The notes beneath the pieces were generated by a model. It had not been told where the DNA came from. It worked only from the letters and a program-made list of their open reading frames with translations, and ran no database searches. Both the position numbers and the translations under genes were made by a program. A stretch of DNA of 64,000 nucleotides from Patulibacter minatonensis DSM 18081 (GTDB lineage Bacteria > Actinomycetota > Thermoleophilia > Solirubrobacterales > Solirubrobacteraceae). The number at the start of each line of letters is the position of its first letter. Positions within the stretch are counted from its first letter, which is position 1. The stretch spans positions 5,058,171 to 5,122,170 of the forward strand of contig NZ_KI912613.1 in NCBI RefSeq assembly GCF_000519325.1, given 5' to 3'. Below are positions 1-64,000 of the stretch, in pieces.

Positions 1-556
1 GGCGGGCGGCCGTCGACGACAGCGAGGCGCCGCCCATGAAGAGGTTCTCGAAGGCGTCGAGCGTACCCGAGGCCTCGTTGCGGGCCTGGAGGCTGATCGT
101 GCCGGTCTGCTGCGCGCCGGGGATGTCCGACCAGGAGCGGATCTTGCCGGAGAAGATGTCCTGGACCTGCTTCTGCGTCAGGCCGTTGGCGAGCTTGTTC
201 GCCGGGTTCGTGATCAGGCAGACGGCGTCCTTGGCGACGCGGTAGAAGTTGCTGCCCTTCGGGTCGTCGGAGCGCGGGTCGCGCGAGGAGTTGCCGATCG
301 TGACGCGACCCTTGGAGGCGTCGGTGATCCCCTTGTCGGAGCCGCCCTGGGCGACGCGGAAGGAGACCTTCGAGTTCAGCGAGCTGTACTTCTTCGTCAG
401 CGCGGTGACGAGCGGGTACATCGACGTCGAGCCGCTCATCGTGATGGTGGTCTTCTTGGCGGCGGACGCCGGGGCGGCGGCGACGGCGGGGACCGCGAAC
501 GCGGCCGCGAGGGCCGTGGCGGTCGTCAGGCGGGTGACGTGGACGGGCATGCGCAT
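1..556 (-). CDS. pstS: Phosphate ABC transporter substrate-binding protein PstS (partial, runs off the window start)
   Basis: Extracellular phosphate-binding component of the Pst importer. The N-terminus is a signal peptide (about residues 1-33, ending in an Ala-rich region), followed by the PBP-like segment GSTSMYPLV at residue 42 onward, the classic start of PstS-family domains. Further on are RVAQGGSDKGI, IGNSSRDP and the Q-DIFSGKI-W-D stretch typical of PstS. About 185 codons are visible; the C-terminus and presumably pstC, pstA and pstB lie beyond the edge. ATG at 556 is the first start; a second ATG lies two codons in. An 11-bp-periodic repeat (669-701) upstream fits phosphate-starvation control. 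The family call is secure; phosphate as ligand is inferred from family. Confidence 0.9.
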   Translation of the reverse strand, partial: MRMPVHVTRLTTATALAAAFAVPAVAAAPASAAKKTTITMSGSTSMYPLVTALTKKYSSLNSKVSFRVAQGGSDKGITDASKGRVTIGNSSRDPRSDDPKGSNFYRVAKDAVCLITNPANKLANGLTQKQVQDIFSGKIRSWSDIPGAQQTGTISLQARNEASGTLDAFENLFMGGASLSSTAAR

Positions 557-668
557 GGTGCTGAGGTCTCCTGGGAGTCGAGGTCGTAGCGACGGTGAGG
601 GAAGGCGCCCACCGCCGCGGAGGCGGGGCGCACAGACGGGGATCATGGGACCTGCGCAGGACCGGACT

Positions 669-701
669 GTGAACATCCGGTGGAATCGACGTAAACACAA
701 C
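669..701 (-). promoter_or_regulatory. PHO-box-like direct repeat upstream of pstS
   Basis: Three hexamers sit exactly 11 bp apart: GTGAAC at 669, GTGGAA at 680 and GTAAAC at 691. Read on the pstS strand the core is GTTCAC, close to the GTTCACC direct-repeat unit described for Streptomyces PhoP boxes. It lies about 113-145 bp upstream of the pstS start. The spacing is seen; binding by a PhoP/PhoB-type regulator is inferred. Confidence 0.65.
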
Positions 702-721
702 ACCCGTCCAGGCCGGGCGTC

Positions 722-799
722 GTGAACGCATGGTTGACGACACCAATCAACGAACGGGCGCGAACCGGTCCCAGGTCGTTCACAACTCGACGTTCACGC
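722..799 (+). promoter_or_regulatory. Second and third GTTCAC/GTGAAC repeat clusters before the 820 gene
   Basis: GTGAAC at 722 and GTTGAC at 733 are 11 bp apart. GGTCCC at 767 and GTTCAC at 778 are again 11 bp apart, followed by another GTTCAC at 792. The last cluster ends about 20 bp before the chosen ATG at 820 and is in the GTTCAC orientation on that gene's strand. It could serve the plus-strand gene, pstS, or both. Units are less regular than at 669-701. Confidence 0.45.
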
Positions 800-819
800 G
801 TTGGGATCGTCCTGTCTCG

Positions 820-2256
820 ATGGCCGACGAGCGCCCACGCGACGACGTCGCCCCCGACGAGCCCGCGGGACCCTGCCGGTCCTGCGGCGTCCCGACCACG
901 ACCGCGCAGCGGTACTGCCTCGGGTGCGGCGAGCTCCTCGGCGCTCGGCGGCTCGACCCGCTCGCGGTGCTGCGGGACCAGGGCGTCCCGGCCCCGGCGC
1001 CGGTTCCCGCGGCGGCCCCGGCGGGCCGTGCCGCCCCGATGGCCGCCGCCGTCGCCGCGATCGCGGTCGCCGGGCTGGCCGGGTCCCTCGTCGCCGGCGG
1101 CGGCGAGGGCGCGCGGGCCGCGGTCGTGACGCGGCCGACGGCCGCGGCCGCGCCGGCACCGGCACCCACGACGACGGCCGCGAAACCGTCGGCGTCGGCG
1201 CCCGTCCCCTCGTCGTCCGACACGAGCGCGTCGGACGACACGAGCTTGACGGCGGACGCAGCGCCGGCCGAGGTGACCGCCGCCCCGGCGGCGACGGACA
1301 CGGGGACCGACACGTCCGCCGACACCGGCGGCGACACCGGGGACGACACGACGACCCCGGACGAGCCGGCGATCCCGCCCCACGTCTGGCTGCTCGCGAT
1401 CGAGGGGCCCCGCGCCCAGGAGGCCGTCGATCGCGTCGCAGAGCAGGGCGTGCGGCTCACCGGCGTCCGGCCCGTCTCCGCCGACACCATCGGGAACGCC
1501 ACGACCCTCGTCACGGGGAACCTGCCCGCCGGCGCCGCCGCGGCTCCCGGGACCACCACGACGACGCCCGCCGCGGGCACGACCACCACCGTCGATCCGT
1601 CGGCGGCGCCGACCGCGTCGCTCCCCGAGGAGCTGACCGCGGCCGACCAGACCTGGCGGAGCTACGTGGACGTCCAGCCCGGCGGCGCCGACGCCCTGCC
1701 CGGCGCGTGCGCCGACCCGCCCGCCGGCGACGCGGCCGCCGCGGCCCTCGCGGCCCGCACCCCGTTCGGGCGCATCACCGCGCTGCGGACGGACGACCTC
1801 TGCGCGAAGGGCACCGCGAGCCTCGAGACGCTCGGCAACGACGTCTCGTCCGGCGACTCCCTCCCGTCGTTCTCCTACGCGACGCTCGGCGGCTGCGCGC
1901 CGCCCGAACGCACCGTCGTCGCGCTGCCCGACCAGGTCTCCGACACGGTCACGGCGATCACGGAGAGCACCGAGTACCAGGAGAGCGGCGTCGTGATCGT
2001 CACGACGGTCGGCGCTGCCGACCCCTGCCCCACCACGCCCGCGGCCCCGGCCGCCCCGGTCGATCCCGCGGCGGCGCTGCCGCCCGCCCCGACGGTCGTC
2101 CTCCGCGCCGACGCGAAGGCCGGCTCGTCGCTCGACGTCGCGACGGACCTGCGCTCGCTCACGCGCCTGGCGGCCTCGACGCTCGGCGTCGACCCGCCCG
2201 GGACCTCCGGCGCGGACGACGTCCCGGCGCTCGAGCTCCCCGCCGCCGGCGGCTGA
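820..2256 (+). CDS. Zinc-ribbon membrane protein with a degenerate phosphoesterase-like extracellular domain
   Basis: 478 aa. Residues 19-36 form a zinc ribbon (CRSC...CLGC). One membrane segment follows (about residues 70-92), then an Ala/Thr/Pro/Asp-rich linker to about residue 185, and an extracellular domain starting PHVWLLAIEGP. That domain keeps landmarks of the PF04185 phosphoesterase family in order: a TWRSYVD segment, TPFGRI before a short Cys region, a P-SFSYATLGGC segment, and a final hydrophobic strand VVIVTT. The acidic metal ligands expected after that strand (T-DE in active members) are replaced by VGAA, so it is probably not catalytic. ATG 820 is preferred over ATG 730 because residues before it are a translation of the regulatory repeats. 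The family link is inference. Confidence 0.6.
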   Translation: MADERPRDDVAPDEPAGPCRSCGVPTTTAQRYCLGCGELLGARRLDPLAVLRDQGVPAPAPVPAAAPAGRAAPMAAAVAAIAVAGLAGSLVAGGGEGARAAVVTRPTAAAAPAPAPTTTAAKPSASAPVPSSSDTSASDDTSLTADAAPAEVTAAPAATDTGTDTSADTGGDTGDDTTTPDEPAIPPHVWLLAIEGPRAQEAVDRVAEQGVRLTGVRPVSADTIGNATTLVTGNLPAGAAAAPGTTTTTPAAGTTTTVDPSAAPTASLPEELTAADQTWRSYVDVQPGGADALPGACADPPAGDAAAAALAARTPFGRITALRTDDLCAKGTASLETLGNDVSSGDSLPSFSYATLGGCAPPERTVVALPDQVSDTVTAITESTEYQESGVVIVTTVGAADPCPTTPAAPAAPVDPAAALPPAPTVVLRADAKAGSSLDVATDLRSLTRLAASTLGVDPPGTSGADDVPALELPAAGG

Positions 2257-2258
2257 CG

Positions 2259-2312
2259 GACCGCCCGTCCGGCGGGCCGACCCGGGACGCACGGGCCGGG
2301 GCCCGGGCGGTC
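2259..2312. terminator. Possible bidirectional stem between convergent genes
   Basis: GACCGCCCG at 2259-2267 pairs with CGGGCGGTC at 2304-2312, with a long GC-rich interior that can itself fold. It lies just after the 820 gene stop and about 10 bp before the end of the convergent murein hydrolase gene. The large loop makes the call weak. Confidence 0.35.
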
Positions 2313-2322
2313 TCTCCCCCCC

Positions 2323-5300
2323 TCAGCGCTCCTGCTGGTCCTTCGCCGACGTCGCCGCGTCCGACACTGTCCGCCGGACCGACGGGTTGTCGATCTGGGC
2401 GAGCCGGTTCGTCAGGAGGCTCCACTGGCCGGGCTTCAGCACGGCGTTGACCTGCTTGCCGAGCTTCGCGTCGCCGTCGGTGGCCTCGCGCGGGTAGCCG
2501 ACGTGGATGTGGTCGTCGTGGTCGGCCATCGCCAACGTGTTGTCGGCGCCGGGGAACGTCATCAGGGTGATGATCTGGTTCGGCTTCATCGTGCCCTGGA
2601 GCTGCAGGAGCTTCCGGACGGTCGACGCGGTGATCGAGCCGGCGCCCTGGTGCCCCATGATCGGGATGCCGTTCACGGCCGAGATGTCGACGGCCGACCC
2701 GTACGAGTGCGCCGAGACGTTGCCCGACGCGGTCATCAGGCTGTGACCCGTCTTCAGGCAGGACACCGTGAGGTGCAGGCCGTTGGCGGTGAGGTACTCG
2801 AGCATCGCCAGCACGCGCCGATCGATCGCACCGGTCCGCACGTCCTCGCGGCCGCCGTCGTAGATCGTCAGGCGCGGGTCGGCGAGGACCCGGGCCTGGA
2901 GCTGCGCCTTGCTCATGAGCAGCAGGCGCCCGACGTCCGGACGGTCGCCGCGGTCGGCGACGAGCTCGCTGCGGTCGTCGTGCCCGAAGACCGACGCGTC
3001 GTCCAGGAGCCGCCAGCCGGCGATGATCGGCTTCGGGTCGATGCGCGGCGTGCCGTCGCCGGCCGGGCGGATCGCCAGGCGCAGCGACGTCGACGACGTC
3101 TTCCCGAGGATCGAGCCGGCGAGCACGCGGCTGCCGCGGACGAGCGGCCGCAGGCGGACGTCCTTCCGGCGCAGCGACCCGGCACGGACCATCCAGCGAT
3201 CGACGTCGTCGACGTGGTCGTCCTTCGCGGAGCCGGGAGCGGCCGCGACGGTCGGGGCCGTCCGCTTCGGCACGGCGGCCGGGGCGGGCTCCGGGGTCGT
3301 CTCCGTGCGTCCCCGCAGCAGCTGGGCGGTGGCGTACGGCCCGACCACCGTCCGCGTCCCGATCGTGGCGAGGCCGGGCGTCATGACCGGATCGCCGGTG
3401 CCGGGCAGCTGCGGCAGCACCGCGCCGACGCCGGAGGCGCCCGGCACGAACACCGGGACGGCCGGGGCCTGGAACGGCGCGGTGGGTCCGGCGGTGAGCG
3501 GTCCGGCCTCGCCGCCGGTCGCCGAGCCGTCGGACGGCGCGGTGCCGTCGCCCGGGACCGCGGCGACGGTCGCCGGCGTGCCGGTGGCGGGCATCGGCGT
3601 GGTGGGCAGGCCCGTCTCGGGGTTGACGGCGGGGGTCGCCGTCGCCGGGTCCCGCGGGGCCGGGTCCGCGGGCGGCGGCGTGAGGGCGACCGGGGGCGCG
3701 GGATCCGCGGGCGGCGCCGTCGCGGTCGTCGCCGGCGGGACCGGGACGGTCGTCGTGGCGGGCGGCGCGGCGACGGTCGCCGGACCGGGCGCGGACACGG
3801 CGCCCGCGGTCCCCCGGAGGCCGGCGTCGTCGCCGCGGCCGACGCCGTCGCGGCCGCTCGCGGGGCCACCGGCGTCGGCGACCGTCCGCGGGCGGGCCGG
3901 GCCGACGGCCGCGACGGATCCCCCGGCGGCGACGGGTGCGGCGGTCGGGCCGTCCTGTCCCGCGGCGGACGCACGCGTCGTCGCGGTCCGGCCGCTCGTG
4001 CGGCGCGCGTGGGTCGCACGCAGCCGGGGCCGGGAGCCGGCGGTCGCCGGCGCCTTCGGCGTCGGGTCCGCGCCCGTGGTGCCGGGGGCCTGCGCGTCGC
4101 CCTTCGCCGCGGCGCCGGTCGCGGCCGGCCCGTCCTCGTCGGTGGTCGTCGCGGCGCCCTTCTTCGCGGGGCGCGCGATCAGGTGCTGCTCGGCCAGCGA
4201 CCCGAGGTGGGCGTACTTGTAGCGGTTGCCGTAGGCGTCCCGGAGCTCGATGAAGCGGCCGAGCTTCGGGCCGTTGCCGATGCGGGTGACGGTCGCGTCC
4301 TGGATCGCGACGACGTCGGAGCCCTCCGGGGACGCGATCCGCGCCCAGCGGTCGGGGCCGTTCTCCCGCAGCACGAGGCCGTCGCGGTGCTTGCCGCTCT
4401 TCGTGACGCCCGTCCCGCTGCCGGCCACGTGGACCGGGAGCTGCGCGAGCGTCAGGCCGGTCAGCGACGCGACGACGTCGGTCGGCAGCCCGGCGATCGC
4501 CTTCGCCCGCGCCATCACGTCGTCGACGTACCAGCCGGCGTGGTTGTACGCGAAGACCGCGCGCTCGACGTCCTTGTCGCCTCCGGCGGCCTTCAGGTAC
4601 CGGGCCGCGGCGAAGATCGCGTCGACGGGGTTGTACGGGTCCGCCTTGCGGTCGCCGTTGGCGTCGACCCCGTAGGTCTTCCACGTGGCGGGCATGAACT
4701 GCATCCAGCCCTGCGCACCGGCGGTCGACACGCTGAGGTTGCGACCGTAGTCGGTCTCGATCTCGTTGATCGCGGCCAGAACCTCCCAGCGGATCCCGTA
4801 CTGGACGCCGGCGGCCTGGTAGATCGGCAGCAGGAACGGCGGGATCCGGAAGCGGGCGACGGACAGCGCCGAGAGCTTCGTCGCCGGGGCGTCGAGGAGC
4901 TCCGCGGCGGTCTTCTTCGCGTCGGCCGCGTCCTTCGCGTCCTTCGCGTCCTTCGCGTCGTCGCGCACGTCGTCGGCGGACCGGCCCCCGGAGGTGGCGC
5001 GCTTCTTCGCCCGCTTCGCCTTCTTCCGCTTCGGCGCGTCCTTGCCGCGGCGCTTCTTGCCGTGCGGGGTGCTGCCGGTCACCGACGGCGCGGACGACGG
5101 CCCCTTCGGGCTGCGCTCCGGGATCGGCACGGGCGTGGTCGTCGTCGGGATCGGCGCGGGGACCGTCGTCGTCGACGCGGGCGGGCCGACCGGGGCGGCG
5201 GGCACGGGGTCGCTCGGCGTCGCCGGCGCGGCCGTCGTGGCCGGGGCGGCGTCGGTCGTCGCCGGGGTCTCGCCGTCGGCGAACGCCGCGGACGGCGGGA

Positions 5301-5346
5301 TCGCGAGGACCGCGAGCAGGGCGAGCGTGGGGATCCTGGGGCGCAT
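2323..5346 (-). CDS. Exported multidomain murein hydrolase: lytic transglycosylase, split M23-like domain, M15-like peptidase
   Basis: 1007 aa with a signal peptide (residues 1-22), a Pro/Thr-rich stretch and a Lys-rich patch (about 80-130). An SLT lytic-transglycosylase domain follows (about 160-280) with the catalytic-Glu context NEIETDYG and the GWMQFMPATW motif. An M23-like half domain (about 330-385) ends in YAHLGSL. Around 270 residues of Pro/Ala/Thr-rich sequence come next, then the second M23-like half (GSRVLAGSILG ... IRPAGDG ... IDPKPIIAGW). The C-terminus (about 820-960) has SAHSYGSAVDIS and DDHIHVGY, the zinc-ligand pattern of M15 D,D-peptidases. It is last in a five-gene operon, 2 bp after the preceding stop. 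It probably remodels peptidoglycan outside the membrane. Confidence 0.8.
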   Translation of the reverse strand: MRPRIPTLALLAVLAIPPSAAFADGETPATTDAAPATTAAPATPSDPVPAAPVGPPASTTTVPAPIPTTTTPVPIPERSPKGPSSAPSVTGSTPHGKKRRGKDAPKRKKAKRAKKRATSGGRSADDVRDDAKDAKDAKDAADAKKTAAELLDAPATKLSALSVARFRIPPFLLPIYQAAGVQYGIRWEVLAAINEIETDYGRNLSVSTAGAQGWMQFMPATWKTYGVDANGDRKADPYNPVDAIFAAARYLKAAGGDKDVERAVFAYNHAGWYVDDVMARAKAIAGLPTDVVASLTGLTLAQLPVHVAGSGTGVTKSGKHRDGLVLRENGPDRWARIASPEGSDVVAIQDATVTRIGNGPKLGRFIELRDAYGNRYKYAHLGSLAEQHLIARPAKKGAATTTDEDGPAATGAAAKGDAQAPGTTGADPTPKAPATAGSRPRLRATHARRTSGRTATTRASAAGQDGPTAAPVAAGGSVAAVGPARPRTVADAGGPASGRDGVGRGDDAGLRGTAGAVSAPGPATVAAPPATTTVPVPPATTATAPPADPAPPVALTPPPADPAPRDPATATPAVNPETGLPTTPMPATGTPATVAAVPGDGTAPSDGSATGGEAGPLTAGPTAPFQAPAVPVFVPGASGVGAVLPQLPGTGDPVMTPGLATIGTRTVVGPYATAQLLRGRTETTPEPAPAAVPKRTAPTVAAAPGSAKDDHVDDVDRWMVRAGSLRRKDVRLRPLVRGSRVLAGSILGKTSSTSLRLAIRPAGDGTPRIDPKPIIAGWRLLDDASVFGHDDRSELVADRGDRPDVGRLLLMSKAQLQARVLADPRLTIYDGGREDVRTGAIDRRVLAMLEYLTANGLHLTVSCLKTGHSLMTASGNVSAHSYGSAVDISAVNGIPIMGHQGAGSITASTVRKLLQLQGTMKPNQIITLMTFPGADNTLAMADHDDHIHVGYPREATDGDAKLGKQVNAVLKPGQWSLLTNRLAQIDNPSVRRTVSDAATSAKDQQER

Positions 5347-5348
5347 GG

Positions 5349-6143
5349 TCAGTCCTCGCGGGCGTTCTGGCCCTGCTTCTTCGCGAACGCGCACCGGAAC
5401 CGCTCGGGGCTGGAGACCGGCTTGCTGCCCGCGAACCCGCCCTTGTCGTGGTTGTCGAAGACCGTCACGTACTGGAGGGAGTCGGGGGCCGGGTCGGCGG
5501 GCAGCGGGATCGGGTCGCTCTCCCCCGCTCCCGGGTCGCCGGTGGCGCCCGCCGTCGAGCCCTCGCTGCCGGCGGCGCTGCTGCCGGCGGTCGTGGTGAC
5601 GAGCGTGGAGCTCATCTCGCGGCGGTCGCCCAGGCCGTCGTCGGGGAGGATGTCCGTCGACGCCGTCGTCGAGTTGTCGTCGAGCGTGCTGGCGAGCTTG
5701 ACCTGGTCGGCCGCGCCGATCAGCTCCTCGGCCGACGGCAGCCAGCCGCCGAGCTCGACGCACTTCTGGGTCGCGTAGAAGTAGTCGTTCTTCCCGACGT
5801 CCTCGGTGTCGACCGGCTGCGCGCCGCTGAGGATGCACCAGGTCCCGAGGTCGATCGTGTCGTTCGGGCAGGTCGTCGTGACGTCCTTGGCCGCGAGGTC
5901 GCCGAGCTTCGAGGCGGTCTTCGCCTTGCCGACGGTCGGGATCGCCTTCGCCGGGAACTTCCGGTTCGCACCGAGGCGGAGGATCCCGTACGGCTGCGGC
6001 TTCGTGCTCGGCGTCGACGGGCGACGCACCGGTGCGTCCTTCGCCGAGCCGATGCCGCTCATGGTGAAGAGCAGGGCCAGGGTCGACACCACCAGGGCGG
6101 CGGCGGCCAGCACCGTGGGCGACGGCTTGACGATCCTCATCAT
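5349..6143 (-). CDS. Small exported protein with N-terminal anchor and Cys-containing RFRCAF C-terminal domain
   Basis: 264 aa. A single N-terminal hydrophobic segment (about residues 8-30) acts as signal or anchor. The rest is outside and holds CPNDTIDLGTWC, a GGWLPSAEELIGAA segment, a SLQYVTVFDN segment and the end motif SPERFRCAF. The Cys pattern and W/G-rich layout resemble C-type-lectin-like or formylglycine-type folds, but this is only a guess. A clear paralog lies at 18992-19678. ATG 6143 overlaps the stop of the giant gene before it (ATGA), so translation is coupled. Function unknown; the constant pairing with a large exported propeller protein suggests a partner role. Confidence 0.75.
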   Translation of the reverse strand: MMRIVKPSPTVLAAAALVVSTLALLFTMSGIGSAKDAPVRRPSTPSTKPQPYGILRLGANRKFPAKAIPTVGKAKTASKLGDLAAKDVTTTCPNDTIDLGTWCILSGAQPVDTEDVGKNDYFYATQKCVELGGWLPSAEELIGAADQVKLASTLDDNSTTASTDILPDDGLGDRREMSSTLVTTTAGSSAAGSEGSTAGATGDPGAGESDPIPLPADPAPDSLQYVTVFDNHDKGGFAGSKPVSSPERFRCAFAKKQGQNARED

Positions 6144-9100
6144 CGGGTCCTCCGGTCGTCCCGGGACGTGGCCCGGGCGTAGTCGTACGGGTGGTTGCGG
6201 CGCCGGCGGGTGCCGAGCGCCGTGCCGCCACCCACGGCGGCGATCAGGACGAGCGCGACGACCGCCGCGCCCTGTCCGGGTCCGGCCGAGTGCCGGTCCG
6301 ACGCGACCGCGTCGTACTGCATGTAGGCCTTGGAGGACTCCTCCGCGACCTCCTCGTCCTTCTGGCGCTCCGCCTGCGTGACCGGCTGGGAGACCGGGAC
6401 GTTGATGCTCGCGCCGCTGGTGCCCGGGGGCGGCGCCGGCGACCCGGCGGCCGGGGGCGGCGGGAGCGCGAGCGGCGGGGCGAGGGTCGGCTGGACGAAG
6501 AGCGGCGCGGGCGGGAGCGCGACGGAGGGCTTCGCGGCCGGGGCCGGCGGGACGGCCGGCGTCGAGACCGCGGGCGTCACCGGCGCCGGGGGCGCGGGCG
6601 ACAGGACCTGCGGGATCGGCACGTCGACCGTCGGGTTCGAGGTCGCCGGGGGCGACGACGGCCCCGGGGGCGTCGCGGGCGCCGTCGACGGCGGCGCGGC
6701 GGCCGGGAACCGCGACGCGGCGAGCGCCACCGTGCCGCACGGACGCAGCGCGCTGCCCGCGCGGACCGTGACGGTGGTCTGGTACCGCAGGCCGCCGGAC
6801 TCGATCGAGATCGTCGTCGTGCCGGCGTTGAACGGGCACATCAGGCCCGAGGTCGGGTCCGGGACCGGCTTGTCGGTCGCGGGGTCGACGAACGGCTTGC
6901 GCGGGTTGCTCGACGCCGGGTCGACGCGCACGAAGTCCGCGATGTCCGGGTCGCTCGAGTGGAACGTCGCCTCGGGGTCGATGCGGGAGGTGGCGCAGTC
7001 CGCGCGCTGCTGGCCGACGCAGAGCGGGCTCGGCAGCGTCACGTACGGGTCCGCGCCGTTGCCCTCGCCGCCGCCGGTCGAGCCGCCCTGGACCCAGTTG
7101 CCGCCGGACCGCGGGCGGCGCCCGAGGCCCTGGAACAGCGCGGGCTGGCTGCGGTTCAGCAGGCGGCCGTCGACCGCGTCGATCGCGAGGTCGTCGATCA
7201 CGGGGATCAGGCGCACCGCGGCGGGCGCGCGGTTCGACGTCGCGTCGCGCTTGGTGAGGTCGAGCTCCAGGAGGAGCAGCCCCGGGACACCCCGGCCCTC
7301 GACGTCGTCCTGCGCGCGGTAGCCGAGCGAGCCGCTCGCGAACGTCGGGATCGTGTCGTCGGAGGCGAACGGGATCGTGCCGCGGCGCTGGACGCCGGCC
7401 CCGTCGTAGACGTAGGCGGAGGCCCCGCCGTCGCGCAGCTGGACGGCCACCTTCGTGCCGTCGGTCGCGGCGCCGGTGTCCCGCGGGTTCAGGCTGCGGC
7501 TGCCGGAGACGACGACGGCGACGCCCTTGGCCTTCGCGTCGGCGAGCACCGCGTCGAGCCACGAGGACTGGTCCTCGGCCGGGTTGCCGGCGGGATCGCT
7601 CTGGAGCAGCGATCCGGCGGAGTTGTCGATCACGACGAGCCGGACGACGCCCTCGGGCGTGGTCACGTCGACCGCGTAGTGGGTGCGGGCCCGTCCGGCC
7701 GCGGCGGCGTTGCCGATCGCGACGGGCGTCGTGCCCGTGGCGGCGCCGCCGGTCCCGAGCGGGGCCTGGAAGCCGGAGAACGCGCCACCGAACGTCGCGG
7801 TCGAACCGCCGGACGCGTCGCCCGGGGAGGTCGCGGCGAACACGGGGAGCGACCCGCCGGCCAGGAGCGTCGCGTAGCGCTGCTCCTCGGCCGCCGAGGC
7901 GGTCGCGGTGGTCCGGGCGACGCGCCCGCCGGTGTAGACGAACGCGCGCGGTCCGGTCGGGATCGCACCGAGCGTCCCGGCGGTCTGCACCGCGCGGGCG
8001 AGCGTCCGGTCGGGCATGGTGTCGATCGGCGCGAGGTCCGCGCAGACCGCCGCGCACTGGGCGTGCCCGCCGACGAGCAGCCGCGCGCGGCCGGCGTCCA
8101 TCGCCGGCGCCTGCACGGTCACGTTGCTCGACGTCTGCGGTCCGGCCGGGTCGTAGCGCGAGACGGAGGCCGTCTCCGCGGCGTCGGGCGCCGGGTCGTC
8201 GCCGCGGCCGAGCAGGTCGACCCCGCCGGTCCAGCCGCCGATCGCCCACCCGCGGCCGGCCGGGTCGGTCAGGAGCGCGAGGTTCGGGTCGGACTTGCGG
8301 GACCGCTCCGTCGTCGGCGCGTCGAGCTGCGTGCGCTCCTCGTCGCGCCAGCCGGCCGGGGTCTCGCGCAGGAGGTACCCGTCGACCGGCAGCGAGAACG
8401 GCTGGCGGCGCGGCGCGGGCGACGCCGGATCGGAGGGCGGGACCTGGAGGTCGTCGACGGTCGGCCAGACGCGCGTGGAGACCGAGACGACGGCGCGGAC
8501 CCGGTCGCCGTCGCGGAAGGCCGACGCCGCGACCGCGGTGCCGGTCAGCGGCTGGTCGCTGAAGCGCCACGCCCCGCCGGCGCTGTCGCGCTCGAGCACC
8601 AGGCCCTTGTTGTCGCCCGTGGTCCCGACGGCGACCGCGCCGCCGTCCGGCAGCCCGGCGACGGCGTAGACCGCGCCGGCGCCCTTCAGGCGGGCGAGGA
8701 GCGCCGTGACCCCGGGATCGGTCTTCCAGCCGTCGCCGCTCTCGGTGAGGACGCCGGCGGTGCCCGCCGCCGCGAGGGCCTGGCTGCCGGCGAACGCGAC
8801 GCCGTAGAGGTCCGCGCGCCCGCCGCCCGGGCCGCTCGTGGCGGCCTCGGCGGGCAGGCTCATCGGCTCCCAGCTCTTGCCGTAGCGCAGGAGGACGCCG
8901 TCCCGGCCGACCGCGAAGCCGCGCTCCGGGTCCGCGGGGTCGAACGCGATGCCGGTCAGGTGCCCGGTGAAGTCGTACGGGGTGGCGGGATCGGTCTCCC
9001 ACAGCCCCGTGACGCGGCGCCAGCGCCACATCGTGCCCTCGTCGCCGACGGCGAAGGCCGTGTCGGCGGTCGGCCACGCGACGCCGCGCATGTCGTTGCG

Positions 9101-10618
9101 GGCCACGCCGCTGGGGTTCAGCTTCACCTCGCCGTCCCAGCCCTGCCCGGGCGTGTAGCGGAGGATGCTGCCGCCCATGCCGACGGCGAGGGCGGGCGTC
9201 GCGAGGTCGCCGCGGGCGCCCGGGGCGCTCGTCACCGACGTCAGGGGGTGGCGGACGGGGATCGACCACGCGGCCAGCGGCGACGCGGGGCGGTCGCGGG
9301 TGACGTGGACGTCGCCGAGCCAGCCCTCGGTGAGGCTCGAGAACGCGATCCCGTCGGTGATCGACTTGAACGCGGCGGGCGCCGACCAGGTCGTGCCGTC
9401 GAAGGTCCCGTACCGGGAGGTGTCGCGGCCGACCGGGCCGATCACGCGCGTCCCGTCGCCCGGGCCGTCGAACGCCTGGCTCGTCGCGTCGTCGCGCAGG
9501 TCGAAGCCGAGCGGCCGGTCGCACGAGCCGCCGTCGCAGTAGCTGGTGGTCCCCTGCTCGGTGACGTGGAGCGTCACGCTCCGCACCGCCCCGCCCTCGC
9601 GGAACGTGCCGTCGACCCACACGCCGCCGGGGGTCGCCGTCAGCGCGTGGCCGCCGGCGAGCGGGCGGACCGCGGTGATCCCGCGCGCCGGGTTCTCGGC
9701 GGACGAGAAGCGGTCGTTGCCGAGCGGGCGCAGGCGCCACCGGGCGGCCGTGCCGTCCCCGGAGCGGCGGAACAGGACGAGGCCCTGGCCCGCGGCGTCG
9801 TCCGCCCGGGCCAGCAGCCACGCGCCGCCGCCCTCGGCGGTCCCGAGCGCCACCGCGGTCAGGCCGGCCTGCGACCCGCGGAGGGTGTCCGCGTCCGAGC
9901 AACCGTCCGGGGCGGTCGTGCCGTCGGTCGCCACGCAGATCGGGTCGCGCGACCAGGCGGTGCCGTCCCAGCGTGCGACGCCGGTCTGGAGCGCGCGGCC
10001 GCCGACGGCGACGAAGCCCTCGGTGCGGCCGTCGTCGGTCGCCCGCGCGGCGATCACGCCGGGCGAGAGCTCCTCGGCCGGGTCGGCGCCGGCGGCCGGC
10101 AGCACGACCGCCGGTCCGGGTGCGGGGACCACGCGGGTCGGACCGGTGGCGTCCCGCACGAGCACCACGCGCTTGCGGCCGTCGGGGCGCGTGTCGTCGT
10201 CGCCCGTCAGCAGGAGCCCGCCGCGGGCGGTCACGCGTCCCGCGTCGAAGATGCCGGCGTAGGGGGCGCCCTGCTCGTCCTCGGGCGCCTGCACGTACCG
10301 CCAGCCCTCGGCCGGGCGGTAGCGCACGAGGTAGACCTTGGTGGTCGCCAGCTCCTGGCCGTCGACCGTCTTGGGCTGGACGTTCGTGCGCTGCTGGTCG
10401 GTGAAGCCCCAGGCCTCCCCCGGCGTCCCCGTCGCGGTCGCGGGGCCGAGCAGGGTGGCACCGCTCGCAGGGCCTATCTGGGCCTCGACGCCGACGGGGC
10501 CGGCGGCGGTCTGGGCCTGGGCGTCCGGCTTCGCGAGCAGCGCCACGGGGGCTGCGACCGCGAGCAGCACGACGAGCGACGCCGCCGTGCGGCGGCGCCG
10601 GCGGAGCACGGCGCTCAC
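6140..10618 (-). CDS. Giant membrane-anchored beta-propeller protein with degenerate metallophosphoesterase-like region
   Basis: 1492 aa. Signal peptide at residues 1-36; then repeated short blocks such as GEAWGF, AVGDEGTMWRW, FAVGRDGVLLRYG and GRGWAIGGWTGG, typical of YCF48/Kelch-like propeller blades (to about residue 860). Around 890-1090 lies a region arranged like a calcineurin-type phosphoesterase (VYTGGRV, LPVFAATSPGD, LVVIDNSAGS, VVVSGSR), but the expected GD, GNH[DE] and GH metal motifs are absent. An Ig-like/BIG-type segment ends in TTTISIESGG. A Pro-rich stalk and one membrane helix (about 1443-1462) with a basic tail follow. Start GTG 10618 overlaps the preceding stop (GTGA). Surface-exposed; role unknown. 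Confidence 0.75.
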   Translation of the reverse strand: MSAVLRRRRRTAASLVVLLAVAAPVALLAKPDAQAQTAAGPVGVEAQIGPASGATLLGPATATGTPGEAWGFTDQQRTNVQPKTVDGQELATTKVYLVRYRPAEGWRYVQAPEDEQGAPYAGIFDAGRVTARGGLLLTGDDDTRPDGRKRVVLVRDATGPTRVVPAPGPAVVLPAAGADPAEELSPGVIAARATDDGRTEGFVAVGGRALQTGVARWDGTAWSRDPICVATDGTTAPDGCSDADTLRGSQAGLTAVALGTAEGGGAWLLARADDAAGQGLVLFRRSGDGTAARWRLRPLGNDRFSSAENPARGITAVRPLAGGHALTATPGGVWVDGTFREGGAVRSVTLHVTEQGTTSYCDGGSCDRPLGFDLRDDATSQAFDGPGDGTRVIGPVGRDTSRYGTFDGTTWSAPAAFKSITDGIAFSSLTEGWLGDVHVTRDRPASPLAAWSIPVRHPLTSVTSAPGARGDLATPALAVGMGGSILRYTPGQGWDGEVKLNPSGVARNDMRGVAWPTADTAFAVGDEGTMWRWRRVTGLWETDPATPYDFTGHLTGIAFDPADPERGFAVGRDGVLLRYGKSWEPMSLPAEAATSGPGGGRADLYGVAFAGSQALAAAGTAGVLTESGDGWKTDPGVTALLARLKGAGAVYAVAGLPDGGAVAVGTTGDNKGLVLERDSAGGAWRFSDQPLTGTAVAASAFRDGDRVRAVVSVSTRVWPTVDDLQVPPSDPASPAPRRQPFSLPVDGYLLRETPAGWRDEERTQLDAPTTERSRKSDPNLALLTDPAGRGWAIGGWTGGVDLLGRGDDPAPDAAETASVSRYDPAGPQTSSNVTVQAPAMDAGRARLLVGGHAQCAAVCADLAPIDTMPDRTLARAVQTAGTLGAIPTGPRAFVYTGGRVARTTATASAAEEQRYATLLAGGSLPVFAATSPGDASGGSTATFGGAFSGFQAPLGTGGAATGTTPVAIGNAAAAGRARTHYAVDVTTPEGVVRLVVIDNSAGSLLQSDPAGNPAEDQSSWLDAVLADAKAKGVAVVVSGSRSLNPRDTGAATDGTKVAVQLRDGGASAYVYDGAGVQRRGTIPFASDDTIPTFASGSLGYRAQDDVEGRGVPGLLLLELDLTKRDATSNRAPAAVRLIPVIDDLAIDAVDGRLLNRSQPALFQGLGRRPRSGGNWVQGGSTGGGEGNGADPYVTLPSPLCVGQQRADCATSRIDPEATFHSSDPDIADFVRVDPASSNPRKPFVDPATDKPVPDPTSGLMCPFNAGTTTISIESGGLRYQTTVTVRAGSALRPCGTVALAASRFPAAAPPSTAPATPPGPSSPPATSNPTVDVPIPQVLSPAPPAPVTPAVSTPAVPPAPAAKPSVALPPAPLFVQPTLAPPLALPPPPAAGSPAPPPGTSGASINVPVSQPVTQAERQKDEEVAEESSKAYMQYDAVASDRHSAGPGQGAAVVALVLIAAVGGGTALGTRRRRNHPYDYARATSRDDRRTR

Positions 10619-12372
10619 CGGGACGCCCCGCCCGGGACGCCGACCGTGGAGCCGTGGTCGGCGCGGGTGCTGACGACGCTGTCGTCGTCCCCGCCGCCGG
10701 TCACGCACGCCGGGGTCGTCAGCTCCTTGAGCGTGAACGAGATCTTCTTCGGGAACGACTTGCGGCGCACCGCGACCTCCAGGCTGCGGGTGCCGGGCCG
10801 GAAGGTCTTCGCCTTCGCCCGCCCCACCGTCTTCCTGCCGCGCTTGGCGATCACGCCGACCTTGGCCCGGCGGGCCAGCTTGAAGCGGATGACGAGCGTG
10901 ATCTTCGCGTTCTGCTGCCGCTTCTGGCGCGCCGTCAGCGCCTTGCGACCGGCCTTGACGCGCGAGACGAGCGCAGGCGGGGCGTCGCACTCGGGCGGGA
11001 CCGGGGCGACGGGCGGCGCGAGCACGACGGGCGGGGCGAGCAGGCGCGAGTCGTCGGCGGGGGGCTCGTCCGGGATGACCTGCGACGCGGCCTCGTTCGG
11101 TCGGATCGTGATCGTGCCCTGGAACGCGGGATCGGTGTCGCGGGCGTACGTCGCGCCGCTCGTGCGGCGGTAGAGGTAGCCGCGGGCGGTGGCGACCCAG
11201 CAGTCGTCGGACGTCGGGCACGCGATCGCCGTCGCGGCCCCGCGCGCGGCGCCGCCCTCGCGGTCGTCGAGGCGCTCGGTCGAGACCTGGCCGTCGGCGC
11301 CGACGAACGCGACGGACGGCGCCGAGGTCTCGCCCGACGGCGTCGCGCCGGCGACCTCGGTGTCGGCGAGGGTCGCCCACGCGGCGCGCGTCTCGGGGAG
11401 CGCGGCGACGGAGCCGAACCACTTCGCGGTCGGCAGGTCGCCCTGCAGCGGGAGCTCCTGCCAGGCGCCGTCGCCGTCCTTGCGGACCGCGATCGGCGTG
11501 CGCGGGACGAATCCGTCGGCGGCCGACGGGCCGGAGTTCGCCCCGCCGCCGACGGCCCACGCGGTGGTGCCGTCCGTGTCGAGCGACCGCAGGTCCGTGC
11601 CGTCGGTGGGCACGCCGTCCATCGGAGCCGGCGTGAACGGGGCGTTCGTGAACGACAGGCCGTCGATCCGGTGCAGCAGCGCCGGCACGGGCTCGGGCGC
11701 GTTCAGGAAGGGGCGGGTGCCCTGGGCGCCCGGGCCGGTCCCGACGTACGTGCTCTCGAGCACCTGGCCGCGGTGGGTGATGAGGTCCGAGACGCCACGG
11801 CCCTGCCCGTTGTAGACGGAGCTCAGGGTCGTGCCGTCCCAGTGCAGGTGGAACGCCCCGACGCGGTTGCCGCCGACGCTCGTCGCCCCGACGCCGCCGA
11901 ACCAGCAGTCGCTCGCCGTCCGGCACGTCGCGGCGTTGACCTGGGGGACGAAGTCGGGGACGTTGTAGAAGCTGTACGAGCCGACGACCGCGCCGCCCCT
12001 GTAGTGGCAGACGCCGAGGCCGTTGGGGAGCGTGCCGACGCTCGGGCCGGTGATGGTCCAGAACTCGTCGGGACCGGCCCACGCGATCTTCGCGTTCGGG
12101 CCGCCGCCGCAGACGGTCGACAGCTGGTGCCACGACTCGCCGTCCCAGCTGTACAGGCCGGGCTTGACGCTGTTGTTGCCGCCGACCGTCATCAGCCCGC
12201 GGTTCGGGGCCCAGAAGGCGATGTCGCCGACGAACCCGGCGGGGACCGAGAACGCGCCGCCGGGCGGGGGCGGCAGCGGCACGTTCGTCCAGCTCGCCGC
12301 CGACGCGGAGGACGCCCCGGCACCGCAGAGGACGGCGGCGGTCGCCAGGACGGAGACGAGCGTGCGCCTCAT
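10615..12372 (-). CDS. Exported YCF48-like beta-propeller protein
   Basis: 585 aa with a clear signal peptide (residues 1-26, ...ASSASAAS). The body has propeller-type blades (IAFWAPNRGLMTVGG, IAWAGPDEFW, SDCWFGGVG, TTAWAVGGGANSG, SDDCWVATARGYLYR) with regularly placed Trp and Gly. The C-terminal about 90 residues are a basic, Ala/Lys/Arg-rich Ig-like region (KAGRKALTARQKRQ) of the sort found on many exported proteins of this lineage. ATG 12372 overlaps the upstream gene's stop (ATGA) and its own stop overlaps the giant gene's GTG, so it is a middle gene of one coupled operon. Ligand unknown. Confidence 0.75.
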   Translation of the reverse strand: MRRTLVSVLATAAVLCGAGASSASAASWTNVPLPPPPGGAFSVPAGFVGDIAFWAPNRGLMTVGGNNSVKPGLYSWDGESWHQLSTVCGGGPNAKIAWAGPDEFWTITGPSVGTLPNGLGVCHYRGGAVVGSYSFYNVPDFVPQVNAATCRTASDCWFGGVGATSVGGNRVGAFHLHWDGTTLSSVYNGQGRGVSDLITHRGQVLESTYVGTGPGAQGTRPFLNAPEPVPALLHRIDGLSFTNAPFTPAPMDGVPTDGTDLRSLDTDGTTAWAVGGGANSGPSAADGFVPRTPIAVRKDGDGAWQELPLQGDLPTAKWFGSVAALPETRAAWATLADTEVAGATPSGETSAPSVAFVGADGQVSTERLDDREGGAARGAATAIACPTSDDCWVATARGYLYRRTSGATYARDTDPAFQGTITIRPNEAASQVIPDEPPADDSRLLAPPVVLAPPVAPVPPECDAPPALVSRVKAGRKALTARQKRQQNAKITLVIRFKLARRAKVGVIAKRGRKTVGRAKAKTFRPGTRSLEVAVRRKSFPKKISFTLKELTTPACVTGGGDDDSVVSTRADHGSTVGVPGGASR

Positions 12373-14462
12373 CGGGTCCGTCCCTTCGCCGCGGTGCGGG
12401 CCACGTACGAGCGCTTCAGGCGGTAGGCGCGGGTCGCGGTCGTCGCGGCGGCGCCCGTCGGACGGAAGCGGAGGGTCATGCGGACGTCCAGGAGGTAGGG
12501 CCGGCGGCGGAGCGCGGTGCGGGCCTTGGCCCCCACCTTCACGGTGACGCGCACGGTCCCGGCGCGGGCGGGGGTCCGGCGGGCGGAGCCGACGGTCACG
12601 CTGGTCGAGCGGACCTTCCGCCCGACCTTCCGCTTCTGGGTCCCGCGGGCCGACGCGGTCAGGGTGCCCTTCGCGGGCACCTTCACGCTGACGGTCGCGG
12701 TGCCGGTGCGGCGCGAGACGGTGACGCGGCCGACGGTGGTGAAGAAGCGGGGCTTCAGCGGGGTGATCGGCGTGGGATCGACGGGGACCGGCGGCGCCGC
12801 GAGCGGGAGCACGCGGTCCCCGCGGCCCGCGCTCGAGACCAGGGTGCGGGCGACGAGGACGTCGTCGACCCCGTTGGCGTCGCCGACGAAGAGGTTCCCG
12901 TCGGGCGCCGGGAACGCGACGCTCGACGCGTCGGCCGACGGCACGGCGATCCCGGTCGGCGTGGAGGGCTGCGACGCGGTCACGTAGTCGCCGCCGTCGT
13001 CGCCGGACGTCACGCGCTCCACGGTGCGTGCCGCGAGGTCGGCGACGTAGACGTTGAAGGTCAGGAGGTTGCCCGTCGGGAACGTCCCGATCGGCTGGAG
13101 CCCGTCGAACCGGTTGTCCGTCGACGTGAACGTCGCGTGGCGGCCGTCAGCGGCGAGCCGGCCTCCGAGCATGGCGCCGCGGTTCTTCACCGCCGGGTAG
13201 GACCAGGCGACCTGGACGCCCTGCTTGCGGGCCAGGCCGGACCGCATGTCCGCCACGTAGCTGGTCGACGGGCGATAGGCGAGCGGGTCGAACGGACGCC
13301 GGGTCGCGGACGACGCGAACAGCACCGAGGAGCCGTCGGCGCTGAGGCCCTCGAACGCGAGCGAGCTGACGTCGCCGTTGAAGTCGACGCCCTCGCTCGT
13401 CCGGAACGGCCCGGCGCACGATCCGCCGTCGTCGGGCCCCGGTGCCGGGGTGCCCGGCGCGCAGGCGGGATCGTCGAGGTCGATCGCCCCGGCGACCCGG
13501 CGGCTCGGCGCCTGCGGGGCGGCGGAGAGGTCGCGCCAGAGGAGCGTCGGCTGGGGGCCGAACGGCGCCTCGCCGGGCAGCGTCGGCGTCTGGAGCTGGC
13601 CGTCCCCGGCGGTCCAGACGACCTTCCTGCCGTCGCCGCTGATCGCCGCGGTCGGCACGGTCGCGCCGATGGCGGTCGGCGCGGGCGCGGGGACGCCGGC
13701 CTGCGACGCGTCGTCGGCGCGGCGGCTGACCAGTCGGGTCGTCCGCGCGTCGAGGTCGCGGACCCACACCTGGCGCTGCGGCGTCGTGATCGCCAGGCGG
13801 TCGGGGAGGTCCGACACCACGGTCGTGACGAAGACCGCACGACGGCCGTCGGCGCTCAGGGCGTAGCCCGCGGCGCCGGGGACGCTGCCCTGGTCGTCGG
13901 CGGCGTACTGGGCGCCGAGGTCCGAGCCGTCGCGGGCGGAGACGAGCGCGAAGGCGCCCCCGCCCGCCATCGGGCGGTCCATGTCGCGGACGTAGACGTC
14001 GGGGGTCGACGGGGCGGCGTCGCCCGCGGCCAGCCGCGCGGGGCTGCCGAAGAGGACGTAGCGCCCGTCGGCGCTGATCCCGGCGAGACCCGACGTCGTG
14101 CCGGCGTTCGAGGTCGTGCCGTCTGCCCGGCGGATCTCGCGCGGCGGGGCGACGAGGTCGACCGCGCCGGTGACGAGGTCCTTGCGGACGAGGCCGGCGG
14201 AGGGCCGCACGTCGCCCGTGGACCCGGGGCCCATGAGCACGGACGCCGCGGTCTGGAAGACGACGTAGCGCCCGTCGGCGGAGATCAGGGGCGCGGCGCT
14301 CTGGTCGTCGCCGACGAGGGAGCCGAACGCCGACGCGGGGGTCGCGCCGGGCGAGAAGGTCGCGGTCGCGGCCGGGGCCGCCACCCCGGCCGCGACGAGC
14401 GCCGACGTCAACGTGCTCATGAGCACGGGACCGCGGGCAGCGCGCGGCGCGCCTGGTCGCAT
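12369..14462 (-). CDS. Exported TolB-like (PD40) beta-propeller protein, first gene of the operon
   Basis: 697 aa. The N-terminus is basic and hydrophobic (signal peptide to about residue 36). It contains repeated WD40-like PD40 blades of the type ISADGRYVVFQT, ISADGRYVLFGS, LSADGRRAVFVT, ISGDGRKVVWTAGD and LSADGSSVLFAS, as in TolB and related exported proteins. The C-terminal about 130 residues form a basic beta-rich domain (VTVSRRTGTATVSVKVP ...). ATG 14462 begins the first plausible signal peptide; an internal ATG 14 codons on is an alternative. PHO-like repeats lie at 14529-14561, and the next gene overlaps by ATGA. The fold is confident, the role unknown. Confidence 0.75.
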   Translation of the reverse strand: MRPGAPRAARGPVLMSTLTSALVAAGVAAPAATATFSPGATPASAFGSLVGDDQSAAPLISADGRYVVFQTAASVLMGPGSTGDVRPSAGLVRKDLVTGAVDLVAPPREIRRADGTTSNAGTTSGLAGISADGRYVLFGSPARLAAGDAAPSTPDVYVRDMDRPMAGGGAFALVSARDGSDLGAQYAADDQGSVPGAAGYALSADGRRAVFVTTVVSDLPDRLAITTPQRQVWVRDLDARTTRLVSRRADDASQAGVPAPAPTAIGATVPTAAISGDGRKVVWTAGDGQLQTPTLPGEAPFGPQPTLLWRDLSAAPQAPSRRVAGAIDLDDPACAPGTPAPGPDDGGSCAGPFRTSEGVDFNGDVSSLAFEGLSADGSSVLFASSATRRPFDPLAYRPSTSYVADMRSGLARKQGVQVAWSYPAVKNRGAMLGGRLAADGRHATFTSTDNRFDGLQPIGTFPTGNLLTFNVYVADLAARTVERVTSGDDGGDYVTASQPSTPTGIAVPSADASSVAFPAPDGNLFVGDANGVDDVLVARTLVSSAGRGDRVLPLAAPPVPVDPTPITPLKPRFFTTVGRVTVSRRTGTATVSVKVPAKGTLTASARGTQKRKVGRKVRSTSVTVGSARRTPARAGTVRVTVKVGAKARTALRRRPYLLDVRMTLRFRPTGAAATTATRAYRLKRSYVARTAAKGRTR

Positions 14463-14493
14463 CAGCGACCCGGATGAACGTAGACGGCGCACC

Positions 14494-14517
14494 GGCCGGG
14501 GACTGTAGGTCCCGGCC
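14494..14517 (-). other. Short hairpin in the leader of the 14462 gene
   Basis: GGCCGGGGAC (14494-14503) faces GGTCCCGGCC (14508-14517), a near-perfect inverted repeat with a 4-nt loop. It lies between the PHO-like repeats and the start codon, so it would sit in the 5' leader. It could be a pause or attenuation hairpin, or a readthrough terminator. Confidence 0.4.
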
Positions 14518-14528
14518 CCGCCGTTTTC

Positions 14529-14561
14529 GTGAACTTCATGGGAACCCGGCGAAAACATGGA
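14529..14561 (-). promoter_or_regulatory. PHO-box-like direct repeat upstream of the five-gene operon
   Basis: GTGAAC at 14529, GGGAAC at 14540 and GAAAAC at 14551 are exactly 11 bp apart. A second pair, GTCAAC at 14571 and GTCAAC at 14582, is also 11 bp apart. Position is 67-100 bp upstream of the TolB-like gene start, in the same orientation as the pstS repeat. Confidence 0.6.
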
Positions 14562-14602
14562 CGCCTGTTCGTCAACGTGTCGTCAACGCGTTCCTCAACG
14601 GG

Positions 14603-14632
14603 CTCGGGCCGGCGCGTGCGCGCCGGCCCGAG
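14603..14632 (-). terminator. GC-rich hairpin terminator after the PstS-like gene
   Basis: CTCGGGCCGGCGCG (14603-14616) is followed by 2 nt and its exact reverse complement (14619-14632). It lies about 70 bp past the stop of the PstS-like gene and has no U-tract. It separates that gene from the downstream operon promoter. Confidence 0.7.
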
Positions 14633-14703
14633 GAGAACCCCGTGGGGAAACCGGTCGCCCTCCCGGGGACCCCGACGGGCCCCGGGATCGCGACCCGGGC
14701 CGG

Positions 14704-16665
14704 TCAGCCCTTGATCTTGACCGAGATCGTCTTGGTGACCGACGTCTTGGAGCCGTCGGCGTTCGTGTAGGTCACCTTGAAGGCGATCTTCGCCTTCTTG
14801 CCGGACTTCAGCGCCTTCTTGCCCTTGCTCGTGGGCTTCAGCGTGATCTTCAGCGCGCCGGCCTTCTTGGCCGTCGCGGAGCCGGAGAGGACGGTGACCT
14901 TCTTCTTGCCCGAACCCGTGGTGGCGGAGACGGAGACCTTGCCCGCAGCGGACGGCGAGACCGACAGCGTGACCTTGCGGCCCTTGACGGCGGCGGCCTT
15001 GGAGACCGAGACCTTCGGCTTGACGACGGCCGGCGTCGACGGCTTGACGGGCGTCGTGGGCGTCACCGGGGTGGTGGGCGTCACGGGCGTCGTCGGCGTC
15101 ACCGGCGTGGTGGGCGTCGTCGGCGTGGTCGGCGTCGTGCCGGTGCCACCGCCGCCCGTGCCCGGGTCGACGACCGTCTGCTTGTTCCACGTCAGCGACT
15201 GCTGCGCGGCGCGGGCGACGGCGAGGACGCTGCCGCTCTGCGCGGCGCCGCCGACGACCGTCGGCAGGCCCTGGTAGCCGGCCGGCGCCAGGGCGGCCTG
15301 GCCACCCGTGACGTTGAGGATGTAGCCGAGGTAGTCCTTGACGCCGCGGGCCTGGGCCTGCGTGTAGTCCGGGTCACCGGCGGCGTGGCCGACGTTCGCC
15401 TTGGCGAGGTCCTCCCACACGAGCTCGTACGTCAGCGCGCAGACGGGGTAGTCGGCGGCCGAGGCGCTGCCCGTGACGTCGTACCAGCTCTGCTGGACCG
15501 TCGGCAGGGCGCCGGTCGTGACGTCCTTGTACGTGACGTTCTTGCAGTTGGCGCCGGTGTCGGTGGTGCCGTTGACGTCGTTGAGCGCCGGCGACTGGTA
15601 GACGCCGTCGCCCTTGCGCTCGACGCTCAGCCAGATCGTCGAGTCCGTGTCACCGGCGGCGCCGGCGGCGGTGTCGAAGCCCTTCGAGCGCGCGGTGGCG
15701 AGGTCGGCATAGCTGATGCCGCCGTCCGTCGTCTGGAGCTTGAGCTTGTCCATCAGCGAGCCGCCGCCGTTGGCGTCGGCACGGACGACGGCGCTCGCGC
15801 CGGTGTCCGCGGGCCACGCGGTGTTGCCCAGCGACGTCGGGAAGTCCGACGACTTGATGTCGCGCAGGTAGTTCTTCTGGGCGTACGTGGTGCCCGAGGA
15901 GTCCAGGCGCACGACGCGCTTGAAGACCTTCGCCTTGCAGGCGGTGGTGCCCGCCGCGTCGACGCCCGCGATGTTCGGGAGGATCTGGCCCCAGGTCGAG
16001 AAGTCCGGGGACGCCGCGAACGCGCCCTCGAGGGCGGCGCGGGTGATCCGGCGCGACTGCGCGTTGTTCGGGACGGTGCAGCCGTTCGGGAGCTGCACGA
16101 CGGTGGCGACCGAGGACTGCGCGACCGGCACCGTGTAGAGGACGGCGTCGTCGGCGGTGCCGGCGATCTGGTCCGGGCCGTTGTTCGCGGCCGCGATCTC
16201 CGCGGGCTTCGGCGGCTCGTCGGCGGCGCCGAACTGCAGCGCCGTCTTGCGGACGCCCGGGTTGCCCTTCGGCGAGCCGGCGGTCGCGTCCGGGCTCGTC
16301 GTCGCGCCGACGACCCCACGGCCCTCGCCGGAGCCCTGCGGGTCGAAGCTGACGGAGTTCGTGCCGCCGTCGGCGGCGAGCTTGAAGCTCGCGCAGCCGC
16401 CGCTGCCGGCGGTGGCGTAGCCGAAGCCGACGGCCGTCGCGGCGGCCGGGTTGGCGACGACGCTCGACGCGCCCCACGCGAGGTGCGCGGTCCGCTGGAA
16501 CGAGGCGCCGCGGCCCTGGATGGTCGTCGTGCCCTGGCATTGCGCCGAGAACGCGGGGTCGAAGGCGGCGCTGGCGCCCCCGGGAAGAATGGCCAGCGCG
16601 ACGATCGTGCCCGTCGCGGCCGTGGCCGCGGCGGCGCCGATGCGCAGCCCGGTGGTGGTCCTCAT
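14704..16665 (-). CDS. PstS-like periplasmic-binding-fold protein with Pro-Thr linker and C-terminal beta domain
   Basis: 653 aa. Signal peptide at residues 1-34; then a large PBP-like/PstS-superfamily region to about residue 495 with IQGRGASFQRTAHLAW near the N-terminus, a GATTSPDA stretch, VRLDSSGTTYAQKNYL (the SGT anion-binding type segment), and Cys residues. A linker of TTP/VTP repeats follows (about 510-545), then a Lys/Ser/Thr-rich beta domain to the end that may attach to the envelope. It is much longer than transport PstS (about 350-400 aa), so it may be a surface scavenger or sensor rather than the transporter subunit. A good SD (AGGAG) precedes ATG 16665. PHO-like repeats at 16740-16772 support phosphate control. 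Confidence 0.75.
   Translation of the reverse strand: MRTTTGLRIGAAAATAATGTIVALAILPGGASAAFDPAFSAQCQGTTTIQGRGASFQRTAHLAWGASSVVANPAAATAVGFGYATAGSGGCASFKLAADGGTNSVSFDPQGSGEGRGVVGATTSPDATAGSPKGNPGVRKTALQFGAADEPPKPAEIAAANNGPDQIAGTADDAVLYTVPVAQSSVATVVQLPNGCTVPNNAQSRRITRAALEGAFAASPDFSTWGQILPNIAGVDAAGTTACKAKVFKRVVRLDSSGTTYAQKNYLRDIKSSDFPTSLGNTAWPADTGASAVVRADANGGGSLMDKLKLQTTDGGISYADLATARSKGFDTAAGAAGDTDSTIWLSVERKGDGVYQSPALNDVNGTTDTGANCKNVTYKDVTTGALPTVQQSWYDVTGSASAADYPVCALTYELVWEDLAKANVGHAAGDPDYTQAQARGVKDYLGYILNVTGGQAALAPAGYQGLPTVVGGAAQSGSVLAVARAAQQSLTWNKQTVVDPGTGGGGTGTTPTTPTTPTTPVTPTTPVTPTTPVTPTTPVKPSTPAVVKPKVSVSKAAAVKGRKVTLSVSPSAAGKVSVSATTGSGKKKVTVLSGSATAKKAGALKITLKPTSKGKKALKSGKKAKIAFKVTYTNADGSKTSVTKTISVKIKG
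15040..15140. repeat. Short tandem repeat encoding the TTP/VTP linker
   Basis: About 100 bp of degenerate 9-12-bp units of the GGCGTC-GTC/ACC type inside the PstS-like gene, encoding tandem Thr-Thr-Pro and Val-Thr-Pro. Such slippage-prone repeats vary in copy number between strains. It is coding, not CRISPR. Confidence 0.7.
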
Positions 16666-16739
16666 CGTGTGTTCGCTCCTGAGAAGGGGTGGGACCGGAC
16701 GACGTCGCCGTCAGGACACGGGCACTTTCGTCCTCGACC

Positions 16740-16772
16740 GACAACACCGCGTGAACATTGCGTGGCCGTGGT
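16740..16772 (-). promoter_or_regulatory. PHO-box-like direct repeat upstream of the PstS-like gene
   Basis: GACAAC at 16740, GTGAAC at 16751 and GTGGCC at 16762 are spaced by 11 bp, 75-107 bp before the PstS-like start at 16665. Same orientation as the pstS and 14.5-kb repeats. Confidence 0.6.
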
Positions 16773-16855
16773 TCCGACATGTTGTTAACGAACGGGGACG
16801 CCGCGGGCGCTCGAGGGGCACGAATCCCCTGCTCTCGTGCGGATCTGCCCCGACG

Positions 16856-16953
16856 ATGAACGGCGCGTCAACACTCGACCGTGGCGTTGAACCGCCTCGA
16901 CACGGAACCGGACGGACGTCCAGCGCGCTGTGAACAGAGCGTGAAACGTGAAC
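16856..16953 (+). promoter_or_regulatory. Two PHO-like repeat pairs upstream of the 16998 operon
   Basis: ATGAAC at 16856 and GTCAAC at 16867 are 11 bp apart. GTGAAC at 16930 and GTGAAA at 16941 are again 11 bp apart, with an extra GTGAAC at 16948 out of phase. The second pair is 45-70 bp before the start at 16998. The whole 16666-16997 gap holds only these repeats and the ones serving the divergent PstS-like gene. Confidence 0.55.
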
Positions 16954-16997
16954 AACCCGCGCGGGCTGCGGCCCCTGAGCCGCTACGGTGCCCCGCG

Positions 16998-18995
16998 ATG
17001 TCGTCGCGCCCCGGCCTCGTGTCGCTCGTGGCCCTCGCCGCGACGACCGCCCTCGCACTCCCCGCAGCCTCCTCCGCACGTGTCGGTCCAGGGGTGACCG
17101 TCGCCGGGCCCGACCCGGCGATCATCGACCTCGGCCAGGTCGCGATGGCGCCCGACGGCACCGGCGGCGTCGTCTACCGGCGCTCGGAGGACGGTGCCCC
17201 GCACGTCTACGCCGCCCGGTACGACGGCGAGCGCTGGTACGCCCCGCAACGGGTCGACGCCGGCCAGCGGTTCTCGTCGACGTGGCCGCGGATCGGCGCG
17301 GCCGACGGCGGACGACTCGTCGTCACCTGGGTGCAGGAGGGTCCGCCGAACCAGGACTCCATGTACTCCGCGTCCCTGCCGCGCGGCGCCGGGGCGTTCC
17401 AGGCCCCGACCCTCGTCGACTTCACGATCGGCGACTCCCGGGCGGCCTACCCGTCGCTGGCGATGGCCCCGAACGGCGACGCCCTGCTCGTGTACCAGCG
17501 GGTCACCGCGTTCTCCGACCCGCTGCTCGGCAACGACTACGTCGACAGCCAGATCAAGCTCGCCCGCTTCAACGGGTCGCGCTGGAGCGGGCTCGGCGTC
17601 CCCGTCAACCGCATCGCGACCGCGCCGCTGCGCCAGCCCGACGCCGCCAACGCGCCGAAGGTCGCGATCGGCGCGGACGGTGCCGCGGTCGTCGCGTGGC
17701 AGGAGCCCGACGAGGCGCTCCAGGACCGGGTCTGGGCCCGCCGCGTGTTCGGGCAGCGTCTCGGGATCGTCCTGCCGGTCAGCCCCACCACCGTCGGCGG
17801 GGCCCCCGCCCGGGGCGCCGCGGACGCCCTCGACGTCGCGATCTCCGACAACGGCCGCGCCGTCGTCGCCTTCCGGCAGCAGCCCGATCCGTCGGCCCGC
17901 GGGGAGGCCCCGAAGGTCTACGTCAACCAGCTCGACGAGCCGGAGAGCGGGGCCGGGAAGGCGTTCACGGGCGCGCAGCCCGTCGCCACGCCCGGCGGCG
18001 CGGCGGCGGGAGCCCCCCGGGTCGACGTCGGCGGCCGGTTCGGCATGCTCGTCGGCTGGGCCCAGGGCGGCGTCGGCGCGCTCGCCCAGGGCACCGGCCC
18101 GACGCCGGGCGCCGGGGTCGAGGTCGGGCCGTCGAGCGGTCCCGCCCCCGTCGTCGCCCAGGGCGTCGACGGCCGCGGCGCGGTCGCGACCGCCACGACC
18201 GACGGCGGGGGGCGCGTCGTGGTCCGCGAGCTCGCGGGCGACCGCGTCACCGCGACCCAGGGCGTCTCGGGCGCCGTCGGCGGACCGGTCGACGGGCTCT
18301 CGATCGCGGGGGCCGGCAACGGCAACGCGCTCGTCGGCTTCCGGCAGGGCCTCCCCGACGAGGGGCAGGTCGTCGTCTCCCGCGTCGACGCCCCGCCGGT
18401 CCCGTTCCTCGTCGAGGTCCCGCCGGACTGGACGAACGCCCGCCGTCCGCTGATCACCTGGCAGGCGCCGCCGAACGACCCGCGACCCCAGCGCTACACG
18501 GTCCACGTCGACGGCCGGGTCGCCGGGCGGACGATCTACGACCGCAGCCTGCGGCTCGCCCCGGGCGCGCTCGCCGACGGGCGCCACCAGGTGACCGTGA
18601 CCGCCGACAGCCGCACGGGCGGCGGCAGCACGACGACGCCCGTCGCGACGTTCGGCGCCGACCGTCGCACGCCGCTCGTCACCGTCACACGGCGCACCCG
18701 CAGGATCCGGGTCCGGATCGCCGACCCCGGCCGCAAGGGCCACGCGTCCGGCGTCGCGGCAGGCGGCACCGTCGTCGACTGGGGCGACGGGCAGACCGCC
18801 GACGGCGCCACGCGCGCCGCGAGCCACGTCTACGCCAAGGGCGGCCGGTACAGCGTGCTGGTCCGCGCCCAGGACGCGGCCGGGAACGTCGTCGCCGTGC
18901 GACGCGCGTTCCAGGTCCCCGCCCCGAAGCGCCGCACCCCGTCGGGGTCCGCGAAGAAGCGGTCGACGTCGTCCACGAAGGGCCGCACCCGATGA
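16998..18995 (+). CDS. Exported beta-propeller protein with C-terminal PKD domain
   Basis: 665 aa. Signal peptide at residues 1-29 (LVALAATTALALPAASSA). The body has propeller-like blades built on MAPDGTGGVVYRR, MAPNGDALLVYQR, IGADGAAVVAWQEPD, ISDNGRAVVAFRQ and similar. From about 590 a PKD-type Ig fold is seen (VVDWGDGQ ... HVYAKGGRYSVLVRAQDAAGN), then a basic Ser/Lys/Arg tail. ATG 16998 is chosen because it starts the signal peptide. Its stop overlaps the next gene (ATGA). It mirrors the minus-strand operon: a large exported propeller protein followed by a small RFRCAF protein. Substrate unknown. Confidence 0.75.
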   Translation: MSSRPGLVSLVALAATTALALPAASSARVGPGVTVAGPDPAIIDLGQVAMAPDGTGGVVYRRSEDGAPHVYAARYDGERWYAPQRVDAGQRFSSTWPRIGAADGGRLVVTWVQEGPPNQDSMYSASLPRGAGAFQAPTLVDFTIGDSRAAYPSLAMAPNGDALLVYQRVTAFSDPLLGNDYVDSQIKLARFNGSRWSGLGVPVNRIATAPLRQPDAANAPKVAIGADGAAVVAWQEPDEALQDRVWARRVFGQRLGIVLPVSPTTVGGAPARGAADALDVAISDNGRAVVAFRQQPDPSARGEAPKVYVNQLDEPESGAGKAFTGAQPVATPGGAAAGAPRVDVGGRFGMLVGWAQGGVGALAQGTGPTPGAGVEVGPSSGPAPVVAQGVDGRGAVATATTDGGGRVVVRELAGDRVTATQGVSGAVGGPVDGLSIAGAGNGNALVGFRQGLPDEGQVVVSRVDAPPVPFLVEVPPDWTNARRPLITWQAPPNDPRPQRYTVHVDGRVAGRTIYDRSLRLAPGALADGRHQVTVTADSRTGGGSTTTPVATFGADRRTPLVTVTRRTRRIRVRIADPGRKGHASGVAAGGTVVDWGDGQTADGATRAASHVYAKGGRYSVLVRAQDAAGNVVAVRRAFQVPAPKRRTPSGSAKKRSTSSTKGRTR

Positions 18996-19678
18996 CCCGT
19001 CACCGTCCCTCCCCCGCGCTCGTCCTCGGCGCCCTGGCCCTCGTGGTCGCCGCCGTCGCCGCGACGTTCGCGACGACCGGCGTCGGCGAGGCGCGCAACG
19101 CCGCCGTCCGGGCGAGCCCGACGCCGAAGAAGGGCGCCGTCCTCCGGCTCGGCCGCGACGCGCGGTTCGCCGCGTCGGCCGTCCCGACGGTGGAGCGGGC
19201 CCGGACCACGCTGCGCCTCGGCCGGCTGCGGGCCCAGGACGTCCGGCTCGGCTGCCCGTCCGGGACCGCCGACCTCGGCACCTGGTGCCTCGATCGCGGC
19301 GTCCGCGGGACGGCGGACTTCGCCGGCGCATCGCGGGCGTGCGTCCGCCTCGGCGGCCGCCTCCCGACCGCCGGCATGCTGATCGGCGCCGCCCCGAAGC
19401 TCCGCCTCTCGGGACGGCTCGACGACCGCCCCTCGATGGCGTTCATCGACCCCGCCGGCCGCCGGGACCTGCGGGAGCTGTCGTCGTCGCTCTTCACGAC
19501 GACCACGGGGAGCGCCGCCTCCGGGTCCGCGACGAACCCCGCCCCGTCGACGCTCCAGTACGCGACCGTGTTCGACAACGGCAACGCCGGCGGGTTCGCC
19601 GGGGGCGTCCCCAGCGGGTCGCCCGAGCGGTTCCGCTGCGCGTTCCTCGAGCGGCAGCCGACGGCCCCGAAGCGGTGA
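18992..19678 (+). CDS. Small exported RFRCAF-domain protein, paralog of the 5349-6143 product
   Basis: 228 aa, one N-terminal hydrophobic segment (about residues 7-28). It shares with the 5349-6143 protein the blocks VLRLG, AVPTVERA (versus AIPTVGKA), CPSGTADLGTWC, CVRLGGRLPTAG-LIGAA, LDD, DLRELSSSLFTTT, LQYATVFDN, GGFAG and SPERFRCAF. It is shorter because of less linker before LQYATVFDN. It overlaps the propeller/PKD gene by ATGA, so the two are translated together. A perfect 26-nt palindrome follows its stop. Exported; molecular role unknown. Confidence 0.75.
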   Translation: MTRHRPSPALVLGALALVVAAVAATFATTGVGEARNAAVRASPTPKKGAVLRLGRDARFAASAVPTVERARTTLRLGRLRAQDVRLGCPSGTADLGTWCLDRGVRGTADFAGASRACVRLGGRLPTAGMLIGAAPKLRLSGRLDDRPSMAFIDPAGRRDLRELSSSLFTTTTGSAASGSATNPAPSTLQYATVFDNGNAGGFAGGVPSGSPERFRCAFLERQPTAPKR

Positions 19679-19679
19679 T

Positions 19680-19705
19680 CTCGCGGGCCCACGTGGGCCC
19701 GCGAG
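19680..19705 (+). terminator. Perfect 26-nt palindromic terminator
   Basis: CTCGCGGGCCCAC (19680-19692) is followed at once by its exact reverse complement to 19705, starting 2 bp after the stop codon. No U-run follows, as is common for intrinsic or pause hairpins in high-GC actinobacteria. Confidence 0.75.
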
Positions 19706-19725
19706 ACCCCGCCGTCCGTCCAGGC

Positions 19726-19780
19726 GTGAACGCGACGTGAAGGCCTGCTGTTGGAATGTCGTGAACACGAGGTTGTTCAC
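19726..19780 (+). promoter_or_regulatory. Double PHO-like repeat upstream of ftsH
   Basis: GTGAAC at 19726 and GTGAAG at 19737 (11 bp apart) form one pair; GTTGGA at 19750 and GTGAAC at 19761 (11 bp apart) form a second, followed by an inverted GTTCAC at 19775. The FtsH-like gene starts at 19932. The rest of the 19679-19931 gap shows no gene. Confidence 0.55.
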
Positions 19781-19931
19781 GTGAGACGGGCCCTCCGCTC
19801 CTCTATGGTGCCCCCGGTCCGGTGGTCGGGCCGCGTTCTCTCCCCCTGGTCCGCACCCCGCCCTCCCGCCCGGTGACGCCGTCACCGGACCCGAACACCC
19901 TCCTCTTTCGAACGATCCGCAGCGAGACTCC

Positions 19932-21995
<2,064 letters not shown>

Positions 21996-22051
21996 GGCCG
22001 CCGCGATGCCCCGGTCGGAAGGAGGCGGCTCACGCCTGGTGCGTCGACGCC

Positions 22052-22077
22052 GTTCACGGTGTCATGATGACGTGAAC
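22052..22077 (+). promoter_or_regulatory. GTTCAC/GTGAAC inverted pair before the 22180 gene
   Basis: GTTCAC at 22052 faces GTGAAC at 22072, and GTCATG at 22061 is 11 bp before the latter. This could be a weaker member of the PHO-like set or a separate operator about 100 bp before the winged-helix gene. Confidence 0.35.
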
Positions 22078-22179
22078 GTCGACGCGCGGGCCACCGCGCC
22101 GACGCTGGTCGCATCGTCGGCCCCGGACGACCTGCGGGTCCCCGGGCCGGCGTTCCCTCCGAACCCCGCCACATCCCCC

Positions 22180-22590
22180 ATGGCCTCATCCCAGACCCCC
22201 GACGACCCGCCCTCGGGTGACGTCGTCGACGCCGTCGTCCAGACCGTCACCGCCCGGCTCGCCGAGCTCCAGCCCTACCTCGACGAGGCGGAGCGCCTGC
22301 GGGCGATCCTCGCCGCGAGCGCGTCGCCGGCGCCCGGGTCCTCCGACCCTGATCCGGCCGCGTCGGCGTCGGGGCAGCCGTCACGGCGCGGTGCGGGCGC
22401 GAACAAGAGCGCCATCCTCGCGGTGATCGCCGACCGTCCGGGGGTCACCGCCGCCGACATCGCGCGCGTCAGCGGGATGAAGCGCACCGTCGTCGCCTCG
22501 ACGGTGAGCCGGCTGAAGCGCAACGGCGAGCTCGAGCCCGAGGGCCGGGGCGTACGCCTCCCCCGCCCGGCGGGCGACGCCGCCCGCTGA
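22180..22590 (+). CDS. Small winged-helix DNA-binding protein
   Basis: 136 aa. N-terminal half: a short helix (VVDAVVQTVTARLAELQPYLDEA) and a Pro/Ser/Ala-rich linker. C-terminal half: a winged helix-turn-helix, ILAVIADRPGVTAADIARVS (helices 1-2), KRTVVASTVSRLKRNGEL (recognition helix) and a wing ending RGVRLPRP. It resembles MarR/GntR-like or BlaI-like minimal wHTH domains without a ligand domain. ATG 22180 gives a sensible N-terminus; longer frames upstream read through the intergenic repeat. It may regulate neighbours, but nothing shows the target. Perfect hairpin at 22599-22619 ends the unit. Confidence 0.65.
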   Translation: MASSQTPDDPPSGDVVDAVVQTVTARLAELQPYLDEAERLRAILAASASPAPGSSDPDPAASASGQPSRRGAGANKSAILAVIADRPGVTAADIARVSGMKRTVVASTVSRLKRNGELEPEGRGVRLPRPAGDAAR

Positions 22591-22598
22591 CCGCACCC

Positions 22599-22619
22599 GG
22601 ACCCGGCCGCGCCGGGTCC
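22599..22619 (+). terminator. Hairpin terminator after the winged-helix gene
   Basis: GGACCCGGC and GCCGGGTCC pair over 9 bp with a 3-nt loop, 8 bp after the stop codon. Confidence 0.65.
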
Positions 22620-22774
22620 GCGCGCGGTCGATCTCCTGCGCGGCGCATCACCCGCCGCGGATCGGGCACCCGCAGGACGACGGCGGCCCGCGTCGCCCAC
22701 ACGGCGCGGGCCGTCGCCTGATCTCCCGGCGTCCGACCGACCCGGTCCGCGCGCCCGGGGTGGCCGACCGGGAC

Positions 22775-23122
22775 TCAGTCGGCGTCCTCGAGCAGGAAGA
22801 CCTCGGTCGCCGCGTCGATCGTCGTGCTGTAGCCCGGCACGTGGCCCCGGACCCTGCGCCCGGTCACCTGCTCCACGACGGCGATCATCTCCCCCCGCGC
22901 GTGCTGCTGGAACCGCGCGCGGGCCTCGCGCAGCAGGTCGCGGCCCCCGAGCTGCAGGATCGTCTGCTCGTACGGGGTGTCGGTGTCCTCCAGCACGCAC
23001 AGGACGTGCCCGCCCGAGATCGTCGTCACGACCTTCGTGGGGCCACGACCGATGTGCGCCTTGTACAGCTGGGCGATGGCGTTGGAGATCTCCTGCTGGG
23101 GGACCGCGTGGTGCTCGGACAT
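22775..23122 (-). CDS. DUF2294 (MpsC-type) protein, copy 1
   Basis: 115 aa cytosolic protein of the DUF2294 family, also named MpsC after a membrane-potential-linked system in Staphylococcus. The family signature is clear: QQEISNAIAQLYKAHIGRGP, the strand pair VVTTISGGHVLCVLEDTDTP, LLREARARFQQ, IAVVEQVTGRRV and a final ATEVFLLED. Full length for the family. A paralog lies at 26158-26529, with a sigma factor and several small unknown genes between. The biochemical role of soluble DUF2294 proteins in actinobacteria is not known to me. Confidence 0.8.
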   Translation of the reverse strand: MSEHHAVPQQEISNAIAQLYKAHIGRGPTKVVTTISGGHVLCVLEDTDTPYEQTILQLGGRDLLREARARFQQHARGEMIAVVEQVTGRRVRGHVPGYSTTIDAATEVFLLEDAD

Positions 23123-23229
23123 CTTCGTGGAGTCGTCGGGTGCTCGGGGACTTCGGGCACGCGGATCCTAGGGCAGTGCGGCGGGCCCGCGGCGGCCAGG
23201 ACGCCCCGGCGCGGCCCACCGGCACGCGA

Positions 23230-23514
23230 TCAGTCGTCGCGCAGATCGGTGAGGAACCCCATCACGATCATGCGGGCCTCGTCGATCGCCCGGCGGGCGG
23301 CGAGGACGTCCTGGAGCGCCCAGGCGTGGTTGTAGTGCCGGGCGGTCTCCTCGATCCGGCCCTGGAACGTGGAGATCGCGTCGGTCAGGCCGTCGATGGC
23401 GTCGATCGCGAGGTGCCCGCCGTCGCGGACGGACGACTCGAGGCGGCGGAGGCGGTCCAGCACCGAGTTGGCCTCCATCCGGAGCTCTTCGGGCGTCGAC
23501 GGCCGGTCGGTCAT
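23230..23514 (-). CDS. Small helical protein of unknown function
   Basis: 94 aa, predicted mostly helical (MEANSVLDRLRRLESSVRD, AIDAIDGLTDAISTFQGRI, ALQDVLAARRAIDEARMIV). No Cys, signal peptide or membrane segment. ATG 23514 is chosen; the upstream in-frame extension is low-complexity Arg/Pro. Lies between DUF2294 and other small helical genes of the 22.7-29 kb cluster. Not recognised. Confidence 0.55.
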   Translation of the reverse strand: MTDRPSTPEELRMEANSVLDRLRRLESSVRDGGHLAIDAIDGLTDAISTFQGRIEETARHYNHAWALQDVLAARRAIDEARMIVMGFLTDLRDD

Positions 23515-23679
23515 CGCGCCCCGCCGCGGGGACGACCGAGGACGACCCGCGGGGCCCGCCACGAGGGGCCCGTCACGATCGCTGGTGTGCGCGGCTCCGA
23601 CACGGCACCAGTGCTTCTATCCCTCCCGGAGGCCGGGCGCAAGCGCTGCACGACGGTTGGACCGGCCGGTCCGGACCGG

Positions 23680-23889
23680 TCAGCGTCCGGCGACGCGGTG
23701 CTCGGCGCCGAGGACCGTGCCCTCGACGAGCGTCCGCAGGCGACCGAGGTCCTCGATGACGCGGTGGAGGTCGTCGGTCGCGGGCGGGGTCCCGTCCTCC
23801 CACGCCGCGCAGAGCCCGTGGAGCAGCTCGGAGACCCGATCGGCCTCGGCGCGCAGCTCGCCCCGCACGGGATGGTCGGACCTGGGCAC
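23680..23889 (-). CDS. Small helical protein of unknown function
   Basis: 69 aa from GTG 23889 (VPRSDHPVRGELRAEADRV). Two amphipathic helices (ELRAEADRVSELLHGLCAAW and DLHRVIEDLGRLRTLVEGTV) joined by a short turn. No strong SD is visible, so the start is uncertain. It resembles its neighbours in size and helix-pair layout. Confidence 0.45.
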   Translation of the reverse strand: MPRSDHPVRGELRAEADRVSELLHGLCAAWEDGTPPATDDLHRVIEDLGRLRTLVEGTVLGAEHRVAGR

Positions 23890-24050
23890 GCACGGGAGTG
23901 TACGGGTTCGTACACGTGAACACTCTTCGTTCGATCGTCCTCTCCCGGACACGGACGGGGCCGCTCGCCGTGGACGCGGGCTGGACGTCCCTCCCCGGGC
24001 GCCGCGACGCCGGCCCGCGCGCGACGGACCGGGCGCGACCGAACGCTGGC

Positions 24051-24278
24051 TCAGTGGTGCACGCCGGGGCCGGCCGCGCGACGGCGGTCGGCCTCGACGG
24101 CGGAGCGCGCGATGAACGCCTCGAGCGAGCGCTGGGTCTCCGCCAGCTGCGCCCGGACGCGCTCGATCGACACGACCGCGGCGCGTGCACGGCGGAGCTC
24201 GTCGGAGTCCGGGCGCGCCCCTCGTGGGAGCCGGAGCTCGGTCAGGGTGTGGTGCTCGTCGGCGGTCGGAGCGTGCAT
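24051..24278 (-). CDS. Small helical protein of unknown function
   Basis: 75 aa. After a polar N-terminus, a long helix (SDELRRARAAVVSIERVRAQ then LAETQRSLEAFIARSAV) runs almost to the end. AGAGG lies about 6 bp before ATG 24278 and supports the start. The helix has the same 'R-x-LQ/AQL-x-x-x-Q-x-x-L-x-x-x-I' feel as the 28636-28932 protein. Function unknown. Confidence 0.55.
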   Translation of the reverse strand: MHAPTADEHHTLTELRLPRGARPDSDELRRARAAVVSIERVRAQLAETQRSLEAFIARSAVEADRRRAAGPGVHH

Positions 24279-24465
24279 GGGGGACCTCTGGGCGGGGGGA
24301 ACGGACCGGGGCGACCCGGATCGACGCTGGTCTTCGTCGACGCCATGATGCGCAAGGCCGGGGTGAGCGCGCAAGGTCGCCCAGGGTGATCCTGAACAGC
24401 GTTCCCCCTCGCCCCGTCCGTGGAGGGGCATCCGGCGCCCGGCGGGCACCGTACCTGCCGGTACC

Positions 24466-25152
24466 GTGCCCGTCGTGGAACTCGCCCCTCGCCTGATCGA
24501 GACCGCCGTCCCGGACGATCCCGAGGGCGTCGTCCTCGTGCTGCACGGGGGCGCCGCGCGCGGCGCCGCGAGGGCCGTGAGCCCCTCGCAGCTCTCGGTG
24601 CTGCGAATGGTCCCGATCGCCCGCCGCATCGCCCGCGTCGGTGCGGGACGGCTCGCCGTCTACCGGCTCCTGAACGCGCAGCGGGGCTGGGACGAGGCAC
24701 GGTCGCCCGTCGACGACGCGCAGTGGGCGCTCGACGAGATCGCCCGGCGCCTCGGCGGGCCCCTGCCGGCGTGCCTCGTCGGCCACTCGCTCGGGGGCCG
24801 GGCCGCGCTGATGGCGGCCCATCACGACGCGGTCCGGAGCGCCGTCGCGCTCGCACCGTGGGTCTACGCCTCCGACACCCCTCCCGGCCTCGAGGGCAGG
24901 CGCATCCTCGTCGTGCACGGCGACCAGGACCGGATCGCGCGACGCGAGCCCGCGCTCGAGGTGGCGCGCACCATGGGCCGCTCCACCGAGGTCGGCTTCG
25001 TCACCGTCCGGGGCGGCAAGCACGCGATGCTCCGCCACCACGGCCGGTTCGACGGCCTCGCGGCCGACTTCGCCGGGGCCACCCTGCTCGGCCTGCCGGC
25101 CGGCGACGTGCTCGGGCGCGTCGAGGCCGGGGACCCGGTCGTCGAGGTCTGA
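24466..25152 (+). CDS. Alpha/beta hydrolase (dienelactone-hydrolase/lipase-like)
   Basis: 228 aa, cytosolic. The fold is shown by LVLHGGAARG (oxyanion loop), nucleophile elbow GHSLGG (Ser about residue 109), acid VHGDQD (about residue 155) and His in GGKHAML (about residue 184). The family covers esterases, lipases and similar enzymes; the substrate cannot be read from sequence. GTG 24466 or GTG 24475 are both possible. It points against its small minus-strand neighbours and is the only enzyme in the 22.7-29 kb cluster. Confidence 0.8.
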   Translation: MPVVELAPRLIETAVPDDPEGVVLVLHGGAARGAARAVSPSQLSVLRMVPIARRIARVGAGRLAVYRLLNAQRGWDEARSPVDDAQWALDEIARRLGGPLPACLVGHSLGGRAALMAAHHDAVRSAVALAPWVYASDTPPGLEGRRILVVHGDQDRIARREPALEVARTMGRSTEVGFVTVRGGKHAMLRHHGRFDGLAADFAGATLLGLPAGDVLGRVEAGDPVVEV

Positions 25153-25183
25153 CGGGCCGGCCCCGGCGGGACCGGCCCCTGGG

Positions 25184-25966
25184 TCAGGCCGCCTGCGTCC
25201 GGGCGTCGGCAGCCGCCGCACCGGTGTGCAGCAGGTGGCGGCGCATGTCCTCCAGCGCGCCGGAGACCACCCGCGACACCTGCATCTGCGAGACCCCGAC
25301 GTCGACGGCGATCTCGCGCTGCAGGCGCTCCCGGTAGAAGCGGTCGTGGACGACGCGCCGTGCGCGGTCGTCGAGCACGTCGAACGCCTGCGCGACGACG
25401 CTGCGGTCCTCGACGGTCGCGAACCCCGGGTCGCTGTCCCCCTGGACGTCGAGCATCGCGCGGTCCTCGCCGGCGGGATGGTCGAGCGACAGCGCGTCGT
25501 ACCCCTCCCCCGCGCGGAGCGCGTCGGCGACGTCCTCCTCGGGCACCTCGAGCGCGAGGGCGAGATCCCCGGGCGTGGCGTCGCGGCCGGTGTGCTCGAC
25601 GAAGGCCCGCTGCTCGTGCTTGACGCGCTGCCAGAGCTCCTGGGTGGAGCGCGGGACGCGGACGGCCCAGCAGTGGTCGCGGAAGTGCCGGCGGATCTCC
25701 CCCTGGATCGTCGGGATCGCGTAGGACACGAACCGGTGCCCCGCATCGAGGTCGAAGCGGTCGATCGCCTTCACCAGGCCGATCGAGCCGGCCTGGACCA
25801 GGTCCTCGAACGGCTCGCGGCTCGAGGCGTACTTGCGGGCGATCGAGCGGACGAGCGGCATGCAGCGCTCCGTCAGCTCGTCGCGGGCCCAGGGGTCGCC
25901 CTGGGTGCGGTGACGGCGCAGCAGCTCGAGATCGTGCTGCTCACGTCGGGTTGCGTCTTCCAGCAT
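25184..25966 (-). CDS. SigB/SigF-type alternative sigma factor (group 3)
   Basis: 260 aa. Region 2 (ELTERCMPLVRSIARKYAS, FEDLVQAGSIGLVKAIDRFD, FVSYAIPTIQGEIRRHFRD and VRVPRSTQELWQRV) matches stress/sporulation sigma factors of the SigB/SigF family. Region 3 and region 4.2 follow, the last with DVGVSQMQVSRVVSGALEDM as the -35 recognition helix-turn-helix. GGAG lies 7 nt before ATG 25966. No anti-sigma (RsbW-like) or antagonist (RsbV-like) gene lies beside it in the window, which is unusual. It probably drives a stress or stationary regulon including nearby genes; a GTTT-N16-GGGTAC sequence at 28546-28571 is a candidate target. Confidence 0.9.
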   Translation of the reverse strand: MLEDATRREQHDLELLRRHRTQGDPWARDELTERCMPLVRSIARKYASSREPFEDLVQAGSIGLVKAIDRFDLDAGHRFVSYAIPTIQGEIRRHFRDHCWAVRVPRSTQELWQRVKHEQRAFVEHTGRDATPGDLALALEVPEEDVADALRAGEGYDALSLDHPAGEDRAMLDVQGDSDPGFATVEDRSVVAQAFDVLDDRARRVVHDRFYRERLQREIAVDVGVSQMQVSRVVSGALEDMRRHLLHTGAAAADARTQAA

Positions 25967-26157
25967 GAAGTGCTCCGGGGGAGGGAGTCGGTCTTCCGGC
26001 ACGCATCTCCCGGATCCCGTGGGGGGCCGGAGCACGTGGTGCCTGCTGCTTCTTCGTGCGCGCTGCCAGGCTCCTGGTGACGTCGGGACCGGTGTTCCGG
26101 GGGGAGCAGAACACCAGGCCGCCTCCGCACCGACGGACGGCGAGCACGAGCCCGAGG

Positions 26158-26529
26158 TTACCCGACGCCGGGCCCGCCCACCAGTGCGTCGTCCTGCAGG
26201 AGGAACACCTCGGTGGCCGCGTCGAGGGACGCGCGGTACCCGGGGACGTGCACCCGGACCGACCTGCCGGTCGCGCGCTCGACGATCGCCACGAGCTCCG
26301 GCGTGCACTCGAGCTGGAACCGCGACCGGGCCTCCTGGACGAGGTCCTGGGCGCCGAGCCCGAGGAGCGTCTCCTCGAACGGCGTGTCGGTGTCCTCGAG
26401 GACGCAGACCACGAGGTCGCCGACGATCGTCGTCGACACCTTGGTCGGCCCCCGGCCGAGGCGGGTCTTGTAGAGCTGGGCGATCCGGTTGGAGATCTCC
26501 TGCTGCGGGACGTGGGGGCGATCGGGCAT
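26158..26529 (-). CDS. DUF2294 (MpsC-type) protein, copy 2
   Basis: 123 aa paralog of the 22775-23122 protein: QQEISNRIAQLYKTRLGRGP, VSTTIVGDLVVCVLEDTDTP, LVQEARSRFQLE, VAIVERATGRSV, VHVPGYRASLDAATEVFLLQ. Both share the VHVPGY/GHVPGY-S/AATEVFLL ending. The start is ATG 26529; longer frames upstream are not conserved with copy 1. It lies directly upstream of the sigma gene in the same direction, with about 190 bp between, so it may have its own promoter. Confidence 0.8.
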   Translation of the reverse strand: MPDRPHVPQQEISNRIAQLYKTRLGRGPTKVSTTIVGDLVVCVLEDTDTPFEETLLGLGAQDLVQEARSRFQLECTPELVAIVERATGRSVRVHVPGYRASLDAATEVFLLQDDALVGGPGVG

Positions 26530-26754
26530 CGCGAGCTTCGGCCTCGAGGGGTGCGTCGACAGGGTGGTCCTCACCGCCGAGCGCCCCGTCGCATGTACGG
26601 AGCACCCCCTCGTGGGCACATCGTCCGAGGTCCTCCAGCAACTCCCGCGGGAGCGCGGGGCGACCCCGTGCTGCGCATACGGTAGCCACCCGGGCGCCCG
26701 GACGACCGCAGACCACCGGCGGACGACCGGGGCCCGGGGCGGCCGGAGGCCCGT

Positions 26755-26949
26755 CTACCTGCGGTCCGGCGGCGTCGGCCGGTCGTCGCCGCCGGCCCGG
26801 GACCCGTTCCCGGCGTCGTCCAGCAGCTGCTCGGCGGCCTCGAGCTCGCCGCGCAGACGCTTGAGCGCGCGCAGCCGCTCGGCGGCGGCCGGGTCCTCGT
26901 GCTCGCCCTCCCGCCCGCGCTCCGCGCCCGGGTGCTGGTCGGAGATCAT
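26755..26949 (-). CDS. Very small helical protein of unknown function
   Basis: 64 aa. Polar ends and a central helix (AERLRALKRLRGELEAAEQL) that could be a coiled coil. ATG 26949 is the only start close to it. No recognisable family. The 26950-27322 stretch upstream holds no gene, only the palindrome and hairpin listed at 27028-27081. Confidence 0.45.
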   Translation of the reverse strand: MISDQHPGAERGREGEHEDPAAAERLRALKRLRGELEAAEQLLDDAGNGSRAGGDDRPTPPDRR

Positions 26950-27027
26950 CGGCGGTCTGCCCGGGGTGCGCGGATCATGGGGTCCTTCGTGGGAGTGGGC
27001 ACGGGCCGTGGCGGTCCCCGTGGTGCC

Positions 27028-27081
27028 GGGCCGCCGACGGTCGTGCGCCGGCGGCCCGTCGCGTCGGCGATGGGGTACCCC
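27028..27081. other. Hairpin plus GGGGTACCCC palindrome in a 373-bp gene-free gap
   Basis: GGGCCGCCG (27028-27036) pairs with CGGCGGCCC (27049-27057). The 10-bp palindrome GGGGTACCCC lies at 27072-27081. Read toward the 26949 gene, the palindrome could overlap a -10 element (GGGTA) and the hairpin would be in the leader. Read toward 27323 both would be upstream elements. No function is proven. Confidence 0.3.
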
Positions 27082-27322
27082 GTAGTCGGACCACCCGGGC
27101 CGATCCCCCCCTCCCGATCCGCGAGGTCGGGGCGCGGGCCCGTGCGGCGCTCGCGGTGCCCGCACCGGCGTCGCCCGTATCCACCCCGACACCCCGGCGA
27201 TACCGGTCTGCAATGCGGGTGGCGCACCATGGACCCATGGAATCCCGCGACGCCGCCTCCGGCCCCGTGCCGACGAGCTCCCGGCGCTCGCGTCCCGTTC
27301 CCTGTGCCCCGGAGGCCTCGTC

Positions 27323-27835
27323 GTGCTGATCGAATCCGCCACGTCCACCGCTCCGACGACGCTCGCGCCGTCGGACGACCGGGCTCTGGCGTCCACCGCG
27401 CGGCACGAGGCCGTCGTCGGCCGCGACAGCACGTTCGACCGGGCCGCGCGGGCCATCGACGCCCTCGACGAGCTGGCGCGTCGCCGGCGCTCGCAGGAGC
27501 TCGTCCTCGCGCTGGAGCGCCTCGGCGCCGGCCTCGACTCGGCCATCGGCGCCCTCGACCAGGCCGTCGCACCGTCGACCACCGCACGCGCGCTGCCCAC
27601 GCCGGCGCCGAAGGCGACGTGGACGCCCATCTCGACGCCGGTGGTCCCGATCACCGCGCACGTGCCGATGCAGGCCGTCGCCGCTCCCGCCCCCGTGGCC
27701 GCCGCGCCGACCGCGCCGCGCGTCCCGGCCGCGACGGTCCCGGCCGTCGCCGCGGAGCCGAAGCGCCCGATGCGGCAGGCCCCGGCGGGCCTGGCGGCCC
27801 ACGTCATCGACTTCTCGGAGCAGGTCGTCGCCTGA
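27323..27835 (+). CDS. Small protein with helical N-terminus and AGLAAHVIDF C-terminal motif
   Basis: 170 aa. A helical N-terminal half (AARAIDALDELARRRRSQEL, LERLGAGLDSAIGALDQAV), a Pro/Ala-rich linker, and a short C-terminal motif PAGLAAHVIDFSEQVV. GGAGG lies 8 nt before GTG 27323. The convergent neighbour (27920-28510) ends in a similar PAALAEHVVDLRVAV, pointing to common ancestry or a shared docking peptide. No known family recognised. Confidence 0.6.
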   Translation: MLIESATSTAPTTLAPSDDRALASTARHEAVVGRDSTFDRAARAIDALDELARRRRSQELVLALERLGAGLDSAIGALDQAVAPSTTARALPTPAPKATWTPISTPVVPITAHVPMQAVAAPAPVAAAPTAPRVPAATVPAVAAEPKRPMRQAPAGLAAHVIDFSEQVVA

Positions 27836-27919
27836 CCAGGAGGCGGTCGTCGACCGCGCGCCGGGGACCCCGGGAGGCCGCGGCACCCGACGGACCCGGC
27901 GGGGCGACGCCGGACGCCG

Positions 27920-28510
27920 TCAGGCCGGGGCGTCGCGCTGAGCCGTCGCCGCGCTCGCCCGCAGACGGGCCTCCGGCACGGCGACCCGGAGGTCGACCAC
28001 GTGCTCGGCCAGTGCGGCCGGCGCCAGGGCCGCCATCCCGGAGGGGAGCTCGGGGACGACCTCGGTGGGCTCGGGCGGCAGGCTCCTGCCCCTGGCGGTC
28101 CGGCGCCCGGACACCAGGACCGGCCGGGGATCGTCGCGGACCTCCGCCGTCGGCGCCTCCGCCGGACGGGACCCCGGCACGACCGGGACGCCCATCGAGC
28201 CCACGACGTCGGCGAGGGTCCTCCGGGTGCGCTCGAGCTGGGCGAGCGTCGCGTCGAGGACCGCCAGGACCCGTCGGGCGTCCTCGACGCTCATCGCGGG
28301 CGCCGCACCGATCCCGGGCTCCCGGAGGGCGGGGACGACCTCGTGCGACGCCGTCGTCGCGCCCCGGATCGACCGGCGCAGCGCCGCCCGTGCCGCTGCG
28401 GGCGCACCGCCCTCGACCGACCGACGGGCTCCGGGGGACCGCGCGGGGCGACCGTCGCGGACGGCGGGGGTGACGGTGGCGCGTGCGAGCTGCTCTGGGA
28501 GGGGGGACAC
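27920..28510 (-). CDS. Small protein with central helix and AALAEHVVDL C-terminal motif
   Basis: 196 aa from GTG 28510, which has GGAGG 6 nt upstream. Polar, Arg/Pro-rich N-terminus; a helix AMSVEDARRVLAVLDATLAQ then LERTRRTLADVVGSM; a Pro-rich linker; and the C-terminal PAALAEHVVDLRVAV shared with its convergent neighbour at 27323-27835. A SigF-like promoter sequence lies 36-61 bp upstream. Function unknown. Confidence 0.6.
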   Translation of the reverse strand: MSPLPEQLARATVTPAVRDGRPARSPGARRSVEGGAPAAARAALRRSIRGATTASHEVVPALREPGIGAAPAMSVEDARRVLAVLDATLAQLERTRRTLADVVGSMGVPVVPGSRPAEAPTAEVRDDPRPVLVSGRRTARGRSLPPEPTEVVPELPSGMAALAPAALAEHVVDLRVAVPEARLRASAATAQRDAPA

Positions 28511-28545
28511 GTCATCCTCCGGGTGCTGTTCCGGGCGCGGGGCTC

Positions 28546-28571
28546 GTACCCGCGCGCCCACCGGACGAAAC
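28546..28571 (-). promoter_or_regulatory. SigB/SigF-like promoter before the 28510 gene
   Basis: On the minus strand GTTT (28571-28568) is followed by 16 nt and GGGTAC (28551-28546), close to the GTTT-N14-16-GGGTAT consensus for SigB/SigF-type sigma factors. The -10 lies 36 bp before the start. The match is seen; use by the sigma factor at 25184 is inference. Confidence 0.45.
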
Positions 28572-28635
28572 CGCGACCGACGCCGCCCAGTGACCGCTCG
28601 TCCGACGGCGCGGACGTCGCCGGGCCGTGGCGCGA

Positions 28636-28932
28636 TCAGCGTCGGGCATCGCCCCCGCTGGCCACCCGGACCTCGGTGATCACCTCGTCGAGCGCCTGCT
28701 GCGCGGCGCCGAGCGTCGCCTGCAGGCGACGCAGCGCGTCGACGGTCCGCAGGAGCCGGGCGGTGTCGGCGTCGTCCACGGGACGACGCGGAGCGTGGAC
28801 GGCGGGCGCCGGGATCGGCAGGGACGCGTCGGCCCGGGCGCCCCGTCGCGCCGGCGCCGTCACGGCCGTGAGCCGGTGGGCGTCGAGCGAGGACGGGACG
28901 GGGAGCGGTGCGGGACCGCGACGATCAGACAT
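28636..28932 (-). CDS. Small helical protein of unknown function
   Basis: 98 aa. N-terminal half is Pro/Ala/Arg-rich; the C-terminal half is one long amphipathic helix (DTARLLRTVDALRRLQATLG, AAQQALDEVITEVRV). GAGG lies before ATG 28932. The helix resembles those of the other small genes in this block. The upstream gap (28933-29079) has an inverted repeat listed separately. Confidence 0.55.
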   Translation of the reverse strand: MSDRRGPAPLPVPSSLDAHRLTAVTAPARRGARADASLPIPAPAVHAPRRPVDDADTARLLRTVDALRRLQATLGAAQQALDEVITEVRVASGGDARR

Positions 28933-28997
28933 ACGGGACCTCGGGGAAGGACGAACGGACCGGATGAGGACCCATCGGCAGACGGGCGCTGGTCCTT

Positions 28998-29009
28998 TAC
29001 ACCAGTGTA
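28998..29009. promoter_or_regulatory. TACAC-CA-GTGTA inverted repeat
   Basis: TACAC (28998-29002), 2 nt, GTGTA (29005-29009). On the minus strand TACACT could be a -10 box for the 28932 gene, so a repressor site overlapping a promoter is plausible. Confidence 0.3.
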
Positions 29010-29079
29010 GGAAGTCGGCGTGTGACCGTCGACCCCGTTCCCGGGGAGGCGGGCAGCACCGGCCACGGCCCGGACCGCG

Positions 29080-29916
29080 TCAGACCGGCGCGACGAGCGC
29101 GCGGGACCGCGCGGCCCGGGCGTGCTCGACGACCTCGAACACGAACCACCGGGGCTCGCCGTCCCCCGCACGGACGAGCGACACCTCGACGCGCACCGGG
29201 AGCACCTCGCCGTCCGCGGCGATCCACCGGGTCTCGAGCGACCACCCGTCCCGGGCACCGTCGAGCGCCTCCCGGACCAGGACGTGGCCGGCGCCGAGGT
29301 CGTCGGGGTGCGTCAGCTCCTGCAGGTCGCAGCGCAGCAGCGTGGCCTCGTCCCGGCGGAGGAGCCGGCAGAGGCGTCGGTTCACGCGGAGCCACCGGCC
29401 GTCGGTCGAGATCAGCGCCTTGGCGACGGGCGCGTGGGCGAAGGAGAGCTCGAGGAGCTCCCCCGGCTCGGCGGGGATCAGCCGTTCGCGGCGGCCGGCG
29501 AGCAGCTCGCGGCTCACCACCATCGTGGGCGCGGCGCGCTGGGGGACGTGCCGCTCGATCCCCGCCGAGGTCGTGGTCGGAGCGGGATCCTCGTCCTCCT
29601 CCCACGTCGCGTCGACGGCGTCGTCCTGCGGGGCGACGTCGTCGGCCGGGTGGTCGGTGGACTCCGCGAGCACGACCTCGAGGCGCTCCCCGACGATCCC
29701 GCAGGACCGCAGCCCGCCCCCGAGCTGGTCGCGCAGGGCGCCCGCGAGGTCCAGCGGGTGCTGTGCGTGCACCGTGAGCAGCACGCGGCGTCCGACGAAC
29801 GCCTCGACCGCGACCGCGCCGACGCCGGGCACGCGCTCGAGCAGGTCGACGGTCCGGTCGAGCTGGTCGAGGTCGCGGAGCGGCCCGACCGCGACGCGGG
29901 AGGCGCCGATGATCAT
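29080..29916 (-). CDS. PAS-domain protein
   Basis: 278 aa. The N-terminal about 80 residues form a ferredoxin-like alpha-beta segment (VDLLERVPGVGAVAVEAFVG, RRVLLTVHAQHPLDLAGAL); an acidic linker follows; residues about 150-265 are a PAS fold (LSFAHAPVAKALISTDGRWL, LLRRDEATLL, LTHPDDL, WIAADGEVLPVRVEVSL, WFVFEVVEHA). No kinase, cyclase or HTH output domain is present, so it would signal by protein contact. It ends the small-protein cluster on its right side. Sensor role inferred from the PAS domain. Confidence 0.7.
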   Translation of the reverse strand: MIIGASRVAVGPLRDLDQLDRTVDLLERVPGVGAVAVEAFVGRRVLLTVHAQHPLDLAGALRDQLGGGLRSCGIVGERLEVVLAESTDHPADDVAPQDDAVDATWEEDEDPAPTTTSAGIERHVPQRAAPTMVVSRELLAGRRERLIPAEPGELLELSFAHAPVAKALISTDGRWLRVNRRLCRLLRRDEATLLRCDLQELTHPDDLGAGHVLVREALDGARDGWSLETRWIAADGEVLPVRVEVSLVRAGDGEPRWFVFEVVEHARAARSRALVAPV

Positions 29917-30116
29917 CGCGGGGCCCTCCGGCCGCGGTGCCGGACGGGGCGGAGGTGCTGGTGCTCCGTCGGTGTGCGTCCGGTCATGGCGAGAGCATCG
30001 GACACCGGGCCGCGGGCCACAACGAGGCTACGTCGTCCGTCCGTCGCGGGTGCACCGCACACTCAACGTTCGGCCGACCGGCCCGCGGAGTGCGCACCCC
30101 GCTCTACGATCGGGGG

Positions 30117-30260
30117 GTGACGATCGAGCCGCACGAGCCGCCGCCCAGGGACCCGGAGGGCGAGGACGGCCTGCCGCGCGGCGAGTGGCCCGTCGGCTCG
30201 CTGATTGCGATCTTCGCGTTCGTGATCGTCATCCTGCTGCTGTTCACACAGTTCGGCTGA
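30117..30260 (+). CDS. Single-helix small membrane protein
   Basis: 47 aa from GTG 30117. An acidic/Pro-rich N-terminus (about 25 residues, IEPHEPPPRDPEGED) is followed by one membrane helix (VGSLIAIFAFVIVILLLFTQ). The layout resembles tiny oxidase subunits such as subunit IIa, but there are no oxidase genes around, so this is only a possibility. Confidence 0.45.
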   Translation: MTIEPHEPPPRDPEGEDGLPRGEWPVGSLIAIFAFVIVILLLFTQFG

Positions 30261-30302
30261 CGCCGGGAGCCGACACCGGGACGCCCTGGCTACGGATTCG
30301 TA

Positions 30303-30320
30303 GGCTACTCTTGAGTAGCC
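30303..30320 (+). promoter_or_regulatory. Perfect 18-nt palindromic operator before the monooxygenase gene
   Basis: GGCTACTC (30303-30310), TT, GAGTAGCC (30313-30320). It lies 26 bp before the ATG, where it would overlap the promoter or the leader. TetR- and MarR-type repressors bind such sites. No regulator gene is adjacent. Confidence 0.55.
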
Positions 30321-30345
30321 CCGTCTCCCTCCCTAGGATGGACCC

Positions 30346-31890
30346 ATGAGCACCACCGCTGCGCCGTCGCAGTCCGTCACCACCGCGCCACTCCCTGCCG
30401 AGGTCCGCGTCGCCATCGTCGGCAGCGGGTTCTCCGGGCTCGGCATGGCCGTCGGCCTGCTGCAGGACGACGAGCGCAACTTCGTGATCCTCGAGCAGGC
30501 GGACGACATCGGCGGCACGTGGCGCGACAACGTGTACCCCGGGTGCGCCTGCGACGTCCCGTCGCACATGTACTCGTTCTCGTTCGCGCCGAACCCGGAC
30601 TGGTCGCGCTCGTTCGCGACCCAGCCGGAGATCTGGGCCTACCAGCAGCGCGTCGTCGAGCGGTTCGGCCTGCGGCCGTACGTGCGCACCGGCGCGGAGG
30701 TCGTCGACGCGACGTGGGACGGCGCGACCCAGCGGTGGACGGTGCAGACGAAGCGCGGCACCGTCGTCGCGCAGTTCCTCGTCGCCGGCACCGGCCCGCT
30801 GTGCGAGCCGAAGTACCCCGACCTGCCCGGCCTCGACACCTTCGAGGGCACCGTCTTCCACTCGGCGCGGTGGGACCACGACCACGACCTGACGGGCGAG
30901 CGCATCGCCGTCATCGGCACGGGCGCGTCGGCCATCCAGTTCGTGCCGCGGATCCAGCCGCAGGCGAAGTCGCTCGTGCTCTTCCAGCGCACGCCGCCGT
31001 GGGTCCTCCCCCGCCCCGACCGTCCGATCACCCCGATCGAGCGGTTCGTCTTCCGCCGGGCACCGCTCGCGCAGAAGCTCGCGCGGCTCGGCATCTACGT
31101 CGGCCGCGAGAGCTTCGTGCTGTCGTTCAACCACGTCGCGAAGCTCCGCGGACTGCCCCGGATCATCGGGCTCGCCCACCTGCGCCGCCAGATCCCGAAG
31201 GACGCCGAGCTGCGCGCGAAGCTGACCCCGGACTACCAGGTCGGCTGCAAGCGGGTCCTGATCTCCAACGAGTACTTCCCGGCGCTGAACGCCCCGAACG
31301 CGGACGTCAACACCTCCGGGATCCGCGAGGTCCGCCCGCACTCGATCGTCGACAACGAGGGCGTGGAGCACGAGGTCGACACGATCATCCACGGCACCGG
31401 GTTCCACGTCACCGACCAGCCGATCGCCGACCGCCTCGTCGGGGCCGACGGTCGCCGGCTGGCGGAGCACTGGAGCCAGGGCATGGAGGCCTACCGTGGC
31501 ACCACGATCGCGGGCTTCCCGAACCTCTTCATGCTCGTCGGCCCGAACACCGGGCTCGGCCACAACTCGATCATCTACATGATCGAGTCGCAGGTCGGCT
31601 ACGTCCGCGACGCCCTGCGCCGGGCCCGCGCCGAGGGCATCGGTGCGCTCGCCCCGCGGCAGCCGGTCGTCGACGCCGAGAACGAGGAGATCCAGGAGCG
31701 CCTGCAGGGCACGGTCTGGAACGACGGCGGCTGCGCCTCGTGGTACCTCGACAAGCGCGGCCGCAACACGACGCTCTGGCCCGACTTCACGTTCCTCTAC
31801 CGCCGGCGGGTCGCGTCGTTCGACACCGAGTCCTACGAGACCACCCCGGCGGTCGCGGCGCCCCCGGCCCGGCCGACCGCCCGGGTCTGA
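30346..31890 (+). CDS. Flavin-containing monooxygenase, Baeyer-Villiger type
   Basis: 514 aa NADPH/FAD enzyme inserting oxygen next to ketones. FAD Rossmann motif GSGFSGLG (about residues 26-33); E-Q-ADDIGGTWRDN-YPGCACD, a conserved FMO/BVMO segment; the fingerprint F-x-G-x-x-x-H-x-x-x-W in FEGTVFHSARWDHD; a second Rossmann motif GTGASA for NADPH; and near the C-terminus GPNTGLGHNS. Length is normal. A lone gene preceded by the palindrome at 30303-30320. It probably degrades steroids, ketones or other hydrophobics, but substrate cannot be predicted. Confidence 0.88.
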   Translation: MSTTAAPSQSVTTAPLPAEVRVAIVGSGFSGLGMAVGLLQDDERNFVILEQADDIGGTWRDNVYPGCACDVPSHMYSFSFAPNPDWSRSFATQPEIWAYQQRVVERFGLRPYVRTGAEVVDATWDGATQRWTVQTKRGTVVAQFLVAGTGPLCEPKYPDLPGLDTFEGTVFHSARWDHDHDLTGERIAVIGTGASAIQFVPRIQPQAKSLVLFQRTPPWVLPRPDRPITPIERFVFRRAPLAQKLARLGIYVGRESFVLSFNHVAKLRGLPRIIGLAHLRRQIPKDAELRAKLTPDYQVGCKRVLISNEYFPALNAPNADVNTSGIREVRPHSIVDNEGVEHEVDTIIHGTGFHVTDQPIADRLVGADGRRLAEHWSQGMEAYRGTTIAGFPNLFMLVGPNTGLGHNSIIYMIESQVGYVRDALRRARAEGIGALAPRQPVVDAENEEIQERLQGTVWNDGGCASWYLDKRGRNTTLWPDFTFLYRRRVASFDTESYETTPAVAAPPARPTARV

Positions 31891-31908
31891 GGTCCGGGGC
31901 CGCGGGGC

Positions 31909-32568
31909 TCAGGCGACGCGCTGGACGCGCCGGGCGGAGGCCCGGCCCCAGTGCTCGGCGCAGTCGGTCGAGCAGAAGCAGCGCAGCTGCGCGTCGTCCT
32001 CCCCCGCCGGGGCGATCGCCACGGCCGGGTCGATCGGCAGTCCGCAGACCGGGTCCATCACGGGCCGGGCGTCGTCGTCGAGCCGCAGGTCGACCTCGCT
32101 GACCGACAGCGGCTGGACGAGGCCCGCGACCTCGACCACGCCGTGCTCCCGGGTGACGGCCCACGGCGGGACCGTGGCGTCGGGGTGCTCGGCCATCAGG
32201 ATGCGCCCCGGCTCGGCGAGGTCGCAGAGCCGCGCCGCGACGTTGATGACGGTGCCGACGTAGTCGTCGCCGTCGAAGACGAGCGCGGCGCCGCGGCAGA
32301 TGCCCACCCGGACCTCGAGCGGACAGGCGCCTCCGAGGTGGTGCCGGATCTCGAGGGTCGCGGCAGCGATCGAGCCCCGCTCGGCGCCCGACAGCATGAC
32401 GCCGTCCCCGAGCCACTTCATGACCCGGACGCCGCGACGGTCCGCGGCGTGGCGCACGACGGAGCGCATCATCGAGAGGACCGAGACGGCCTCCTCGTCG
32501 CCGTTGCGCTCCGTGTACGCGCTGAACCCGCAGAGGTCGATGAACGCGAAGCAGCGATCGACCCTCAT
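31909..32568 (-). CDS. Class III nucleotidyl cyclase fused to a YHS-like metal-binding domain
   Basis: 219 aa. Residues 1-160 are a class III adenylyl/guanylyl cyclase catalytic domain: FIDLCGFSAYTE (first metal Asp), KWLGDGVML (second metal Asp) and DYVGTVINVAARLCDLAEPG (the R/N transition-state region). The C-terminal about 45 residues are DPVCGLPIDP ... RCFCSTDCAEHWGRA, a YHS-type domain with Cys ligands. Such domains bind metal in heavy-metal enzymes, so cyclase activity may respond to metal or redox. Soluble, no membrane segment. It probably makes cAMP; nucleotide choice is not certain. Confidence 0.82.
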   Translation of the reverse strand: MRVDRCFAFIDLCGFSAYTERNGDEEAVSVLSMMRSVVRHAADRRGVRVMKWLGDGVMLSGAERGSIAAATLEIRHHLGGACPLEVRVGICRGAALVFDGDDYVGTVINVAARLCDLAEPGRILMAEHPDATVPPWAVTREHGVVEVAGLVQPLSVSEVDLRLDDDARPVMDPVCGLPIDPAVAIAPAGEDDAQLRCFCSTDCAEHWGRASARRVQRVA

Positions 32569-32660
32569 GACCGGGCTCCTGGCGCCGACCGACGGCGGGG
32601 TGTCAGCTGGGTGCGGACGATCCGCACATCATGACAGCCCCGCCGACCCTCCGACGTCGA

Positions 32661-33776
32661 TCAGTTCAGTCCGAGGAAGACCGGGAAGACCTTGCGCTCG
32701 GCGCCGTCGATCGTCTTCAGCCCCGAGTAGAAGATGTCGACGGGGTCGCGGACCTGGAACCACAGGAAGCCGCGGAGCTGGTTCTTCTTCGCGATGTCCC
32801 ACGCGGTCTGGGTCCACTTCGCCGCGTTCTCCTCGGACGTCGCCTGGCTGCCCTCGGCGATGTAGGCGAACTCCGTGATGTAGAGCTTGTTGACCGCGCC
32901 GGCCGGGACCCGCTTGGTCCGCGCGATCTTCCGCAGCAGCGACTTGGTGCGCGGGATGTTCCGGATCGTCCACATCGTGTCGCTCTTCAGCGTCTTCGCC
33001 GGGTTCACGAGGTAGTCGTAGGAGTGCAGCGTCCAGCCGTCGGCCTTGATCGCGTAGTCCTTGGCCTTCGTGCCCTTCCGCGGCTTGAACTTCGAGTCCA
33101 GGCCGAGGGCGCGCTGGACCCAGGTGCCCGGGTTCGTCGACTTCGGGTTGCGCGCGTACGGGGCGAGCTCGCCGGCCGTGACCATCGCCTTCGGGGTCTG
33201 GGCCTTGACCTCCTCGTAGGCGATGTTCTGCATCTTGCGCCACACCTCGGGCCCGTGCTTCTTCGGGAACAGGGTGTAGATGTTCGCCTCGTTCATCGGC
33301 TCCCAGACCAGCCGGATCGGCAGGTCCTTCAGCGCGGTGACCGACGACTTCACGAGCGCGCGGTAACGCTTGAGGCTGATGTCCCGCGCGTCGTCGAAGC
33401 CGCCGCCCTGCGGGGCCGCGATCAGCCCGTTGAAGCCGATGAACATCGTGTCGATGCCGTTGGCGAGGGCCTCCGTCGCGTACCGGCGGATCGACTCGAT
33501 CTCGTGCGGCGCGGGGTGGCTCGTCTTGCCCTCCCACTGGATGTAGGTGCGCACGAACTTCACGTTCGCGGCCTTCGCCGTCGCGAAGAACTCGGCGCGC
33601 TGGACGGGGTCGTCCGAGCGCGGCAGGTTCTCGTCCATCAGGCCCTTGGAGAGCGCCGAGGCCTGCGGCGCGAGAACCAGCATCGGGACGGCGCTCGCGA
33701 GGAGCACGAGGAACAGGAGGAGGGAGCGGTGGGACGCGGTGAGGCGGCCCGGTGCCGCTGGGGCTGTGTGACGCAC
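32661..33776 (-). CDS. Secreted glycoside-hydrolase-like protein (clan GH-A type fold)
   Basis: 371 aa. Signal peptide or anchor at residues 18-42. A (beta/alpha)8-type protein with catalytic-type acids: LVWEPMNEANIY (acid/base Glu163 after Asn) and KLYITEFAYIAE (nucleophile Glu302), the GH-A pattern found in GH5, GH39 and related families. WTLHSYDYL and GFLWFQVRDP fit strands 6 and 8. Substrate unknown. GTG 33776 is the chosen start; no strong SD. It lies downstream of rsfS with about 90 bp between and may be separately transcribed. Confidence 0.72.
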   Translation of the reverse strand: MRHTAPAAPGRLTASHRSLLLFLVLLASAVPMLVLAPQASALSKGLMDENLPRSDDPVQRAEFFATAKAANVKFVRTYIQWEGKTSHPAPHEIESIRRYATEALANGIDTMFIGFNGLIAAPQGGGFDDARDISLKRYRALVKSSVTALKDLPIRLVWEPMNEANIYTLFPKKHGPEVWRKMQNIAYEEVKAQTPKAMVTAGELAPYARNPKSTNPGTWVQRALGLDSKFKPRKGTKAKDYAIKADGWTLHSYDYLVNPAKTLKSDTMWTIRNIPRTKSLLRKIARTKRVPAGAVNKLYITEFAYIAEGSQATSEENAAKWTQTAWDIAKKNQLRGFLWFQVRDPVDIFYSGLKTIDGAERKVFPVFLGLN

Positions 33777-33864
33777 CCGCGGAAAGATAGGGCAAACCGT
33801 CCACCCGGCGTGCCGGTTCCCGGAGCGTCCCGGAGCGCGTCGGGACGCGCTCGCGTACGCCGGC

Positions 33865-34350
33865 TCAGTCGACGTAGAGCGCTTCGTCGTCGTCGCCGGG
33901 GCCGTCCCCGCCGACCGACGTCTCGCCCGCGACGTCCGAGACGTCGAACCGCGGGCGGTCGCCCCAGAGGCTCTCGAGGCGGTAGAAGGCCCGGGTCTCC
34001 GGCACGAAGATGTGGACGACGACGTCGCCGTAGTCCAGCAGGATCCAGCGGGCCTCCTGCACGCCCTCGGTGCGCTTGGGCAGCAGGCGCTCGCCGTCGT
34101 GCTTCAGGCCCTCGTGGATGGAGTCGTGGATCGCCTTGGCCTGGCGGTCCGTGCGGCCCGTGCAGATGACGAAGGCGTCGGTGTAGGCCGACGCCCCGCG
34201 GAGGTCGACCGCGACGACGTCGAGCGCCTTGCGGTCGCCCGCGGCGGTCGCGATGCGGCGCACCAGGCCCTCGAGCTCCGGGTCGGGAGGCAGGACGACG
34301 TCGTCGACGTCGGGCGACGCGTTCTGGGAGATGTAGGTGCGTTTGCTCAT
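33865..34350 (-). CDS. rsfS: Ribosomal silencing factor RsfS
   Basis: 161 aa. Binds ribosomal protein uL14 on the 50S subunit and blocks subunit joining in starvation. Core family region about residues 27-130: DRKALDVVAVDLRG, YTDAFVICTGRTDRQAKAI, EGVQEARWILLDYGDVVVHIF and FYRLESLWGD. The acidic C-terminal tail is an extension. ATG 34350 overlaps the nadD stop (ATGA), so the pair is coupled. Confidence 0.93.
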   Translation of the reverse strand: MSKRTYISQNASPDVDDVVLPPDPELEGLVRRIATAAGDRKALDVVAVDLRGASAYTDAFVICTGRTDRQAKAIHDSIHEGLKHDGERLLPKRTEGVQEARWILLDYGDVVVHIFVPETRAFYRLESLWGDRPRFDVSDVAGETSVGGDGPGDDDEALYVD

Positions 34351-34964
34351 GCGGTCGACCTCCCACGGTAGAGCCCCAGACGGTCGATGCGCGCCTCGAC
34401 CCCCGGCGGGACCAGGTGCCGGACCGTGCGCCCGGACCGCACGCGGGCCCGGATCTCGGTCGAGGAGAGCTGCAGCGACGGCATCCGGAACGGCAGGAGG
34501 CGGTCGGGGTGTCCCAGGCGGGTGACGGTCTCCCGCGCGCGCTCGTGGGTGTCCTCCCCGCGCTCCGCGACGCCGATCGCGGCGAAGCGCAGGACGTCGC
34601 GGGGCCGGCTCCAGGACTCGAGCCCCGCGGCCGCGTCCCCGCCCAGGAGCAGGACGAACTCCGCGTCCGGGTGCTCGGCGGTCAGCCCCTCGAGCGTGTC
34701 GGCGGTGTAGGACGGGCCCTCGCGGCGGAGCTCGACGTCGGAGACCGCCAGCCGTCCCTCGTCGCCTTCCACCGCGGCCCGGCAGAGGGCGAGGCGCTCC
34801 TCTGCCCCCGGGTCGTCCTCGACGTCCTTGTGCGGCGGGCGGGCGGCGAGGACGAGCCGGACCTCGTCGAGCCCCAGTTCGTCGCGTGCGCACTCCGCGA
34901 GGACCAGGTGCCCGAGGTGCGGCGGGTTGAACGTGCCGCCGAGGAGGCCGATCCGCGGGGCCAC
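34347..34964 (-). CDS. nadD: Nicotinate-nucleotide adenylyltransferase NadD
   Basis: About 205 aa from GTG 34964 (an upstream GTG at 35003 would overlap proA by 26 bp). Makes deamido-NAD from nicotinate mononucleotide and ATP. GGTFNPPHLGHL holds the HxGH nucleotidyl-transfer motif; RPPHK and LPFRMPSLQLSSTEIRARV hold the ISxTxIR-like motif. Family length is usual. It sits between proA and rsfS; the rsfS start overlaps its stop. Confidence 0.92.
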   Translation of the reverse strand: MAPRIGLLGGTFNPPHLGHLVLAECARDELGLDEVRLVLAARPPHKDVEDDPGAEERLALCRAAVEGDEGRLAVSDVELRREGPSYTADTLEGLTAEHPDAEFVLLLGGDAAAGLESWSRPRDVLRFAAIGVAERGEDTHERARETVTRLGHPDRLLPFRMPSLQLSSTEIRARVRSGRTVRHLVPPGVEARIDRLGLYRGRSTA

Positions 34965-34977
34965 GGGGCGGGTCGGG

Positions 34978-36258
34978 CTACGGCCGGACGTGGCCGTCGC
35001 CACGCACGAGGTAGCGGTAGGTCGTCAGCTCGCGGAGGCCGATCGGCCCGCGCGCGTGGAGCTTCTGCGTGGAGATCCCGATCTCGGCGCCCATGCCGAA
35101 CTCGGCGCCGTCGGTGAAGCGGGTCGACGCGTTGACGTACACCGCGGCCGAGTTCACGCCGCGCTCGAAGGCCCGGATCGCGCCGGCGTCGGTGGAGACG
35201 ATCGCGTCGCTGTGGCCCGAGCCGTGGTCCTCGATGTGCTCGATCGCCTGGAACACGTCGTCGACGAGCCGCACGCCGAGGATCAGCGCGAGGTGCTCGG
35301 TGTCCCAGTCCTCGTCCGTCGCGGGGACGACGTCGGCGCCGTGGCCGGAGACGAGCGGCAGGCTGCCCTCGTCGGCGCGCAGCTGCACGCCGCGGGTCCC
35401 GAGCAGCCCGGCGAGCGACGGGAGGAAGTCGTCGGCGACCTCGCGGTGGACGAGCACGGTCTCGGCGGCGTTGCACGCGCTCGGGCGCTGGACCTTCGAG
35501 TTCTCGACGATCGAGAGCGCCTGCTCGAGGTCGGCGGACGCGTCGACGTAGACGTGGCCGATGCCGGCGGCGGCGAAGATCACGGGGACCGTCGCGACGC
35601 CCTTCAGCGCGTTCTTCAGGCCCTCTCCCCCGCGCGGGACGATCAGGTCGACGTAGCGGTCCTGGGTCGCGAGCTCCGCGAGCTCCTCGCGCCCGCCGCC
35701 GGAGACGAGGCCGATCGCCCCGTCGGGGATGCCCGCCGCGATCGCGGCGTCGGAGGCCACGGTCGCGAGGATCCGGTTGGAGTGCGTCGCGCTCGACGAC
35801 CCGCGCAGGACGATCGCGTTGCCGCTCTTCAGCGCCAGGGCGAGCGCGTCGATCGTCACGTTCGGGCGGGCCTCGTAGACCACCGCGACGACGCCGAGCG
35901 GGATCCGCTGGCGCTGGACGTCCAGCCCGTTGGGCAGCCGGTAGCCATCGATCGTCTCGCCGACGGGGTCGCGCAGCACGGCGACGTCGCGGACGCCGCG
36001 GACCATGCCCTCCAGGCGGGCGTCGGTGAGCTTCAGGCGGTCCATCAGGGCCGTCGGCAGACCGGCCTCGGCGCCGGCCTCGAGGTCCAGGGCGTTCGCG
36101 GCGAGGATCTCCGGTGCGCGGGCGCTGATCGCGGTGGCGATCGCGTCGAGCGCGGCGTCCTTCGTGGCGGTGTCGAGCGCCGCGAGCCGGCGGCCGGCGG
36201 CGCGGGCACGACGGCAGACGTCGACGACGGTGGGGACCTCCACGGCGGTGCTGGCCAT
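34978..36258 (-). CDS. proA: Gamma-glutamyl phosphate reductase ProA
   Basis: 426 aa. NADPH-dependent reduction of gamma-glutamyl phosphate in proline synthesis. Family blocks: LKSGNAIVLRGSSSATHSN (dinucleotide region), the catalytic Cys in QRPSACNAAETVLVH, and GRVNS-type ending GVNSAAVYVNASTRFTDG then EFGMGAEIGISTQKLHARGP. ATG 36258. In related genomes proB precedes it directly; here proB is 5.8 kb upstream in the same direction, separated by inserted genes. Confidence 0.96.
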   Translation of the reverse strand: MASTAVEVPTVVDVCRRARAAGRRLAALDTATKDAALDAIATAISARAPEILAANALDLEAGAEAGLPTALMDRLKLTDARLEGMVRGVRDVAVLRDPVGETIDGYRLPNGLDVQRQRIPLGVVAVVYEARPNVTIDALALALKSGNAIVLRGSSSATHSNRILATVASDAAIAAGIPDGAIGLVSGGGREELAELATQDRYVDLIVPRGGEGLKNALKGVATVPVIFAAAGIGHVYVDASADLEQALSIVENSKVQRPSACNAAETVLVHREVADDFLPSLAGLLGTRGVQLRADEGSLPLVSGHGADVVPATDEDWDTEHLALILGVRLVDDVFQAIEHIEDHGSGHSDAIVSTDAGAIRAFERGVNSAAVYVNASTRFTDGAEFGMGAEIGISTQKLHARGPIGLRELTTYRYLVRGDGHVRP

Positions 36259-36295
36259 GCCCTCAAGCGTACGCGGTCGTGACGCACGCGCCGTC

Positions 36296-36320
36296 CCGAA
36301 CGTGACATCCGAGGTGTTCA
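36296..36320 (+). promoter_or_regulatory. Conserved upstream element of the secreted-paralog pair (copy 1)
   Basis: CCGAACGTGAC is followed by GTGTTCA at 36314, starting 85 bp before the ATG at 36381. The same two blocks lie at 37311-37336, 87 bp before the paralog start. GAAC and GTTC form an inverted pair and GTTCA resembles the PHO-like hexamer. Confidence 0.45.
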
Positions 36321-36380
36321 GGACGCGCCCGGGGCGGCAGAGTGGTCCCCGACACCTCGTCCCATCCACCGGAAACGACC

Positions 36381-37160
36381 ATGCCGCGCACCACGCTCCT
36401 CCGCCGCCCGCTCTCCCGTGCCCTCCCGATCGCCGCGACCGTCGGCGCCGTGCTGCTCGCCGGCCCCGCCGTCGGATCGGCGTCCGCCAAGGCCAAGCAC
36501 ACCCCGTGCCCGACCGTCGGCAAGACCGTGGCGAAGGGCTACGGGCCGAACGTCCGGGTCTGGCGCGAGGGCACGACGCTGAAGGCCTGCTCCCGGAGCC
36601 CCGGGCAGAAGCGGTACGTCCGCACCCTCGGCGTCTGGACGTCCGGCACGAAGGTCGTCGTCGACGAGGGGAGCGTCGCGTACACGACGACGAGCCAGTC
36701 CGACGAGCACGGGGTCGTCGACGCGATCGACGTCTACGACGTGAAGGCCGGCAAGCGCTGGTTCTCGACGACGCACACCGCGATCGTCCCCGACACGTCC
36801 GCGCCGACCACCGACGACCGCGTCCTGAAGCTCGTGCTGAACCACAGCGGCGTGGCGTGGGTGACCTCGCGCGGCGTCGTCAACCTCGGGGCGCGGAAGC
36901 TCGACCCGAACGACGAGTTCCTCGACGTCCCGAGCCTGCCGTTCCGCGTCGGCCGCCAGATCTTCCTCGGCGACGCCGGCGTCGCCGGTGCCGCCGGCGT
37001 CGCGAAGGGCCTCAGCCTGAGCTACGGCGGGGAGAGCGACGACTGCGGCGGCGTGCAGACCTACGAGGTGAACGTGCCGGCGTTCGGGACCTCCGCGGCC
37101 ACCCACCTCACCTACGGGTCGCAGCCGACGGCGATCGACCACGAGGGCTGCAACGCCTGA
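36381..37160 (+). CDS. Secreted protein, tandem paralog 1
   Basis: 259 aa with signal peptide (about residues 1-37). Shares with the next gene AKHTPCPT-GKT, GPN-RVWREGTT-KAC, G-KRYVRTLG-W, TTTSQSDEHG-VDAI and YGG-DD-CGGV-Y-V--PAFGT. Three or four Cys are conserved. The Trp/Gly/Ser repeats (WVTSRG) hint at a beta-rich or partial propeller fold. Function unknown. ATG 36381. Confidence 0.7.
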   Translation: MPRTTLLRRPLSRALPIAATVGAVLLAGPAVGSASAKAKHTPCPTVGKTVAKGYGPNVRVWREGTTLKACSRSPGQKRYVRTLGVWTSGTKVVVDEGSVAYTTTSQSDEHGVVDAIDVYDVKAGKRWFSTTHTAIVPDTSAPTTDDRVLKLVLNHSGVAWVTSRGVVNLGARKLDPNDEFLDVPSLPFRVGRQIFLGDAGVAGAAGVAKGLSLSYGGESDDCGGVQTYEVNVPAFGTSAATHLTYGSQPTAIDHEGCNA

Positions 37161-37184
37161 CCCCCGGGACGGACCCCGCGCCTC

Positions 37185-37259
37185 CTGCCTCCGACGGACC
37201 GTCGGAGGCAGGGTCCGACGCGGACCACGACGACGGCCCCGCACGCGCGGGGCCGTCGT
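37185..37259 (+). terminator. Two perfect hairpins in tandem between the paralogs
   Basis: CTGCCTCCGAC (37185-37195) pairs with 37201-37211. A second stem ACGACGGCCCCGC (37230-37242) pairs with 37247-37259, loop ACGC. They end transcription of the first paralog before the second one's promoter. Confidence 0.7.
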
Positions 37260-37310
37260 GCGTCCCGGGGTGGGACCGACGTGGGACCGCCGTGCGGCGG
37301 ACGCACCGCT

Positions 37311-37336
37311 CCGAACGTGACGGACGACGTGTTCAC
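37311..37336 (+). promoter_or_regulatory. Conserved upstream element of the secreted-paralog pair (copy 2)
   Basis: CCGAACGTGAC at 37311 with GTGTTCA at 37329 (GTTCAC at 37331), matching copy 1 in order and in distance to the start. The two genes therefore keep the same promoter after duplication. Confidence 0.5.
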
Positions 37337-37397
37337 ACCGTCATCCAGGGACGAGCATCCCCGTATCCCACCCCTTCCCCTCGCACATCGGACGACC

Positions 37398-38174
37398 ATG
37401 CCCCGCACACGCACCACCCGCCGCGCCGCCCCGCTCCTCACCGCCGCCCTCGGCGCCGCGCTGCTCGCCGGCCCCGGCACCGGTGTCGCCGCGGCCGCGA
37501 AGCACACCCCCTGCCCGACCGCCGGCAAGACGATCGCCAAGGCGACCGGCCCGAACCTCCGCGTCTGGCGCGAGGGCACGACGATGAAGGCGTGCACCCG
37601 CAAGCCCGGCCAGCGCCGCTACGTGCGGACGCTCGGTCCCTGGAGCACGGCGACGAAGGTCGCCGTCGGCGAGGGCACCGTCGCGTGGACGACGACGAGC
37701 CAGTCCGACGAGCACGGGCTCGTCGACGCCATCACGACGAAGGACGTCCGGACGGGGGCGACCTGGCTGAAGACGCTGCGTGCCGCCCCCGCGACCGACG
37801 CGGCGACGCCGGCCTCCGACGACCGGGTGCTGAACCTGATCACCGACAGCCGGGCGACGTCCTGGGTGACGTCCCGCGGCGTGATCGCGTCCGCGGTGCG
37901 GAAGGTCGACACGGAGGCCACGACGCTCTACGGCGAGGGCATGCCGGGCGCGGTCCCGTTCCACGTCGACCGGATCTTCGCGCTCGGCGTCGCCGGACCG
38001 GAGAACGCGGAGGCCGTCGCCAAGGGCCTGAAGATCGCCTACGGCGGCGACGGCGACGAGTGCGGCGGCGTGACCGACTACCAGGTGCGGATCCCGGCGT
38101 TCGGGACCCGCAAGGAGTCGACCTTCGTCTACGCGTCGGAGGACTGGACGAACCCCGCGAGCTACTGCCACTGA
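37398..38174 (+). CDS. Secreted protein, tandem paralog 2
   Basis: 258 aa, signal peptide (about residues 1-33), ATG 37398. About half identical by eye to the preceding protein, with the same Cys-containing start AKHTPCPTAGKTIAK and the GGDGDECGGVTDYQVRIPAFG ending region (read as two adjacent blocks). Product of a tandem duplication that included the promoter. Exported; role unknown. Confidence 0.7.
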   Translation: MPRTRTTRRAAPLLTAALGAALLAGPGTGVAAAAKHTPCPTAGKTIAKATGPNLRVWREGTTMKACTRKPGQRRYVRTLGPWSTATKVAVGEGTVAWTTTSQSDEHGLVDAITTKDVRTGATWLKTLRAAPATDAATPASDDRVLNLITDSRATSWVTSRGVIASAVRKVDTEATTLYGEGMPGAVPFHVDRIFALGVAGPENAEAVAKGLKIAYGGDGDECGGVTDYQVRIPAFGTRKESTFVYASEDWTNPASYCH

Positions 38175-38204
38175 CGCGCCACGCGGCCGCCCCGGACGAC
38201 GGAC

Positions 38205-38238
38205 GGCCCGGCCCCGGCGACGTCGCCGGGGCCGGGCC
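38205..38238. terminator. Perfect 34-nt palindrome between convergent genes
   Basis: GGCCCGGCCCCGGCGAC (38205-38221) is followed by its exact reverse complement to 38238. It lies 30 bp after paralog 2 and 39 bp before the end of the ABC permease gene and can end both transcripts. Confidence 0.75.
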
Positions 38239-38277
38239 GGGCCACTGCGGCCGGACCGTCGGGGCGCGGGGCGGCGG

Positions 38278-39063
38278 TCACTTCACCTCGCGCCGCATCG
38301 TCCGCCAGACGCCCACCGCGATCGGGATCGCGATCCAGAGCGCGCTCGCGGTCGCGACCCGGGCCCACTCGGTGCCGGAGGCGTTCCCGTCCGCGAGCGG
38401 GGACAGCGCGAGGTTCGGGTCCACCCACCTCAGGGGATCCTCGAGCCCGCTCGCGAGCTGGCCGAGCAGCGTGAAGATCGTCGGCAGCACGAAGAACGCG
38501 ACGATCGCGACGGCCGGCGCGAACAGCACGAGCCCGAAGCCGAGCCCCCACAGCACGCTGAGCTCCTGGAACAGGACGGCCTGCGCGAACGCCCCGCCGC
38601 TCGTGGTCCACGGGTCGGGCAGGTCCGCGGTGAGCGAGCCGACGGCCGTCGCCGCGCCGGCGGCGAGCACGGCGATCACCAACCCGGCGAGCCCGAGGAC
38701 GAGCACCGCGAGGCCCTTCGCGGCGATCACGCGGTCGCGGCGCGGGACGAGCGCGAACGTCGACAGCGCCGTCCGCTGGGACCACTCTCCGGTCGCGGCG
38801 AGGATGCCGATCACGGGCAGCAGGACCCCGAACGGCAGCAGGGTGATCTGGAAGGCGTCGAGGAACGTGCGGTCCTGGACGTCCCCGGTCAGCATCCGCG
38901 CGAGCGCCGCGGCGACCGCGATCAGCGCCGCGGCGATCAGGAGCCAGCGGCCGGCGCGGGTGTCGACCATCTTCCGGAGCTCCACGCGGGCGAGGGCCGG
39001 CGCGGAGGGGGCCGAGCCGCGGAGCCCGCGGACGGCGGTGGCGGGTGCGGTGGCGGTGCTCAT
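38278..39063 (-). CDS. ABC transporter permease (ABC-2 type)
   Basis: 261 aa with about six membrane helices (e.g. WLLIAAALIAVAAALARML, LLPVIGILAATGEW, GLAVLVLGLAGLVIAVLAAG, IVAFFVLPTIFTLLGQLASG). RVELRKMVDTRAGR at the N-terminus is a usual opening of ABC-2/ABC-transporter subunit proteins of antibiotic or lipid exporters. ATG 39063 overlaps the ATPase gene's stop (ATGA). Probably exports a small hydrophobic compound or confers resistance; substrate unknown. Confidence 0.85.
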   Translation of the reverse strand: MSTATAPATAVRGLRGSAPSAPALARVELRKMVDTRAGRWLLIAAALIAVAAALARMLTGDVQDRTFLDAFQITLLPFGVLLPVIGILAATGEWSQRTALSTFALVPRRDRVIAAKGLAVLVLGLAGLVIAVLAAGAATAVGSLTADLPDPWTTSGGAFAQAVLFQELSVLWGLGFGLVLFAPAVAIVAFFVLPTIFTLLGQLASGLEDPLRWVDPNLALSPLADGNASGTEWARVATASALWIAIPIAVGVWRTMRREVK

Positions 39064-39965
39064 GCGGCGATCTCCTCCCGGCGCTCGGCCGGGGTCGTGG
39101 TGAGGGACAGGAACAGGTCCTCGAGCCCGGCCCGGTCGGCGGGCCGCAGCTCGGTCAGCACGAGGCCGTGCTCGGCGGCGACGCGGCCGACGGCCTCGGC
39201 CTCGCCCTCGACGCGCTGGGCGCCGTCCGTCGTCGTGACCGACGGCAGCTCCGCCGCGGCGAGCGCGCGGCGCAGCGCCGCGGTGTCCGTGGCGCGGACG
39301 ACGACGCCCGCCCCCGCGAGGAGCGCCGAGAGGGAGTCGTCGGCGACGATCCGGCCCCCGGCGATCACCACGAGGTGGTCGGCGACCGCCTCGATCTCGT
39401 GCAGGAGGTGCGAGGACAGGAGCACCGTCCCGCCGCGGTCCGCGAAGTCGCGGAGCAGACCGCGCATCCAGTGGATCCCCTCGGGGTCCAGGCCGTTGGC
39501 CGGCTCGTCGAGGACCAGGACGCGAGGGTCGCCGAGCAGCGCGTGGGCGATGCCGAGGCGCTGGCGCATGCCGAGCGAGTAGTCCCCCGCCCGGCGCCGC
39601 GCGCGGTCGCCGGACAGCTGCACGAGCTCGAGGAGCTCCTCGACGCGGTCGTCGCCGACGCCGAGGACGCGGGCGGAGACCGTCAGGATCTCGCGGCCGG
39701 TCCGCCCGGCGTGCTGGGCCGAGGCGTCGAGCAGCACGCCGACCTCGCGGCCGGGGTTCGGCAGCTCGCGGAACGGCACGCCGAGGACGCTCGAGCGGCC
39801 GGCGCTCGGGGACGTCAGTCCGCAGAGCATCCGCATGGTCGTGGACTTGCCGGCGCCGTTGGGGCCGAGGAAGCCGGTGACCGTCCCGGGCTCGCAGCGG
39901 AACGACACGTCCTGCACCGCGGTGTGGGCGCCGTAGCGCTTGGTCAGGCCTTCGATGTCGATCAT
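39060..39965 (-). CDS. ABC transporter ATP-binding protein (drug/daunorubicin-resistance type)
   Basis: 301 aa. Walker A GPNGAGKST (about 34-42), signature YSLGMRQRLGIAHAL, Walker B VLVLDEPANGLDPEG, H-loop LLSSHLLHEIE. A roughly 80-residue C-terminal extension (VVRATDTAALRRAL ...) is common in DrrA-type ATPases. Divergent from the two-component genes at 40095-42034, which may regulate it, as in many actinobacterial exporter loci. Confidence 0.92.
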   Translation of the reverse strand: MIDIEGLTKRYGAHTAVQDVSFRCEPGTVTGFLGPNGAGKSTTMRMLCGLTSPSAGRSSVLGVPFRELPNPGREVGVLLDASAQHAGRTGREILTVSARVLGVGDDRVEELLELVQLSGDRARRRAGDYSLGMRQRLGIAHALLGDPRVLVLDEPANGLDPEGIHWMRGLLRDFADRGGTVLLSSHLLHEIEAVADHLVVIAGGRIVADDSLSALLAGAGVVVRATDTAALRRALAAAELPSVTTTDGAQRVEGEAEAVGRVAAEHGLVLTELRPADRAGLEDLFLSLTTTPAERREEIAA

Positions 39966-40094
39966 GCGATCCACACTGGCGCCGGGACTCCCGGACGGCA
40001 TCGGCCGGCGGGCGGTCGTGACCCCCGACCTTCGGCGGGGCGGCATCGTCCTTCGTCGGTGGTCCCGTCCCGACCCTGCGCGTACGCTTGCGCC

Positions 40095-41366
40095 ATGGGA
40101 CGTCCGACGGCGAGCTCCGCGCCCGTGCGCGCCATCAGGACGCTGCTCCCGTCGGTGCTGCTCGGCGCCGACCGCGGTGCCGCGCCCCCGGTCGGTCCGC
40201 GCACCACGCGGGACTGGGCCGTCGACGTGCTGTGCTTCGTGATCGCGATCGGCGTCGGCGCGCTCGGATACCTCGGGCAGTACGGCTCGCCGCTCCACGA
40301 CCCCGTCGCGGCGCTCGACCTGATCGCCGGCGCCGTCCTCACCGTCGGCCTCTGGTTCCGCCGGCGGTGGCCGATGGGCCTCGCGGTGCTCGGGACGCTG
40401 CTGAGCGCGTTCTCGCTCTCCTCCGGCGGCGCCGGGCTGATCGCGCTGTTCACGCTCGCCGTCCACCGGGACGCCCGGTACGTCGCCGCGATCGCGGTCG
40501 TCCAGTCCCCGACGATCTTCCTCTACGCCGCGATCTGGCCCGACGACACGCTGTCGTTCTGGTGGCTCGTCCTCTTCGTCCACGTCCTCCTCGCGTTCGT
40601 GCTCGCGTGGGGCATGGTCGTCCGCGCCCGGAGGCAGCTGGTGGCGTCGCTGCGCGAGCGCGCCTCCCGCGCCGAGGGCGAGCAGCAGCTGCGCGTCTCG
40701 CAGGCCCGGACCCAGGAGCGCGCCCGGATCGCGCGGGAGATGCACGACGTCCTCGCGCACCGGATCTCCCTCGTCAGCCTCCACGCGGGCGCACTCGAGT
40801 TCCGCCCCGACGCGTCGCCGGAGGAGGTCGCCCGTGCCGCCGGCGTGATCCGCGCGAGCGCCCACGACGCGCTCGAGGACCTCCGCCAGGTCATCGGGGT
40901 CCTCCGCGACGGCGACTCCACGGGCGAGGACGGGGCGCCGGTCCCGGGGGCCGAGGAGATGCGCCCCCAGCCGGGGCTCCGGGACCTCCCGTCGCTGCTG
41001 CGCGAGTCGCGCGAGGCCGGGGTGCGGATCGACGAGCAGCTCGACGCCGACAGCGCCGCGATCCCGGCCGCGACCGGGCGGACGGCCTACCGGGTCGTCC
41101 AGGAGGGCCTGACCAACGCGCGCAAGCACGCGTGGGGCGCGGTCGTCCGGGTGCGGTGCGGCGGATCGCCGGGCGACGGGCTCACGGTCGAGGTCGCGAC
41201 GCCCGCCGCCGTCGGCGCCGCCGGGCCGGCGTCCGGGATCCCCGGCGCGGGGACGGGCCTCGTCGGGCTGCGCGAGCGCGTCGAGCTCGCCGACGGCCGG
41301 CTCGAGGCCGGCCCCGCCCCCGGCGGCGGGTTCCTGCTCCGCGCGTGGCTGCCGTGGCCCGCGTGA
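40095..41366 (+). CDS. Sensor histidine kinase, NarX/DesK type (HisKA_3)
   Basis: 423 aa. Four to five N-terminal membrane helices (about residues 42-180) without a large outer domain; a coiled-coil linker; the HisKA_3 phosphoacceptor ERARIAREMHDVLAHRIS (His about residue 217); and an HATPase_c domain with GLTNARKHA (N box) and GTGLVGLRERVELADG (G boxes). Its stop overlaps the regulator's GTG (GTGA). Signal unknown; such kinases often sense membrane stress. Confidence 0.92.
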   Translation: MGRPTASSAPVRAIRTLLPSVLLGADRGAAPPVGPRTTRDWAVDVLCFVIAIGVGALGYLGQYGSPLHDPVAALDLIAGAVLTVGLWFRRRWPMGLAVLGTLLSAFSLSSGGAGLIALFTLAVHRDARYVAAIAVVQSPTIFLYAAIWPDDTLSFWWLVLFVHVLLAFVLAWGMVVRARRQLVASLRERASRAEGEQQLRVSQARTQERARIAREMHDVLAHRISLVSLHAGALEFRPDASPEEVARAAGVIRASAHDALEDLRQVIGVLRDGDSTGEDGAPVPGAEEMRPQPGLRDLPSLLRESREAGVRIDEQLDADSAAIPAATGRTAYRVVQEGLTNARKHAWGAVVRVRCGGSPGDGLTVEVATPAAVGAAGPASGIPGAGTGLVGLRERVELADGRLEAGPAPGGGFLLRAWLPWPA

Positions 41367-42034
41367 GCGGTCCCGTCAAGGTCCTGCTCGTCGACGACGA
41401 CGCGCTGGTCCGCTCCGCGCTGAAGATGATGCTCGACGGTGCAGAGGGCGTGCGCGTCGTCGGCGAGGTCGACGACGGCGACGGGGTGCCGCGGGCGGTC
41501 GACGACCTCCGTCCCGACGTCGTCCTGATGGACATCCGCATGCCGCGGGTCGACGGCCTCACCGCCACCGAACGGCTGCGCTCCCGACCCGCGCCCGGCG
41601 GCGACCCGCCGCAGGTCGTGGTCCTGACGACCCTGAACGCCGACGACCAGGTCCTGCGGGCCCTGCGCGCCGGCGCGGCCGGGTTCCTCCTGAAGGACAC
41701 CCCGCCGGCCGACATCGCTCGGGCGGTCCGCCTGGTCGCGACCGGCGAGGCGATGCTCTCCCCCGCGGTCACGCGCCGGCTGATCGACCACGTGGCCGAC
41801 CCGGCCCGCGACGACCGGCGCGGCCGGGCCGAGGAGCGCCTGACCGAGCTCACCGACCGGGAGCGCGAGGTCGCGGTCGCCCTCGGCCGTGGCGGCTCGA
41901 ACGCCGAGATCGGCGCCGAGCTCCACATGAGCGTGGCGACGGTGAAGGCGCACGTCTCGAGCGTCCTCCAGAAGCTCGACCTGAACAACCGCGTCCAGAT
42001 CGCGCTCTTGGCGCACGACGCCGGACTGGTCTGA
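41363..42034 (+). CDS. Response regulator, NarL/LuxR family
   Basis: 223 aa from GTG 41363. Receiver domain with acidic pocket VDDD (11-13) and phosphorylation site Asp57 in LMDIRMP; Thr and Lys in VLTTLN and FLLKDTPP. LuxR-type helix-turn-helix LTDREREVAVALGRGGSNAE followed by AELHMSVATVKAHVSSVL. Partner of the kinase before it; its likely target is the divergent ABC exporter (inference from context). Confidence 0.93.
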   Translation: MSGPVKVLLVDDDALVRSALKMMLDGAEGVRVVGEVDDGDGVPRAVDDLRPDVVLMDIRMPRVDGLTATERLRSRPAPGGDPPQVVVLTTLNADDQVLRALRAGAAGFLLKDTPPADIARAVRLVATGEAMLSPAVTRRLIDHVADPARDDRRGRAEERLTELTDREREVAVALGRGGSNAEIGAELHMSVATVKAHVSSVLQKLDLNNRVQIALLAHDAGLV

Positions 42035-42046
42035 CGGGTCGCCCGC

Positions 42047-43141
42047 CTACAGGACGACGAGCCGGTCCCGGTGGACCGCCTCGGCGGGGGCCCGGGGAAA
42101 GACCTCGCGGACCTGCTCGGTCCGCTCGCCCATGACGCGGCGCAGGGCGCCCGACGCGTAGCCGGAGATGCCCTTCGCGACGAGCTCGTCGCCGTGACGG
42201 ACGTCGACGGCGTCGCCGACCTTGAAGTCGCCCGTGACCCCGACCACGCCGACGGGCAGGAGCGACGTGTCGTCCCGCGACAGCGCGCGGCGCGCCCCGT
42301 CGTCGACCTCGATGGTGCCGCGGGCGGGCTTCGCGTAGCGGAGCCAGAGCTTGAAGCTCGACCAGCGGGCCTCGCCGGCGACGAACCGCGTGCCCTCGTC
42401 CTCGCCCGCCAGGACGCGCGCCAGGGCCTCGGGGCGCAGTCCGGACGCGACGACGGTTGGGATCCCCGCGGCCGCCGCCATGTCGGCCGCCAGGGCCTTC
42501 GAGCGCATCCCGCCGGTGCCCAGCGACGAGGTCGTGGTGCCGACGTCGTTCTCGGTCAGCGCGGCCTCGACGTCGTGGATCTCGCGCACGAGCCGGGCGG
42601 AGGGGTCGGTCCGCGGGTCGGCGGAGAACAGGCCGTCGGTCGACGTCAGCAGCACGAGCCGGTCGGCGCCCTGCATCATCGCGACCTGCGCGGCGAGCAG
42701 GTCGTTGTCGCCGAACGAGATCTCCTCGGTCGTCGTCGTGTCGTTCTCGTTGATGATCGGCACGGTGCCCATGTCGACGAGCTTCGCCAGGGTCCGGCGG
42801 GCGTTGACGAACGCCTCGCGGTCGCCGAGGTCGTAGAGCGTCAGGAGCACCTGCGCGGCGATCAGGCCCTCAGCGGCGAAGAGGTCGTCCCACGAGCGGA
42901 ACAGGCGCCCCTGCCCCACTGCGCTGGCGGCCTGCAGCGCGTCGATGGCCGTCGGCCGGCTCGGGAGCCCCAGCTGCTGGATCCCGCGGGCGATCGCCCC
43001 GCTGGACACGAGGACGAACCGCTCGCCCTCCGCGTGACGCCCGGCCACGGTCGCGCACAGCGCGGCGAGCAGATCGGTCCGGAGCAGGCCGTGGTCGTCG
43101 ACGACGACGCTCGAACCGAGCTTGATGACGGTCAGGGACAT
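42047..43141 (-). CDS. proB: Glutamate 5-kinase ProB
   Basis: 364 aa. First step of proline synthesis, ATP-dependent phosphorylation of glutamate. Amino-acid kinase domain: TVIKLGSSVVVD, VLVSSGAIARGIQQLGL, VPIINENDTTTTEEISFGDN and GTGGMRSKALAADMA. A C-terminal PUA domain (about residues 275-355, AKPARGTIEVDDGARRAL ...). ATG 43141. Same strand as obgE and proA but separated from both by inserted plus-strand genes. Confidence 0.96.
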   Translation of the reverse strand: MSLTVIKLGSSVVVDDHGLLRTDLLAALCATVAGRHAEGERFVLVSSGAIARGIQQLGLPSRPTAIDALQAASAVGQGRLFRSWDDLFAAEGLIAAQVLLTLYDLGDREAFVNARRTLAKLVDMGTVPIINENDTTTTEEISFGDNDLLAAQVAMMQGADRLVLLTSTDGLFSADPRTDPSARLVREIHDVEAALTENDVGTTTSSLGTGGMRSKALAADMAAAAGIPTVVASGLRPEALARVLAGEDEGTRFVAGEARWSSFKLWLRYAKPARGTIEVDDGARRALSRDDTSLLPVGVVGVTGDFKVGDAVDVRHGDELVAKGISGYASGALRRVMGERTEQVREVFPRAPAEAVHRDRLVVL

Positions 43142-43259
43142 CGACCGTGGAGGGTAGTGCTCTGGGAAGCGATACTCGTGGCGGTTCCACCCCAATCGGG
43201 CGGCGGCGCTGCTTTCTCGCTCGCGACCGAGTTCGACCTCGGCCGAGTACGCTCGGGGT

Positions 43260-44147
43260 GTGCGAGGCCCGGCTGTCATCCCCCTCATCGTGCTTGCGTG
43301 CGTGTGGGGGTCCTCCTACCTGTTCATCGACGTCGCACTGGATGACTATTCACCCGCCGTCGTGGCATTCGGCCGTCAACTCCTCGGAACTCTCGTACTC
43401 GTGCCCATCGCCCTCCGGAGTGGCGCGCTCCACGTGGACAGGACGTCGGTCGCATGGGTCGTCGTCGCCTCCATCGTCATGGTCACCGCTCCGACGCTCT
43501 TGATCGGGCTTGGTCAGCGAACGGTGTCGCCGTCCCTCGCCGGTATCCTGGTCTCGACGACTCCGGTGCTTGCGGCAATCGCGGCACTCGCATTGCACGA
43601 TGCAGATCGCCCGGGACCTGCTTCGATCGTCGGCGTGCTGGTCGGAATGGTCGGCATCGTGCTGATCTTCGGCGTCGACCTGCAAGGACGCGACGCGATC
43701 GGCGGAGGCCTCCTCCTCCTGTTGGCGAGCTGTGGGTATGCAGCGGGAGGCCGAATCGTTCAACGGCGACTGCAAACAACCCCGCCTCTGGGCCTCGCGG
43801 CATATGGAAGTGCAGTGAGCGCTGTCGTCCTGGCACCCCTCGCCGTCATCAACCTGCCAACACATGCTCCAAGTCTGGGCCCAACCCTAGCCGTTATCGA
43901 GCTTGGTTTGCTCGGCACAGCACTCGGGTGGGTGTTCTACTACGGACTGATTCGCCGTATCGGCTCCCAACGAGCCGCCCTGTCGATGTACCTCGCGCCC
44001 GTAGCGTCGGTGGCACTCGGCGTCTCCTTGGCCGGCGACCCCTTGCGTGGAACGACGATCGTCGGACTCGGCCTCGTCCTGACCGGCAGTTGGATCGCAG
44101 CAAGTTTCCGGAGCCCTCACGCGCACCGAGCGAGCCCTCCGGGCTGA
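43260..44147 (+). CDS. EamA/DMT-family transporter
   Basis: 295 aa with ten membrane helices in two EamA repeats (IPLIVLACVWGSSYLFIDVA begins the first; LGLLGTALGWVFYYGLIRRI lies in the second). The family exports metabolites such as amino acids or takes up sugars; the substrate is not predictable. GTG 43260. Base composition is visibly lower in GC than its neighbours (36 of 60 G/C in 43801-43860 by my count), with more A/T at third positions, which suggests recent acquisition. Confidence 0.85.
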   Translation: MRGPAVIPLIVLACVWGSSYLFIDVALDDYSPAVVAFGRQLLGTLVLVPIALRSGALHVDRTSVAWVVVASIVMVTAPTLLIGLGQRTVSPSLAGILVSTTPVLAAIAALALHDADRPGPASIVGVLVGMVGIVLIFGVDLQGRDAIGGGLLLLLASCGYAAGGRIVQRRLQTTPPLGLAAYGSAVSAVVLAPLAVINLPTHAPSLGPTLAVIELGLLGTALGWVFYYGLIRRIGSQRAALSMYLAPVASVALGVSLAGDPLRGTTIVGLGLVLTGSWIAASFRSPHAHRASPPG

Positions 44148-44279
44148 GGTGCCCTCGAGACGACGACGCCCACGGAACGGGACCATCGCTCCCTGCTCCC
44201 TCTGGTCGATGCGCCTGAACACCGTCGTCCTACCGAGGTGGATGCCCTACCGAGTTCGAGACGGACGGGCGATGGGCCC

Positions 44280-44822
44280 TCACGACGAAGCGTCGCGCTC
44301 AGATCTCGCCAGATCCACTTCCTCGGCGAACTCCTTGATCAACCGAGGCCGAATATCCTCGAGCACGATCTCGAAGTAGCGACTGTTGCACCACGTCGTC
44401 AGCCACGCGTGCCATTTGGCCCACGTGTCATCCCCGATCATGTTCCGACGTTTGACCTCCCACGCCTGCTCGAAGATCTCGATCGCCGCCCGCGTGTATC
44501 GGTAGCAGCGCCGCTCATCGACGGTCATGGTCCTCCATGCCCCCCAGTGTTGGCCTCGCTGAGCGACGTTCAAGACCGACACCCGATCGTCGTGCCACGG
44601 ATCCCAGATGCAATCGAGCGACGGATCCTCGACTGCTCGCCACAGGTGTTCCATGTAGGAATCGTTGACGTGTGAATAGGCCGCGAACCCCGCTGCGACT
44701 CGTTCCCCACGCACCTGTGAACCCAAATACCAAAGGCTGACGACGACGACGACGAGTTGTGCGAGAGTCAAGAGGACGGTCACGTCCTCCGAGCTGAGTC
44801 CTGCGACACTCGCGACGAACAT
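44280..44822 (-). CDS. Unknown protein with one N-terminal membrane helix
   Basis: 180 aa. One membrane helix (about residues 14-34), then a soluble region rich in aromatic residues (HVNDSYMEHLWRAVEDPSLD, GAWRTMTVDERRCYRYTRAA, WAKWHAWLTTWCNSRYFEIV). The layout recalls DUF6082/DUF4760-type proteins but I cannot place it. Also of lower GC than the backbone. The 44148-44279 and 44823-45065 gaps around it hold nothing else I can support. Confidence 0.6.
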   Translation of the reverse strand: MFVASVAGLSSEDVTVLLTLAQLVVVVVSLWYLGSQVRGERVAAGFAAYSHVNDSYMEHLWRAVEDPSLDCIWDPWHDDRVSVLNVAQRGQHWGAWRTMTVDERRCYRYTRAAIEIFEQAWEVKRRNMIGDDTWAKWHAWLTTWCNSRYFEIVLEDIRPRLIKEFAEEVDLARSERDASS

Positions 44823-45065
44823 CGGGCCAATCTACCCTCCCGGTAGTGCGCGCGCAGCGCCGCAGAATCTCGGCGCATCGGCGCCCTTGCGCGCCGCTGA
44901 TGACTCGCTCTGGGTGGGGTCGGTGCTCGTCATACCGCCACGGTACGATCGCCTCGATGCCTCTGTGCGAGGTTTCTGGTTGCGAACCGTGACCCGACGC
45001 GAGCCACGCGCCGACGGAAGCACACCCACGACCCAGCCGCAAGCCACCACGGCCTCGGAGACGAA

Positions 45066-45947
45066 GTGACAGACGAACCCGCTCGTCCGGGCGGCACGCA
45101 GGAGGTAGCACCGTCCGATCGTTCCCCGGGGGACGCTCGAGGCGCGTCGCGATCGCGAGCGATGCGGTTGACGAAGGACCTCGACCTGCTGCGCGGTCTC
45201 GCGGCCGACAGCACCGGCGAGGGTCTCGGGGTCGTCCGCCTGGCCACCGCGATCGGCCGCGACAAGAGTCAGGTCTCCCGCAGCCTCCGCGCGCTCGTGG
45301 AGACCGGTCTGGTCGAGCGCGACCCGTCGACCGGCCGGTACCAGCTCGGCCTGGAGCTCTACGCGCTGGCGGCGGCGACCGCGCAGCGCCGGCTGATGTC
45401 GGTCGCGCCCGACGTCCTCCGCCACCTGGCGGGCGAGCTCGACGAGACGGTCCACCTGTGCACGCTGCACGGCATCGACGTCCTCACGCTCCGTTCGGAG
45501 TCCCCGCCGGTCCGGGCGACGGCCTGGGGCGCGTGGGAGGGCGAGACCGCTCCGGCCCACGCCACCAGCGCGGGCCGCGTGCTGCTGGCCGGGCTCCCCC
45601 CGGCGGCGCTCCGGGACCGCTACCGGGCGGCCGAGCTCTCCGGGACGGCGCCGCGCAGCCGGGTGCAGAGCGTCGAGGAGCTCATGGCCGTGCTCGCCGA
45701 CGTCCGGGCCGACGGCACCGCGATCGTCCGCGAGGAGCACGAGGAGGGCGCGGTCGGCGTCTCCGCGCCCGTCCACGACTTCCGCGGCGACCGCGTGGCG
45801 GCGATCAACGTCAGCGGCGAGCGCCGCCTGATGGAGCCGCACCTCGACGACGTCCTCGCGTCGGTGGCCGCGGCGGCGGTCCGACTCTCCCGTCTGCTCG
45901 GCGCGCCGACGACGGTCGACGGCCACATGCCGCGCCGCCCGACCTGA
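45066..45947 (+). CDS. IclR-family transcriptional regulator
   Basis: 293 aa. N-terminal winged helix (LDLLRGLAADSTGEGLGVV, LATAIGRDKSQVSRSLRALV, ERDPSTGRYQLG) and C-terminal IclR effector domain (TVHLCTLHGIDVLTLRSES, APAHATSAGRVLLA, GVSAPVHDFRGDRVAAINVS). IclR proteins control uptake and breakdown of small organic acids and aromatics. No catabolic operon is adjacent. GTG 45066. Confidence 0.9.
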   Translation: MTDEPARPGGTQEVAPSDRSPGDARGASRSRAMRLTKDLDLLRGLAADSTGEGLGVVRLATAIGRDKSQVSRSLRALVETGLVERDPSTGRYQLGLELYALAAATAQRRLMSVAPDVLRHLAGELDETVHLCTLHGIDVLTLRSESPPVRATAWGAWEGETAPAHATSAGRVLLAGLPPAALRDRYRAAELSGTAPRSRVQSVEELMAVLADVRADGTAIVREEHEEGAVGVSAPVHDFRGDRVAAINVSGERRLMEPHLDDVLASVAAAAVRLSRLLGAPTTVDGHMPRRPT

Positions 45948-45988
45948 GCCGGCCGGCTGGTCGCAGCATCGCGGCCTGCGGCGCACCA

Positions 45989-46031
45989 CCCGCAGCCCTC
46001 CGCGGCGTCGGGACGCGCCGCGGCCTGCGGG
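45989..46031. terminator. Composite stem between iclR and obgE
   Basis: Outer arms CCCGCAG (45989-45995) and CTGCGGG (46025-46031); inner arms CCGCGGCG (46000-46007) and CGCCGCGG (46016-46023). Lies between the convergent stops. Confidence 0.55.
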
Positions 46032-46034
46032 CGG

Positions 46035-47375
46035 CTACGCGTCGGGGTCGAACTCGAACAGGACGCCGGCGATCTCGACGTCGTCGCCTGGCTCGAAGCC
46101 CTGCTCCTGCAGCGCCTCGATGACGCCCATCTTCCGGAGGCGGGTCTCGACGTACTCGAGGGCCTCCTCGTTCTCGAGGTCGTGCCGCGAGAGGAGCCTC
46201 ATGATGCCGGCGCCGAAGACGCGGTAGCCGTCCACCGTCCGCTCGACGGCCCAGTCGCGCTCCACGCGGGGGCGGTACACCTTGTGGTCGGCGAGCGGCA
46301 CGTCCGAGAGGTCCGGCGCGTCCGGGCCGAACGCGGGGCGCTCGGGGACGGTGCGCAGCAGCAGCGCGCGGAGGGCGTCGACGCCCTGCCCGGTGGCGGC
46401 CGAGGTGACGACGATCGGCACGTCCGGGACGGGCGGCTCCTCCCACTCCTCGAGGACGGAGGCGTCGGGACCGTCCAGCCGGGTCCGCCACTCGCGGGCC
46501 GCCTCGTCGGCGGCCTCGGGGGTCAGGAGGTCCGCCTTGTTGAGGACGAGGACCCGCGGGAGGCTCGCCAGCCGCGGGTCGTACGCCGCGATCTCGGCCT
46601 CGATCGTCGCGTGGTTCTGCACGGGGTCTGTGCCGTCGAACGGCAGGAGGTCGACGACGTGCACGAGCATGCGGCACCGCTCGACGTGCGCCAGGAACTC
46701 GTGCCCCAGGCCCTTGCCCTCGCTCGCGCCCTCGATCAGCCCCGGGATGTCCGCGAGGATCAGCTGGCGGCGCTCGCCGTCGATGGTGCCGAGGTTCGGC
46801 TCGAGCGTCGTGAACGGGTAGTTCGCGACCTTCGGGCGGGCGCGGGTGGCGCGGGTGATCAGCGACGACTTGCCGGCGTTGGGCATGCCGATCAGCCCGA
46901 CGTCCGCCAGCAGCTTCAGCTTCAGGTCGATCCATCCCTCGTCGCCCGGGAGGCCCTTCTCGGCGAACCGCGGGGCCTGACGCGTGGCGCTGGCGAACCG
47001 GGCGTTGCCCCGGCCCCCCGACCCGCCGCGGGCGATGACGACGCGCTGGCCGGGCAGGACGAGGTCGTGGACCGTCCCGTCGAGGCCGGTGACCTGCGTG
47101 CCCGGCGGGACCTTGACGACGAGGTCCTCGCCGTCGTGCCCCTTCTTCAGCGCGCCCTCGCCGTGCCGGCCGCGCGGCCCCTTGTAGTGGACCCGCCGGC
47201 CGAACGACTGCAGGTCCCGGTACGAGTCGTCGCAGAGGAACTCCACGTTCGAGCCCCGTCCCCCGTCTCCGCCGTCGGGCCCGCCCATCGGCACGTGGGC
47301 CTCGCGCCGGAACGACATGCACCCGTCACCACCGTTGCCGCCCTGGACGAAGATGTGCGCGGAGTCGGAGAGCAC
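46035..47375 (-). CDS. obgE: Obg GTPase (ObgE/CgtA)
   Basis: 446 aa. Essential GTPase acting in 50S assembly and stringent/cell-cycle control. Glycine-rich Obg fold (DSAHIFVQGGNGGDGCMSFR ... to about residue 158), G domain with G1 GMPNAGKSS, G3 DIPGLIEGASEGKGLG and G4 NKADLL, and a C-terminal OCT domain ending in VEIAGVLFEFDPDA. GTG 47375 is chosen because the Obg domain starts at once. Normally follows rpmA; here separated from it by about 2.9 kb. Confidence 0.95.
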   Translation of the reverse strand: MLSDSAHIFVQGGNGGDGCMSFRREAHVPMGGPDGGDGGRGSNVEFLCDDSYRDLQSFGRRVHYKGPRGRHGEGALKKGHDGEDLVVKVPPGTQVTGLDGTVHDLVLPGQRVVIARGGSGGRGNARFASATRQAPRFAEKGLPGDEGWIDLKLKLLADVGLIGMPNAGKSSLITRATRARPKVANYPFTTLEPNLGTIDGERRQLILADIPGLIEGASEGKGLGHEFLAHVERCRMLVHVVDLLPFDGTDPVQNHATIEAEIAAYDPRLASLPRVLVLNKADLLTPEAADEAAREWRTRLDGPDASVLEEWEEPPVPDVPIVVTSAATGQGVDALRALLLRTVPERPAFGPDAPDLSDVPLADHKVYRPRVERDWAVERTVDGYRVFGAGIMRLLSRHDLENEEALEYVETRLRKMGVIEALQEQGFEPGDDVEIAGVLFEFDPDA

Positions 47376-47605
47376 CGAGGGATGGTCGCAGGTGGGGGTC
47401 GGGCGGCGGGGTGCGGGCGCGGATCGATGCGGTGCCGTCAACCGGCAGGCGACCGGCACGGGGCGCGGGTGGCGCGAGGTCGTGAGCCGGGGTGTGCTGC
47501 GGTGCAGCCGCTCGAGGCGGGACGCCCGTCGAGTGGCAGGGTGCTGCGGGCCGCTCGGGAGCCTTCGCGAATCGGGACACCGTCGGGCCGCGAGATGCGC
47601 CGGGG

Positions 47606-47719
47606 ACCGCGATGTGCCAAGCCCCCCGGAATCGTCTGACCTTGGCACTTCGCGGTCGTGCAGCGACCACCAGGTGCCACGGTCCCGCCGCGATCCGGGG
47701 GCTTGGCACCTGGTGGTCG
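47606..47719. repeat. Nested and tandem inverted repeats upstream of obgE
   Basis: Unit 1: ACCGCGATGTGCCAAG (47606-47621) with CTTGGCACTTCGCGGT (47641-47656), 15 of 16 pairs. Unit 2: CGACCACCAGGTGCCA (47664-47679) with TGGCACCTGGTGGTCG (47704-47719), 16 of 16 pairs. The outer parts (GTGCCAAGCCCCC and GGGGGCTTGGCAC) are also complementary, so alternative folds are possible. It may be a REP/MITE-like element or a structured RNA. Nothing else is seen in the 47376-47802 gap. Confidence 0.6.
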
Positions 47720-47802
47720 TAGGCGACCCTCCCGGACGGGCTGGAGTTCCGACGCCGCGGGTCCGCTTGGGGTCGACGTCGCCGACGACGCCGGCCACAC
47801 CG

Positions 47803-48607
47803 TCAGCGACGCGGTCCGCCCCGAGGCCGCTCGCGGGCCACGGCCAGCACGGACGCGATCACCCCGACCACCACCTCGGGGTGCTCCGTGAGGTCCTCCC
47901 AGATCACCGGAACGACGTCGTATCCCTGGGCCTGGAGGCGGGCGCTCTTGCGGCGGTCGCGACGAACGGCGATCCGGTCGCCGTGGAAGGTGAAGCTGTC
48001 GAACTCCACGACGGTGCGCTCGGCGTCCCAGAGCCCGTCGACCTCGAACCCCCCGACGCGCGTATTCATGCGCGGCTGGGGCAGTCCCGCACGGCGGAGC
48101 AGCTCCAGCAGCAGGCGCTCTGCCTCGGAACGGGCGAAGACGCTGCCCGCACCGATCACGCGCGCCACGATCGGCAGCCCCGTACGGCCTCGCGACCGCG
48201 AAAGCAGTGCCCGGACTTCGGGGCGTCGGCAGGATGTCGAGAAGCAGCGCGGCACTCGCATGGCTCACGAAGGCCCCGGGGCCGGCCGCGAGCACGGCGG
48301 CCATGGCTCGGGTCTGGAACGTCGGCGGCACGTGGCCCGTGGCGTACACCCCGACGAGCATCCGGGTCATCCAACCGCTCGCGAGGCGGCTCCGGACCAC
48401 TGATCGGCTGACCCCGCAGGCCTCGAGCTGCCAGGTCGCGACGACCCCGTGCTGCGCGGCAGCGAGGAACGCGATCGCGTGATCGCCACGCAGATCCGAA
48501 GGGACCGTGACGCCGGCACGCGGCACGACGAATCGCGCGACGAGGCCGGGAGTCTTCAGGTCCCGGTCACCGGTCGCCTGGAGCTCGATCGCGGAGACGC
48601 GGCCCAT
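47803..48607 (-). pseudogene. AbiEi-like N-domain plus DUF559 nuclease-like protein, frameshifted and internally deleted
   Basis: From ATG 48607 one frame gives an AbiEi_4-type winged-helix start (AFLAAAQHGVVATWQLEACG, MLVGVYATGHVPPTFQ, GPGAFVSHASAALLLDI). The DUF559 Vsr-like nuclease part (RSEAERLLLELLRRAGLPQP, VGGFEVDGLW, VVEFDSFTFHGDR, RRDRRKSARLQAQGYDVV) is in a different frame ending at 47803. Intact relatives have roughly 100 residues between the two parts; only about 35 codons remain. So a deletion not divisible by three probably broke the gene. A sequencing error alone would not explain the missing length. Confidence 0.65.
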
Positions 48608-48737
48608 CCGCCCATCGTGCCCGCGCCCGCCGCCCCACACCGGGGGGACACGGTTCCGGTGCGGTCCCGTCACCGGTCCGACACGTCCCGCGCCCGCTCC
48701 CACCGACCCACCCCGCCCCCTTTGCCAGACTCGCCCC

Positions 48738-49427
48738 ATGAGCGACCGCAAGACCCTCCTGATCACCGGCGCGTCCACGGGCATCGGCGCTGCGACCGCG
48801 CGTACCGCCGTCGCGGCCGGCTGGAACGTGGCACTGGCCGCACGGTCGAGGGACAAGCTCGACGCGCTGGTGGAGGAGATCGGTGCGGAGCACGCGCTGG
48901 CGACGACGTGCGACGTGACCGAGTTCGCCGAGCTCGAGCAGGCCGTCGTCGCCACGCAGGAACGCTTCGGCGGGCTCGACGCCGTGTTCGCGAACGCCGG
49001 GTTCGGGGCGAAGCGGGGCTTCCGGGAGGAGTCGCCGGAGCAGTGGCGCGACATGGTGCTCACGAACGTCCTGGGCGCGGCGCTGACGATCCGCGCGACG
49101 ATCGACCCGCTGACCGCGTCGAAGGGGCACTTCGTCATCACCGGGTCCGTCGCCGGCCGTCGCCCGCTGCCGGGCAGCCTCTACTCGTCGACGAAGTTCG
49201 CGGTCGGGGCGATGGCCGAGTCGTTGCGTCAGGAGCTGAACGGCACCGGGGCGCGAGTCACCCTCGTCGCGCCCGGCATGGTCGACACCCCGTTCTTCGA
49301 CACGAAGCCCGAGCTGGAGGCGCTGCACCCGGAGGACGTCGCGAACGCGGTCGTCTGGGCGCTCTCGCAGCCGGCGCGGGTGGACGTCAACGACATCCTG
49401 ATCCGGCCGACGGCGCAGGACGGCTGA
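48738..49427 (+). CDS. Short-chain dehydrogenase/reductase
   Basis: 229 aa NAD(P)-dependent oxidoreductase. TGASTGIG cofactor motif (about residues 10-17), CDVTEF (Asp), NAGFG, catalytic Ser in TGSVAGR, Tyr and Lys in YSSTK. The Arg after the second strand (AARSRDK) suggests NADP(H). Substrate unknown. Together with the small gene after it this fills part of the rpmA-obgE break. Confidence 0.9.
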   Translation: MSDRKTLLITGASTGIGAATARTAVAAGWNVALAARSRDKLDALVEEIGAEHALATTCDVTEFAELEQAVVATQERFGGLDAVFANAGFGAKRGFREESPEQWRDMVLTNVLGAALTIRATIDPLTASKGHFVITGSVAGRRPLPGSLYSSTKFAVGAMAESLRQELNGTGARVTLVAPGMVDTPFFDTKPELEALHPEDVANAVVWALSQPARVDVNDILIRPTAQDG

Positions 49428-49463
49428 CCGACGGGCCGGGTGACGGGACCGCACGTCCAACGA

Positions 49464-49484
49464 GGCCCGGCGGACCGCCGGGCC
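49464..49484 (+). terminator. Hairpin after the SDR gene
   Basis: GGCCCGGCGG (49464-49473) and CCGCCGGGCC (49475-49484) are exact complements around one base. It lies 36 bp after the stop. The rest of the 49428-49677 gap shows nothing. Confidence 0.5.
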
Positions 49485-49677
49485 GACAGCAGACCGGCAG
49501 GCCACCCGGCGTGCGGACCGCCCGGCCGGCCGGCGGGGACGGGCAGGCCACCGGCGCACCGCCCTCCCACCGGGGCGCGGACGCCTCGCCCGGCCCGGAG
49601 TCGGTCCGCACCGGACGGCGTCGCCGGTGCCCCGAACCCCTGGCGTGGGGCCGCCCCGTGCGGGTAGCGTGCCGCCC

Positions 49678-50067
49678 ATGAGCCTGATCTCACCCGCCAA
49701 CGCCATCCGCTTCCTCGGGGCCGGACGCATCGTCTTCGGGATCGCGATGATCGCGGTGCCCGAGAAGGTCGGGCAATCGTGGCTCGGTGCGGGCGGCACG
49801 ACGCCCGAGGCCGGCGTGGCGATCCGCGCGGTCGGCATCCGTGACGCCCTGATCGGGATGGCGCTGGTGCACACCGCGACCGATCCACAGCGCGGCTACC
49901 GCTGGGCCCGTACGAGCTCGTTCGGCGACATCACCGACCTCCTCGCCACGCTGGCCGCGGCGAAGGCACTCCCTCGCTCCGGCGTGATCGGCACGGTGGC
50001 GATGGCCGGTGCGGCCGCCGCGTCGAGCATCGCCGTCAGCGAGTGGGTCCGCCGCGAGGAGGCCTGA
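49678..50067 (+). CDS. Small membrane protein (DUF4267-like)
   Basis: 129 aa, three to four hydrophobic helices (IRFLGAGRIVFGIAMIAVPE, AVGIRDALIGMALVHTA, TDLLATLAAAKALP, GTVAMAGAAAASSIAVS). The G-R-I-x-x-G and A-G-I-R-D motifs resemble the DUF4267 family of small integral membrane proteins. Function unknown. ATG 49678. Confidence 0.65.
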   Translation: MSLISPANAIRFLGAGRIVFGIAMIAVPEKVGQSWLGAGGTTPEAGVAIRAVGIRDALIGMALVHTATDPQRGYRWARTSSFGDITDLLATLAAAKALPRSGVIGTVAMAGAAAASSIAVSEWVRREEA

Positions 50068-50205
50068 GCCGCGGAACCCGGTCCGAGGCCTCGCCCGGCG
50101 CGGCGCGGTCGGCCGTCGGAGGCGTCGGCCGCCGCGGGCGCGAGGTCGTCGGCCGCCGGGGCCGCCCGTGAGCTTCGCGCCGCCCGGCCCGCGCGCCTGG
50201 AACGA

Positions 50206-50232
50206 CGACGACCCGCCGGTGGCGGGTCGTCG
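50206..50232 (-). terminator. Hairpin terminator of the mre-rne-rplU-rpmA operon
   Basis: CGACGACCCGCC (50206-50217), loop GGT, GGCGGGTCGTCG (50221-50232): a perfect 12-bp stem about 50 bp past the rpmA stop. It ends the operon before obgE, supporting the idea that obgE is now transcribed separately. Confidence 0.75.
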
Positions 50233-50282
50233 GTCCTGCCCCGACCGCGACGTGCGCGGCGGGTCCTGCGAGGTCTGGTCGC

Positions 50283-50561
50283 TCAGTCGGCGGCGACGGC
50301 CTCGGGGGCCGCGTTCGGGACGACCGAGACGGTTCGGCCGCGCCAGCCGCGCGTGAACGCGACGGTGCCGACGGCCTTCGCGTAGAGCGTGTCGTCCTTG
50401 CCGATGCCGACGCCGACGCCGGGGCGGAAGACGGTGCCGCGCTGGCGGACGATGATCTCGCCACCGGTGACGGACTGGCCGCCGAACACCTTGACGCCGA
50501 GGCGCTGGGAGTTCGAGTCGCGGCCGTTGCGGGAGGAGCCGAGGCCCTTCTTGTGTGCCAT
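50283..50561 (-). CDS. rpmA: 50S ribosomal protein bL27
   Basis: 92 aa. [20 protein letters not shown] is the hallmark N-terminus reaching the peptidyl-transferase centre; [16 protein letters not shown] and [14 protein letters not shown] complete the family pattern. Follows rplU by 28 bp. Confidence 0.97.
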
Positions 50562-50589
50562 GAGTTCTGGTGCTCCTTCGAGGTCGGCG

Positions 50590-50904
50590 TTACGCCGAGA
50601 TCGAGTCGATGCGGATCTTGGTGAGCGGCTGGCGGTGGCCCGTGGTGCGCTTGTAGCCGCGCTTGGGCTTGTACTTGAAGATGCGGATCTTCGGGCCCTT
50701 GACGTGCTCGACGATCGTGGCGCCGACCGTGGCGCTCTTCAGCGCGGACGGGTCGACGGTGATCGCGTCGCCGCGCACCAGGACGGGCTCGAGCGTGACG
50801 GTGCCGCCGACCTCGACGTCGAGCTTCTCGACGAGGAGCTCGAGGCCCTGCTCGACGCGGTACTGCTTGCCACCGGTCTTGACGATTGCGTAGAGGCTGC
50901 TCAT
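50590..50904 (-). CDS. rplU: 50S ribosomal protein bL21
   Basis: 104 aa. [16 protein letters not shown] start, [20 protein letters not shown] is the strongly basic rRNA-binding loop, TKIRIDSI end. ATG 50904, 11 bp after the rne stop. Confidence 0.97.
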
Positions 50905-50915
50905 GCGGTTACGGC

Positions 50916-53339
50916 TCACTCGGACGAGATGGGCTCTGCGGTCTCACCGGAGGCGAGGTCCTCAGGGGACGCGGCAGAGCGGCGCGCACCTCTGGTGCGG
51001 CGCCGGACAGGAGACGATACGTCATCGGGATCGTCCGCGTCGGCTGCCGTGTCCGGGGTGTTCTCCTCGGAGGTCGCCTGCTCGGCGGCCTTCGCGCCTC
51101 CCCGGCCGCGACGTCCGCGTCCGCGGGACCGGCGACGCGGCTTCCGCGGCTCCCCGTCCTCGTCCTCGCCCCCGTCCTGCGACGTCGTCGTCCCGACCTC
51201 GTCGACGGCCGCGACGATCTCCGAGGCGGCCTCGACGACCTCGTCGGCGGCGTCCTCGAGCTCCTGCGGGTCGAGGGGCGCGTCGTCGTCGGCACCGACC
51301 TCGTCGAACGCGGCGTCCGGCTCGGCGCGCTCGTCGCGCGGCACGTCGGACTGCTCGTCCTCGGACTCCGCGACGGCGTCGATCTCGGCCGCGCGGGCCT
51401 TGGCGCCACGGCGCCGGCGCGAGGAGCGCTTGTTCGTCGCGCCGGTGGCGGAGCCCGAGGGCGCGCCGGCGGCGGCGTCGACGGGCAGGACCGCGTCGGG
51501 CCCGACCAGCACGGCGCTGGCCGACGTGCGGCCGGCGCGCTCGATGCGGACGAGCTTCTTCTCCCCGACGAAGCGGCCCCCGTTGGTCACGGACACGACG
51601 TAGCCGCCGACCTTCGCGACCGCGTCGTCCACGTTGTACATGTGGGGCTCGACGATCTGGACGAGGACCTCCTCGCCCTCCTGGAAGGGGATCGCACGCT
51701 CGCGGACGTCGTCGATCGAGCCCTCCATGACGACCTCGAAGTCGTCGAGCGGCAGGCGCTCGGTGCCCTCGAAGACGAAGTAGCGGCCGGTCTGGGCCTC
51801 GAGCTGGTGGAGCACCTTGGCGCTCTGGCCCGTGAACTCGGCGACGACGCCCGGGTGCATCCGGACGAGGAACGCCTGCGAGGACTCGGGGGCACGGGAG
51901 GCGAGCTCGCGCAGCTGGCGCTCGAACTCGATCGCCAGGGTCTCCTCGCTCTTGATGACGCCGTCGCCGTCGCACGTCGGGCAGGCGCGGGTGATGACCT
52001 CGCGCACGCCCTCCGTGACGTTCTGGCGCGTCATCTCGACGAGCCCGAGCTTCGAGATCTCGGCGGTGAAGGTCTTCGTGCGGTCGTCGCCGAGCTTGTC
52101 GCGCAGCGTCTTCAGGACGTCGCGCTGGTTCTTCGCGCGCGCCATGTCGATGAAGTCGATGACGATGATGCCGCCGATGTCGCGCAGGCGGAGCTCGTTG
52201 ACGACGGCCTCGGCGGCCTCGAGGTTCGTCCGGGTGATCGTGTCCTCGAGCCGGGCCTGCTTGCCCTTGCCCGTGAACGACCCGGAGTTGACGTCGATGA
52301 CCGTCAGGGCCTCGCCGTAGTCGATCATCAGGTAGCCGCCGGAGGGCAGGTCCACGCGCCGGCCGAGCAGGCCGTCGATGACCTCCTCGACGTCGTGGGA
52401 CTCGAACAGCGGCTGCGACTCCTGCCACAGCTCGACCTTGTCGACGAGCTCCGGCGCGGTGCGCGTGAAGAACGACTGCAGGCGCTGGACCTGCTGCGGG
52501 TCGTCGACGATCGCCTTCTCGAACTCCGAGGAGAAGATGTCGCGGACGACCCGGACGGAGAGGTCGGCCTCCTGGAAGACCATGCACGGACCGGTCGTGT
52601 CCTGCGCCCGCTGCTCGAGGACCTCGTGCAGCTTGAAGAGGTACGGCAGCTCGCGCTCGAAGTCCTCGCGGACCGCACCGCGCGCGGCGGTGCGGACGAT
52701 CGCGCCGCCGCCGTTCAGCTCGAGGTTCTTGACCTCCTTGCGCAGCCGGTTGCGCTCCTGGTCGTCGACCTTCTTGGAGACGCCGACGCCCTCGCCCTTC
52801 GGCGCGTACACGAGGTAGCGCCCGGCGATCGTCAGGTCCATCGTGACCCGCGCGCCCTTCGTCTTCAGCGGGTCCTTCGTGACCTGCACGACGAGCTCGT
52901 CGCCCGGCTTGATGAGGTCGGAGATCTTGACGTGGTCGCCCCCTCCCCCGTGGCCGCGCCGCTGGACCTTGACGCCCGGCAGGCGGATCTCGTCGACGTG
53001 GAGGAAGGCGTTCTTCTCCAGCCCGATGTCGACGAAGGCGGCCTCGAGGCCGGGGAGGACGTTGTCGACGCGGCCCTTGTAGACGTTGCCGACGATCGAG
53101 CGGTTCGAGCGGCGCTCGAAGTAGAGCTCCGCGACGCGGTAGCCCTTCGGGGACCCGGACCGGCCGCGACCGCCCCGTCCGCGACGCCGACGACCGCCGG
53201 CGGACGCGCTCTCGCCGTTCTGCTGGCCGGCGCCCTTGGCGGCCTGGCCGGACGGGCGGGCGTCACCGGCTTCGGTGGACTCCAGGAGCGCCACGCGGGT
53301 TTCGCCGCGATCCACGCTCACGAGGACCTGTTTCCTCAT
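50916..53339 (-). CDS. rne: Ribonuclease E/G
   Basis: 807 aa endoribonuclease for mRNA decay and rRNA/tRNA processing. N-terminal S1/RNase-H-like region, interrupted after about residue 25 by a Gly/Arg-rich insert (GGRRRRGRGGRGRSG); VGRV-type S1 motif in NVYKGRVDNVLPGLEAAFVD; catalytic Asp residues in TVIDVNSGSF (about 351) and IVIDFIDMA (about 396); Zn-link CPTCDGDG (about 456). A TRAM/OB-like segment (PHMYNVDDAVAKVGGYVVSV) and an acidic then Arg/Gly-rich tail follow, which may scaffold partners. Follows rodA by 10 bp. Confidence 0.94.
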   Translation of the reverse strand: MRKQVLVSVDRGETRVALLESTEAGDARPSGQAAKGAGQQNGESASAGGRRRRGRGGRGRSGSPKGYRVAELYFERRSNRSIVGNVYKGRVDNVLPGLEAAFVDIGLEKNAFLHVDEIRLPGVKVQRRGHGGGGDHVKISDLIKPGDELVVQVTKDPLKTKGARVTMDLTIAGRYLVYAPKGEGVGVSKKVDDQERNRLRKEVKNLELNGGGAIVRTAARGAVREDFERELPYLFKLHEVLEQRAQDTTGPCMVFQEADLSVRVVRDIFSSEFEKAIVDDPQQVQRLQSFFTRTAPELVDKVELWQESQPLFESHDVEEVIDGLLGRRVDLPSGGYLMIDYGEALTVIDVNSGSFTGKGKQARLEDTITRTNLEAAEAVVNELRLRDIGGIIVIDFIDMARAKNQRDVLKTLRDKLGDDRTKTFTAEISKLGLVEMTRQNVTEGVREVITRACPTCDGDGVIKSEETLAIEFERQLRELASRAPESSQAFLVRMHPGVVAEFTGQSAKVLHQLEAQTGRYFVFEGTERLPLDDFEVVMEGSIDDVRERAIPFQEGEEVLVQIVEPHMYNVDDAVAKVGGYVVSVTNGGRFVGEKKLVRIERAGRTSASAVLVGPDAVLPVDAAAGAPSGSATGATNKRSSRRRRGAKARAAEIDAVAESEDEQSDVPRDERAEPDAAFDEVGADDDAPLDPQELEDAADEVVEAASEIVAAVDEVGTTTSQDGGEDEDGEPRKPRRRSRGRGRRGRGGAKAAEQATSEENTPDTAADADDPDDVSSPVRRRTRGARRSAASPEDLASGETAEPISSE

Positions 53340-53349
53340 GGGGTTGCCT

Positions 53350-54558
53350 TCAATCGGTTCTGTCCACGGTCGGGCCGCGTCTCGCAGCTGCCCTGCCCTG
53401 CGCGTAGATCGCCTGCAGCAGGCCGATCGCGAGATAGGTGGACAGCACGGAGGACCCTCCGTAGCTCACAAGTGGGAGTGGGATGCCGGTGATCGGCATG
53501 ATGCCGACGTTCATCCCTGCGTTGACCAGGACCTGGAACAACAGCATGGCCAAGATACCCGCCGCGAGGACCGCGCCGTAGAAGTCTCTGGCCGTCGAGA
53601 GGATCCGGAGCCCTCTCCACATGATCAAGGCGAAGAGCGAGAGTATCGCTGCGGCGCCCACGAAGCCGTACCGCTCGCCGGCGGAGGCGAAGATGAAGTC
53701 GGTCTGCTGCTCGGGCAGGTAGCCGAGGGTCTGCTGCGTCGCCTCGTCGCCGCGGCCCGTCTTCTGGCCCGAGCCGATGGCGGCCTTGGCCTGCTTGAGC
53801 TGGTAGCGCGGGTCGGTCTGGCCGGGCTCGACCCGGTGGTTCGCGTTCGGGCTCAGGAAGGCCGTGATGCGGTCCGCCTGGTAGCCCTTCAGCACGTTGA
53901 CCCCGGCGGCGGGCAGCACGCCGAGGGCACCGACGATCACGATCGTCGCGATCGTCCCGATGATCGCCAGGTGCCGGCCGGGCGTGCCGCCGATCAGCAG
54001 CACCGCGAGGGCGATGGCGCCGTAGACGAGCGACGTCCCGAAGTCCGCGGTCAGCGCCCCCGGGACGCCCGCGAGCGCGAGCACGCCGAACGTCGTCGTC
54101 CAGGAGTGGACCGCCGTCCTGCGTCCGACGATGAAGCTCGCGGCGACCACGACGACGAGGACCTTGCCGAGCTCGGACGCCTGGAAGCTGAAGAACCCGA
54201 GGTTGATCGACAGCGTCGAGCCGTTGACCTTCTGGCCGAGGAACGCGACGGCCAGGATCGACCCGATCATGAAGGCGTAGAGCGGCCAGCGGATCGCCTG
54301 CCAGCGGGCGTAGTCGATGCGGGAGACGACGGCCGCGACGCCCAGGCCGACGATGCCGTAGGCGACCTGGCGGACGACGAAGGCGTTGCCCGTCGTCGCG
54401 CCGGCGATCGCCAGGCACGAGCACGCCGTCAGCGCGATCGCGGCGAAGGCGAGGACGGGGTCGAACGGCAGGCCGACGTCGACGATGTCGGAGAGCGTGC
54501 GCCTGCGGCGCTGCGGGGAGCGGAGGCCGACCTGGCCGGCGGAGCGTCCGGTGGCCAT
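53350..54558 (-). CDS. rodA: SEDS peptidoglycan polymerase RodA
   Basis: 402 aa, ten membrane helices. Glycosyltransferase of the elongation machinery, acting with PBP2. SEDS motifs: NGSTLSINLGFFSFQASELGK (read to the catalytic-region Glu-Leu-Gly-Lys), ADFGTSLVYGAIALAV, and the C-terminal PITGIPLPLVSYGGSSVLST. ATG 54558 shares one base with the mrdA stop (TGATG). Confidence 0.96.
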   Translation of the reverse strand: MATGRSAGQVGLRSPQRRRRTLSDIVDVGLPFDPVLAFAAIALTACSCLAIAGATTGNAFVVRQVAYGIVGLGVAAVVSRIDYARWQAIRWPLYAFMIGSILAVAFLGQKVNGSTLSINLGFFSFQASELGKVLVVVVAASFIVGRRTAVHSWTTTFGVLALAGVPGALTADFGTSLVYGAIALAVLLIGGTPGRHLAIIGTIATIVIVGALGVLPAAGVNVLKGYQADRITAFLSPNANHRVEPGQTDPRYQLKQAKAAIGSGQKTGRGDEATQQTLGYLPEQQTDFIFASAGERYGFVGAAAILSLFALIMWRGLRILSTARDFYGAVLAAGILAMLLFQVLVNAGMNVGIMPITGIPLPLVSYGGSSVLSTYLAIGLLQAIYAQGRAAARRGPTVDRTD

Positions 54559-56858
54559 CACTCGGTCGCGTTCGCGGAGCTTCTGGCGGCCTCGCACGGG
54601 GCCGTCGATTTGGGCTGCTGGTACCACGTGCGCAGCATCCGGCAGACGACCGGGGCGGCGGTCGTGGTGCCGAAGCCGCCGTTCTCGACGGTCGCGACGA
54701 CGACGATCGGCCGCTCGGGATCGGGGACCATCGCGGCGAACCACGCCTGGTCCGGGCAGGACGACTCGTTGCAGCGCTGCGCGGTGCCGGTCTTGCCGTA
54801 GACGGGGAACGCGTTCTGGTCCCAGCCGGCGAAGACCCCGGCCGCCGTGCCGTCGGGCGTGGCGGTCACCGCGTTGAGGCCCTTGAGGATGTCCTGCTTC
54901 CAGGTCGGGTCGCCGACCTGGACCGTGCGGCGCGGCTTCGGCTTGAAGGCCTGGAGCAGCTCGCCGTCCTGCTTCTGGATCTGCATGCCGAGCTGCGGCG
55001 TCGGGAAGTGCAGGTCCTGGGTCGGCCGGCCGCGCGGGTCGTAGAGCCCGGCGTATGCGACGGCCACCTGCAGCGGCGTCGCGAGGAAGTCGCCCTGGCC
55101 GACGGAGAGGTTGATGTTGTCGCCCAGCAGGAACTGACCCGTCGGGTCGAAGACGAGGCCGCAGGACGCCTTCCCCTCGTCCTTGCGGCACTGGAGCTCG
55201 CGCTCGTTCTGCTTCTTCCGCCACGCGGCGTCCGGGACGGTCCCCGGCGTCTCGCCCGGCAGGTCGATCCCGGTGTCCTTGCCGTAGCCGAAGAGGCGGG
55301 CCCACGTCTGCAGCGGCTTGTTCTGCTGGCGGAACAGCTGCTGACCGATCTCGTAGAAGTAGACGTCCGAGGAGATCTGCAGCGCACCCTCGAGGTTCGA
55401 GCTGCCGAGGTCCTCCTTGCCGGCGTTGCAGAACTCCTGCTTGAGCGTGCCGACCGTGATGCACGAGCCGCTCGGGCCCTGCGTCTCCGGGGTGATCACG
55501 CCCGTCGAGAGGCCCGCCAGCGCCGTCACCGGCTTGAACGTCGAACCCGTCGCGTACTGGCCCTGGATCGCCCGGTTCAGCAGCGGCACCCCGGCGCGCT
55601 TGCCGACCAGGCGGCGGTACTTCTTCGTCGACAGCGGCCCGTAGACGGTGTTGAGGTCGACCGTCGGGTAGGACCCCATCGCGAGGATCTCGCCGTTGCG
55701 CGGGTCCATCGCCACGTAGGCGCCGCCGGCGCGGTAGCCCGTCTTCGAGTCGATCGAGTCGCCGGACTTGGGGCCGATGACCTTGGACATGCCGAACTGG
55801 CCGGTCTTCTCCAGCGCGGTGTCGATCGAGAGCTGCAGGCGGCTGCCCTGCTTCGGGGCCTCGTCCGAGACCTTCCCGGTCGGGCGGCCCTGGGCGTCGA
55901 CCTCGACCGTCTGCTCGCCGTCCTTGCCCTGCAGGAAGCTGTTGTACTCGAACTCCAGGCCGTTCTGACCGATCAGCTGCCCGGCCTTCAGGTCGCGGTA
56001 CTTCGCCTCCTTGAGCTGGTCCTCGCTGATCTGCCCGACGTTGCCGAACAGCTGCGCGGCGACCGACCCGTTCGGGTACCGCCGCAGGTACTCCTTCGTC
56101 ACCGTGATGCCCGGGAACTCCGCCTGGCGCTCCAGCAGGTAGTTGCGCAGCCCGGCGCTGACCTTCCGGCTCTTCAGCGCGACCCCGCCGTAGGGCAGCT
56201 TCACGGTGCTCGAGACCACGCGGTCGTAGAGGGTGCGGGTCGACGACCCGAGCAGCGGGGCCATCCGGGTCAGGAGCGCGCGGAGCCGCGGCGACGCGTC
56301 GCGACTGACGCGCAGCTGCGCGGGCTGCCTGCCCGCGAGCGTCCGCTCGGCCTGACGGTCCGCGGCCTTGCGGTAGCGCGCCACCCGCCGGCGGGTCTGC
56401 GTCAGCCGCCGCGCCGCCTGCGCGGGCGTCTGCCGGGCGATCCGCCGCTTCGCCGTCGCGCTCAGCGCGTTGTCGTGGTTCCGCTTCTTGTCGTCGACGA
56501 GCTGGTCGGACAGGTTGCCGACCGCGACGTCGTACTCGCCCTGCTTCTGGCCCCAGTTCGCGATCGTGGTGCGGTCGTCCTCCGGGATCGCCTCGGCCTG
56601 CAGCGTCACGACCGTCGACGCGTCGTTCTCGACCAGGGGCTTGCGGTCGCGGTCGACGATGTTGCCCCGCGGGGCCGCGACGCGGACGACGCGCGCACCG
56701 TTGCTGGCGGCCTCGGTCAGGTACTGGTCGCCCTGCAGGATCTGGAGGAACCAGAGCCGCAGGAAGAGGATCGCGAAGACCCCGAACGCGATGATGCCGA
56801 AGGCGGCCACGCGGAGCGCGAGCTGCGGGGTCGGTGTCCTGCGGTCGAGGGAGCTCAT
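54558..56858 (-). CDS. mrdA: Penicillin-binding protein 2 (elongation transpeptidase)
   Basis: 766 aa. One N-terminal helix (about residues 17-38), APRGNIVDRDRKPL start of the pedestal, then the transpeptidase domain with SxxK in ATGSTFKPVTA (about 441), SxN-type SSDVYFYEIG and KTGT in YGKTGTAQ (about 689). An Arg-rich helical insert (QTPAQAARRLTQTRRRVARY) sits in the pedestal. Partner of RodA. ATG 56858 overlaps the mreD stop. Confidence 0.95.
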   Translation of the reverse strand: MSSLDRRTPTPQLALRVAAFGIIAFGVFAILFLRLWFLQILQGDQYLTEAASNGARVVRVAAPRGNIVDRDRKPLVENDASTVVTLQAEAIPEDDRTTIANWGQKQGEYDVAVGNLSDQLVDDKKRNHDNALSATAKRRIARQTPAQAARRLTQTRRRVARYRKAADRQAERTLAGRQPAQLRVSRDASPRLRALLTRMAPLLGSSTRTLYDRVVSSTVKLPYGGVALKSRKVSAGLRNYLLERQAEFPGITVTKEYLRRYPNGSVAAQLFGNVGQISEDQLKEAKYRDLKAGQLIGQNGLEFEYNSFLQGKDGEQTVEVDAQGRPTGKVSDEAPKQGSRLQLSIDTALEKTGQFGMSKVIGPKSGDSIDSKTGYRAGGAYVAMDPRNGEILAMGSYPTVDLNTVYGPLSTKKYRRLVGKRAGVPLLNRAIQGQYATGSTFKPVTALAGLSTGVITPETQGPSGSCITVGTLKQEFCNAGKEDLGSSNLEGALQISSDVYFYEIGQQLFRQQNKPLQTWARLFGYGKDTGIDLPGETPGTVPDAAWRKKQNERELQCRKDEGKASCGLVFDPTGQFLLGDNINLSVGQGDFLATPLQVAVAYAGLYDPRGRPTQDLHFPTPQLGMQIQKQDGELLQAFKPKPRRTVQVGDPTWKQDILKGLNAVTATPDGTAAGVFAGWDQNAFPVYGKTGTAQRCNESSCPDQAWFAAMVPDPERPIVVVATVENGGFGTTTAAPVVCRMLRTWYQQPKSTAPCEAARSSANATE

Positions 56859-57502
56859 CGGATGCGCACGTCGATGTCGGACGATGCCGAGCGGCGGCCG
56901 TAGTTGCGGCGGCGTCGTCTGCGGCGGGCCTCCTCGGGGAGCATCGGGAGGAGCCAGGCCCGGGTCCGATTATGCACGGGCAGCGCGATCAGGGCGTCGA
57001 TCAACGACGTGCCCCCGATCACCCACACCATCCGGACGTTCACGGTGACGCCCTGGGTCAGGAGCAGCTCGACGAAGCTGTAGACGAGCAGCCCGGCGGC
57101 GGTGCCGAACAGGCCGATGACCACCGGGACGACGCTGGACTCCGGGTCGCGCATCTCCCCCAGGCGTCCGGCGGCGTACGCGACGACGACGTACACGAGC
57201 GACGTGATGCCGCTGGTCTGGCCGGTGATCTGGTCGATCAGGAGCCCGACGCCGAAGCCGTACGCGATCCCGCTGACCGGGCCGGCCAGCAGGGCGACCA
57301 TCAGGACCGAGAGCAGTCCGAGGTCGATCCCCATGCCGAGGAACTGGACGCGCCCGAAGAACGACAGCTGGAGCATCGCGACGAGGAACCCGAGCAGCAC
57401 GAGCCGCAGGACGGGCTTGGGCCCGAGCGCGGCGTGGTCGGGGAGCCGCGGCCGCCGTCGCCGGCGGCGGCCGGACCGACGGACGGTCGGCGGCCGGTTC
57501 AC
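56855..57502 (-). CDS. mreD: Rod-shape protein MreD
   Basis: 215 aa with about five membrane helices (FLVAMLQLSFFGRVQFLG, LLSVLMVALLAGPVSGIAYG, GLFGTAAGLLVYSFVELLL). Basic N- and C-termini, the last unusually Arg-rich (EEARRRRRRRNYGRRS). GTG 57502 overlaps the mreC stop (GTGA). Identified mainly by position in mreBCD and topology. Confidence 0.9.
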   Translation of the reverse strand: MNRPPTVRRSGRRRRRRPRLPDHAALGPKPVLRLVLLGFLVAMLQLSFFGRVQFLGMGIDLGLLSVLMVALLAGPVSGIAYGFGVGLLIDQITGQTSGITSLVYVVVAYAAGRLGEMRDPESSVVPVVIGLFGTAAGLLVYSFVELLLTQGVTVNVRMVWVIGGTSLIDALIALPVHNRTRAWLLPMLPEEARRRRRRRNYGRRSASSDIDVRIR

Positions 57503-58647
57503 GGAGCCCCGGACGTCGTGGTCCGACCGGACGTCGCCCCGTCGGTGCCGGTCTGGCCGGTGTCGGTGCTCCCGGCCCCGGTCGTCCCGGCGCCCGGGGT
57601 CGTCGTGCCGGTGCCGCCGGTCGCGCCGTTCTCGCCGGTCGTCGCAGGGGTGGAGCCGGTGGTGGTCGCCGCGGTGCCCGTGCTCGTCGTCGGCCTGTTC
57701 GCGGACCCGGAGGTCGTCCGCCCGCCGCGGTCCGGCTGCGCGGTGCTCGGGCACGAGGCGACCCTGCCGGTCGGCCGCGCGCCGCTCGCGCGGTTCCCGT
57801 TGACGACGCGACGGAGCACCTGGACGTCCTCGAGCGTCTGGAGGTCCACGAGCGGCTTGATGTGGCCGATCTGCTCGTCGGTGCGCCGGTCGCTGACGCT
57901 CGTGATCCTCCCGATCGGGAGGTACGGCGGCGCGTTGGACGGGAACTTGCTCGTGTCGTCGACCGTCCCCGACGTGTACACGAGCGCGTTCTGCTTGATC
58001 GTGCTCGTGGACGGCACGAACTCGAGCTCGAGGTCCGAGAGCGTCCCGGCCCCGGCGCCGCGCACCGTCAGGACCGGCTTGACCCCGGGGAGGTACGCGC
58101 CGACGGCGACGTCCTGACTGGGCAGCAGGGAGACCGTCGCGTTGTTCAGCCGGACGCCGCTGACGAAGCCGACCAGCCCGGCGCCCTCGCCCGCGGCCCC
58201 GACGACGGCCTGGCGGTCCTGCACGCCCTGGGCGGTGCCCTGGTCGATCGTGATCGTGGTCGCCCAGGCGGTCGGGCTCTTGCCGATGACGTTCGCGGGG
58301 AGCGGGTCGTTGCGCTGCAGCTTGAGGCTGTCGACCATGTTCGACAGGCACTGCATGTTCGGGAACTTCCGCAGCTCGCCGTTCAGCCGGGCGTTCTCGG
58401 CCCGCAGCTGCGCGGCGTCCTTCTTCAGGTCCTGGTTCTCGCCCTTGGCGTCGGCGGTGTCCCCGACCCAGTGGACGAGGTCCCGTGCGGGCTTGGCGAT
58501 CTTCGAGCCGCCCTCGCCCAGGGCGCCGAGCGGTCCGCCGGACGCCCCTCCCGCGGCTCCGAAGCCTGCGGTGATGAGGACGAGGCAGACCGCCACGAGG
58601 GCGGCCAGGATCAGGCGGCGTCGGCGGCGGGCGGCGGGATCGATCAC
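57499..58647 (-). CDS. mreC: Rod-shape protein MreC
   Basis: 382 aa. One N-terminal helix, a coiled coil (ENQDLKKDAAQLRAENARLN), and the two-barrel MreC domain (ANVIGKSPTAWATTITIDQG, QAVVGAAGEGAGLVGFVS). The last about 90 residues are Thr/Gly/Ser-rich and low complexity, absent in most MreC. Four Cys-poor; extracytoplasmic. GTG 58647. Confidence 0.93.
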   Translation of the reverse strand: MIDPAARRRRRLILAALVAVCLVLITAGFGAAGGASGGPLGALGEGGSKIAKPARDLVHWVGDTADAKGENQDLKKDAAQLRAENARLNGELRKFPNMQCLSNMVDSLKLQRNDPLPANVIGKSPTAWATTITIDQGTAQGVQDRQAVVGAAGEGAGLVGFVSGVRLNNATVSLLPSQDVAVGAYLPGVKPVLTVRGAGAGTLSDLELEFVPSTSTIKQNALVYTSGTVDDTSKFPSNAPPYLPIGRITSVSDRRTDEQIGHIKPLVDLQTLEDVQVLRRVVNGNRASGARPTGRVASCPSTAQPDRGGRTTSGSANRPTTSTGTAATTTGSTPATTGENGATGGTGTTTPGAGTTGAGSTDTGQTGTDGATSGRTTTSGAP

Positions 58648-58707
58648 GTGGGAGGGTGGGTGCGCGGGGAGGACGACCGGGGAGTCGGCGCGCGGGGAGC
58701 CTAGCTC

Positions 58708-59766
58708 CTAGTAGCGGTTGCGACGCCCGCCGCGACGCGAGTGGCCGCGGTTCATCCGGTGGATGACCTCGAACTCCTCGAGCGAGCGGCCGGAGCCGAC
58801 GGCCACGCAGGTCAACGGGGACTCTGCCAGGTGTGCGGGCATCTGCGTCTCCTCGCGGAGCCGCTCGTCCAGGCCGCGGAGCAGCGAACCGCCGCCCGCC
58901 AGCATGATCCCGCGGTCCATGATGTCGGACGAGAGCTCGGGCGGCGTGCGGTCCAGCGTCTCCTTCACGGCCTCGATGATGGTCGACAGCGGCTCCTCGA
59001 GCGCCGTACGGACCTCCTCGGACGTGATGACGACCGTCTTCGGCAGGCCCGAGACCATGTCGCGACCGCGGATCTCCGTCTGGACCTCCTCGACCATCGG
59101 GTACGCGGACCCGACCTCGAGCTTCACGTCCTCGGCCATCTGGGTGCCGATCAGCAGCTTGTACTCGCGCTTGGCGTAGGCGACGATCGCCTCGTCGAAC
59201 TCGTCGCCGCCGACCCGGACGGACTGCGAGACGACGATGCCGCCGAGCGAGATCACCGCGACCTCGCTGGTGCCGCCGCCGATGTCGACGACCATCGAAC
59301 CGGTCGGCTCGGCCACGGGCAGCCCGGCACCGATCGCGGCGGCCATGGGCTCCTCGATGAGGTAGGCCTGACGGGCGCCGGCGGAGATCGAGGCCTCCTC
59401 GACCGCGCGCTTCTCGACGCCGGTGACGCCCGAGGGCACGCAGACGACGACCCGCGGGTGCGCGAACCGGTTCTGGTGCGCCTTCTGGATGAAGTGGCGG
59501 AGCATCTCCTCCGTCACGTCGAAGTCCGCGATGACGCCGTCCTTCAGCGGACGGATCGCCTGGATGGTGCCCGGCGTGCGGCCGAGCATGCGCTTGGCCT
59601 CGATGCCAACGGCGTGGACCTCGCCGGATCGTGAGTCGATCGCCACCACGGATGGCTCGGAGAGCACGATCCCGCGGCCCCGGACGTACACCAGGGTGTT
59701 GGCGGTGCCGAGGTCGACCGCCATGTCGCGGCTGCCGATCCCGGTCAGGTAGCTGAAGATGCTCAT
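58708..59766 (-). CDS. mreB: Actin-like cytoskeletal protein MreB
   Basis: 352 aa. ATP-binding filament protein organising wall synthesis. [20 protein letters not shown] (phosphate 1), [31 protein letters not shown] (phosphate 2), [14 protein letters not shown] (adenosine). ATG 59766. A -10-like TAGACT lies about 90 bp upstream. First gene of the mreBCD-mrdA-rodA-rne-rplU-rpmA run. Confidence 0.97.
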
Positions 59767-59855
59767 CGAGGCAGGTTCCGGTTCCGCGAGGTCTCGGGGG
59801 TCGGGCACTCGTCGGGGGGACGCCGTGCCACGCCACCGCCGCGGAACGAGGGCGG

Positions 59856-59861
59856 AGTCTA
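59856..59861 (-). promoter_or_regulatory. Possible -10 box for mreB
   Basis: TAGACT on the minus strand, 90 bp before the mreB start, in an A/T-richer spot of an otherwise GC-rich 253-bp gap (59767-60019). No clear -35 is visible. The gap shows nothing else. Confidence 0.3.
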
Positions 59862-60019
59862 TCGGAGGGGCCCCGTCCGCCCGCCGGTGCATCCGGCCGT
59901 GCAGGCCCGCGCGAATCGCCTGCTCGCATCGGGGCTACCGCCGGTACGGTCGGGGTGGTCGCACGGGGAGCGTGCGGGGCGTCACGGTCGGAGCACGGGA
60001 GTCCGGTCGGCGACCGGGC

Positions 60020-60613
60020 TCAGGACCGCAGCAGCCCCGGCACCGCCCGGACGATCAGGCCTACCGGCAGGCCCACGACCGTCCACCAGTCGCCCTCGAT
60101 GCCGTCGACGAGCAGGGCGCCGCGGAGCTGGATCGCGTAGCCGCCCGCGCGGCCCTCCCACTCCCCCGTGCCGACGTACCAGGCGACGTCGTCGTCGCTC
60201 AGGGCCCGGAAGCGGACGAGGGTGAGGGCGGCGTCGGCCAGGAGGACCTCGTCCGCCCCGTCGGGGCCGCCCGCGCGGACGACGGCCGCCGAGGAGGCGA
60301 CGTGGTGGCCGTCCCCGGACCACCGGCGCAGCATCGTGGCGGCCTCGGCGGCGTCGGCCGGCTTCCCAACCGCCCGGGGCGCGTCGGCCGTGCGGTCGAC
60401 GATCACCGTGTCCGAGCCGAGGATCAGGGTCCCGGCCGGCTGGTCCCGCGCGACCGCGCGGGCCTTCAGGAGGGCGTTCTGCACCGCGACCGCGACCGGG
60501 TCGCCGTCGGTCAGCTCGTCGACGCCGGGGACCACGACGCGGTGCTCGACGCCGAGGGTGGTGAGGATCGCCCGGCGCTGCGGGGATCCGGAGGCGAGGA
60601 CGAGCTCGCTCAC
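60020..60613 (-). CDS. maf: Maf-family nucleoside triphosphate pyrophosphatase
   Basis: 197 aa. Hydrolyses non-canonical or modified NTPs. LVLASGSPQRRAIL is the P-loop-like signature; VQNALLKARAVA, LGSDTVIVD (catalytic Asp) and GRAGGYAIQLRGALLVDGIE-type end block follow. GTG 60613. Confidence 0.93.
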   Translation of the reverse strand: MSELVLASGSPQRRAILTTLGVEHRVVVPGVDELTDGDPVAVAVQNALLKARAVARDQPAGTLILGSDTVIVDRTADAPRAVGKPADAAEAATMLRRWSGDGHHVASSAAVVRAGGPDGADEVLLADAALTLVRFRALSDDDVAWYVGTGEWEGRAGGYAIQLRGALLVDGIEGDWWTVVGLPVGLIVRAVPGLLRS

Positions 60614-60717
60614 GGGCGGGTCCGGACCGTCGGGGCGGACGGGGCCGGCCGGTGCCCGGTGGGTGCCGCGTCCGCCCGCCGGGAGCGGATCCCGGGAGGC
60701 GGCGCGGCACCCATCGA

Positions 60718-61125
60718 TCAGCCGATCTCCGGGAAGAAGCGCTTGATCTCGATCTCGGCGTTCTCGTCGGAGTCCGAGCCGTGGACGACGTTCTCGCCGG
60801 CCTCGATGGCCAGGTCGCCGCGGATCGAGCCGGTGGCGGCCTCGAGCGGGTTCGTGGCGCCGATGATCTGGCGGGCGACCTCGACGGCCGACGGGCCCTC
60901 GAGGATCGCGGCGACGACGGGGCTCTGCGTCATGAAGGACACGAGCTCGCCGAAGAACGGCTTGTCGTCGAGGTGCGCGTAGTGCTCCTCGACGACCGAC
61001 GTCTGCAGCGGCACGAGCTTGAGCTGCTGGATCTTCAGGCCCTTGCGCTCGAAGCGGCCGAGCACGTCGCCGACCAGCTGGCGCTGGACGCCGTCCGGCT
61101 TCACGAGGATGAGGGTGCGGGACAT
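60718..61125 (-). CDS. ndk: Nucleoside diphosphate kinase
   Basis: 135 aa. Transfers gamma-phosphate between nucleotides through a phospho-His. TLILVKPDGVQR start, NPLEAATGSIRGDLA, catalytic His115 in NVVHGSDS, ending IKRFFPEIG. Normal length. ATG 61125. Confidence 0.97.
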   Translation of the reverse strand: MSRTLILVKPDGVQRQLVGDVLGRFERKGLKIQQLKLVPLQTSVVEEHYAHLDDKPFFGELVSFMTQSPVVAAILEGPSAVEVARQIIGATNPLEAATGSIRGDLAIEAGENVVHGSDSDENAEIEIKRFFPEIG

Positions 61126-61234
61126 TCGGTCACTCCTGCGCGGCGCTGCGCGCGTCTGGGTCTGCGGACGCCGGACAGTCAACCAGTCGCGGCGCGCGCG
61201 CGACGCGAGGGTGCCGCGGCACCCCGGAACGACG

Positions 61235-61258
61235 ACCGCCCGCGACGGGGCGGGCGGT
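61235..61258 (-). terminator. Hairpin terminator after the zinc-ribbon membrane gene
   Basis: ACCGCCCG (61235-61242), 8-nt loop, CGGGCGGT (61251-61258). A 16-nt palindrome GGGTGCCGCGGCACCC at 61209-61224 lies next to it. Confidence 0.5.
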
Positions 61259-61315
61259 GGCGGGACGCCGCGGGGCGGCGCCGATCCGGGCGGGACGGGA
61301 CGGGACCGTCCCGGG

Positions 61316-61831
61316 CTACGCCTGTTGCTCGGTCTCGCGCGCCTCGGAGCGCCCACGGCGCCGGCGGCGCGGCGTGCGGCCGGCGATCTCGGTCTCGCAG
61401 TACGGGCAGATGCGCCACTCGGGATCGAGCGGGCGCGCGCAGCCGGTGCACTGGTCGCGCAGCTTCTTCAGGCACGACGGGCAGCGCAGGAAGTCCTTTT
61501 GGACCTGGTACTCGCAGTGCGGGCAGAGAAGCACGCCGGACTGCAGGAGCCGGGCCTCGGCGGCCTGCATCTCGAGCTCGCGCTCGCGCACGTCGTCCAG
61601 GTACTCCGGGGGCCGCACGACCATGTAGATCACGGTGCCGGCGAAGGGGAGCACGAGCGCGGCGACCGTCGCCGTGCCGATGAGGACCGGGTCCGTGATG
61701 CGGCGCCGGGCGTCCGCCCACGTGTAGTAGACCAGCGCGAGCCAGATCAGGACGACGAACAGCACGAGCAGCTTGACGACCACGTCGAGCGTCGAGTTGT
61801 CGATGCCGAAGACAGCGAGGAGATCAGGCAT
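61316..61831 (-). CDS. Two-helix membrane protein with double zinc ribbon
   Basis: 171 aa. Helices at about residues 18-38 and 49-71, then a soluble part with CPHC ... CPSC, CTGC and CPYC, i.e. two zinc-ribbon pairs, and a basic tail. Common in this lineage next to folC and ndk; function unknown. ATG 61831. Confidence 0.7.
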   Translation of the reverse strand: MPDLLAVFGIDNSTLDVVVKLLVLFVVLIWLALVYYTWADARRRITDPVLIGTATVAALVLPFAGTVIYMVVRPPEYLDDVRERELEMQAAEARLLQSGVLLCPHCEYQVQKDFLRCPSCLKKLRDQCTGCARPLDPEWRICPYCETEIAGRTPRRRRRGRSEARETEQQA

Positions 61832-61906
61832 GGGGATCAGTCATGTGGATCACAGGGCGGGGGTTCGCCGTCGCAGGGGGGATTCCCTGCAACCGGCCGG
61901 GATCGG

Positions 61907-62041
61907 TCAGACGAAGGCCCGTCCGAGCCCGTAACCGACACCGAAGAAGACCAGGATCACGAGGGCGACGACGGCAGCCACGGCCAGCACCATCCGGAGG
62001 ACGGGGATCGAGTCGTCGTGGCGGGGCGTCGTCGGGGCCAT
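61907..62041 (-). CDS. 44-aa single-helix membrane protein
   Basis: Polar start (APTTPRHDDSIPVLR) and one membrane helix (MVLAVAAVVALVILVFFGVG). ATG 62041 is 2 bp after the folC stop, so co-translation is likely. Unknown role. Confidence 0.5.
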   Translation of the reverse strand: MAPTTPRHDDSIPVLRMVLAVAAVVALVILVFFGVGYGLGRAFV

Positions 62042-62043
62042 GG

Positions 62044-63417
62044 TCAGAATCGCGCTCCCGGTCCGGCGCCGCGACCTCGACGGAGGTCCGCCACCAGGTG
62101 CAGGGAGCCGGTGACGAGCACCGTACCGCGCGATCCGGCAAGTGTACGGGCCCGGAGCAGGGCGTCGTGCGCACCCTCCACGACGTGGACGTCCCGGCCG
62201 GCGAGCGCGGTGCCCGCGGCCTGCGCCAGGGCGTCCGCCGGCAGTCGGCGCGGGTTCGACGGCGCGGTGGCCACGAGGACGTCGCACCAGCGGTCGAACG
62301 CGGCGAGCATCCCCGCCGGATCCTTGTCGTCGAGCACCCCGACGACCGCCACCACCGGCCGGGACGGCGCGGCGTCGTCGAGCGCGCCGGCCAGGGCCTC
62401 GAAGCCGGCCTCGTTGTGCGCGCCGTCGTGGATCACCACGACGCCGTCCTCGCCGGGTCCCGGGCGCTCGACGGTCTCGAAGCGGCCGGGGACGACGACG
62501 TGGGTGGCGACCTCGCGCTCGGCCGCGTGGTCGCGGTCCGCGCCCGGGCCCAGGTGCGCACCGACCGCGGCGATCGCCGTCGCGAGGTTGCGGCGCTGGT
62601 AGCGGGCCGCGCCGGGGGTCGGGACGTCGGCGCCGGGGTCCGGGTCGGCCTCGACGACCGTCCCGCCCTGCTCGGCCGCGCGGGCCTCGGCGACGTCGTG
62701 GGCGGACGACGGCAGCCCGTCGGCGAGGACGAGCGTCCCGCCCGGCCGGAGCACGGCGACCTTCTCGGCGGCGATCTCGGCCACGGTGTCGCCGAGCCAG
62801 CGGGTGTGCTCCAGCGAGATCGAGGTGAGGACCGCGACGGCCGGGCGTGGCGTCCCGTCCGGCCCCGGGCGTCGGGCGTCGGGCAGGACGTTGGTGGCGT
62901 CCCAGCGGCCGCCGAGCCCGGCCTCGACGACGGCGCAGGCGACGCCGGACTCCGCGAGGACGAGGAACGCCGCGGCCGTCACGGCCTCGAACTGCGTGAC
63001 CGGTCCGTCGAGGGCGTCGTCCGCGGCCTCCGGTCCGTCGGCCTCCAGCGCCTCGGCCGCCTCCCGGACCCGCTCCACCGCCGCCGCGAAGAGCCCCGGC
63101 GCGGCGGGCTCGCCGTCGACCATCACGCGCTCGCGGAACGACACGAGGTGCGGCGACACGTACGCGCCCGACCGCACGCCGCGGCGGGCCAGGAGCGCCG
63201 CCGCCATCGTCACGGTCGACGTCTTCCCGTTGGACCCGACGACGTGGATCGCCTCGAAGCGGGTCTGCGGGTCGCCGAGGCGCCGCAGCAGCGCGGCCAT
63301 CCGGGCGAGGCCGGGCCGGATGCCGAAGAGCTCCCGGCCGAGCAGCCACTCCTCGGCGGCGCGCAGGCGATCGTCGGACCCGAGCTCGTCCTCGCCGGAC
63401 GGGACGTCGGCGATCAC
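62044..63417 (-). CDS. folC: Folylpolyglutamate synthase/dihydrofolate synthase
   Basis: 457 aa. Adds glutamate to (dihydro)folate using ATP. P-loop VVGSNGKTSTV, YVSPHLVSFRERV, VEAGLGGRWDATN, ILTSISLEHT-type strand (LTSISLEHTRWLGDT), RFETVERPG and DGAHN. GTG 63417 overlaps the valS stop (GTGA). Confidence 0.95.
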   Translation of the reverse strand: MIADVPSGEDELGSDDRLRAAEEWLLGRELFGIRPGLARMAALLRRLGDPQTRFEAIHVVGSNGKTSTVTMAAALLARRGVRSGAYVSPHLVSFRERVMVDGEPAAPGLFAAAVERVREAAEALEADGPEAADDALDGPVTQFEAVTAAAFLVLAESGVACAVVEAGLGGRWDATNVLPDARRPGPDGTPRPAVAVLTSISLEHTRWLGDTVAEIAAEKVAVLRPGGTLVLADGLPSSAHDVAEARAAEQGGTVVEADPDPGADVPTPGAARYQRRNLATAIAAVGAHLGPGADRDHAAEREVATHVVVPGRFETVERPGPGEDGVVVIHDGAHNEAGFEALAGALDDAAPSRPVVAVVGVLDDKDPAGMLAAFDRWCDVLVATAPSNPRRLPADALAQAAGTALAGRDVHVVEGAHDALLRARTLAGSRGTVLVTGSLHLVADLRRGRGAGPGARF

Positions 63418-64000
63418 AGGGTGCGGAGCTCCTCGCGGAGCGCATCGACCTTCGCGCGCTCGGCGGCGATCACCTCCGCCGGCGCCCGGGAGACGAACTT
63501 CTCGTTCGACAGGCGGCCCTCGGTCGACGCGATCGCCTGCTCGACCTCGGCGCGGCGCTTCTCCACGCGGGCGCGCTCGGCCTCGGGGTCGACGTGCTCG
63601 CCGGCGAGGATCGCCAGCTGACCGCCGGGGATCGCCACGGGGACGGCGTCGCCGGCGTCGGTCGAGGACTCCAGGCGGGCGAGGCGCGCGATCAGGGCGA
63701 GCGCCTCGTCGTCGTAGCCCTCGGCCTCCACGCGAACCGGCAGGACCGGGCCGGGCGGCACGTTGGCGCCGTTGCGCCACGAGCGGACGGTCGTGATGAC
63801 GTCGATGACCCGGCCGAGGCGCTCCTCGGCGTCGGACGACAGCAGCGCGTCGTCGGTGGCCGGCAGCGGCGAGACGGCGAGCAGCCCCTCCGCCCCGGGC
63901 AGGGTCGACCAGGACTCCTCGGTCACGAACGGGATCACCGGGTGCGCGATCTGGAGCGTCCGGCGCAGGGCCCAGCCGAGCACGCGGGCGAGGTCGGGGT
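63414..64000 (-). CDS. valS: Valyl-tRNA synthetase, C-terminal part (runs off the window end)
   Basis: About 195 codons. Anticodon-binding region (QIAHPVIPFVTEESWSTLPG, VITTVRSWRNGANVPP) and the C-terminal coiled-coil tRNA arm (VEKRRAEVEQAIASTEGRLS, NEKFVSRAPAEVI). The catalytic HIGH and KMSKS regions lie beyond the edge. Confidence 0.93.
   Translation of the reverse strand, partial: PDLARVLGWALRRTLQIAHPVIPFVTEESWSTLPGAEGLLAVSPLPATDDALLSSDAEERLGRVIDVITTVRSWRNGANVPPGPVLPVRVEAEGYDDEALALIARLARLESSTDAGDAVPVAIPGGQLAILAGEHVDPEAERARVEKRRAEVEQAIASTEGRLSNEKFVSRAPAEVIAAERAKVDALREELRTL

What the first reader, a model, noticed from the sequence alone, without database searches (positions are those of the whole stretch)
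669..19780. A chain of 11-bp-periodic GTTCAC/GTGAAC repeats marks a candidate Pho regulon over 20 kb
Seen: in the gaps before pstS (669/680/691), the 820 gene (722/733, 767/778), the 14462 operon (14529/14540/14551; 14571/14582), the PstS-like gene (16740/16751/16762), the 16998 operon (16856/16867; 16930/16941) and ftsH (19726/19737; 19750/19761), related hexamers recur 11 bp apart. Known: PhoB/PhoP boxes are direct repeats at 11 bp, and the Streptomyces unit is GTTCACC. Inference: one phosphate-starvation regulator controls the whole region, including envelope proteins not normally tied to phosphate.
Basis: partly seen in the sequence, partly recalled or inferred. Interest (0 to 1): 0.78.

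Follow-up and report, generated by a model that had tools for sequence, protein, structure and literature searches.

The report
Patulibacter phosphate-starvation regulon covering envelope operons
The repeated 11-bp DNA words are genuine phosphate-starvation switch sites: a soil bacterium (Patulibacter) appears to switch on, together with its phosphate uptake pump, a neighbouring set of secreted cell-surface proteins and a spare FtsH membrane protease.

Summary
GTTCAC units (GTGAAC on the + strand) recur at 11-bp spacing in every promoter gap of the first 20 kb, far above chance.

Genome-wide, the only exact GTTCAC-N5-GTTCAC sites are a triple between a DUF47 gene and a second pstSCAB-phoU operon, and a pair before ppk1. 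Weaker triples precede GDPD, phytase-like and phosphodiester-glycosidase genes. Across the class, 23 of 26 near-perfect triples sit beside pst, DUF47/pit or PhoP-like regulator genes. The same sequence was footprinted for PolR of Microlunatus.

The genome is a Patulibacter (Thermoleophilia). The whole pst1–envelope–ftsH2 cluster and its boxes are conserved in the genus; parts of it sit beside pst in two other genera. Forward boxes keep a fixed register to a –10 hexamer (10+11n bp; 12 of 14 promoters). Reversed boxes lie 37 bp before it (16998, ftsH2, DUF47).

The likely regulator is a response regulator in the pst2 operon, accompanied by a receiver-less paralog with the same recognition helix. 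This is a known kind of switch in a lineage where I found no earlier report; its control of an FtsH paralog and secreted envelope proteins is new. No expression data exist.

The parts
669..696 (-). Pho box of pstS1: three 11-bp units, read on the - strand GTTTAC-N5-TTCCAC-N5-GTTCAC
   Evidence: conserved in G001, G002, G004, G007
642..647 (-). predicted -10 hexamer CATGAT of pstS1, 21 bp from the last unit
   Evidence: same 21-bp spacing in G001 and G004
2..556 (-). pstS1 (N-terminal part in the window), first gene of pstSCAB
   Evidence: Pfam PBP_like_2; pstC-pstA-pstB follow in L029
778..783 (+). GTTCAC unit before gene 820 (partner at 767 is weak); -10-like GATCGT at 805-810, 21 bp on
   Evidence: unit position conserved in G001 and G004
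820..2256 (+). gene 820: secreted/membrane protein with zinc-ribbon-like N-terminus, no Pfam family
14529..14556 (-). Pho box of the 14462 operon: three units, GTTTTC-N5-GTTCCC-N5-GTTCAC on the - strand
   Evidence: nearly letter-for-letter in G004 and G007
14502..14507 (-). predicted -10 hexamer TACAGT of the 14462 operon, 21 bp from the last unit
   Evidence: TACAGT/TAGTGT at 21 bp in G000, G001, G004, G007
14571..14587 (-). second, weaker pair upstream of the 14462 operon
   Evidence: 18.7 bits; exact pair GTTCACGAGTCGTTCAC in G004
2323..14462 (-). five-gene envelope operon: 12369-14462 (PD40-type repeat, secreted), 10615-12372 (secreted, predicted mostly beta), 6140-10618 (1492 aa, weak Ycf48-type beta-propeller match, C-terminal TM), 5349-6143 (N-terminal TM), 2323-5346 (SLT transglycosylase plus weak M23)
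   Evidence: syntenic in Patulibacter genomes
16740..16767 (-). Pho box of the PstS-like gene 14704; -10-like GAAAGT at 16724-16729
   Evidence: conserved in G002 and G007
14704..16665 (-). secreted PstS-like protein with C-terminal beta domain
   Evidence: TIGR00975 PstS E 1.6e-8, below curated cut-off; PDB PstS profile hit E 2.7e-5
16856..16872 (-). pair ATGAAC-N5-GTCAAC, not conserved, doubtful
   Evidence: 16.2 bits; absent in G002 and G007
16930..16946 (-). reversed Pho box 37 bp before the -10 of gene 16998
   Evidence: 23.1 bits; GTGAACAGNGNGTGAAW in G000, G002, G007; one of only two genome-wide matches of reversed box plus TANNNT
16984..16989 (+). predicted -10 hexamer TACGGT of gene 16998
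16998..19678 (+). secreted protein with PKD-like domain (16998-18995) and 18992-19678 membrane/secreted protein
19726..19742 (-). reversed Pho box pair upstream of ftsH2
   Evidence: 21.4 bits; GTTCACAACTGGTTCAC in G004
19750..19766 (-). second reversed pair of ftsH2, 37 bp before TATGGT
   Evidence: GTGAAC-37-TA(T/G)GGT in G000, G002, G004, G005, G001 by alignment
19804..19809 (+). predicted -10 hexamer TATGGT of ftsH2
19932..21995 (+). ftsH2: second FtsH paralog (AAA plus peptidase M41); the other copy is at G000:C1:5285125, 42% identical

Best explanation
The repeats are Pho boxes. A phosphorylated OmpR/PhoB-family response regulator binds them as a head-to-tail chain, one subunit per 11-bp unit, when phosphate is scarce. 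In forward orientation the chain ends a fixed 10+11n bp upstream of a -10 hexamer, in place of a -35 element, and recruits RNA polymerase to pstSCAB, gene 820, the five-gene envelope operon and the PstS-like gene. In reversed orientation the box sits 37 bp upstream of the -10 of gene 16998 and ftsH2 (and of DUF47 elsewhere) and probably activates from about -50 to -66. The likely regulator is the response regulator encoded in the second pst operon (G000:C1:3357685-3358569). A receiver-less DNA-binding paralog made from the first gene after the strongest box may act as a feedback or latch factor. The cell would thus co-express uptake, surface PstS-like binding proteins, wall-remodelling enzymes and a membrane protease under phosphate starvation. 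Shown here: sites, statistics, conservation, register, gene context. Inferred: binding protein, phosphate response, sign of regulation at reversed boxes, roles of the envelope proteins.
For: Exact genome-wide sites lie only before pst2/DUF47 and ppk1; weaker triples lie before GDPD, phytase-like, NAGPA, metallophosphatase and LTD genes. Enrichment and 11-bp specificity. Conservation of boxes in the syntenic cluster across Patulibacter. Class-wide, 23 of 26 near-perfect triples lie beside pst, DUF47/pit or PhoP-like genes. In-register -10 in 12 of 14 promoters (shuffle maximum 7 of 14), and class-wide TANNNT in register 10 at 14 against at most 4 in any other. Reversed boxes at 37 bp. Only two of 28 Trans_reg_C matches in the genome carry the recognition helix GDRS[VI]DV[FY]V; class-wide regulators beside Pho boxes carry a matching DR[ST]VDV[LF]V helix. 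GTTCACnnnnnGTTCaC was footprinted for PolR at pit, with pstS and ppk promoters bound (PMC6754071).
Against: No expression or binding data. The PhoR kinase of this genome was not identified. Two listed pairs are not conserved. NAGPA (22 bp) and the metallophosphatase do not follow the -10 register. The sign of regulation from reversed boxes is unknown. In G073, G134 and G013 an ftsH2-like gene sits next to some related envelope genes without pst and without detected boxes, so that module need not be phosphate-related.
Confidence: 0.88

Rival explanations
1. The boxes are bound by another OmpR-family regulator sharing the GTTCAC word (for example an oxygen- or redox-responsive PolR-type regulator), so the trigger is not phosphate.
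For: PolR in Microlunatus uses the identical sequence and the authors speculate that its kinase senses oxygen; AfsR shares PHO boxes in Streptomyces.
Against: The regulator genes with the matching recognition helix lie inside pst operons here and beside pst class-wide, in one case next to a PhoR-like kinase and pstS; the targets are phosphate-scavenging genes.
Confidence: 0.1
2. Only pstS, 820, the 14462 operon and 14704 (forward boxes) are activated; reversed boxes at 16998 and ftsH2 repress those genes or serve neighbours.
For: PhoB/PhoP subunits bind head-to-tail, so orientation should matter; no open-access paper combining the terms pho box, PhoB and reverse orientation was found; PhoP occasionally represses.
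Against: The reversed boxes keep an exact 37-bp spacing to TANNNT in several species at 16998 and ftsH2, and mostly at DUF47, a phosphate-transport gene; ftsH2 has no divergent neighbour in this gap.
Confidence: 0.3
3. The repeats are chance words in GC-rich intergenic DNA.
For: Individual units are short and degenerate; some listed pairs are weak.
Against: About 75-fold enrichment over other intergenic DNA, 11-bp specificity and conservation between species.
Confidence: 0.01

Closest known systems
Streptomyces coelicolor PhoP boxes (GTTCACC direct repeat units of 11 nt; Sola-Landa 2005, 2008, as cited in PMC6988585 and PMC4415409)
   Same: Same core word, same 11-bp head-to-tail spacing, same core targets (pstS, ppk, glpQ-type GDPD)
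   Different: Class Thermoleophilia; fixed -10 register and reversed boxes at 37 bp found here; targets include ftsH2 and a lineage-specific envelope operon
PolR of Microlunatus phosphovorus, GTTCACnnnnnGTTCaC (PMC6754071)
   Same: Identical recognition sequence; targets pstS, pit, ppk
   Different: PolS-PolR proposed to sense oxygen; targets do not include the envelope/FtsH cluster
E. coli PhoB pho box (CTGTCAT, 11-bp units, in place of -35)
   Same: Unit length and promoter architecture (box just upstream of a -10; the latter from general knowledge)
   Different: Different core word; last recognisable unit usually 21 or 32 bp, rather than about 10 bp (general knowledge), from the -10
FtsH1/3 of Synechocystis in iron and phosphate stress circuits (Krynicka 2019, cited in PMC11126600)
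   Same: Membrane protease tied to the phosphate response
   Different: There the protease acts on regulatory circuits; here an ftsH paralog is predicted to be a transcriptional target of the Pho regulator

Membership tests
Pho box of the PhoB/PhoP family | Direct repeats at 11-bp spacing | tested here: met
   Spacing 11 enriched, spacings 8-10 and 12-13 not
Pho box of the PhoB/PhoP family | Core word GTTCAC as in actinobacterial PhoP/PolR | tested here: met
   literature
Pho box of the PhoB/PhoP family | Sites precede pst, ppk and other phosphate-scavenging genes in the same genome | tested here: met
Pho box of the PhoB/PhoP family | Box placed just upstream of a -10 element | tested here: met
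   12 of 14 promoters in register; predicted, no mapped TSS
Pho box of the PhoB/PhoP family | Binding by a phosphorylated PhoB/PhoP-family regulator | not testable with these tools
   Candidate P0001 identified with receiver and Trans_reg_C domains
Pho regulon | Induction by phosphate starvation | not testable with these tools
   No expression data
Pho regulon | PhoR-type sensor kinase paired with the regulator | tested here: inconclusive
   Not found beside P0001; a PhoR-like kinase is beside the equivalent regulator in another family of the class (L144)
PstS phosphate-binding protein (gene 14704) | Match above the curated PstS cut-off | tested here: not met
   TIGR00975 E 1.6e-8 but 34 bits against a cut-off of 205; Pfam none; so PstS-like only

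The most novel reading that the evidence does not exclude
Patulibacter and some family relatives run a phosphate-starvation envelope programme in which an FtsH paralog, secreted beta-propeller proteins, a lytic transglycosylase and PstS-like surface proteins are co-induced with Pst. Boxes are used in both orientations at fixed, orientation-specific distances from the -10, and the regulator acts together with a receiver-less, self-induced DNA-binding paralog that latches the response.
Probability: 0.4. Interest if true: 0.7.

Novelty: new member of a known kind. Interest (0 to 1): 0.52.

Why it matters
It defines by sequence a phosphate regulon in Thermoleophilia, a soil class in which a search found no paper mentioning a Pho box. 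It gives a testable promoter rule and assigns a physiological context to large unannotated envelope proteins and a second FtsH. It also points to a receiver-less PhoB-like regulator as a possible built-in feedback element.

Tried and rejected
Structure prediction of 14704 and of 10615-12372 gave low confidence (mean pLDDT 43 and 47), so no fold search was run. The genome-wide named search with the 1492-aa protein returned only three loci, two labelled Patulibacter and one an unclassified actinomycetote. Chance origin was rejected. GlnR boxes (GTnAC-n6-GaAAc, also about 11-bp periodic; general knowledge) were considered and rejected, because the conserved word is GTTCAC with TCAC fixed and the targets are phosphate genes. 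The 37-bp reversed rule was looked for outside the genus at the class-wide sites and not found, so it is claimed for Patulibacter only. Streptomyces -10 distances could not be compared because the 2008 NAR paper is not held. Plasmid records hold no relative of 14704.

Full report
Observation. A PWM trained on pst2 and ppk sites outside the window separates the cluster's intergenic DNA from the genome background (7 of 2,534 against 3 of 85,084 positions at 14 bits or more; 11 against 5 at 10 bits or more). The effect is specific to 11-bp spacing. All strong boxes in the cluster have GTTCAC on the - strand.

Genome-wide meaning. The window lies at G000:C1:5058171-5122170 of a 5.52-Mb, single-contig genome; named relatives are Patulibacter. 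With one mismatch allowed there are 25 GTGAAC-N5-GTGAAC sites, with none for the reversed-pattern control. The three exact ones are an overlapping pair between DUF47 and a wHTH-pstS-pstCA-pstB-phoU-response regulator operon, and one upstream of ppk1. Three-unit matches with up to 3 mismatches number 11, control 0. Two are in the cluster (pstS, 14462 operon). Others precede GDPD, a calcineurin-like phosphoesterase with collagen repeats, an LTD protein, a phytase-like protein and a NAGPA phosphodiester glycosidase; one lies inside a gene.

Conservation. The pst1-820-envelope operon-PstS-like-16998-ftsH arrangement is syntenic in congeners G001 and G004 and, as far as their contigs reach, in G002, G005 and G007, with boxes in the same gaps. 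Alignment shows the pstS, 14462, 14704, 16998 and ftsH boxes conserved against diverged surroundings; 722/733 and 16856/16867 are not. In the class, 25 of 120 genomes hold near-perfect triples (control 1), and 23 of the 26 loci examined outside the genus lie beside pst, DUF47/pit or a PhoP-like regulator.

Promoter architecture. Taking automatically the last unit with at least 5 of 6 matches (the four window sites and one other were anchored by hand on the same rule), 12 of 14 distinct promoters have NANNNT at 10, 21, 32 or 43 bp; the best register in shuffles averages 3 and never exceeds 7. At class-wide sites TANNNT falls in the same register 14 times, and at most 4 times in any other. Reversed boxes in Patulibacter have TANNNT exactly 37 bp away at 16998 (3 genomes), ftsH2 (4 genomes, a fifth by alignment) and DUF47 (5 of 7 genomes; 38 bp in two). 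The combined reversed pattern occurs only twice in the genome even with one mismatch: DUF47 and 16998. These are predicted, not mapped, promoters.

Regulator. Of 28 matches to Trans_reg_C in the genome, only P0001 (response regulator ending the pst2 operon, receiver domain apparently intact) and P0002 (receiver-less, first gene after the strongest box) carry GDRS[VI]DV[FY]V in the recognition helix; the regulators beside boxes in other families of the class carry the matching DR[ST]VDV[LF]V. Removal of the receiver makes PhoB bind constitutively (Ellison and McCleary, cited in PMC4415409, section read), hence the latch idea, which is inference.

The envelope cluster. The 14462 operon encodes secreted PD40-type, Ycf48-type and SLT/M23 proteins. 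14704 is PstS-like but below curated thresholds. The FtsH is a second paralog. In G017 the same ftsH2 sits divergently beside pst1 with box-like repeats between, followed by a 5349-like gene, receiver-less wHTH, DUF47, pst2, phoU and the P0001-like regulator in one cluster. In G135 ftsH2, five related envelope genes, pst1, the regulator, DUF47 and the start of pst2 are contiguous. In G073, G134 and G013 ftsH2-like genes accompany some related envelope genes without pst. A module of FtsH2 and secreted proteins therefore seems to have been placed under Pho control in part of the family; this is an inference from neighbourhoods.

Comparison. The word and spacing match Streptomyces PhoP and Microlunatus PolR sites, and tandem binding with strict spacing is structurally established for M. 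tuberculosis PhoP (PMC4832192). Membership as Pho boxes is well supported; regulation by phosphate is not shown.

Noticed in passing
L030:8936-9295 (G000:C1:3351935-3352294): Receiver-less PhoB-like winged-helix protein directly after the strongest Pho box; relatives in G014, G015, G017 and G051, and throughout the genus.
   Followed up: partly
window 19932-21995; L224; L225: ftsH2 is a second FtsH paralog that neighbours pst1 in other genera of the family.
   Followed up: yes
L227, L228, L229, L218: ftsH2-like genes next to 6140-, 10615- or 2323-like secreted proteins without pst: a possible stand-alone FtsH/envelope module.
   Followed up: partly
L179:978 and L185:974: Box-like pairs upstream of two other OmpR-type response regulators (metal-type and CreB-like by NCBIfam).
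   Followed up: no
L075:10638-18000, L073:9318-17368: In G001 and G004 the PstS-like gene is expanded to several paralogs, some with their own box-like units.
   Followed up: partly
window 44672: Isolated box-like pair (12.5 bits) in a long intergenic gap; significance unknown.
   Followed up: no

What the first reader, a model, noticed from the sequence alone, without database searches (positions are those of the whole stretch)
22775..29916. Cluster of small unknown helical proteins around a SigF-type sigma factor and twin DUF2294 genes
Seven short products (23230, 23680, 24051, 26755, 27323, 27920, 28636) are mostly Pro/Ala-rich ends plus one or two amphipathic helices. They are interspersed with a sigma factor, two DUF2294 paralogs, an alpha/beta hydrolase and a PAS protein. 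None of the small ones matches a family I know, and their shared style suggests a common origin or a common assembly (for example a stress-induced complex).
Basis: partly seen in the sequence, partly recalled or inferred. Interest (0 to 1): 0.66.

Follow-up and report, generated by a model that had tools for sequence, protein, structure and literature searches.

The report
Two clade-restricted helical small-protein families
A cluster of seven tiny genes in an actinobacterium belongs to two previously unnamed protein families that occur in many copies in only a few related species, often side by side, and one of them carries a recurring eight-letter tail peptide that looks like a docking tag.

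Summary
The seven small genes are real but are not one family. Two (23230, 23680) belong to family A, a predicted three-helix bundle. One (24051) belongs clearly to family B, a heptad helix; 27323 and 27920 fit B by helix plus tail motif; 26755 and 28636 fit weakly. This genome (a Patulibacter) has 13 A and 10 B copies. Both families are strong in the same 3 of 8 genus genomes and in no other of 121 family genomes searched. A and B genes are often neighbours. Long B proteins end in a Pro/Ala-rich, predicted-disordered tail with 1-2 copies of P-x-x-L-A-x-H-V-like peptides (12 of 27 proteins; shuffles 0.05). Sigma, DUF2294, hydrolase and PAS neighbours are confirmed. No shared promoter was found, and the link of A to SigF-type genes holds here but not at 12 sigma loci of the two other carriers, so a SigF-driven stress complex is unproven. 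Best guess: paired coiled-coil adaptors that dock on an unknown hub through the tail peptide. No library tested names either family (a few sub-threshold hits only). Interest is moderate: unusual families, function open.

The parts
23230..23514 (-). s1, family A, 94 aa, predicted three-helix bundle
   Evidence: held-out profile E 4.4e-24; model pLDDT 89.1, pTM 0.77, helices 8-30, 37-60, 64-93; orthologs 66% and 65% identical in G007 and G002
23680..23889 (-). s2, short family A (two-helix form), 69 aa, GTG start
   Evidence: held-out profile E 1.4e-4; short-A profile with six other members
24051..24278 (-). s3, family B helix without the tail motif, 75 aa
   Evidence: held-out profile E 3.4e-12; codon log-odds 12.8
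26755..26949 (-). s4, tentative family B, 64 aa, no tail motif
   Evidence: held-out profile E 0.05 only
27323..27835 (+). s5, family B: 71-residue helix, Pro/Ala-rich tail, docking-like peptide PAGLAAHV near the C-terminus
   Evidence: held-out profile E 5.3e-6, 0.008 when its ortholog is also left out; single-sequence model: helix 15-85 then no structure; tail motif
27920..28294 (-). s6, family B by tail motif PAALAEHV plus a weak helix match, 124 aa from the ATG at 28294
   Evidence: tail motif; helix E 0.29 held out
28636..28932 (-). s7, tentative family B, 98 aa
   Evidence: held-out E 0.03, not found when the s5 ortholog is left out too; lowest codon score of the six scored with the right start
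22775..23122 (-). MpsC/DUF2294 copy a (neighbour)
   Evidence: PF10057 69.4 bits
26158..26529 (-). MpsC/DUF2294 copy b (neighbour); a divergent s5-DUF2294 arrangement recurs in G007 and G002
   Evidence: PF10057 73.2 bits in the genome search; gene order in L022, L093
25184..25966 (-). SigB/F/G-type sigma factor (neighbour)
   Evidence: TIGR02980 235.6 bits, cut-off 234.35
24466..25152 (+). alpha/beta hydrolase (neighbour); homologs beside A/B loci in L011 and L022
   Evidence: Hydrolase_4 36.6 bits, cut-off 27
29080..29916 (-). PAS protein with an unnamed N-terminal domain (neighbour)
   Evidence: PF00989 34.4 bits; a relative of its N-terminal part is a separate 82-aa gene beside a weak B gene in L088

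Best explanation
The small genes are members of two undescribed, clade-restricted, multi-copy families. Shown by computation: A is a predicted three-helix bundle; B is a heptad helix, and its long members carry a predicted-disordered Pro/Ala tail with one or two P-x-x-L-A-x-H-V-type peptides; A and B share species distribution and are frequent neighbours. Inferred: A and B helices pair through their coiled-coil faces, and the tail peptide docks onto one unknown common hub protein, so that A/B pairs act as adaptors or scaffolds. Several loci also hold stress or redox genes (peroxiredoxin, glutathione peroxidase, Usp, DUF892, DUF2294/SigF), so a stress-related role is a reasonable but untested guess.
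For: 13 A and 10 B copies in this genome, 6 and 8 in G002, 5 and 7 in G007. B helix: Leu/Ile/Val/Met/Phe-type residues at columns 19, 22, 26, 33 (24, 23, 24, 24 of 24) and Thr or Ala at 29 (24 of 24), 3-4 spacing. Tail motif in 12 of 27 B proteins, 16 occurrences; shuffled tails give mean 0.05, maximum 2 in 5,000 rounds; the motif as read from s5/s6 is found in 7 of 23 others, shuffles mean 0.01, maximum 1. Motif positions are more conserved than linker between orthologs (7 of 8 against 37 of 78; 11 of 16 against 69 of 143). A within 1.5 kb of B: 4 of 13 here, 14 of 20,000 circular shifts reach it; within 1 kb 4 of 5 in G007 and 2 of 6 in G002, about 0.02 expected each. Model of A, long helix plus unstructured tail of s5. 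Neighbour families.
Against: 9 of 13 A genes here have no B within 1.5 kb and 8 of 13 none within 6 kb, so a fixed A-B pair is not universal. Twelve of the 27 B proteins have tails under 30 aa and lack the motif; s4, s6 and s7 match the helix only weakly. No hub was identified. As DNA the motif is not enriched genome-wide (14 hits, 22 for the reversed control). No common promoter. The regular expression was written after seeing the sequences, and orthologs are not independent. The fold search gives only generic helical bundles.
Confidence: 0.4

Rival explanations
1. One reading: the block is a stress-induced complex run by the SigF-type sigma factor.
For: 5 of 13 A genes (4 loci) lie within 3 kb of one of the 8 strongest SigB/F/G genes here; 10 of 20,000 shifts reach that. 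Stress-type neighbours at several loci.
Against: No A or B gene at 12 SigF loci fetched from G002 (8) and G007 (4) (draft contigs, some short). B is near a SigF gene at one locus only. SigF-type promoter pattern in 1 of 50 A/B upstream stretches, 9 of 386 others; a two-block motif search does no better than random gene sets.
Confidence: 0.2
2. The small proteins are anti-sigma factors of the RsiG kind (coiled-coil proteins that bind WhiG-type sigma with c-di-GMP, reported in Patulibacter medicamentivorans).
For: Small coiled-coil proteins beside a WhiG-related sigma gene; single-motif RsiGs exist in this class (PMC8325347, passages read).
Against: The c-di-GMP signature E(X)3S(X)2R(X)3[Q/H](X)3D (Ser or Thr allowed) is in 0 of 51 A/B ORFs; no sigma gene beside most A/B loci.
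Confidence: 0.08
3. A/B are a toxin-antitoxin or other mobile two-gene module.
For: Small adjacent genes in many copies.
Against: No match in PADLOC or PHROGs, none in phage, plasmid or viral collections with s1 or its trio; orthologous loci keep gene order between species (L083/L102, L026/L099, L086/L101); many A genes stand alone.
Confidence: 0.07
4. Unrelated short low-complexity ORFs of a 75% GC genome, alike by composition only.
For: s4, s6, s7 match the B helix weakly when held out; s7 has weak codon bias.
Against: A reversed-profile control finds none of the five; tail motif far above shuffles; purifying selection in 12 of 15 comparisons.
Confidence: 0.1

Closest known systems
MpsC / DUF2294 (PF10057)
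   Same: The twin neighbours are members; 10 copies in this genome, often near SigB/F/G genes in this taxonomic family, also in genomes without A/B
   Different: The small proteins themselves are not MpsC; the role of MpsC here is unknown
SigB/SigF/SigG sigma factors (TIGR02980)
   Same: 25184-25966 is one; 17 matches of all strengths in this genome
   Different: The link of A to these genes holds in one genome only
RsiG anti-sigma factors (PMC8325347)
   Same: Small coiled-coil proteins in the same class, one block beside a related sigma gene
   Different: The signature is found in 0 of 51 A/B ORFs
Adaptors with a coiled coil and a disordered tail bearing a docking peptide (general kind, recalled)
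   Same: Layout of the long family B members
   Different: Motif, partner and families undescribed; no hub known
DUF6187 (PF19685)
   Same: One A member (L099) scores 19.9 bits
   Different: Below the cut-off of 25; 1 of 15 members only

Membership tests
MpsC/DUF2294 | PF10057 above curated cut-off | tested here: met
   genes at 22775 and 26158
SigB/F/G sigma factor | TIGR02980 above cut-off; regions 2, 3, 4 | tested here: met
   235.6 against 234.35 bits; Pfam r2, r3, r4
RsiG | c-di-GMP signature E(X)3S(X)2R(X)3[Q/H](X)3D | tested here: not met
   0 of 51 A/B ORFs
RsiG | binds a WhiG-type sigma factor | not testable with these tools
   needs protein work
Family A (new) | found by a profile built without it | tested here: met
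   s1 4.4e-24, s2 1.4e-4
Family B (new) | heptad helix found by a profile built without window members | tested here: inconclusive
   met for s3 and s5; weak for s7, s4, s6
Family B (new), long form | tail peptide P-x-x-L-x-x-[HFY]-[VLI] | tested here: inconclusive
   s5 and s6 have it; s3, s4, s7 have tails of 14, 13, 7 aa after the helix and lack it
Anti-phage defence module | match to PADLOC models | tested here: not met
   0 of 7 small proteins
SigF regulon | SigF-type promoter upstream | tested here: not met
   1 of 50 A/B against 9 of 386 others; the pattern is recalled from other actinobacteria and may not hold here

The most novel reading that the evidence does not exclude
Family B is the readable half of a clade-specific bacterial docking network: 25 B genes over three genomes, many beside stress and redox genes and often paired with an A bundle, bring their local clients to one shared hub or condensate through a new P-x-x-L-A-x-H-V peptide.
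Probability: 0.15. Interest if true: 0.8.

Novelty: new variant of a known kind. Interest (0 to 1): 0.5.

Why it matters
Lineage-specific small proteins are common, but these come as two co-distributed, repeatedly neighbouring families, one of which carries a statistically clear short docking-like peptide. If the peptide has a single partner, one pull-down would reveal a bacterial motif-and-hub system and give a function to dozens of orphan genes at once. If it has none, the case still shows how a small-protein repertoire expands within part of one genus.

Tried and rejected
Promoter search: k-mer and dyad enrichment, ortholog upstream alignments, listing of an enriched hexamer, pattern counts and a two-block EM search against 14 random gene sets: nothing above background. 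Homology between A and B by hhalign: none. Fold search of A in PDB: 257 matches at E<=10, none at 0.001, generic bundles. PDB sequence search: the A profile hits designed coiled coils and heptad proteins, best E 2.2e-5 to a designed coiled coil, read as compositional; B none below 0.26. Motif as DNA pattern: 14 hits, 22 for the control; four are B genes, one further small ORF at G000:1704144 has PPGLAAHV but is not called as a gene. Rfam on the window, L026 and L176: three tRNAs, none in the window. Papers: DUF2294 plus sigma factor 0 papers, DUF2294 alone 1 unrelated; a MpsC/DUF2294 listing was mostly noise; for mpsABC only the listing and abstract starts were seen; Patulibacter with small proteins 1 paper, with genome and sigma factor 3; a motif listing. 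Of these only PMC8325347 was opened, as passages by search term.

Weak database hits rejected as chance: DUF6187 (1 of 15 A members), HalX (1 of 24 B segments). G079, G148 and G224, single borderline A hits (2.8e-4 to 5.5e-4), are treated as chance.
Full report
What is there. The window is G000:C1:5058171-5122170 of a 5.52 Mb single-contig genome. The seven small proteins match no PHROGs or PADLOC family at E 0.01 and pass no Pfam or NCBIfam cut-off.

Two families, not one. Pairwise search among genes of the window and 11 fetched regions linked 23230 to paralogs elsewhere and 24051 to one. Profiles built from these found 13 family A genes here, 6 in G002 and 5 in G007, and 10, 8 and 7 family B genes at E<=0.001. 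With all window members left out, A finds s1 (4.4e-24) and s2 (1.4e-4); B finds s3 (3.4e-12), s5 (5.3e-6), s7 (0.03), s4 (0.05) and s6 (0.29) as its five best of 768 window ORFs, and a reversed profile finds none of them. When the s5 ortholog is left out as well, s5 falls to 0.008, s4 stays at 0.06, and s6 and s7 are not found. So s1, s2 and s3 are firm, s5 and s6 are supported by the tail motif as well, s4 and s7 are tentative. hhalign sees no homology between A and B.

Distribution. B: 3 of 121 genomes of the taxonomic family. A: 4 of 121, the fourth a single hit at 5.5e-4 with an internal stop. Within the genus both are in the same 3 of 8. In 296 genomes across the phylum A is strong only here, with two single borderline hits elsewhere; that search lists no match in the other two carriers, which were presumably not drawn, and it scored at most 17 first-look candidates per genome. 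Nothing in phages, plasmids or viral contigs with s1 or its trio. 'Absent' means below these thresholds.

Anatomy. A: the s1 model from three sequences has pLDDT 89.1, pTM 0.77 and helices 8-30, 37-60, 64-93. A short two-helix form exists in seven genes including s2. B: alignment A4 shows a 3-4 hydrophobic repeat with invariant Leu at column 26, Leu or Met at 33 and Thr or Ala at 29 in 24 of 24 rows. s5 is predicted, from one sequence, as one helix 15-85 followed by an unstructured tail (mean pLDDT 69.4, pTM 0.33).

The tail peptide. Reading the ORFs to their stops showed PAGLAAHV, PAALAEHV, PAGLADHV, PASLADHV and the like. P-x-x-[LI]-[AVDGS]-x-[HFY]-[VLI] occurs in 12 of 27 B proteins, 16 times; shuffled tails give 0.05 on average. 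Fifteen tails have 30 residues or more; the three without a match are a weak B member, one with a near-variant, and one cut by a contig end. Among 415 other called genes (122,781 aa) 10 matches occur, 3 in Pro-rich context: two are a B protein called in a longer frame, one a predicted membrane protein. The pattern was formulated after inspection; the hold-out version (7 of 23, shuffles 0.01) is the fairer test, though orthologs remain among the 23.

Neighbourhoods. A lies within 1.5 kb of B at 4 of 13 genes here, three loci (14 of 20,000 shifts reach this), at 4 of 5 in G007 and 2 of 6 in G002 within 1 kb. Gene order is kept between species at several loci. Neighbours include peroxiredoxin, glutathione peroxidase with DUF3072, Usp, PRC/DUF2382, DUF6458, DUF892 and an ANTAR regulator; I did not test whether such genes are over-represented. 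A near SigB/F/G: 5 of 13 here (10 of 20,000 shifts), but no A/B gene at the 12 such loci fetched from G002 and G007. At the glutathione peroxidase locus G004 keeps flanking blocks but lacks A/B.

Selection and expression. NG86 dN/dS is below 0.7 in 12 of 15 A/B comparisons and about 1.0-1.1 in three. No common promoter was found. There are no expression data.

Interpretation. The best-supported picture is a lineage-specific set of coiled-coil adaptors: A bundles and B helices probably pair, and B tails probably dock on a shared partner. Only the anatomy and the statistics are shown; pairing, docking and any stress role are inferred. The RsiG reading was tested by its signature and not met (0 of 51). 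The novelty rating rests on this: the families and the peptide are undescribed in the libraries tested, but the layout, a coiled coil plus a disordered tail with a short peptide, is a known kind (recalled).

Noticed in passing
window 29080-29916 (N-terminal part) and L088:6351-6599: The N-terminal part of the PAS protein recurs as an 82-aa stand-alone protein beside a weak family B gene; no Pfam match.
   Followed up: partly
whole genome and relatives: MpsC/DUF2294 is amplified (10 copies here, 20 in G002, 14 in G007, 9 in G001) and repeatedly lies beside SigB/F/G genes, also in genomes without A/B.
   Followed up: partly
L153:7000-7275 (G000:C1:1704000-1704275): A small ORF, not called as a gene, carries PPGLAAHV in a Pro/Gly-rich stretch.
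   Followed up: no
window 27323-27835, L022:1006-1548, L093:1-380: s5 orthologs share a second conserved tail peptide, W-x-PIS-x-P-x-VPITA-[H/F/Y]-V.
   Followed up: no
window 19932-21995: FtsH-like AAA+ protease with an HEASH motif directly beside the block (sequence read only, no profile run).
   Followed up: no
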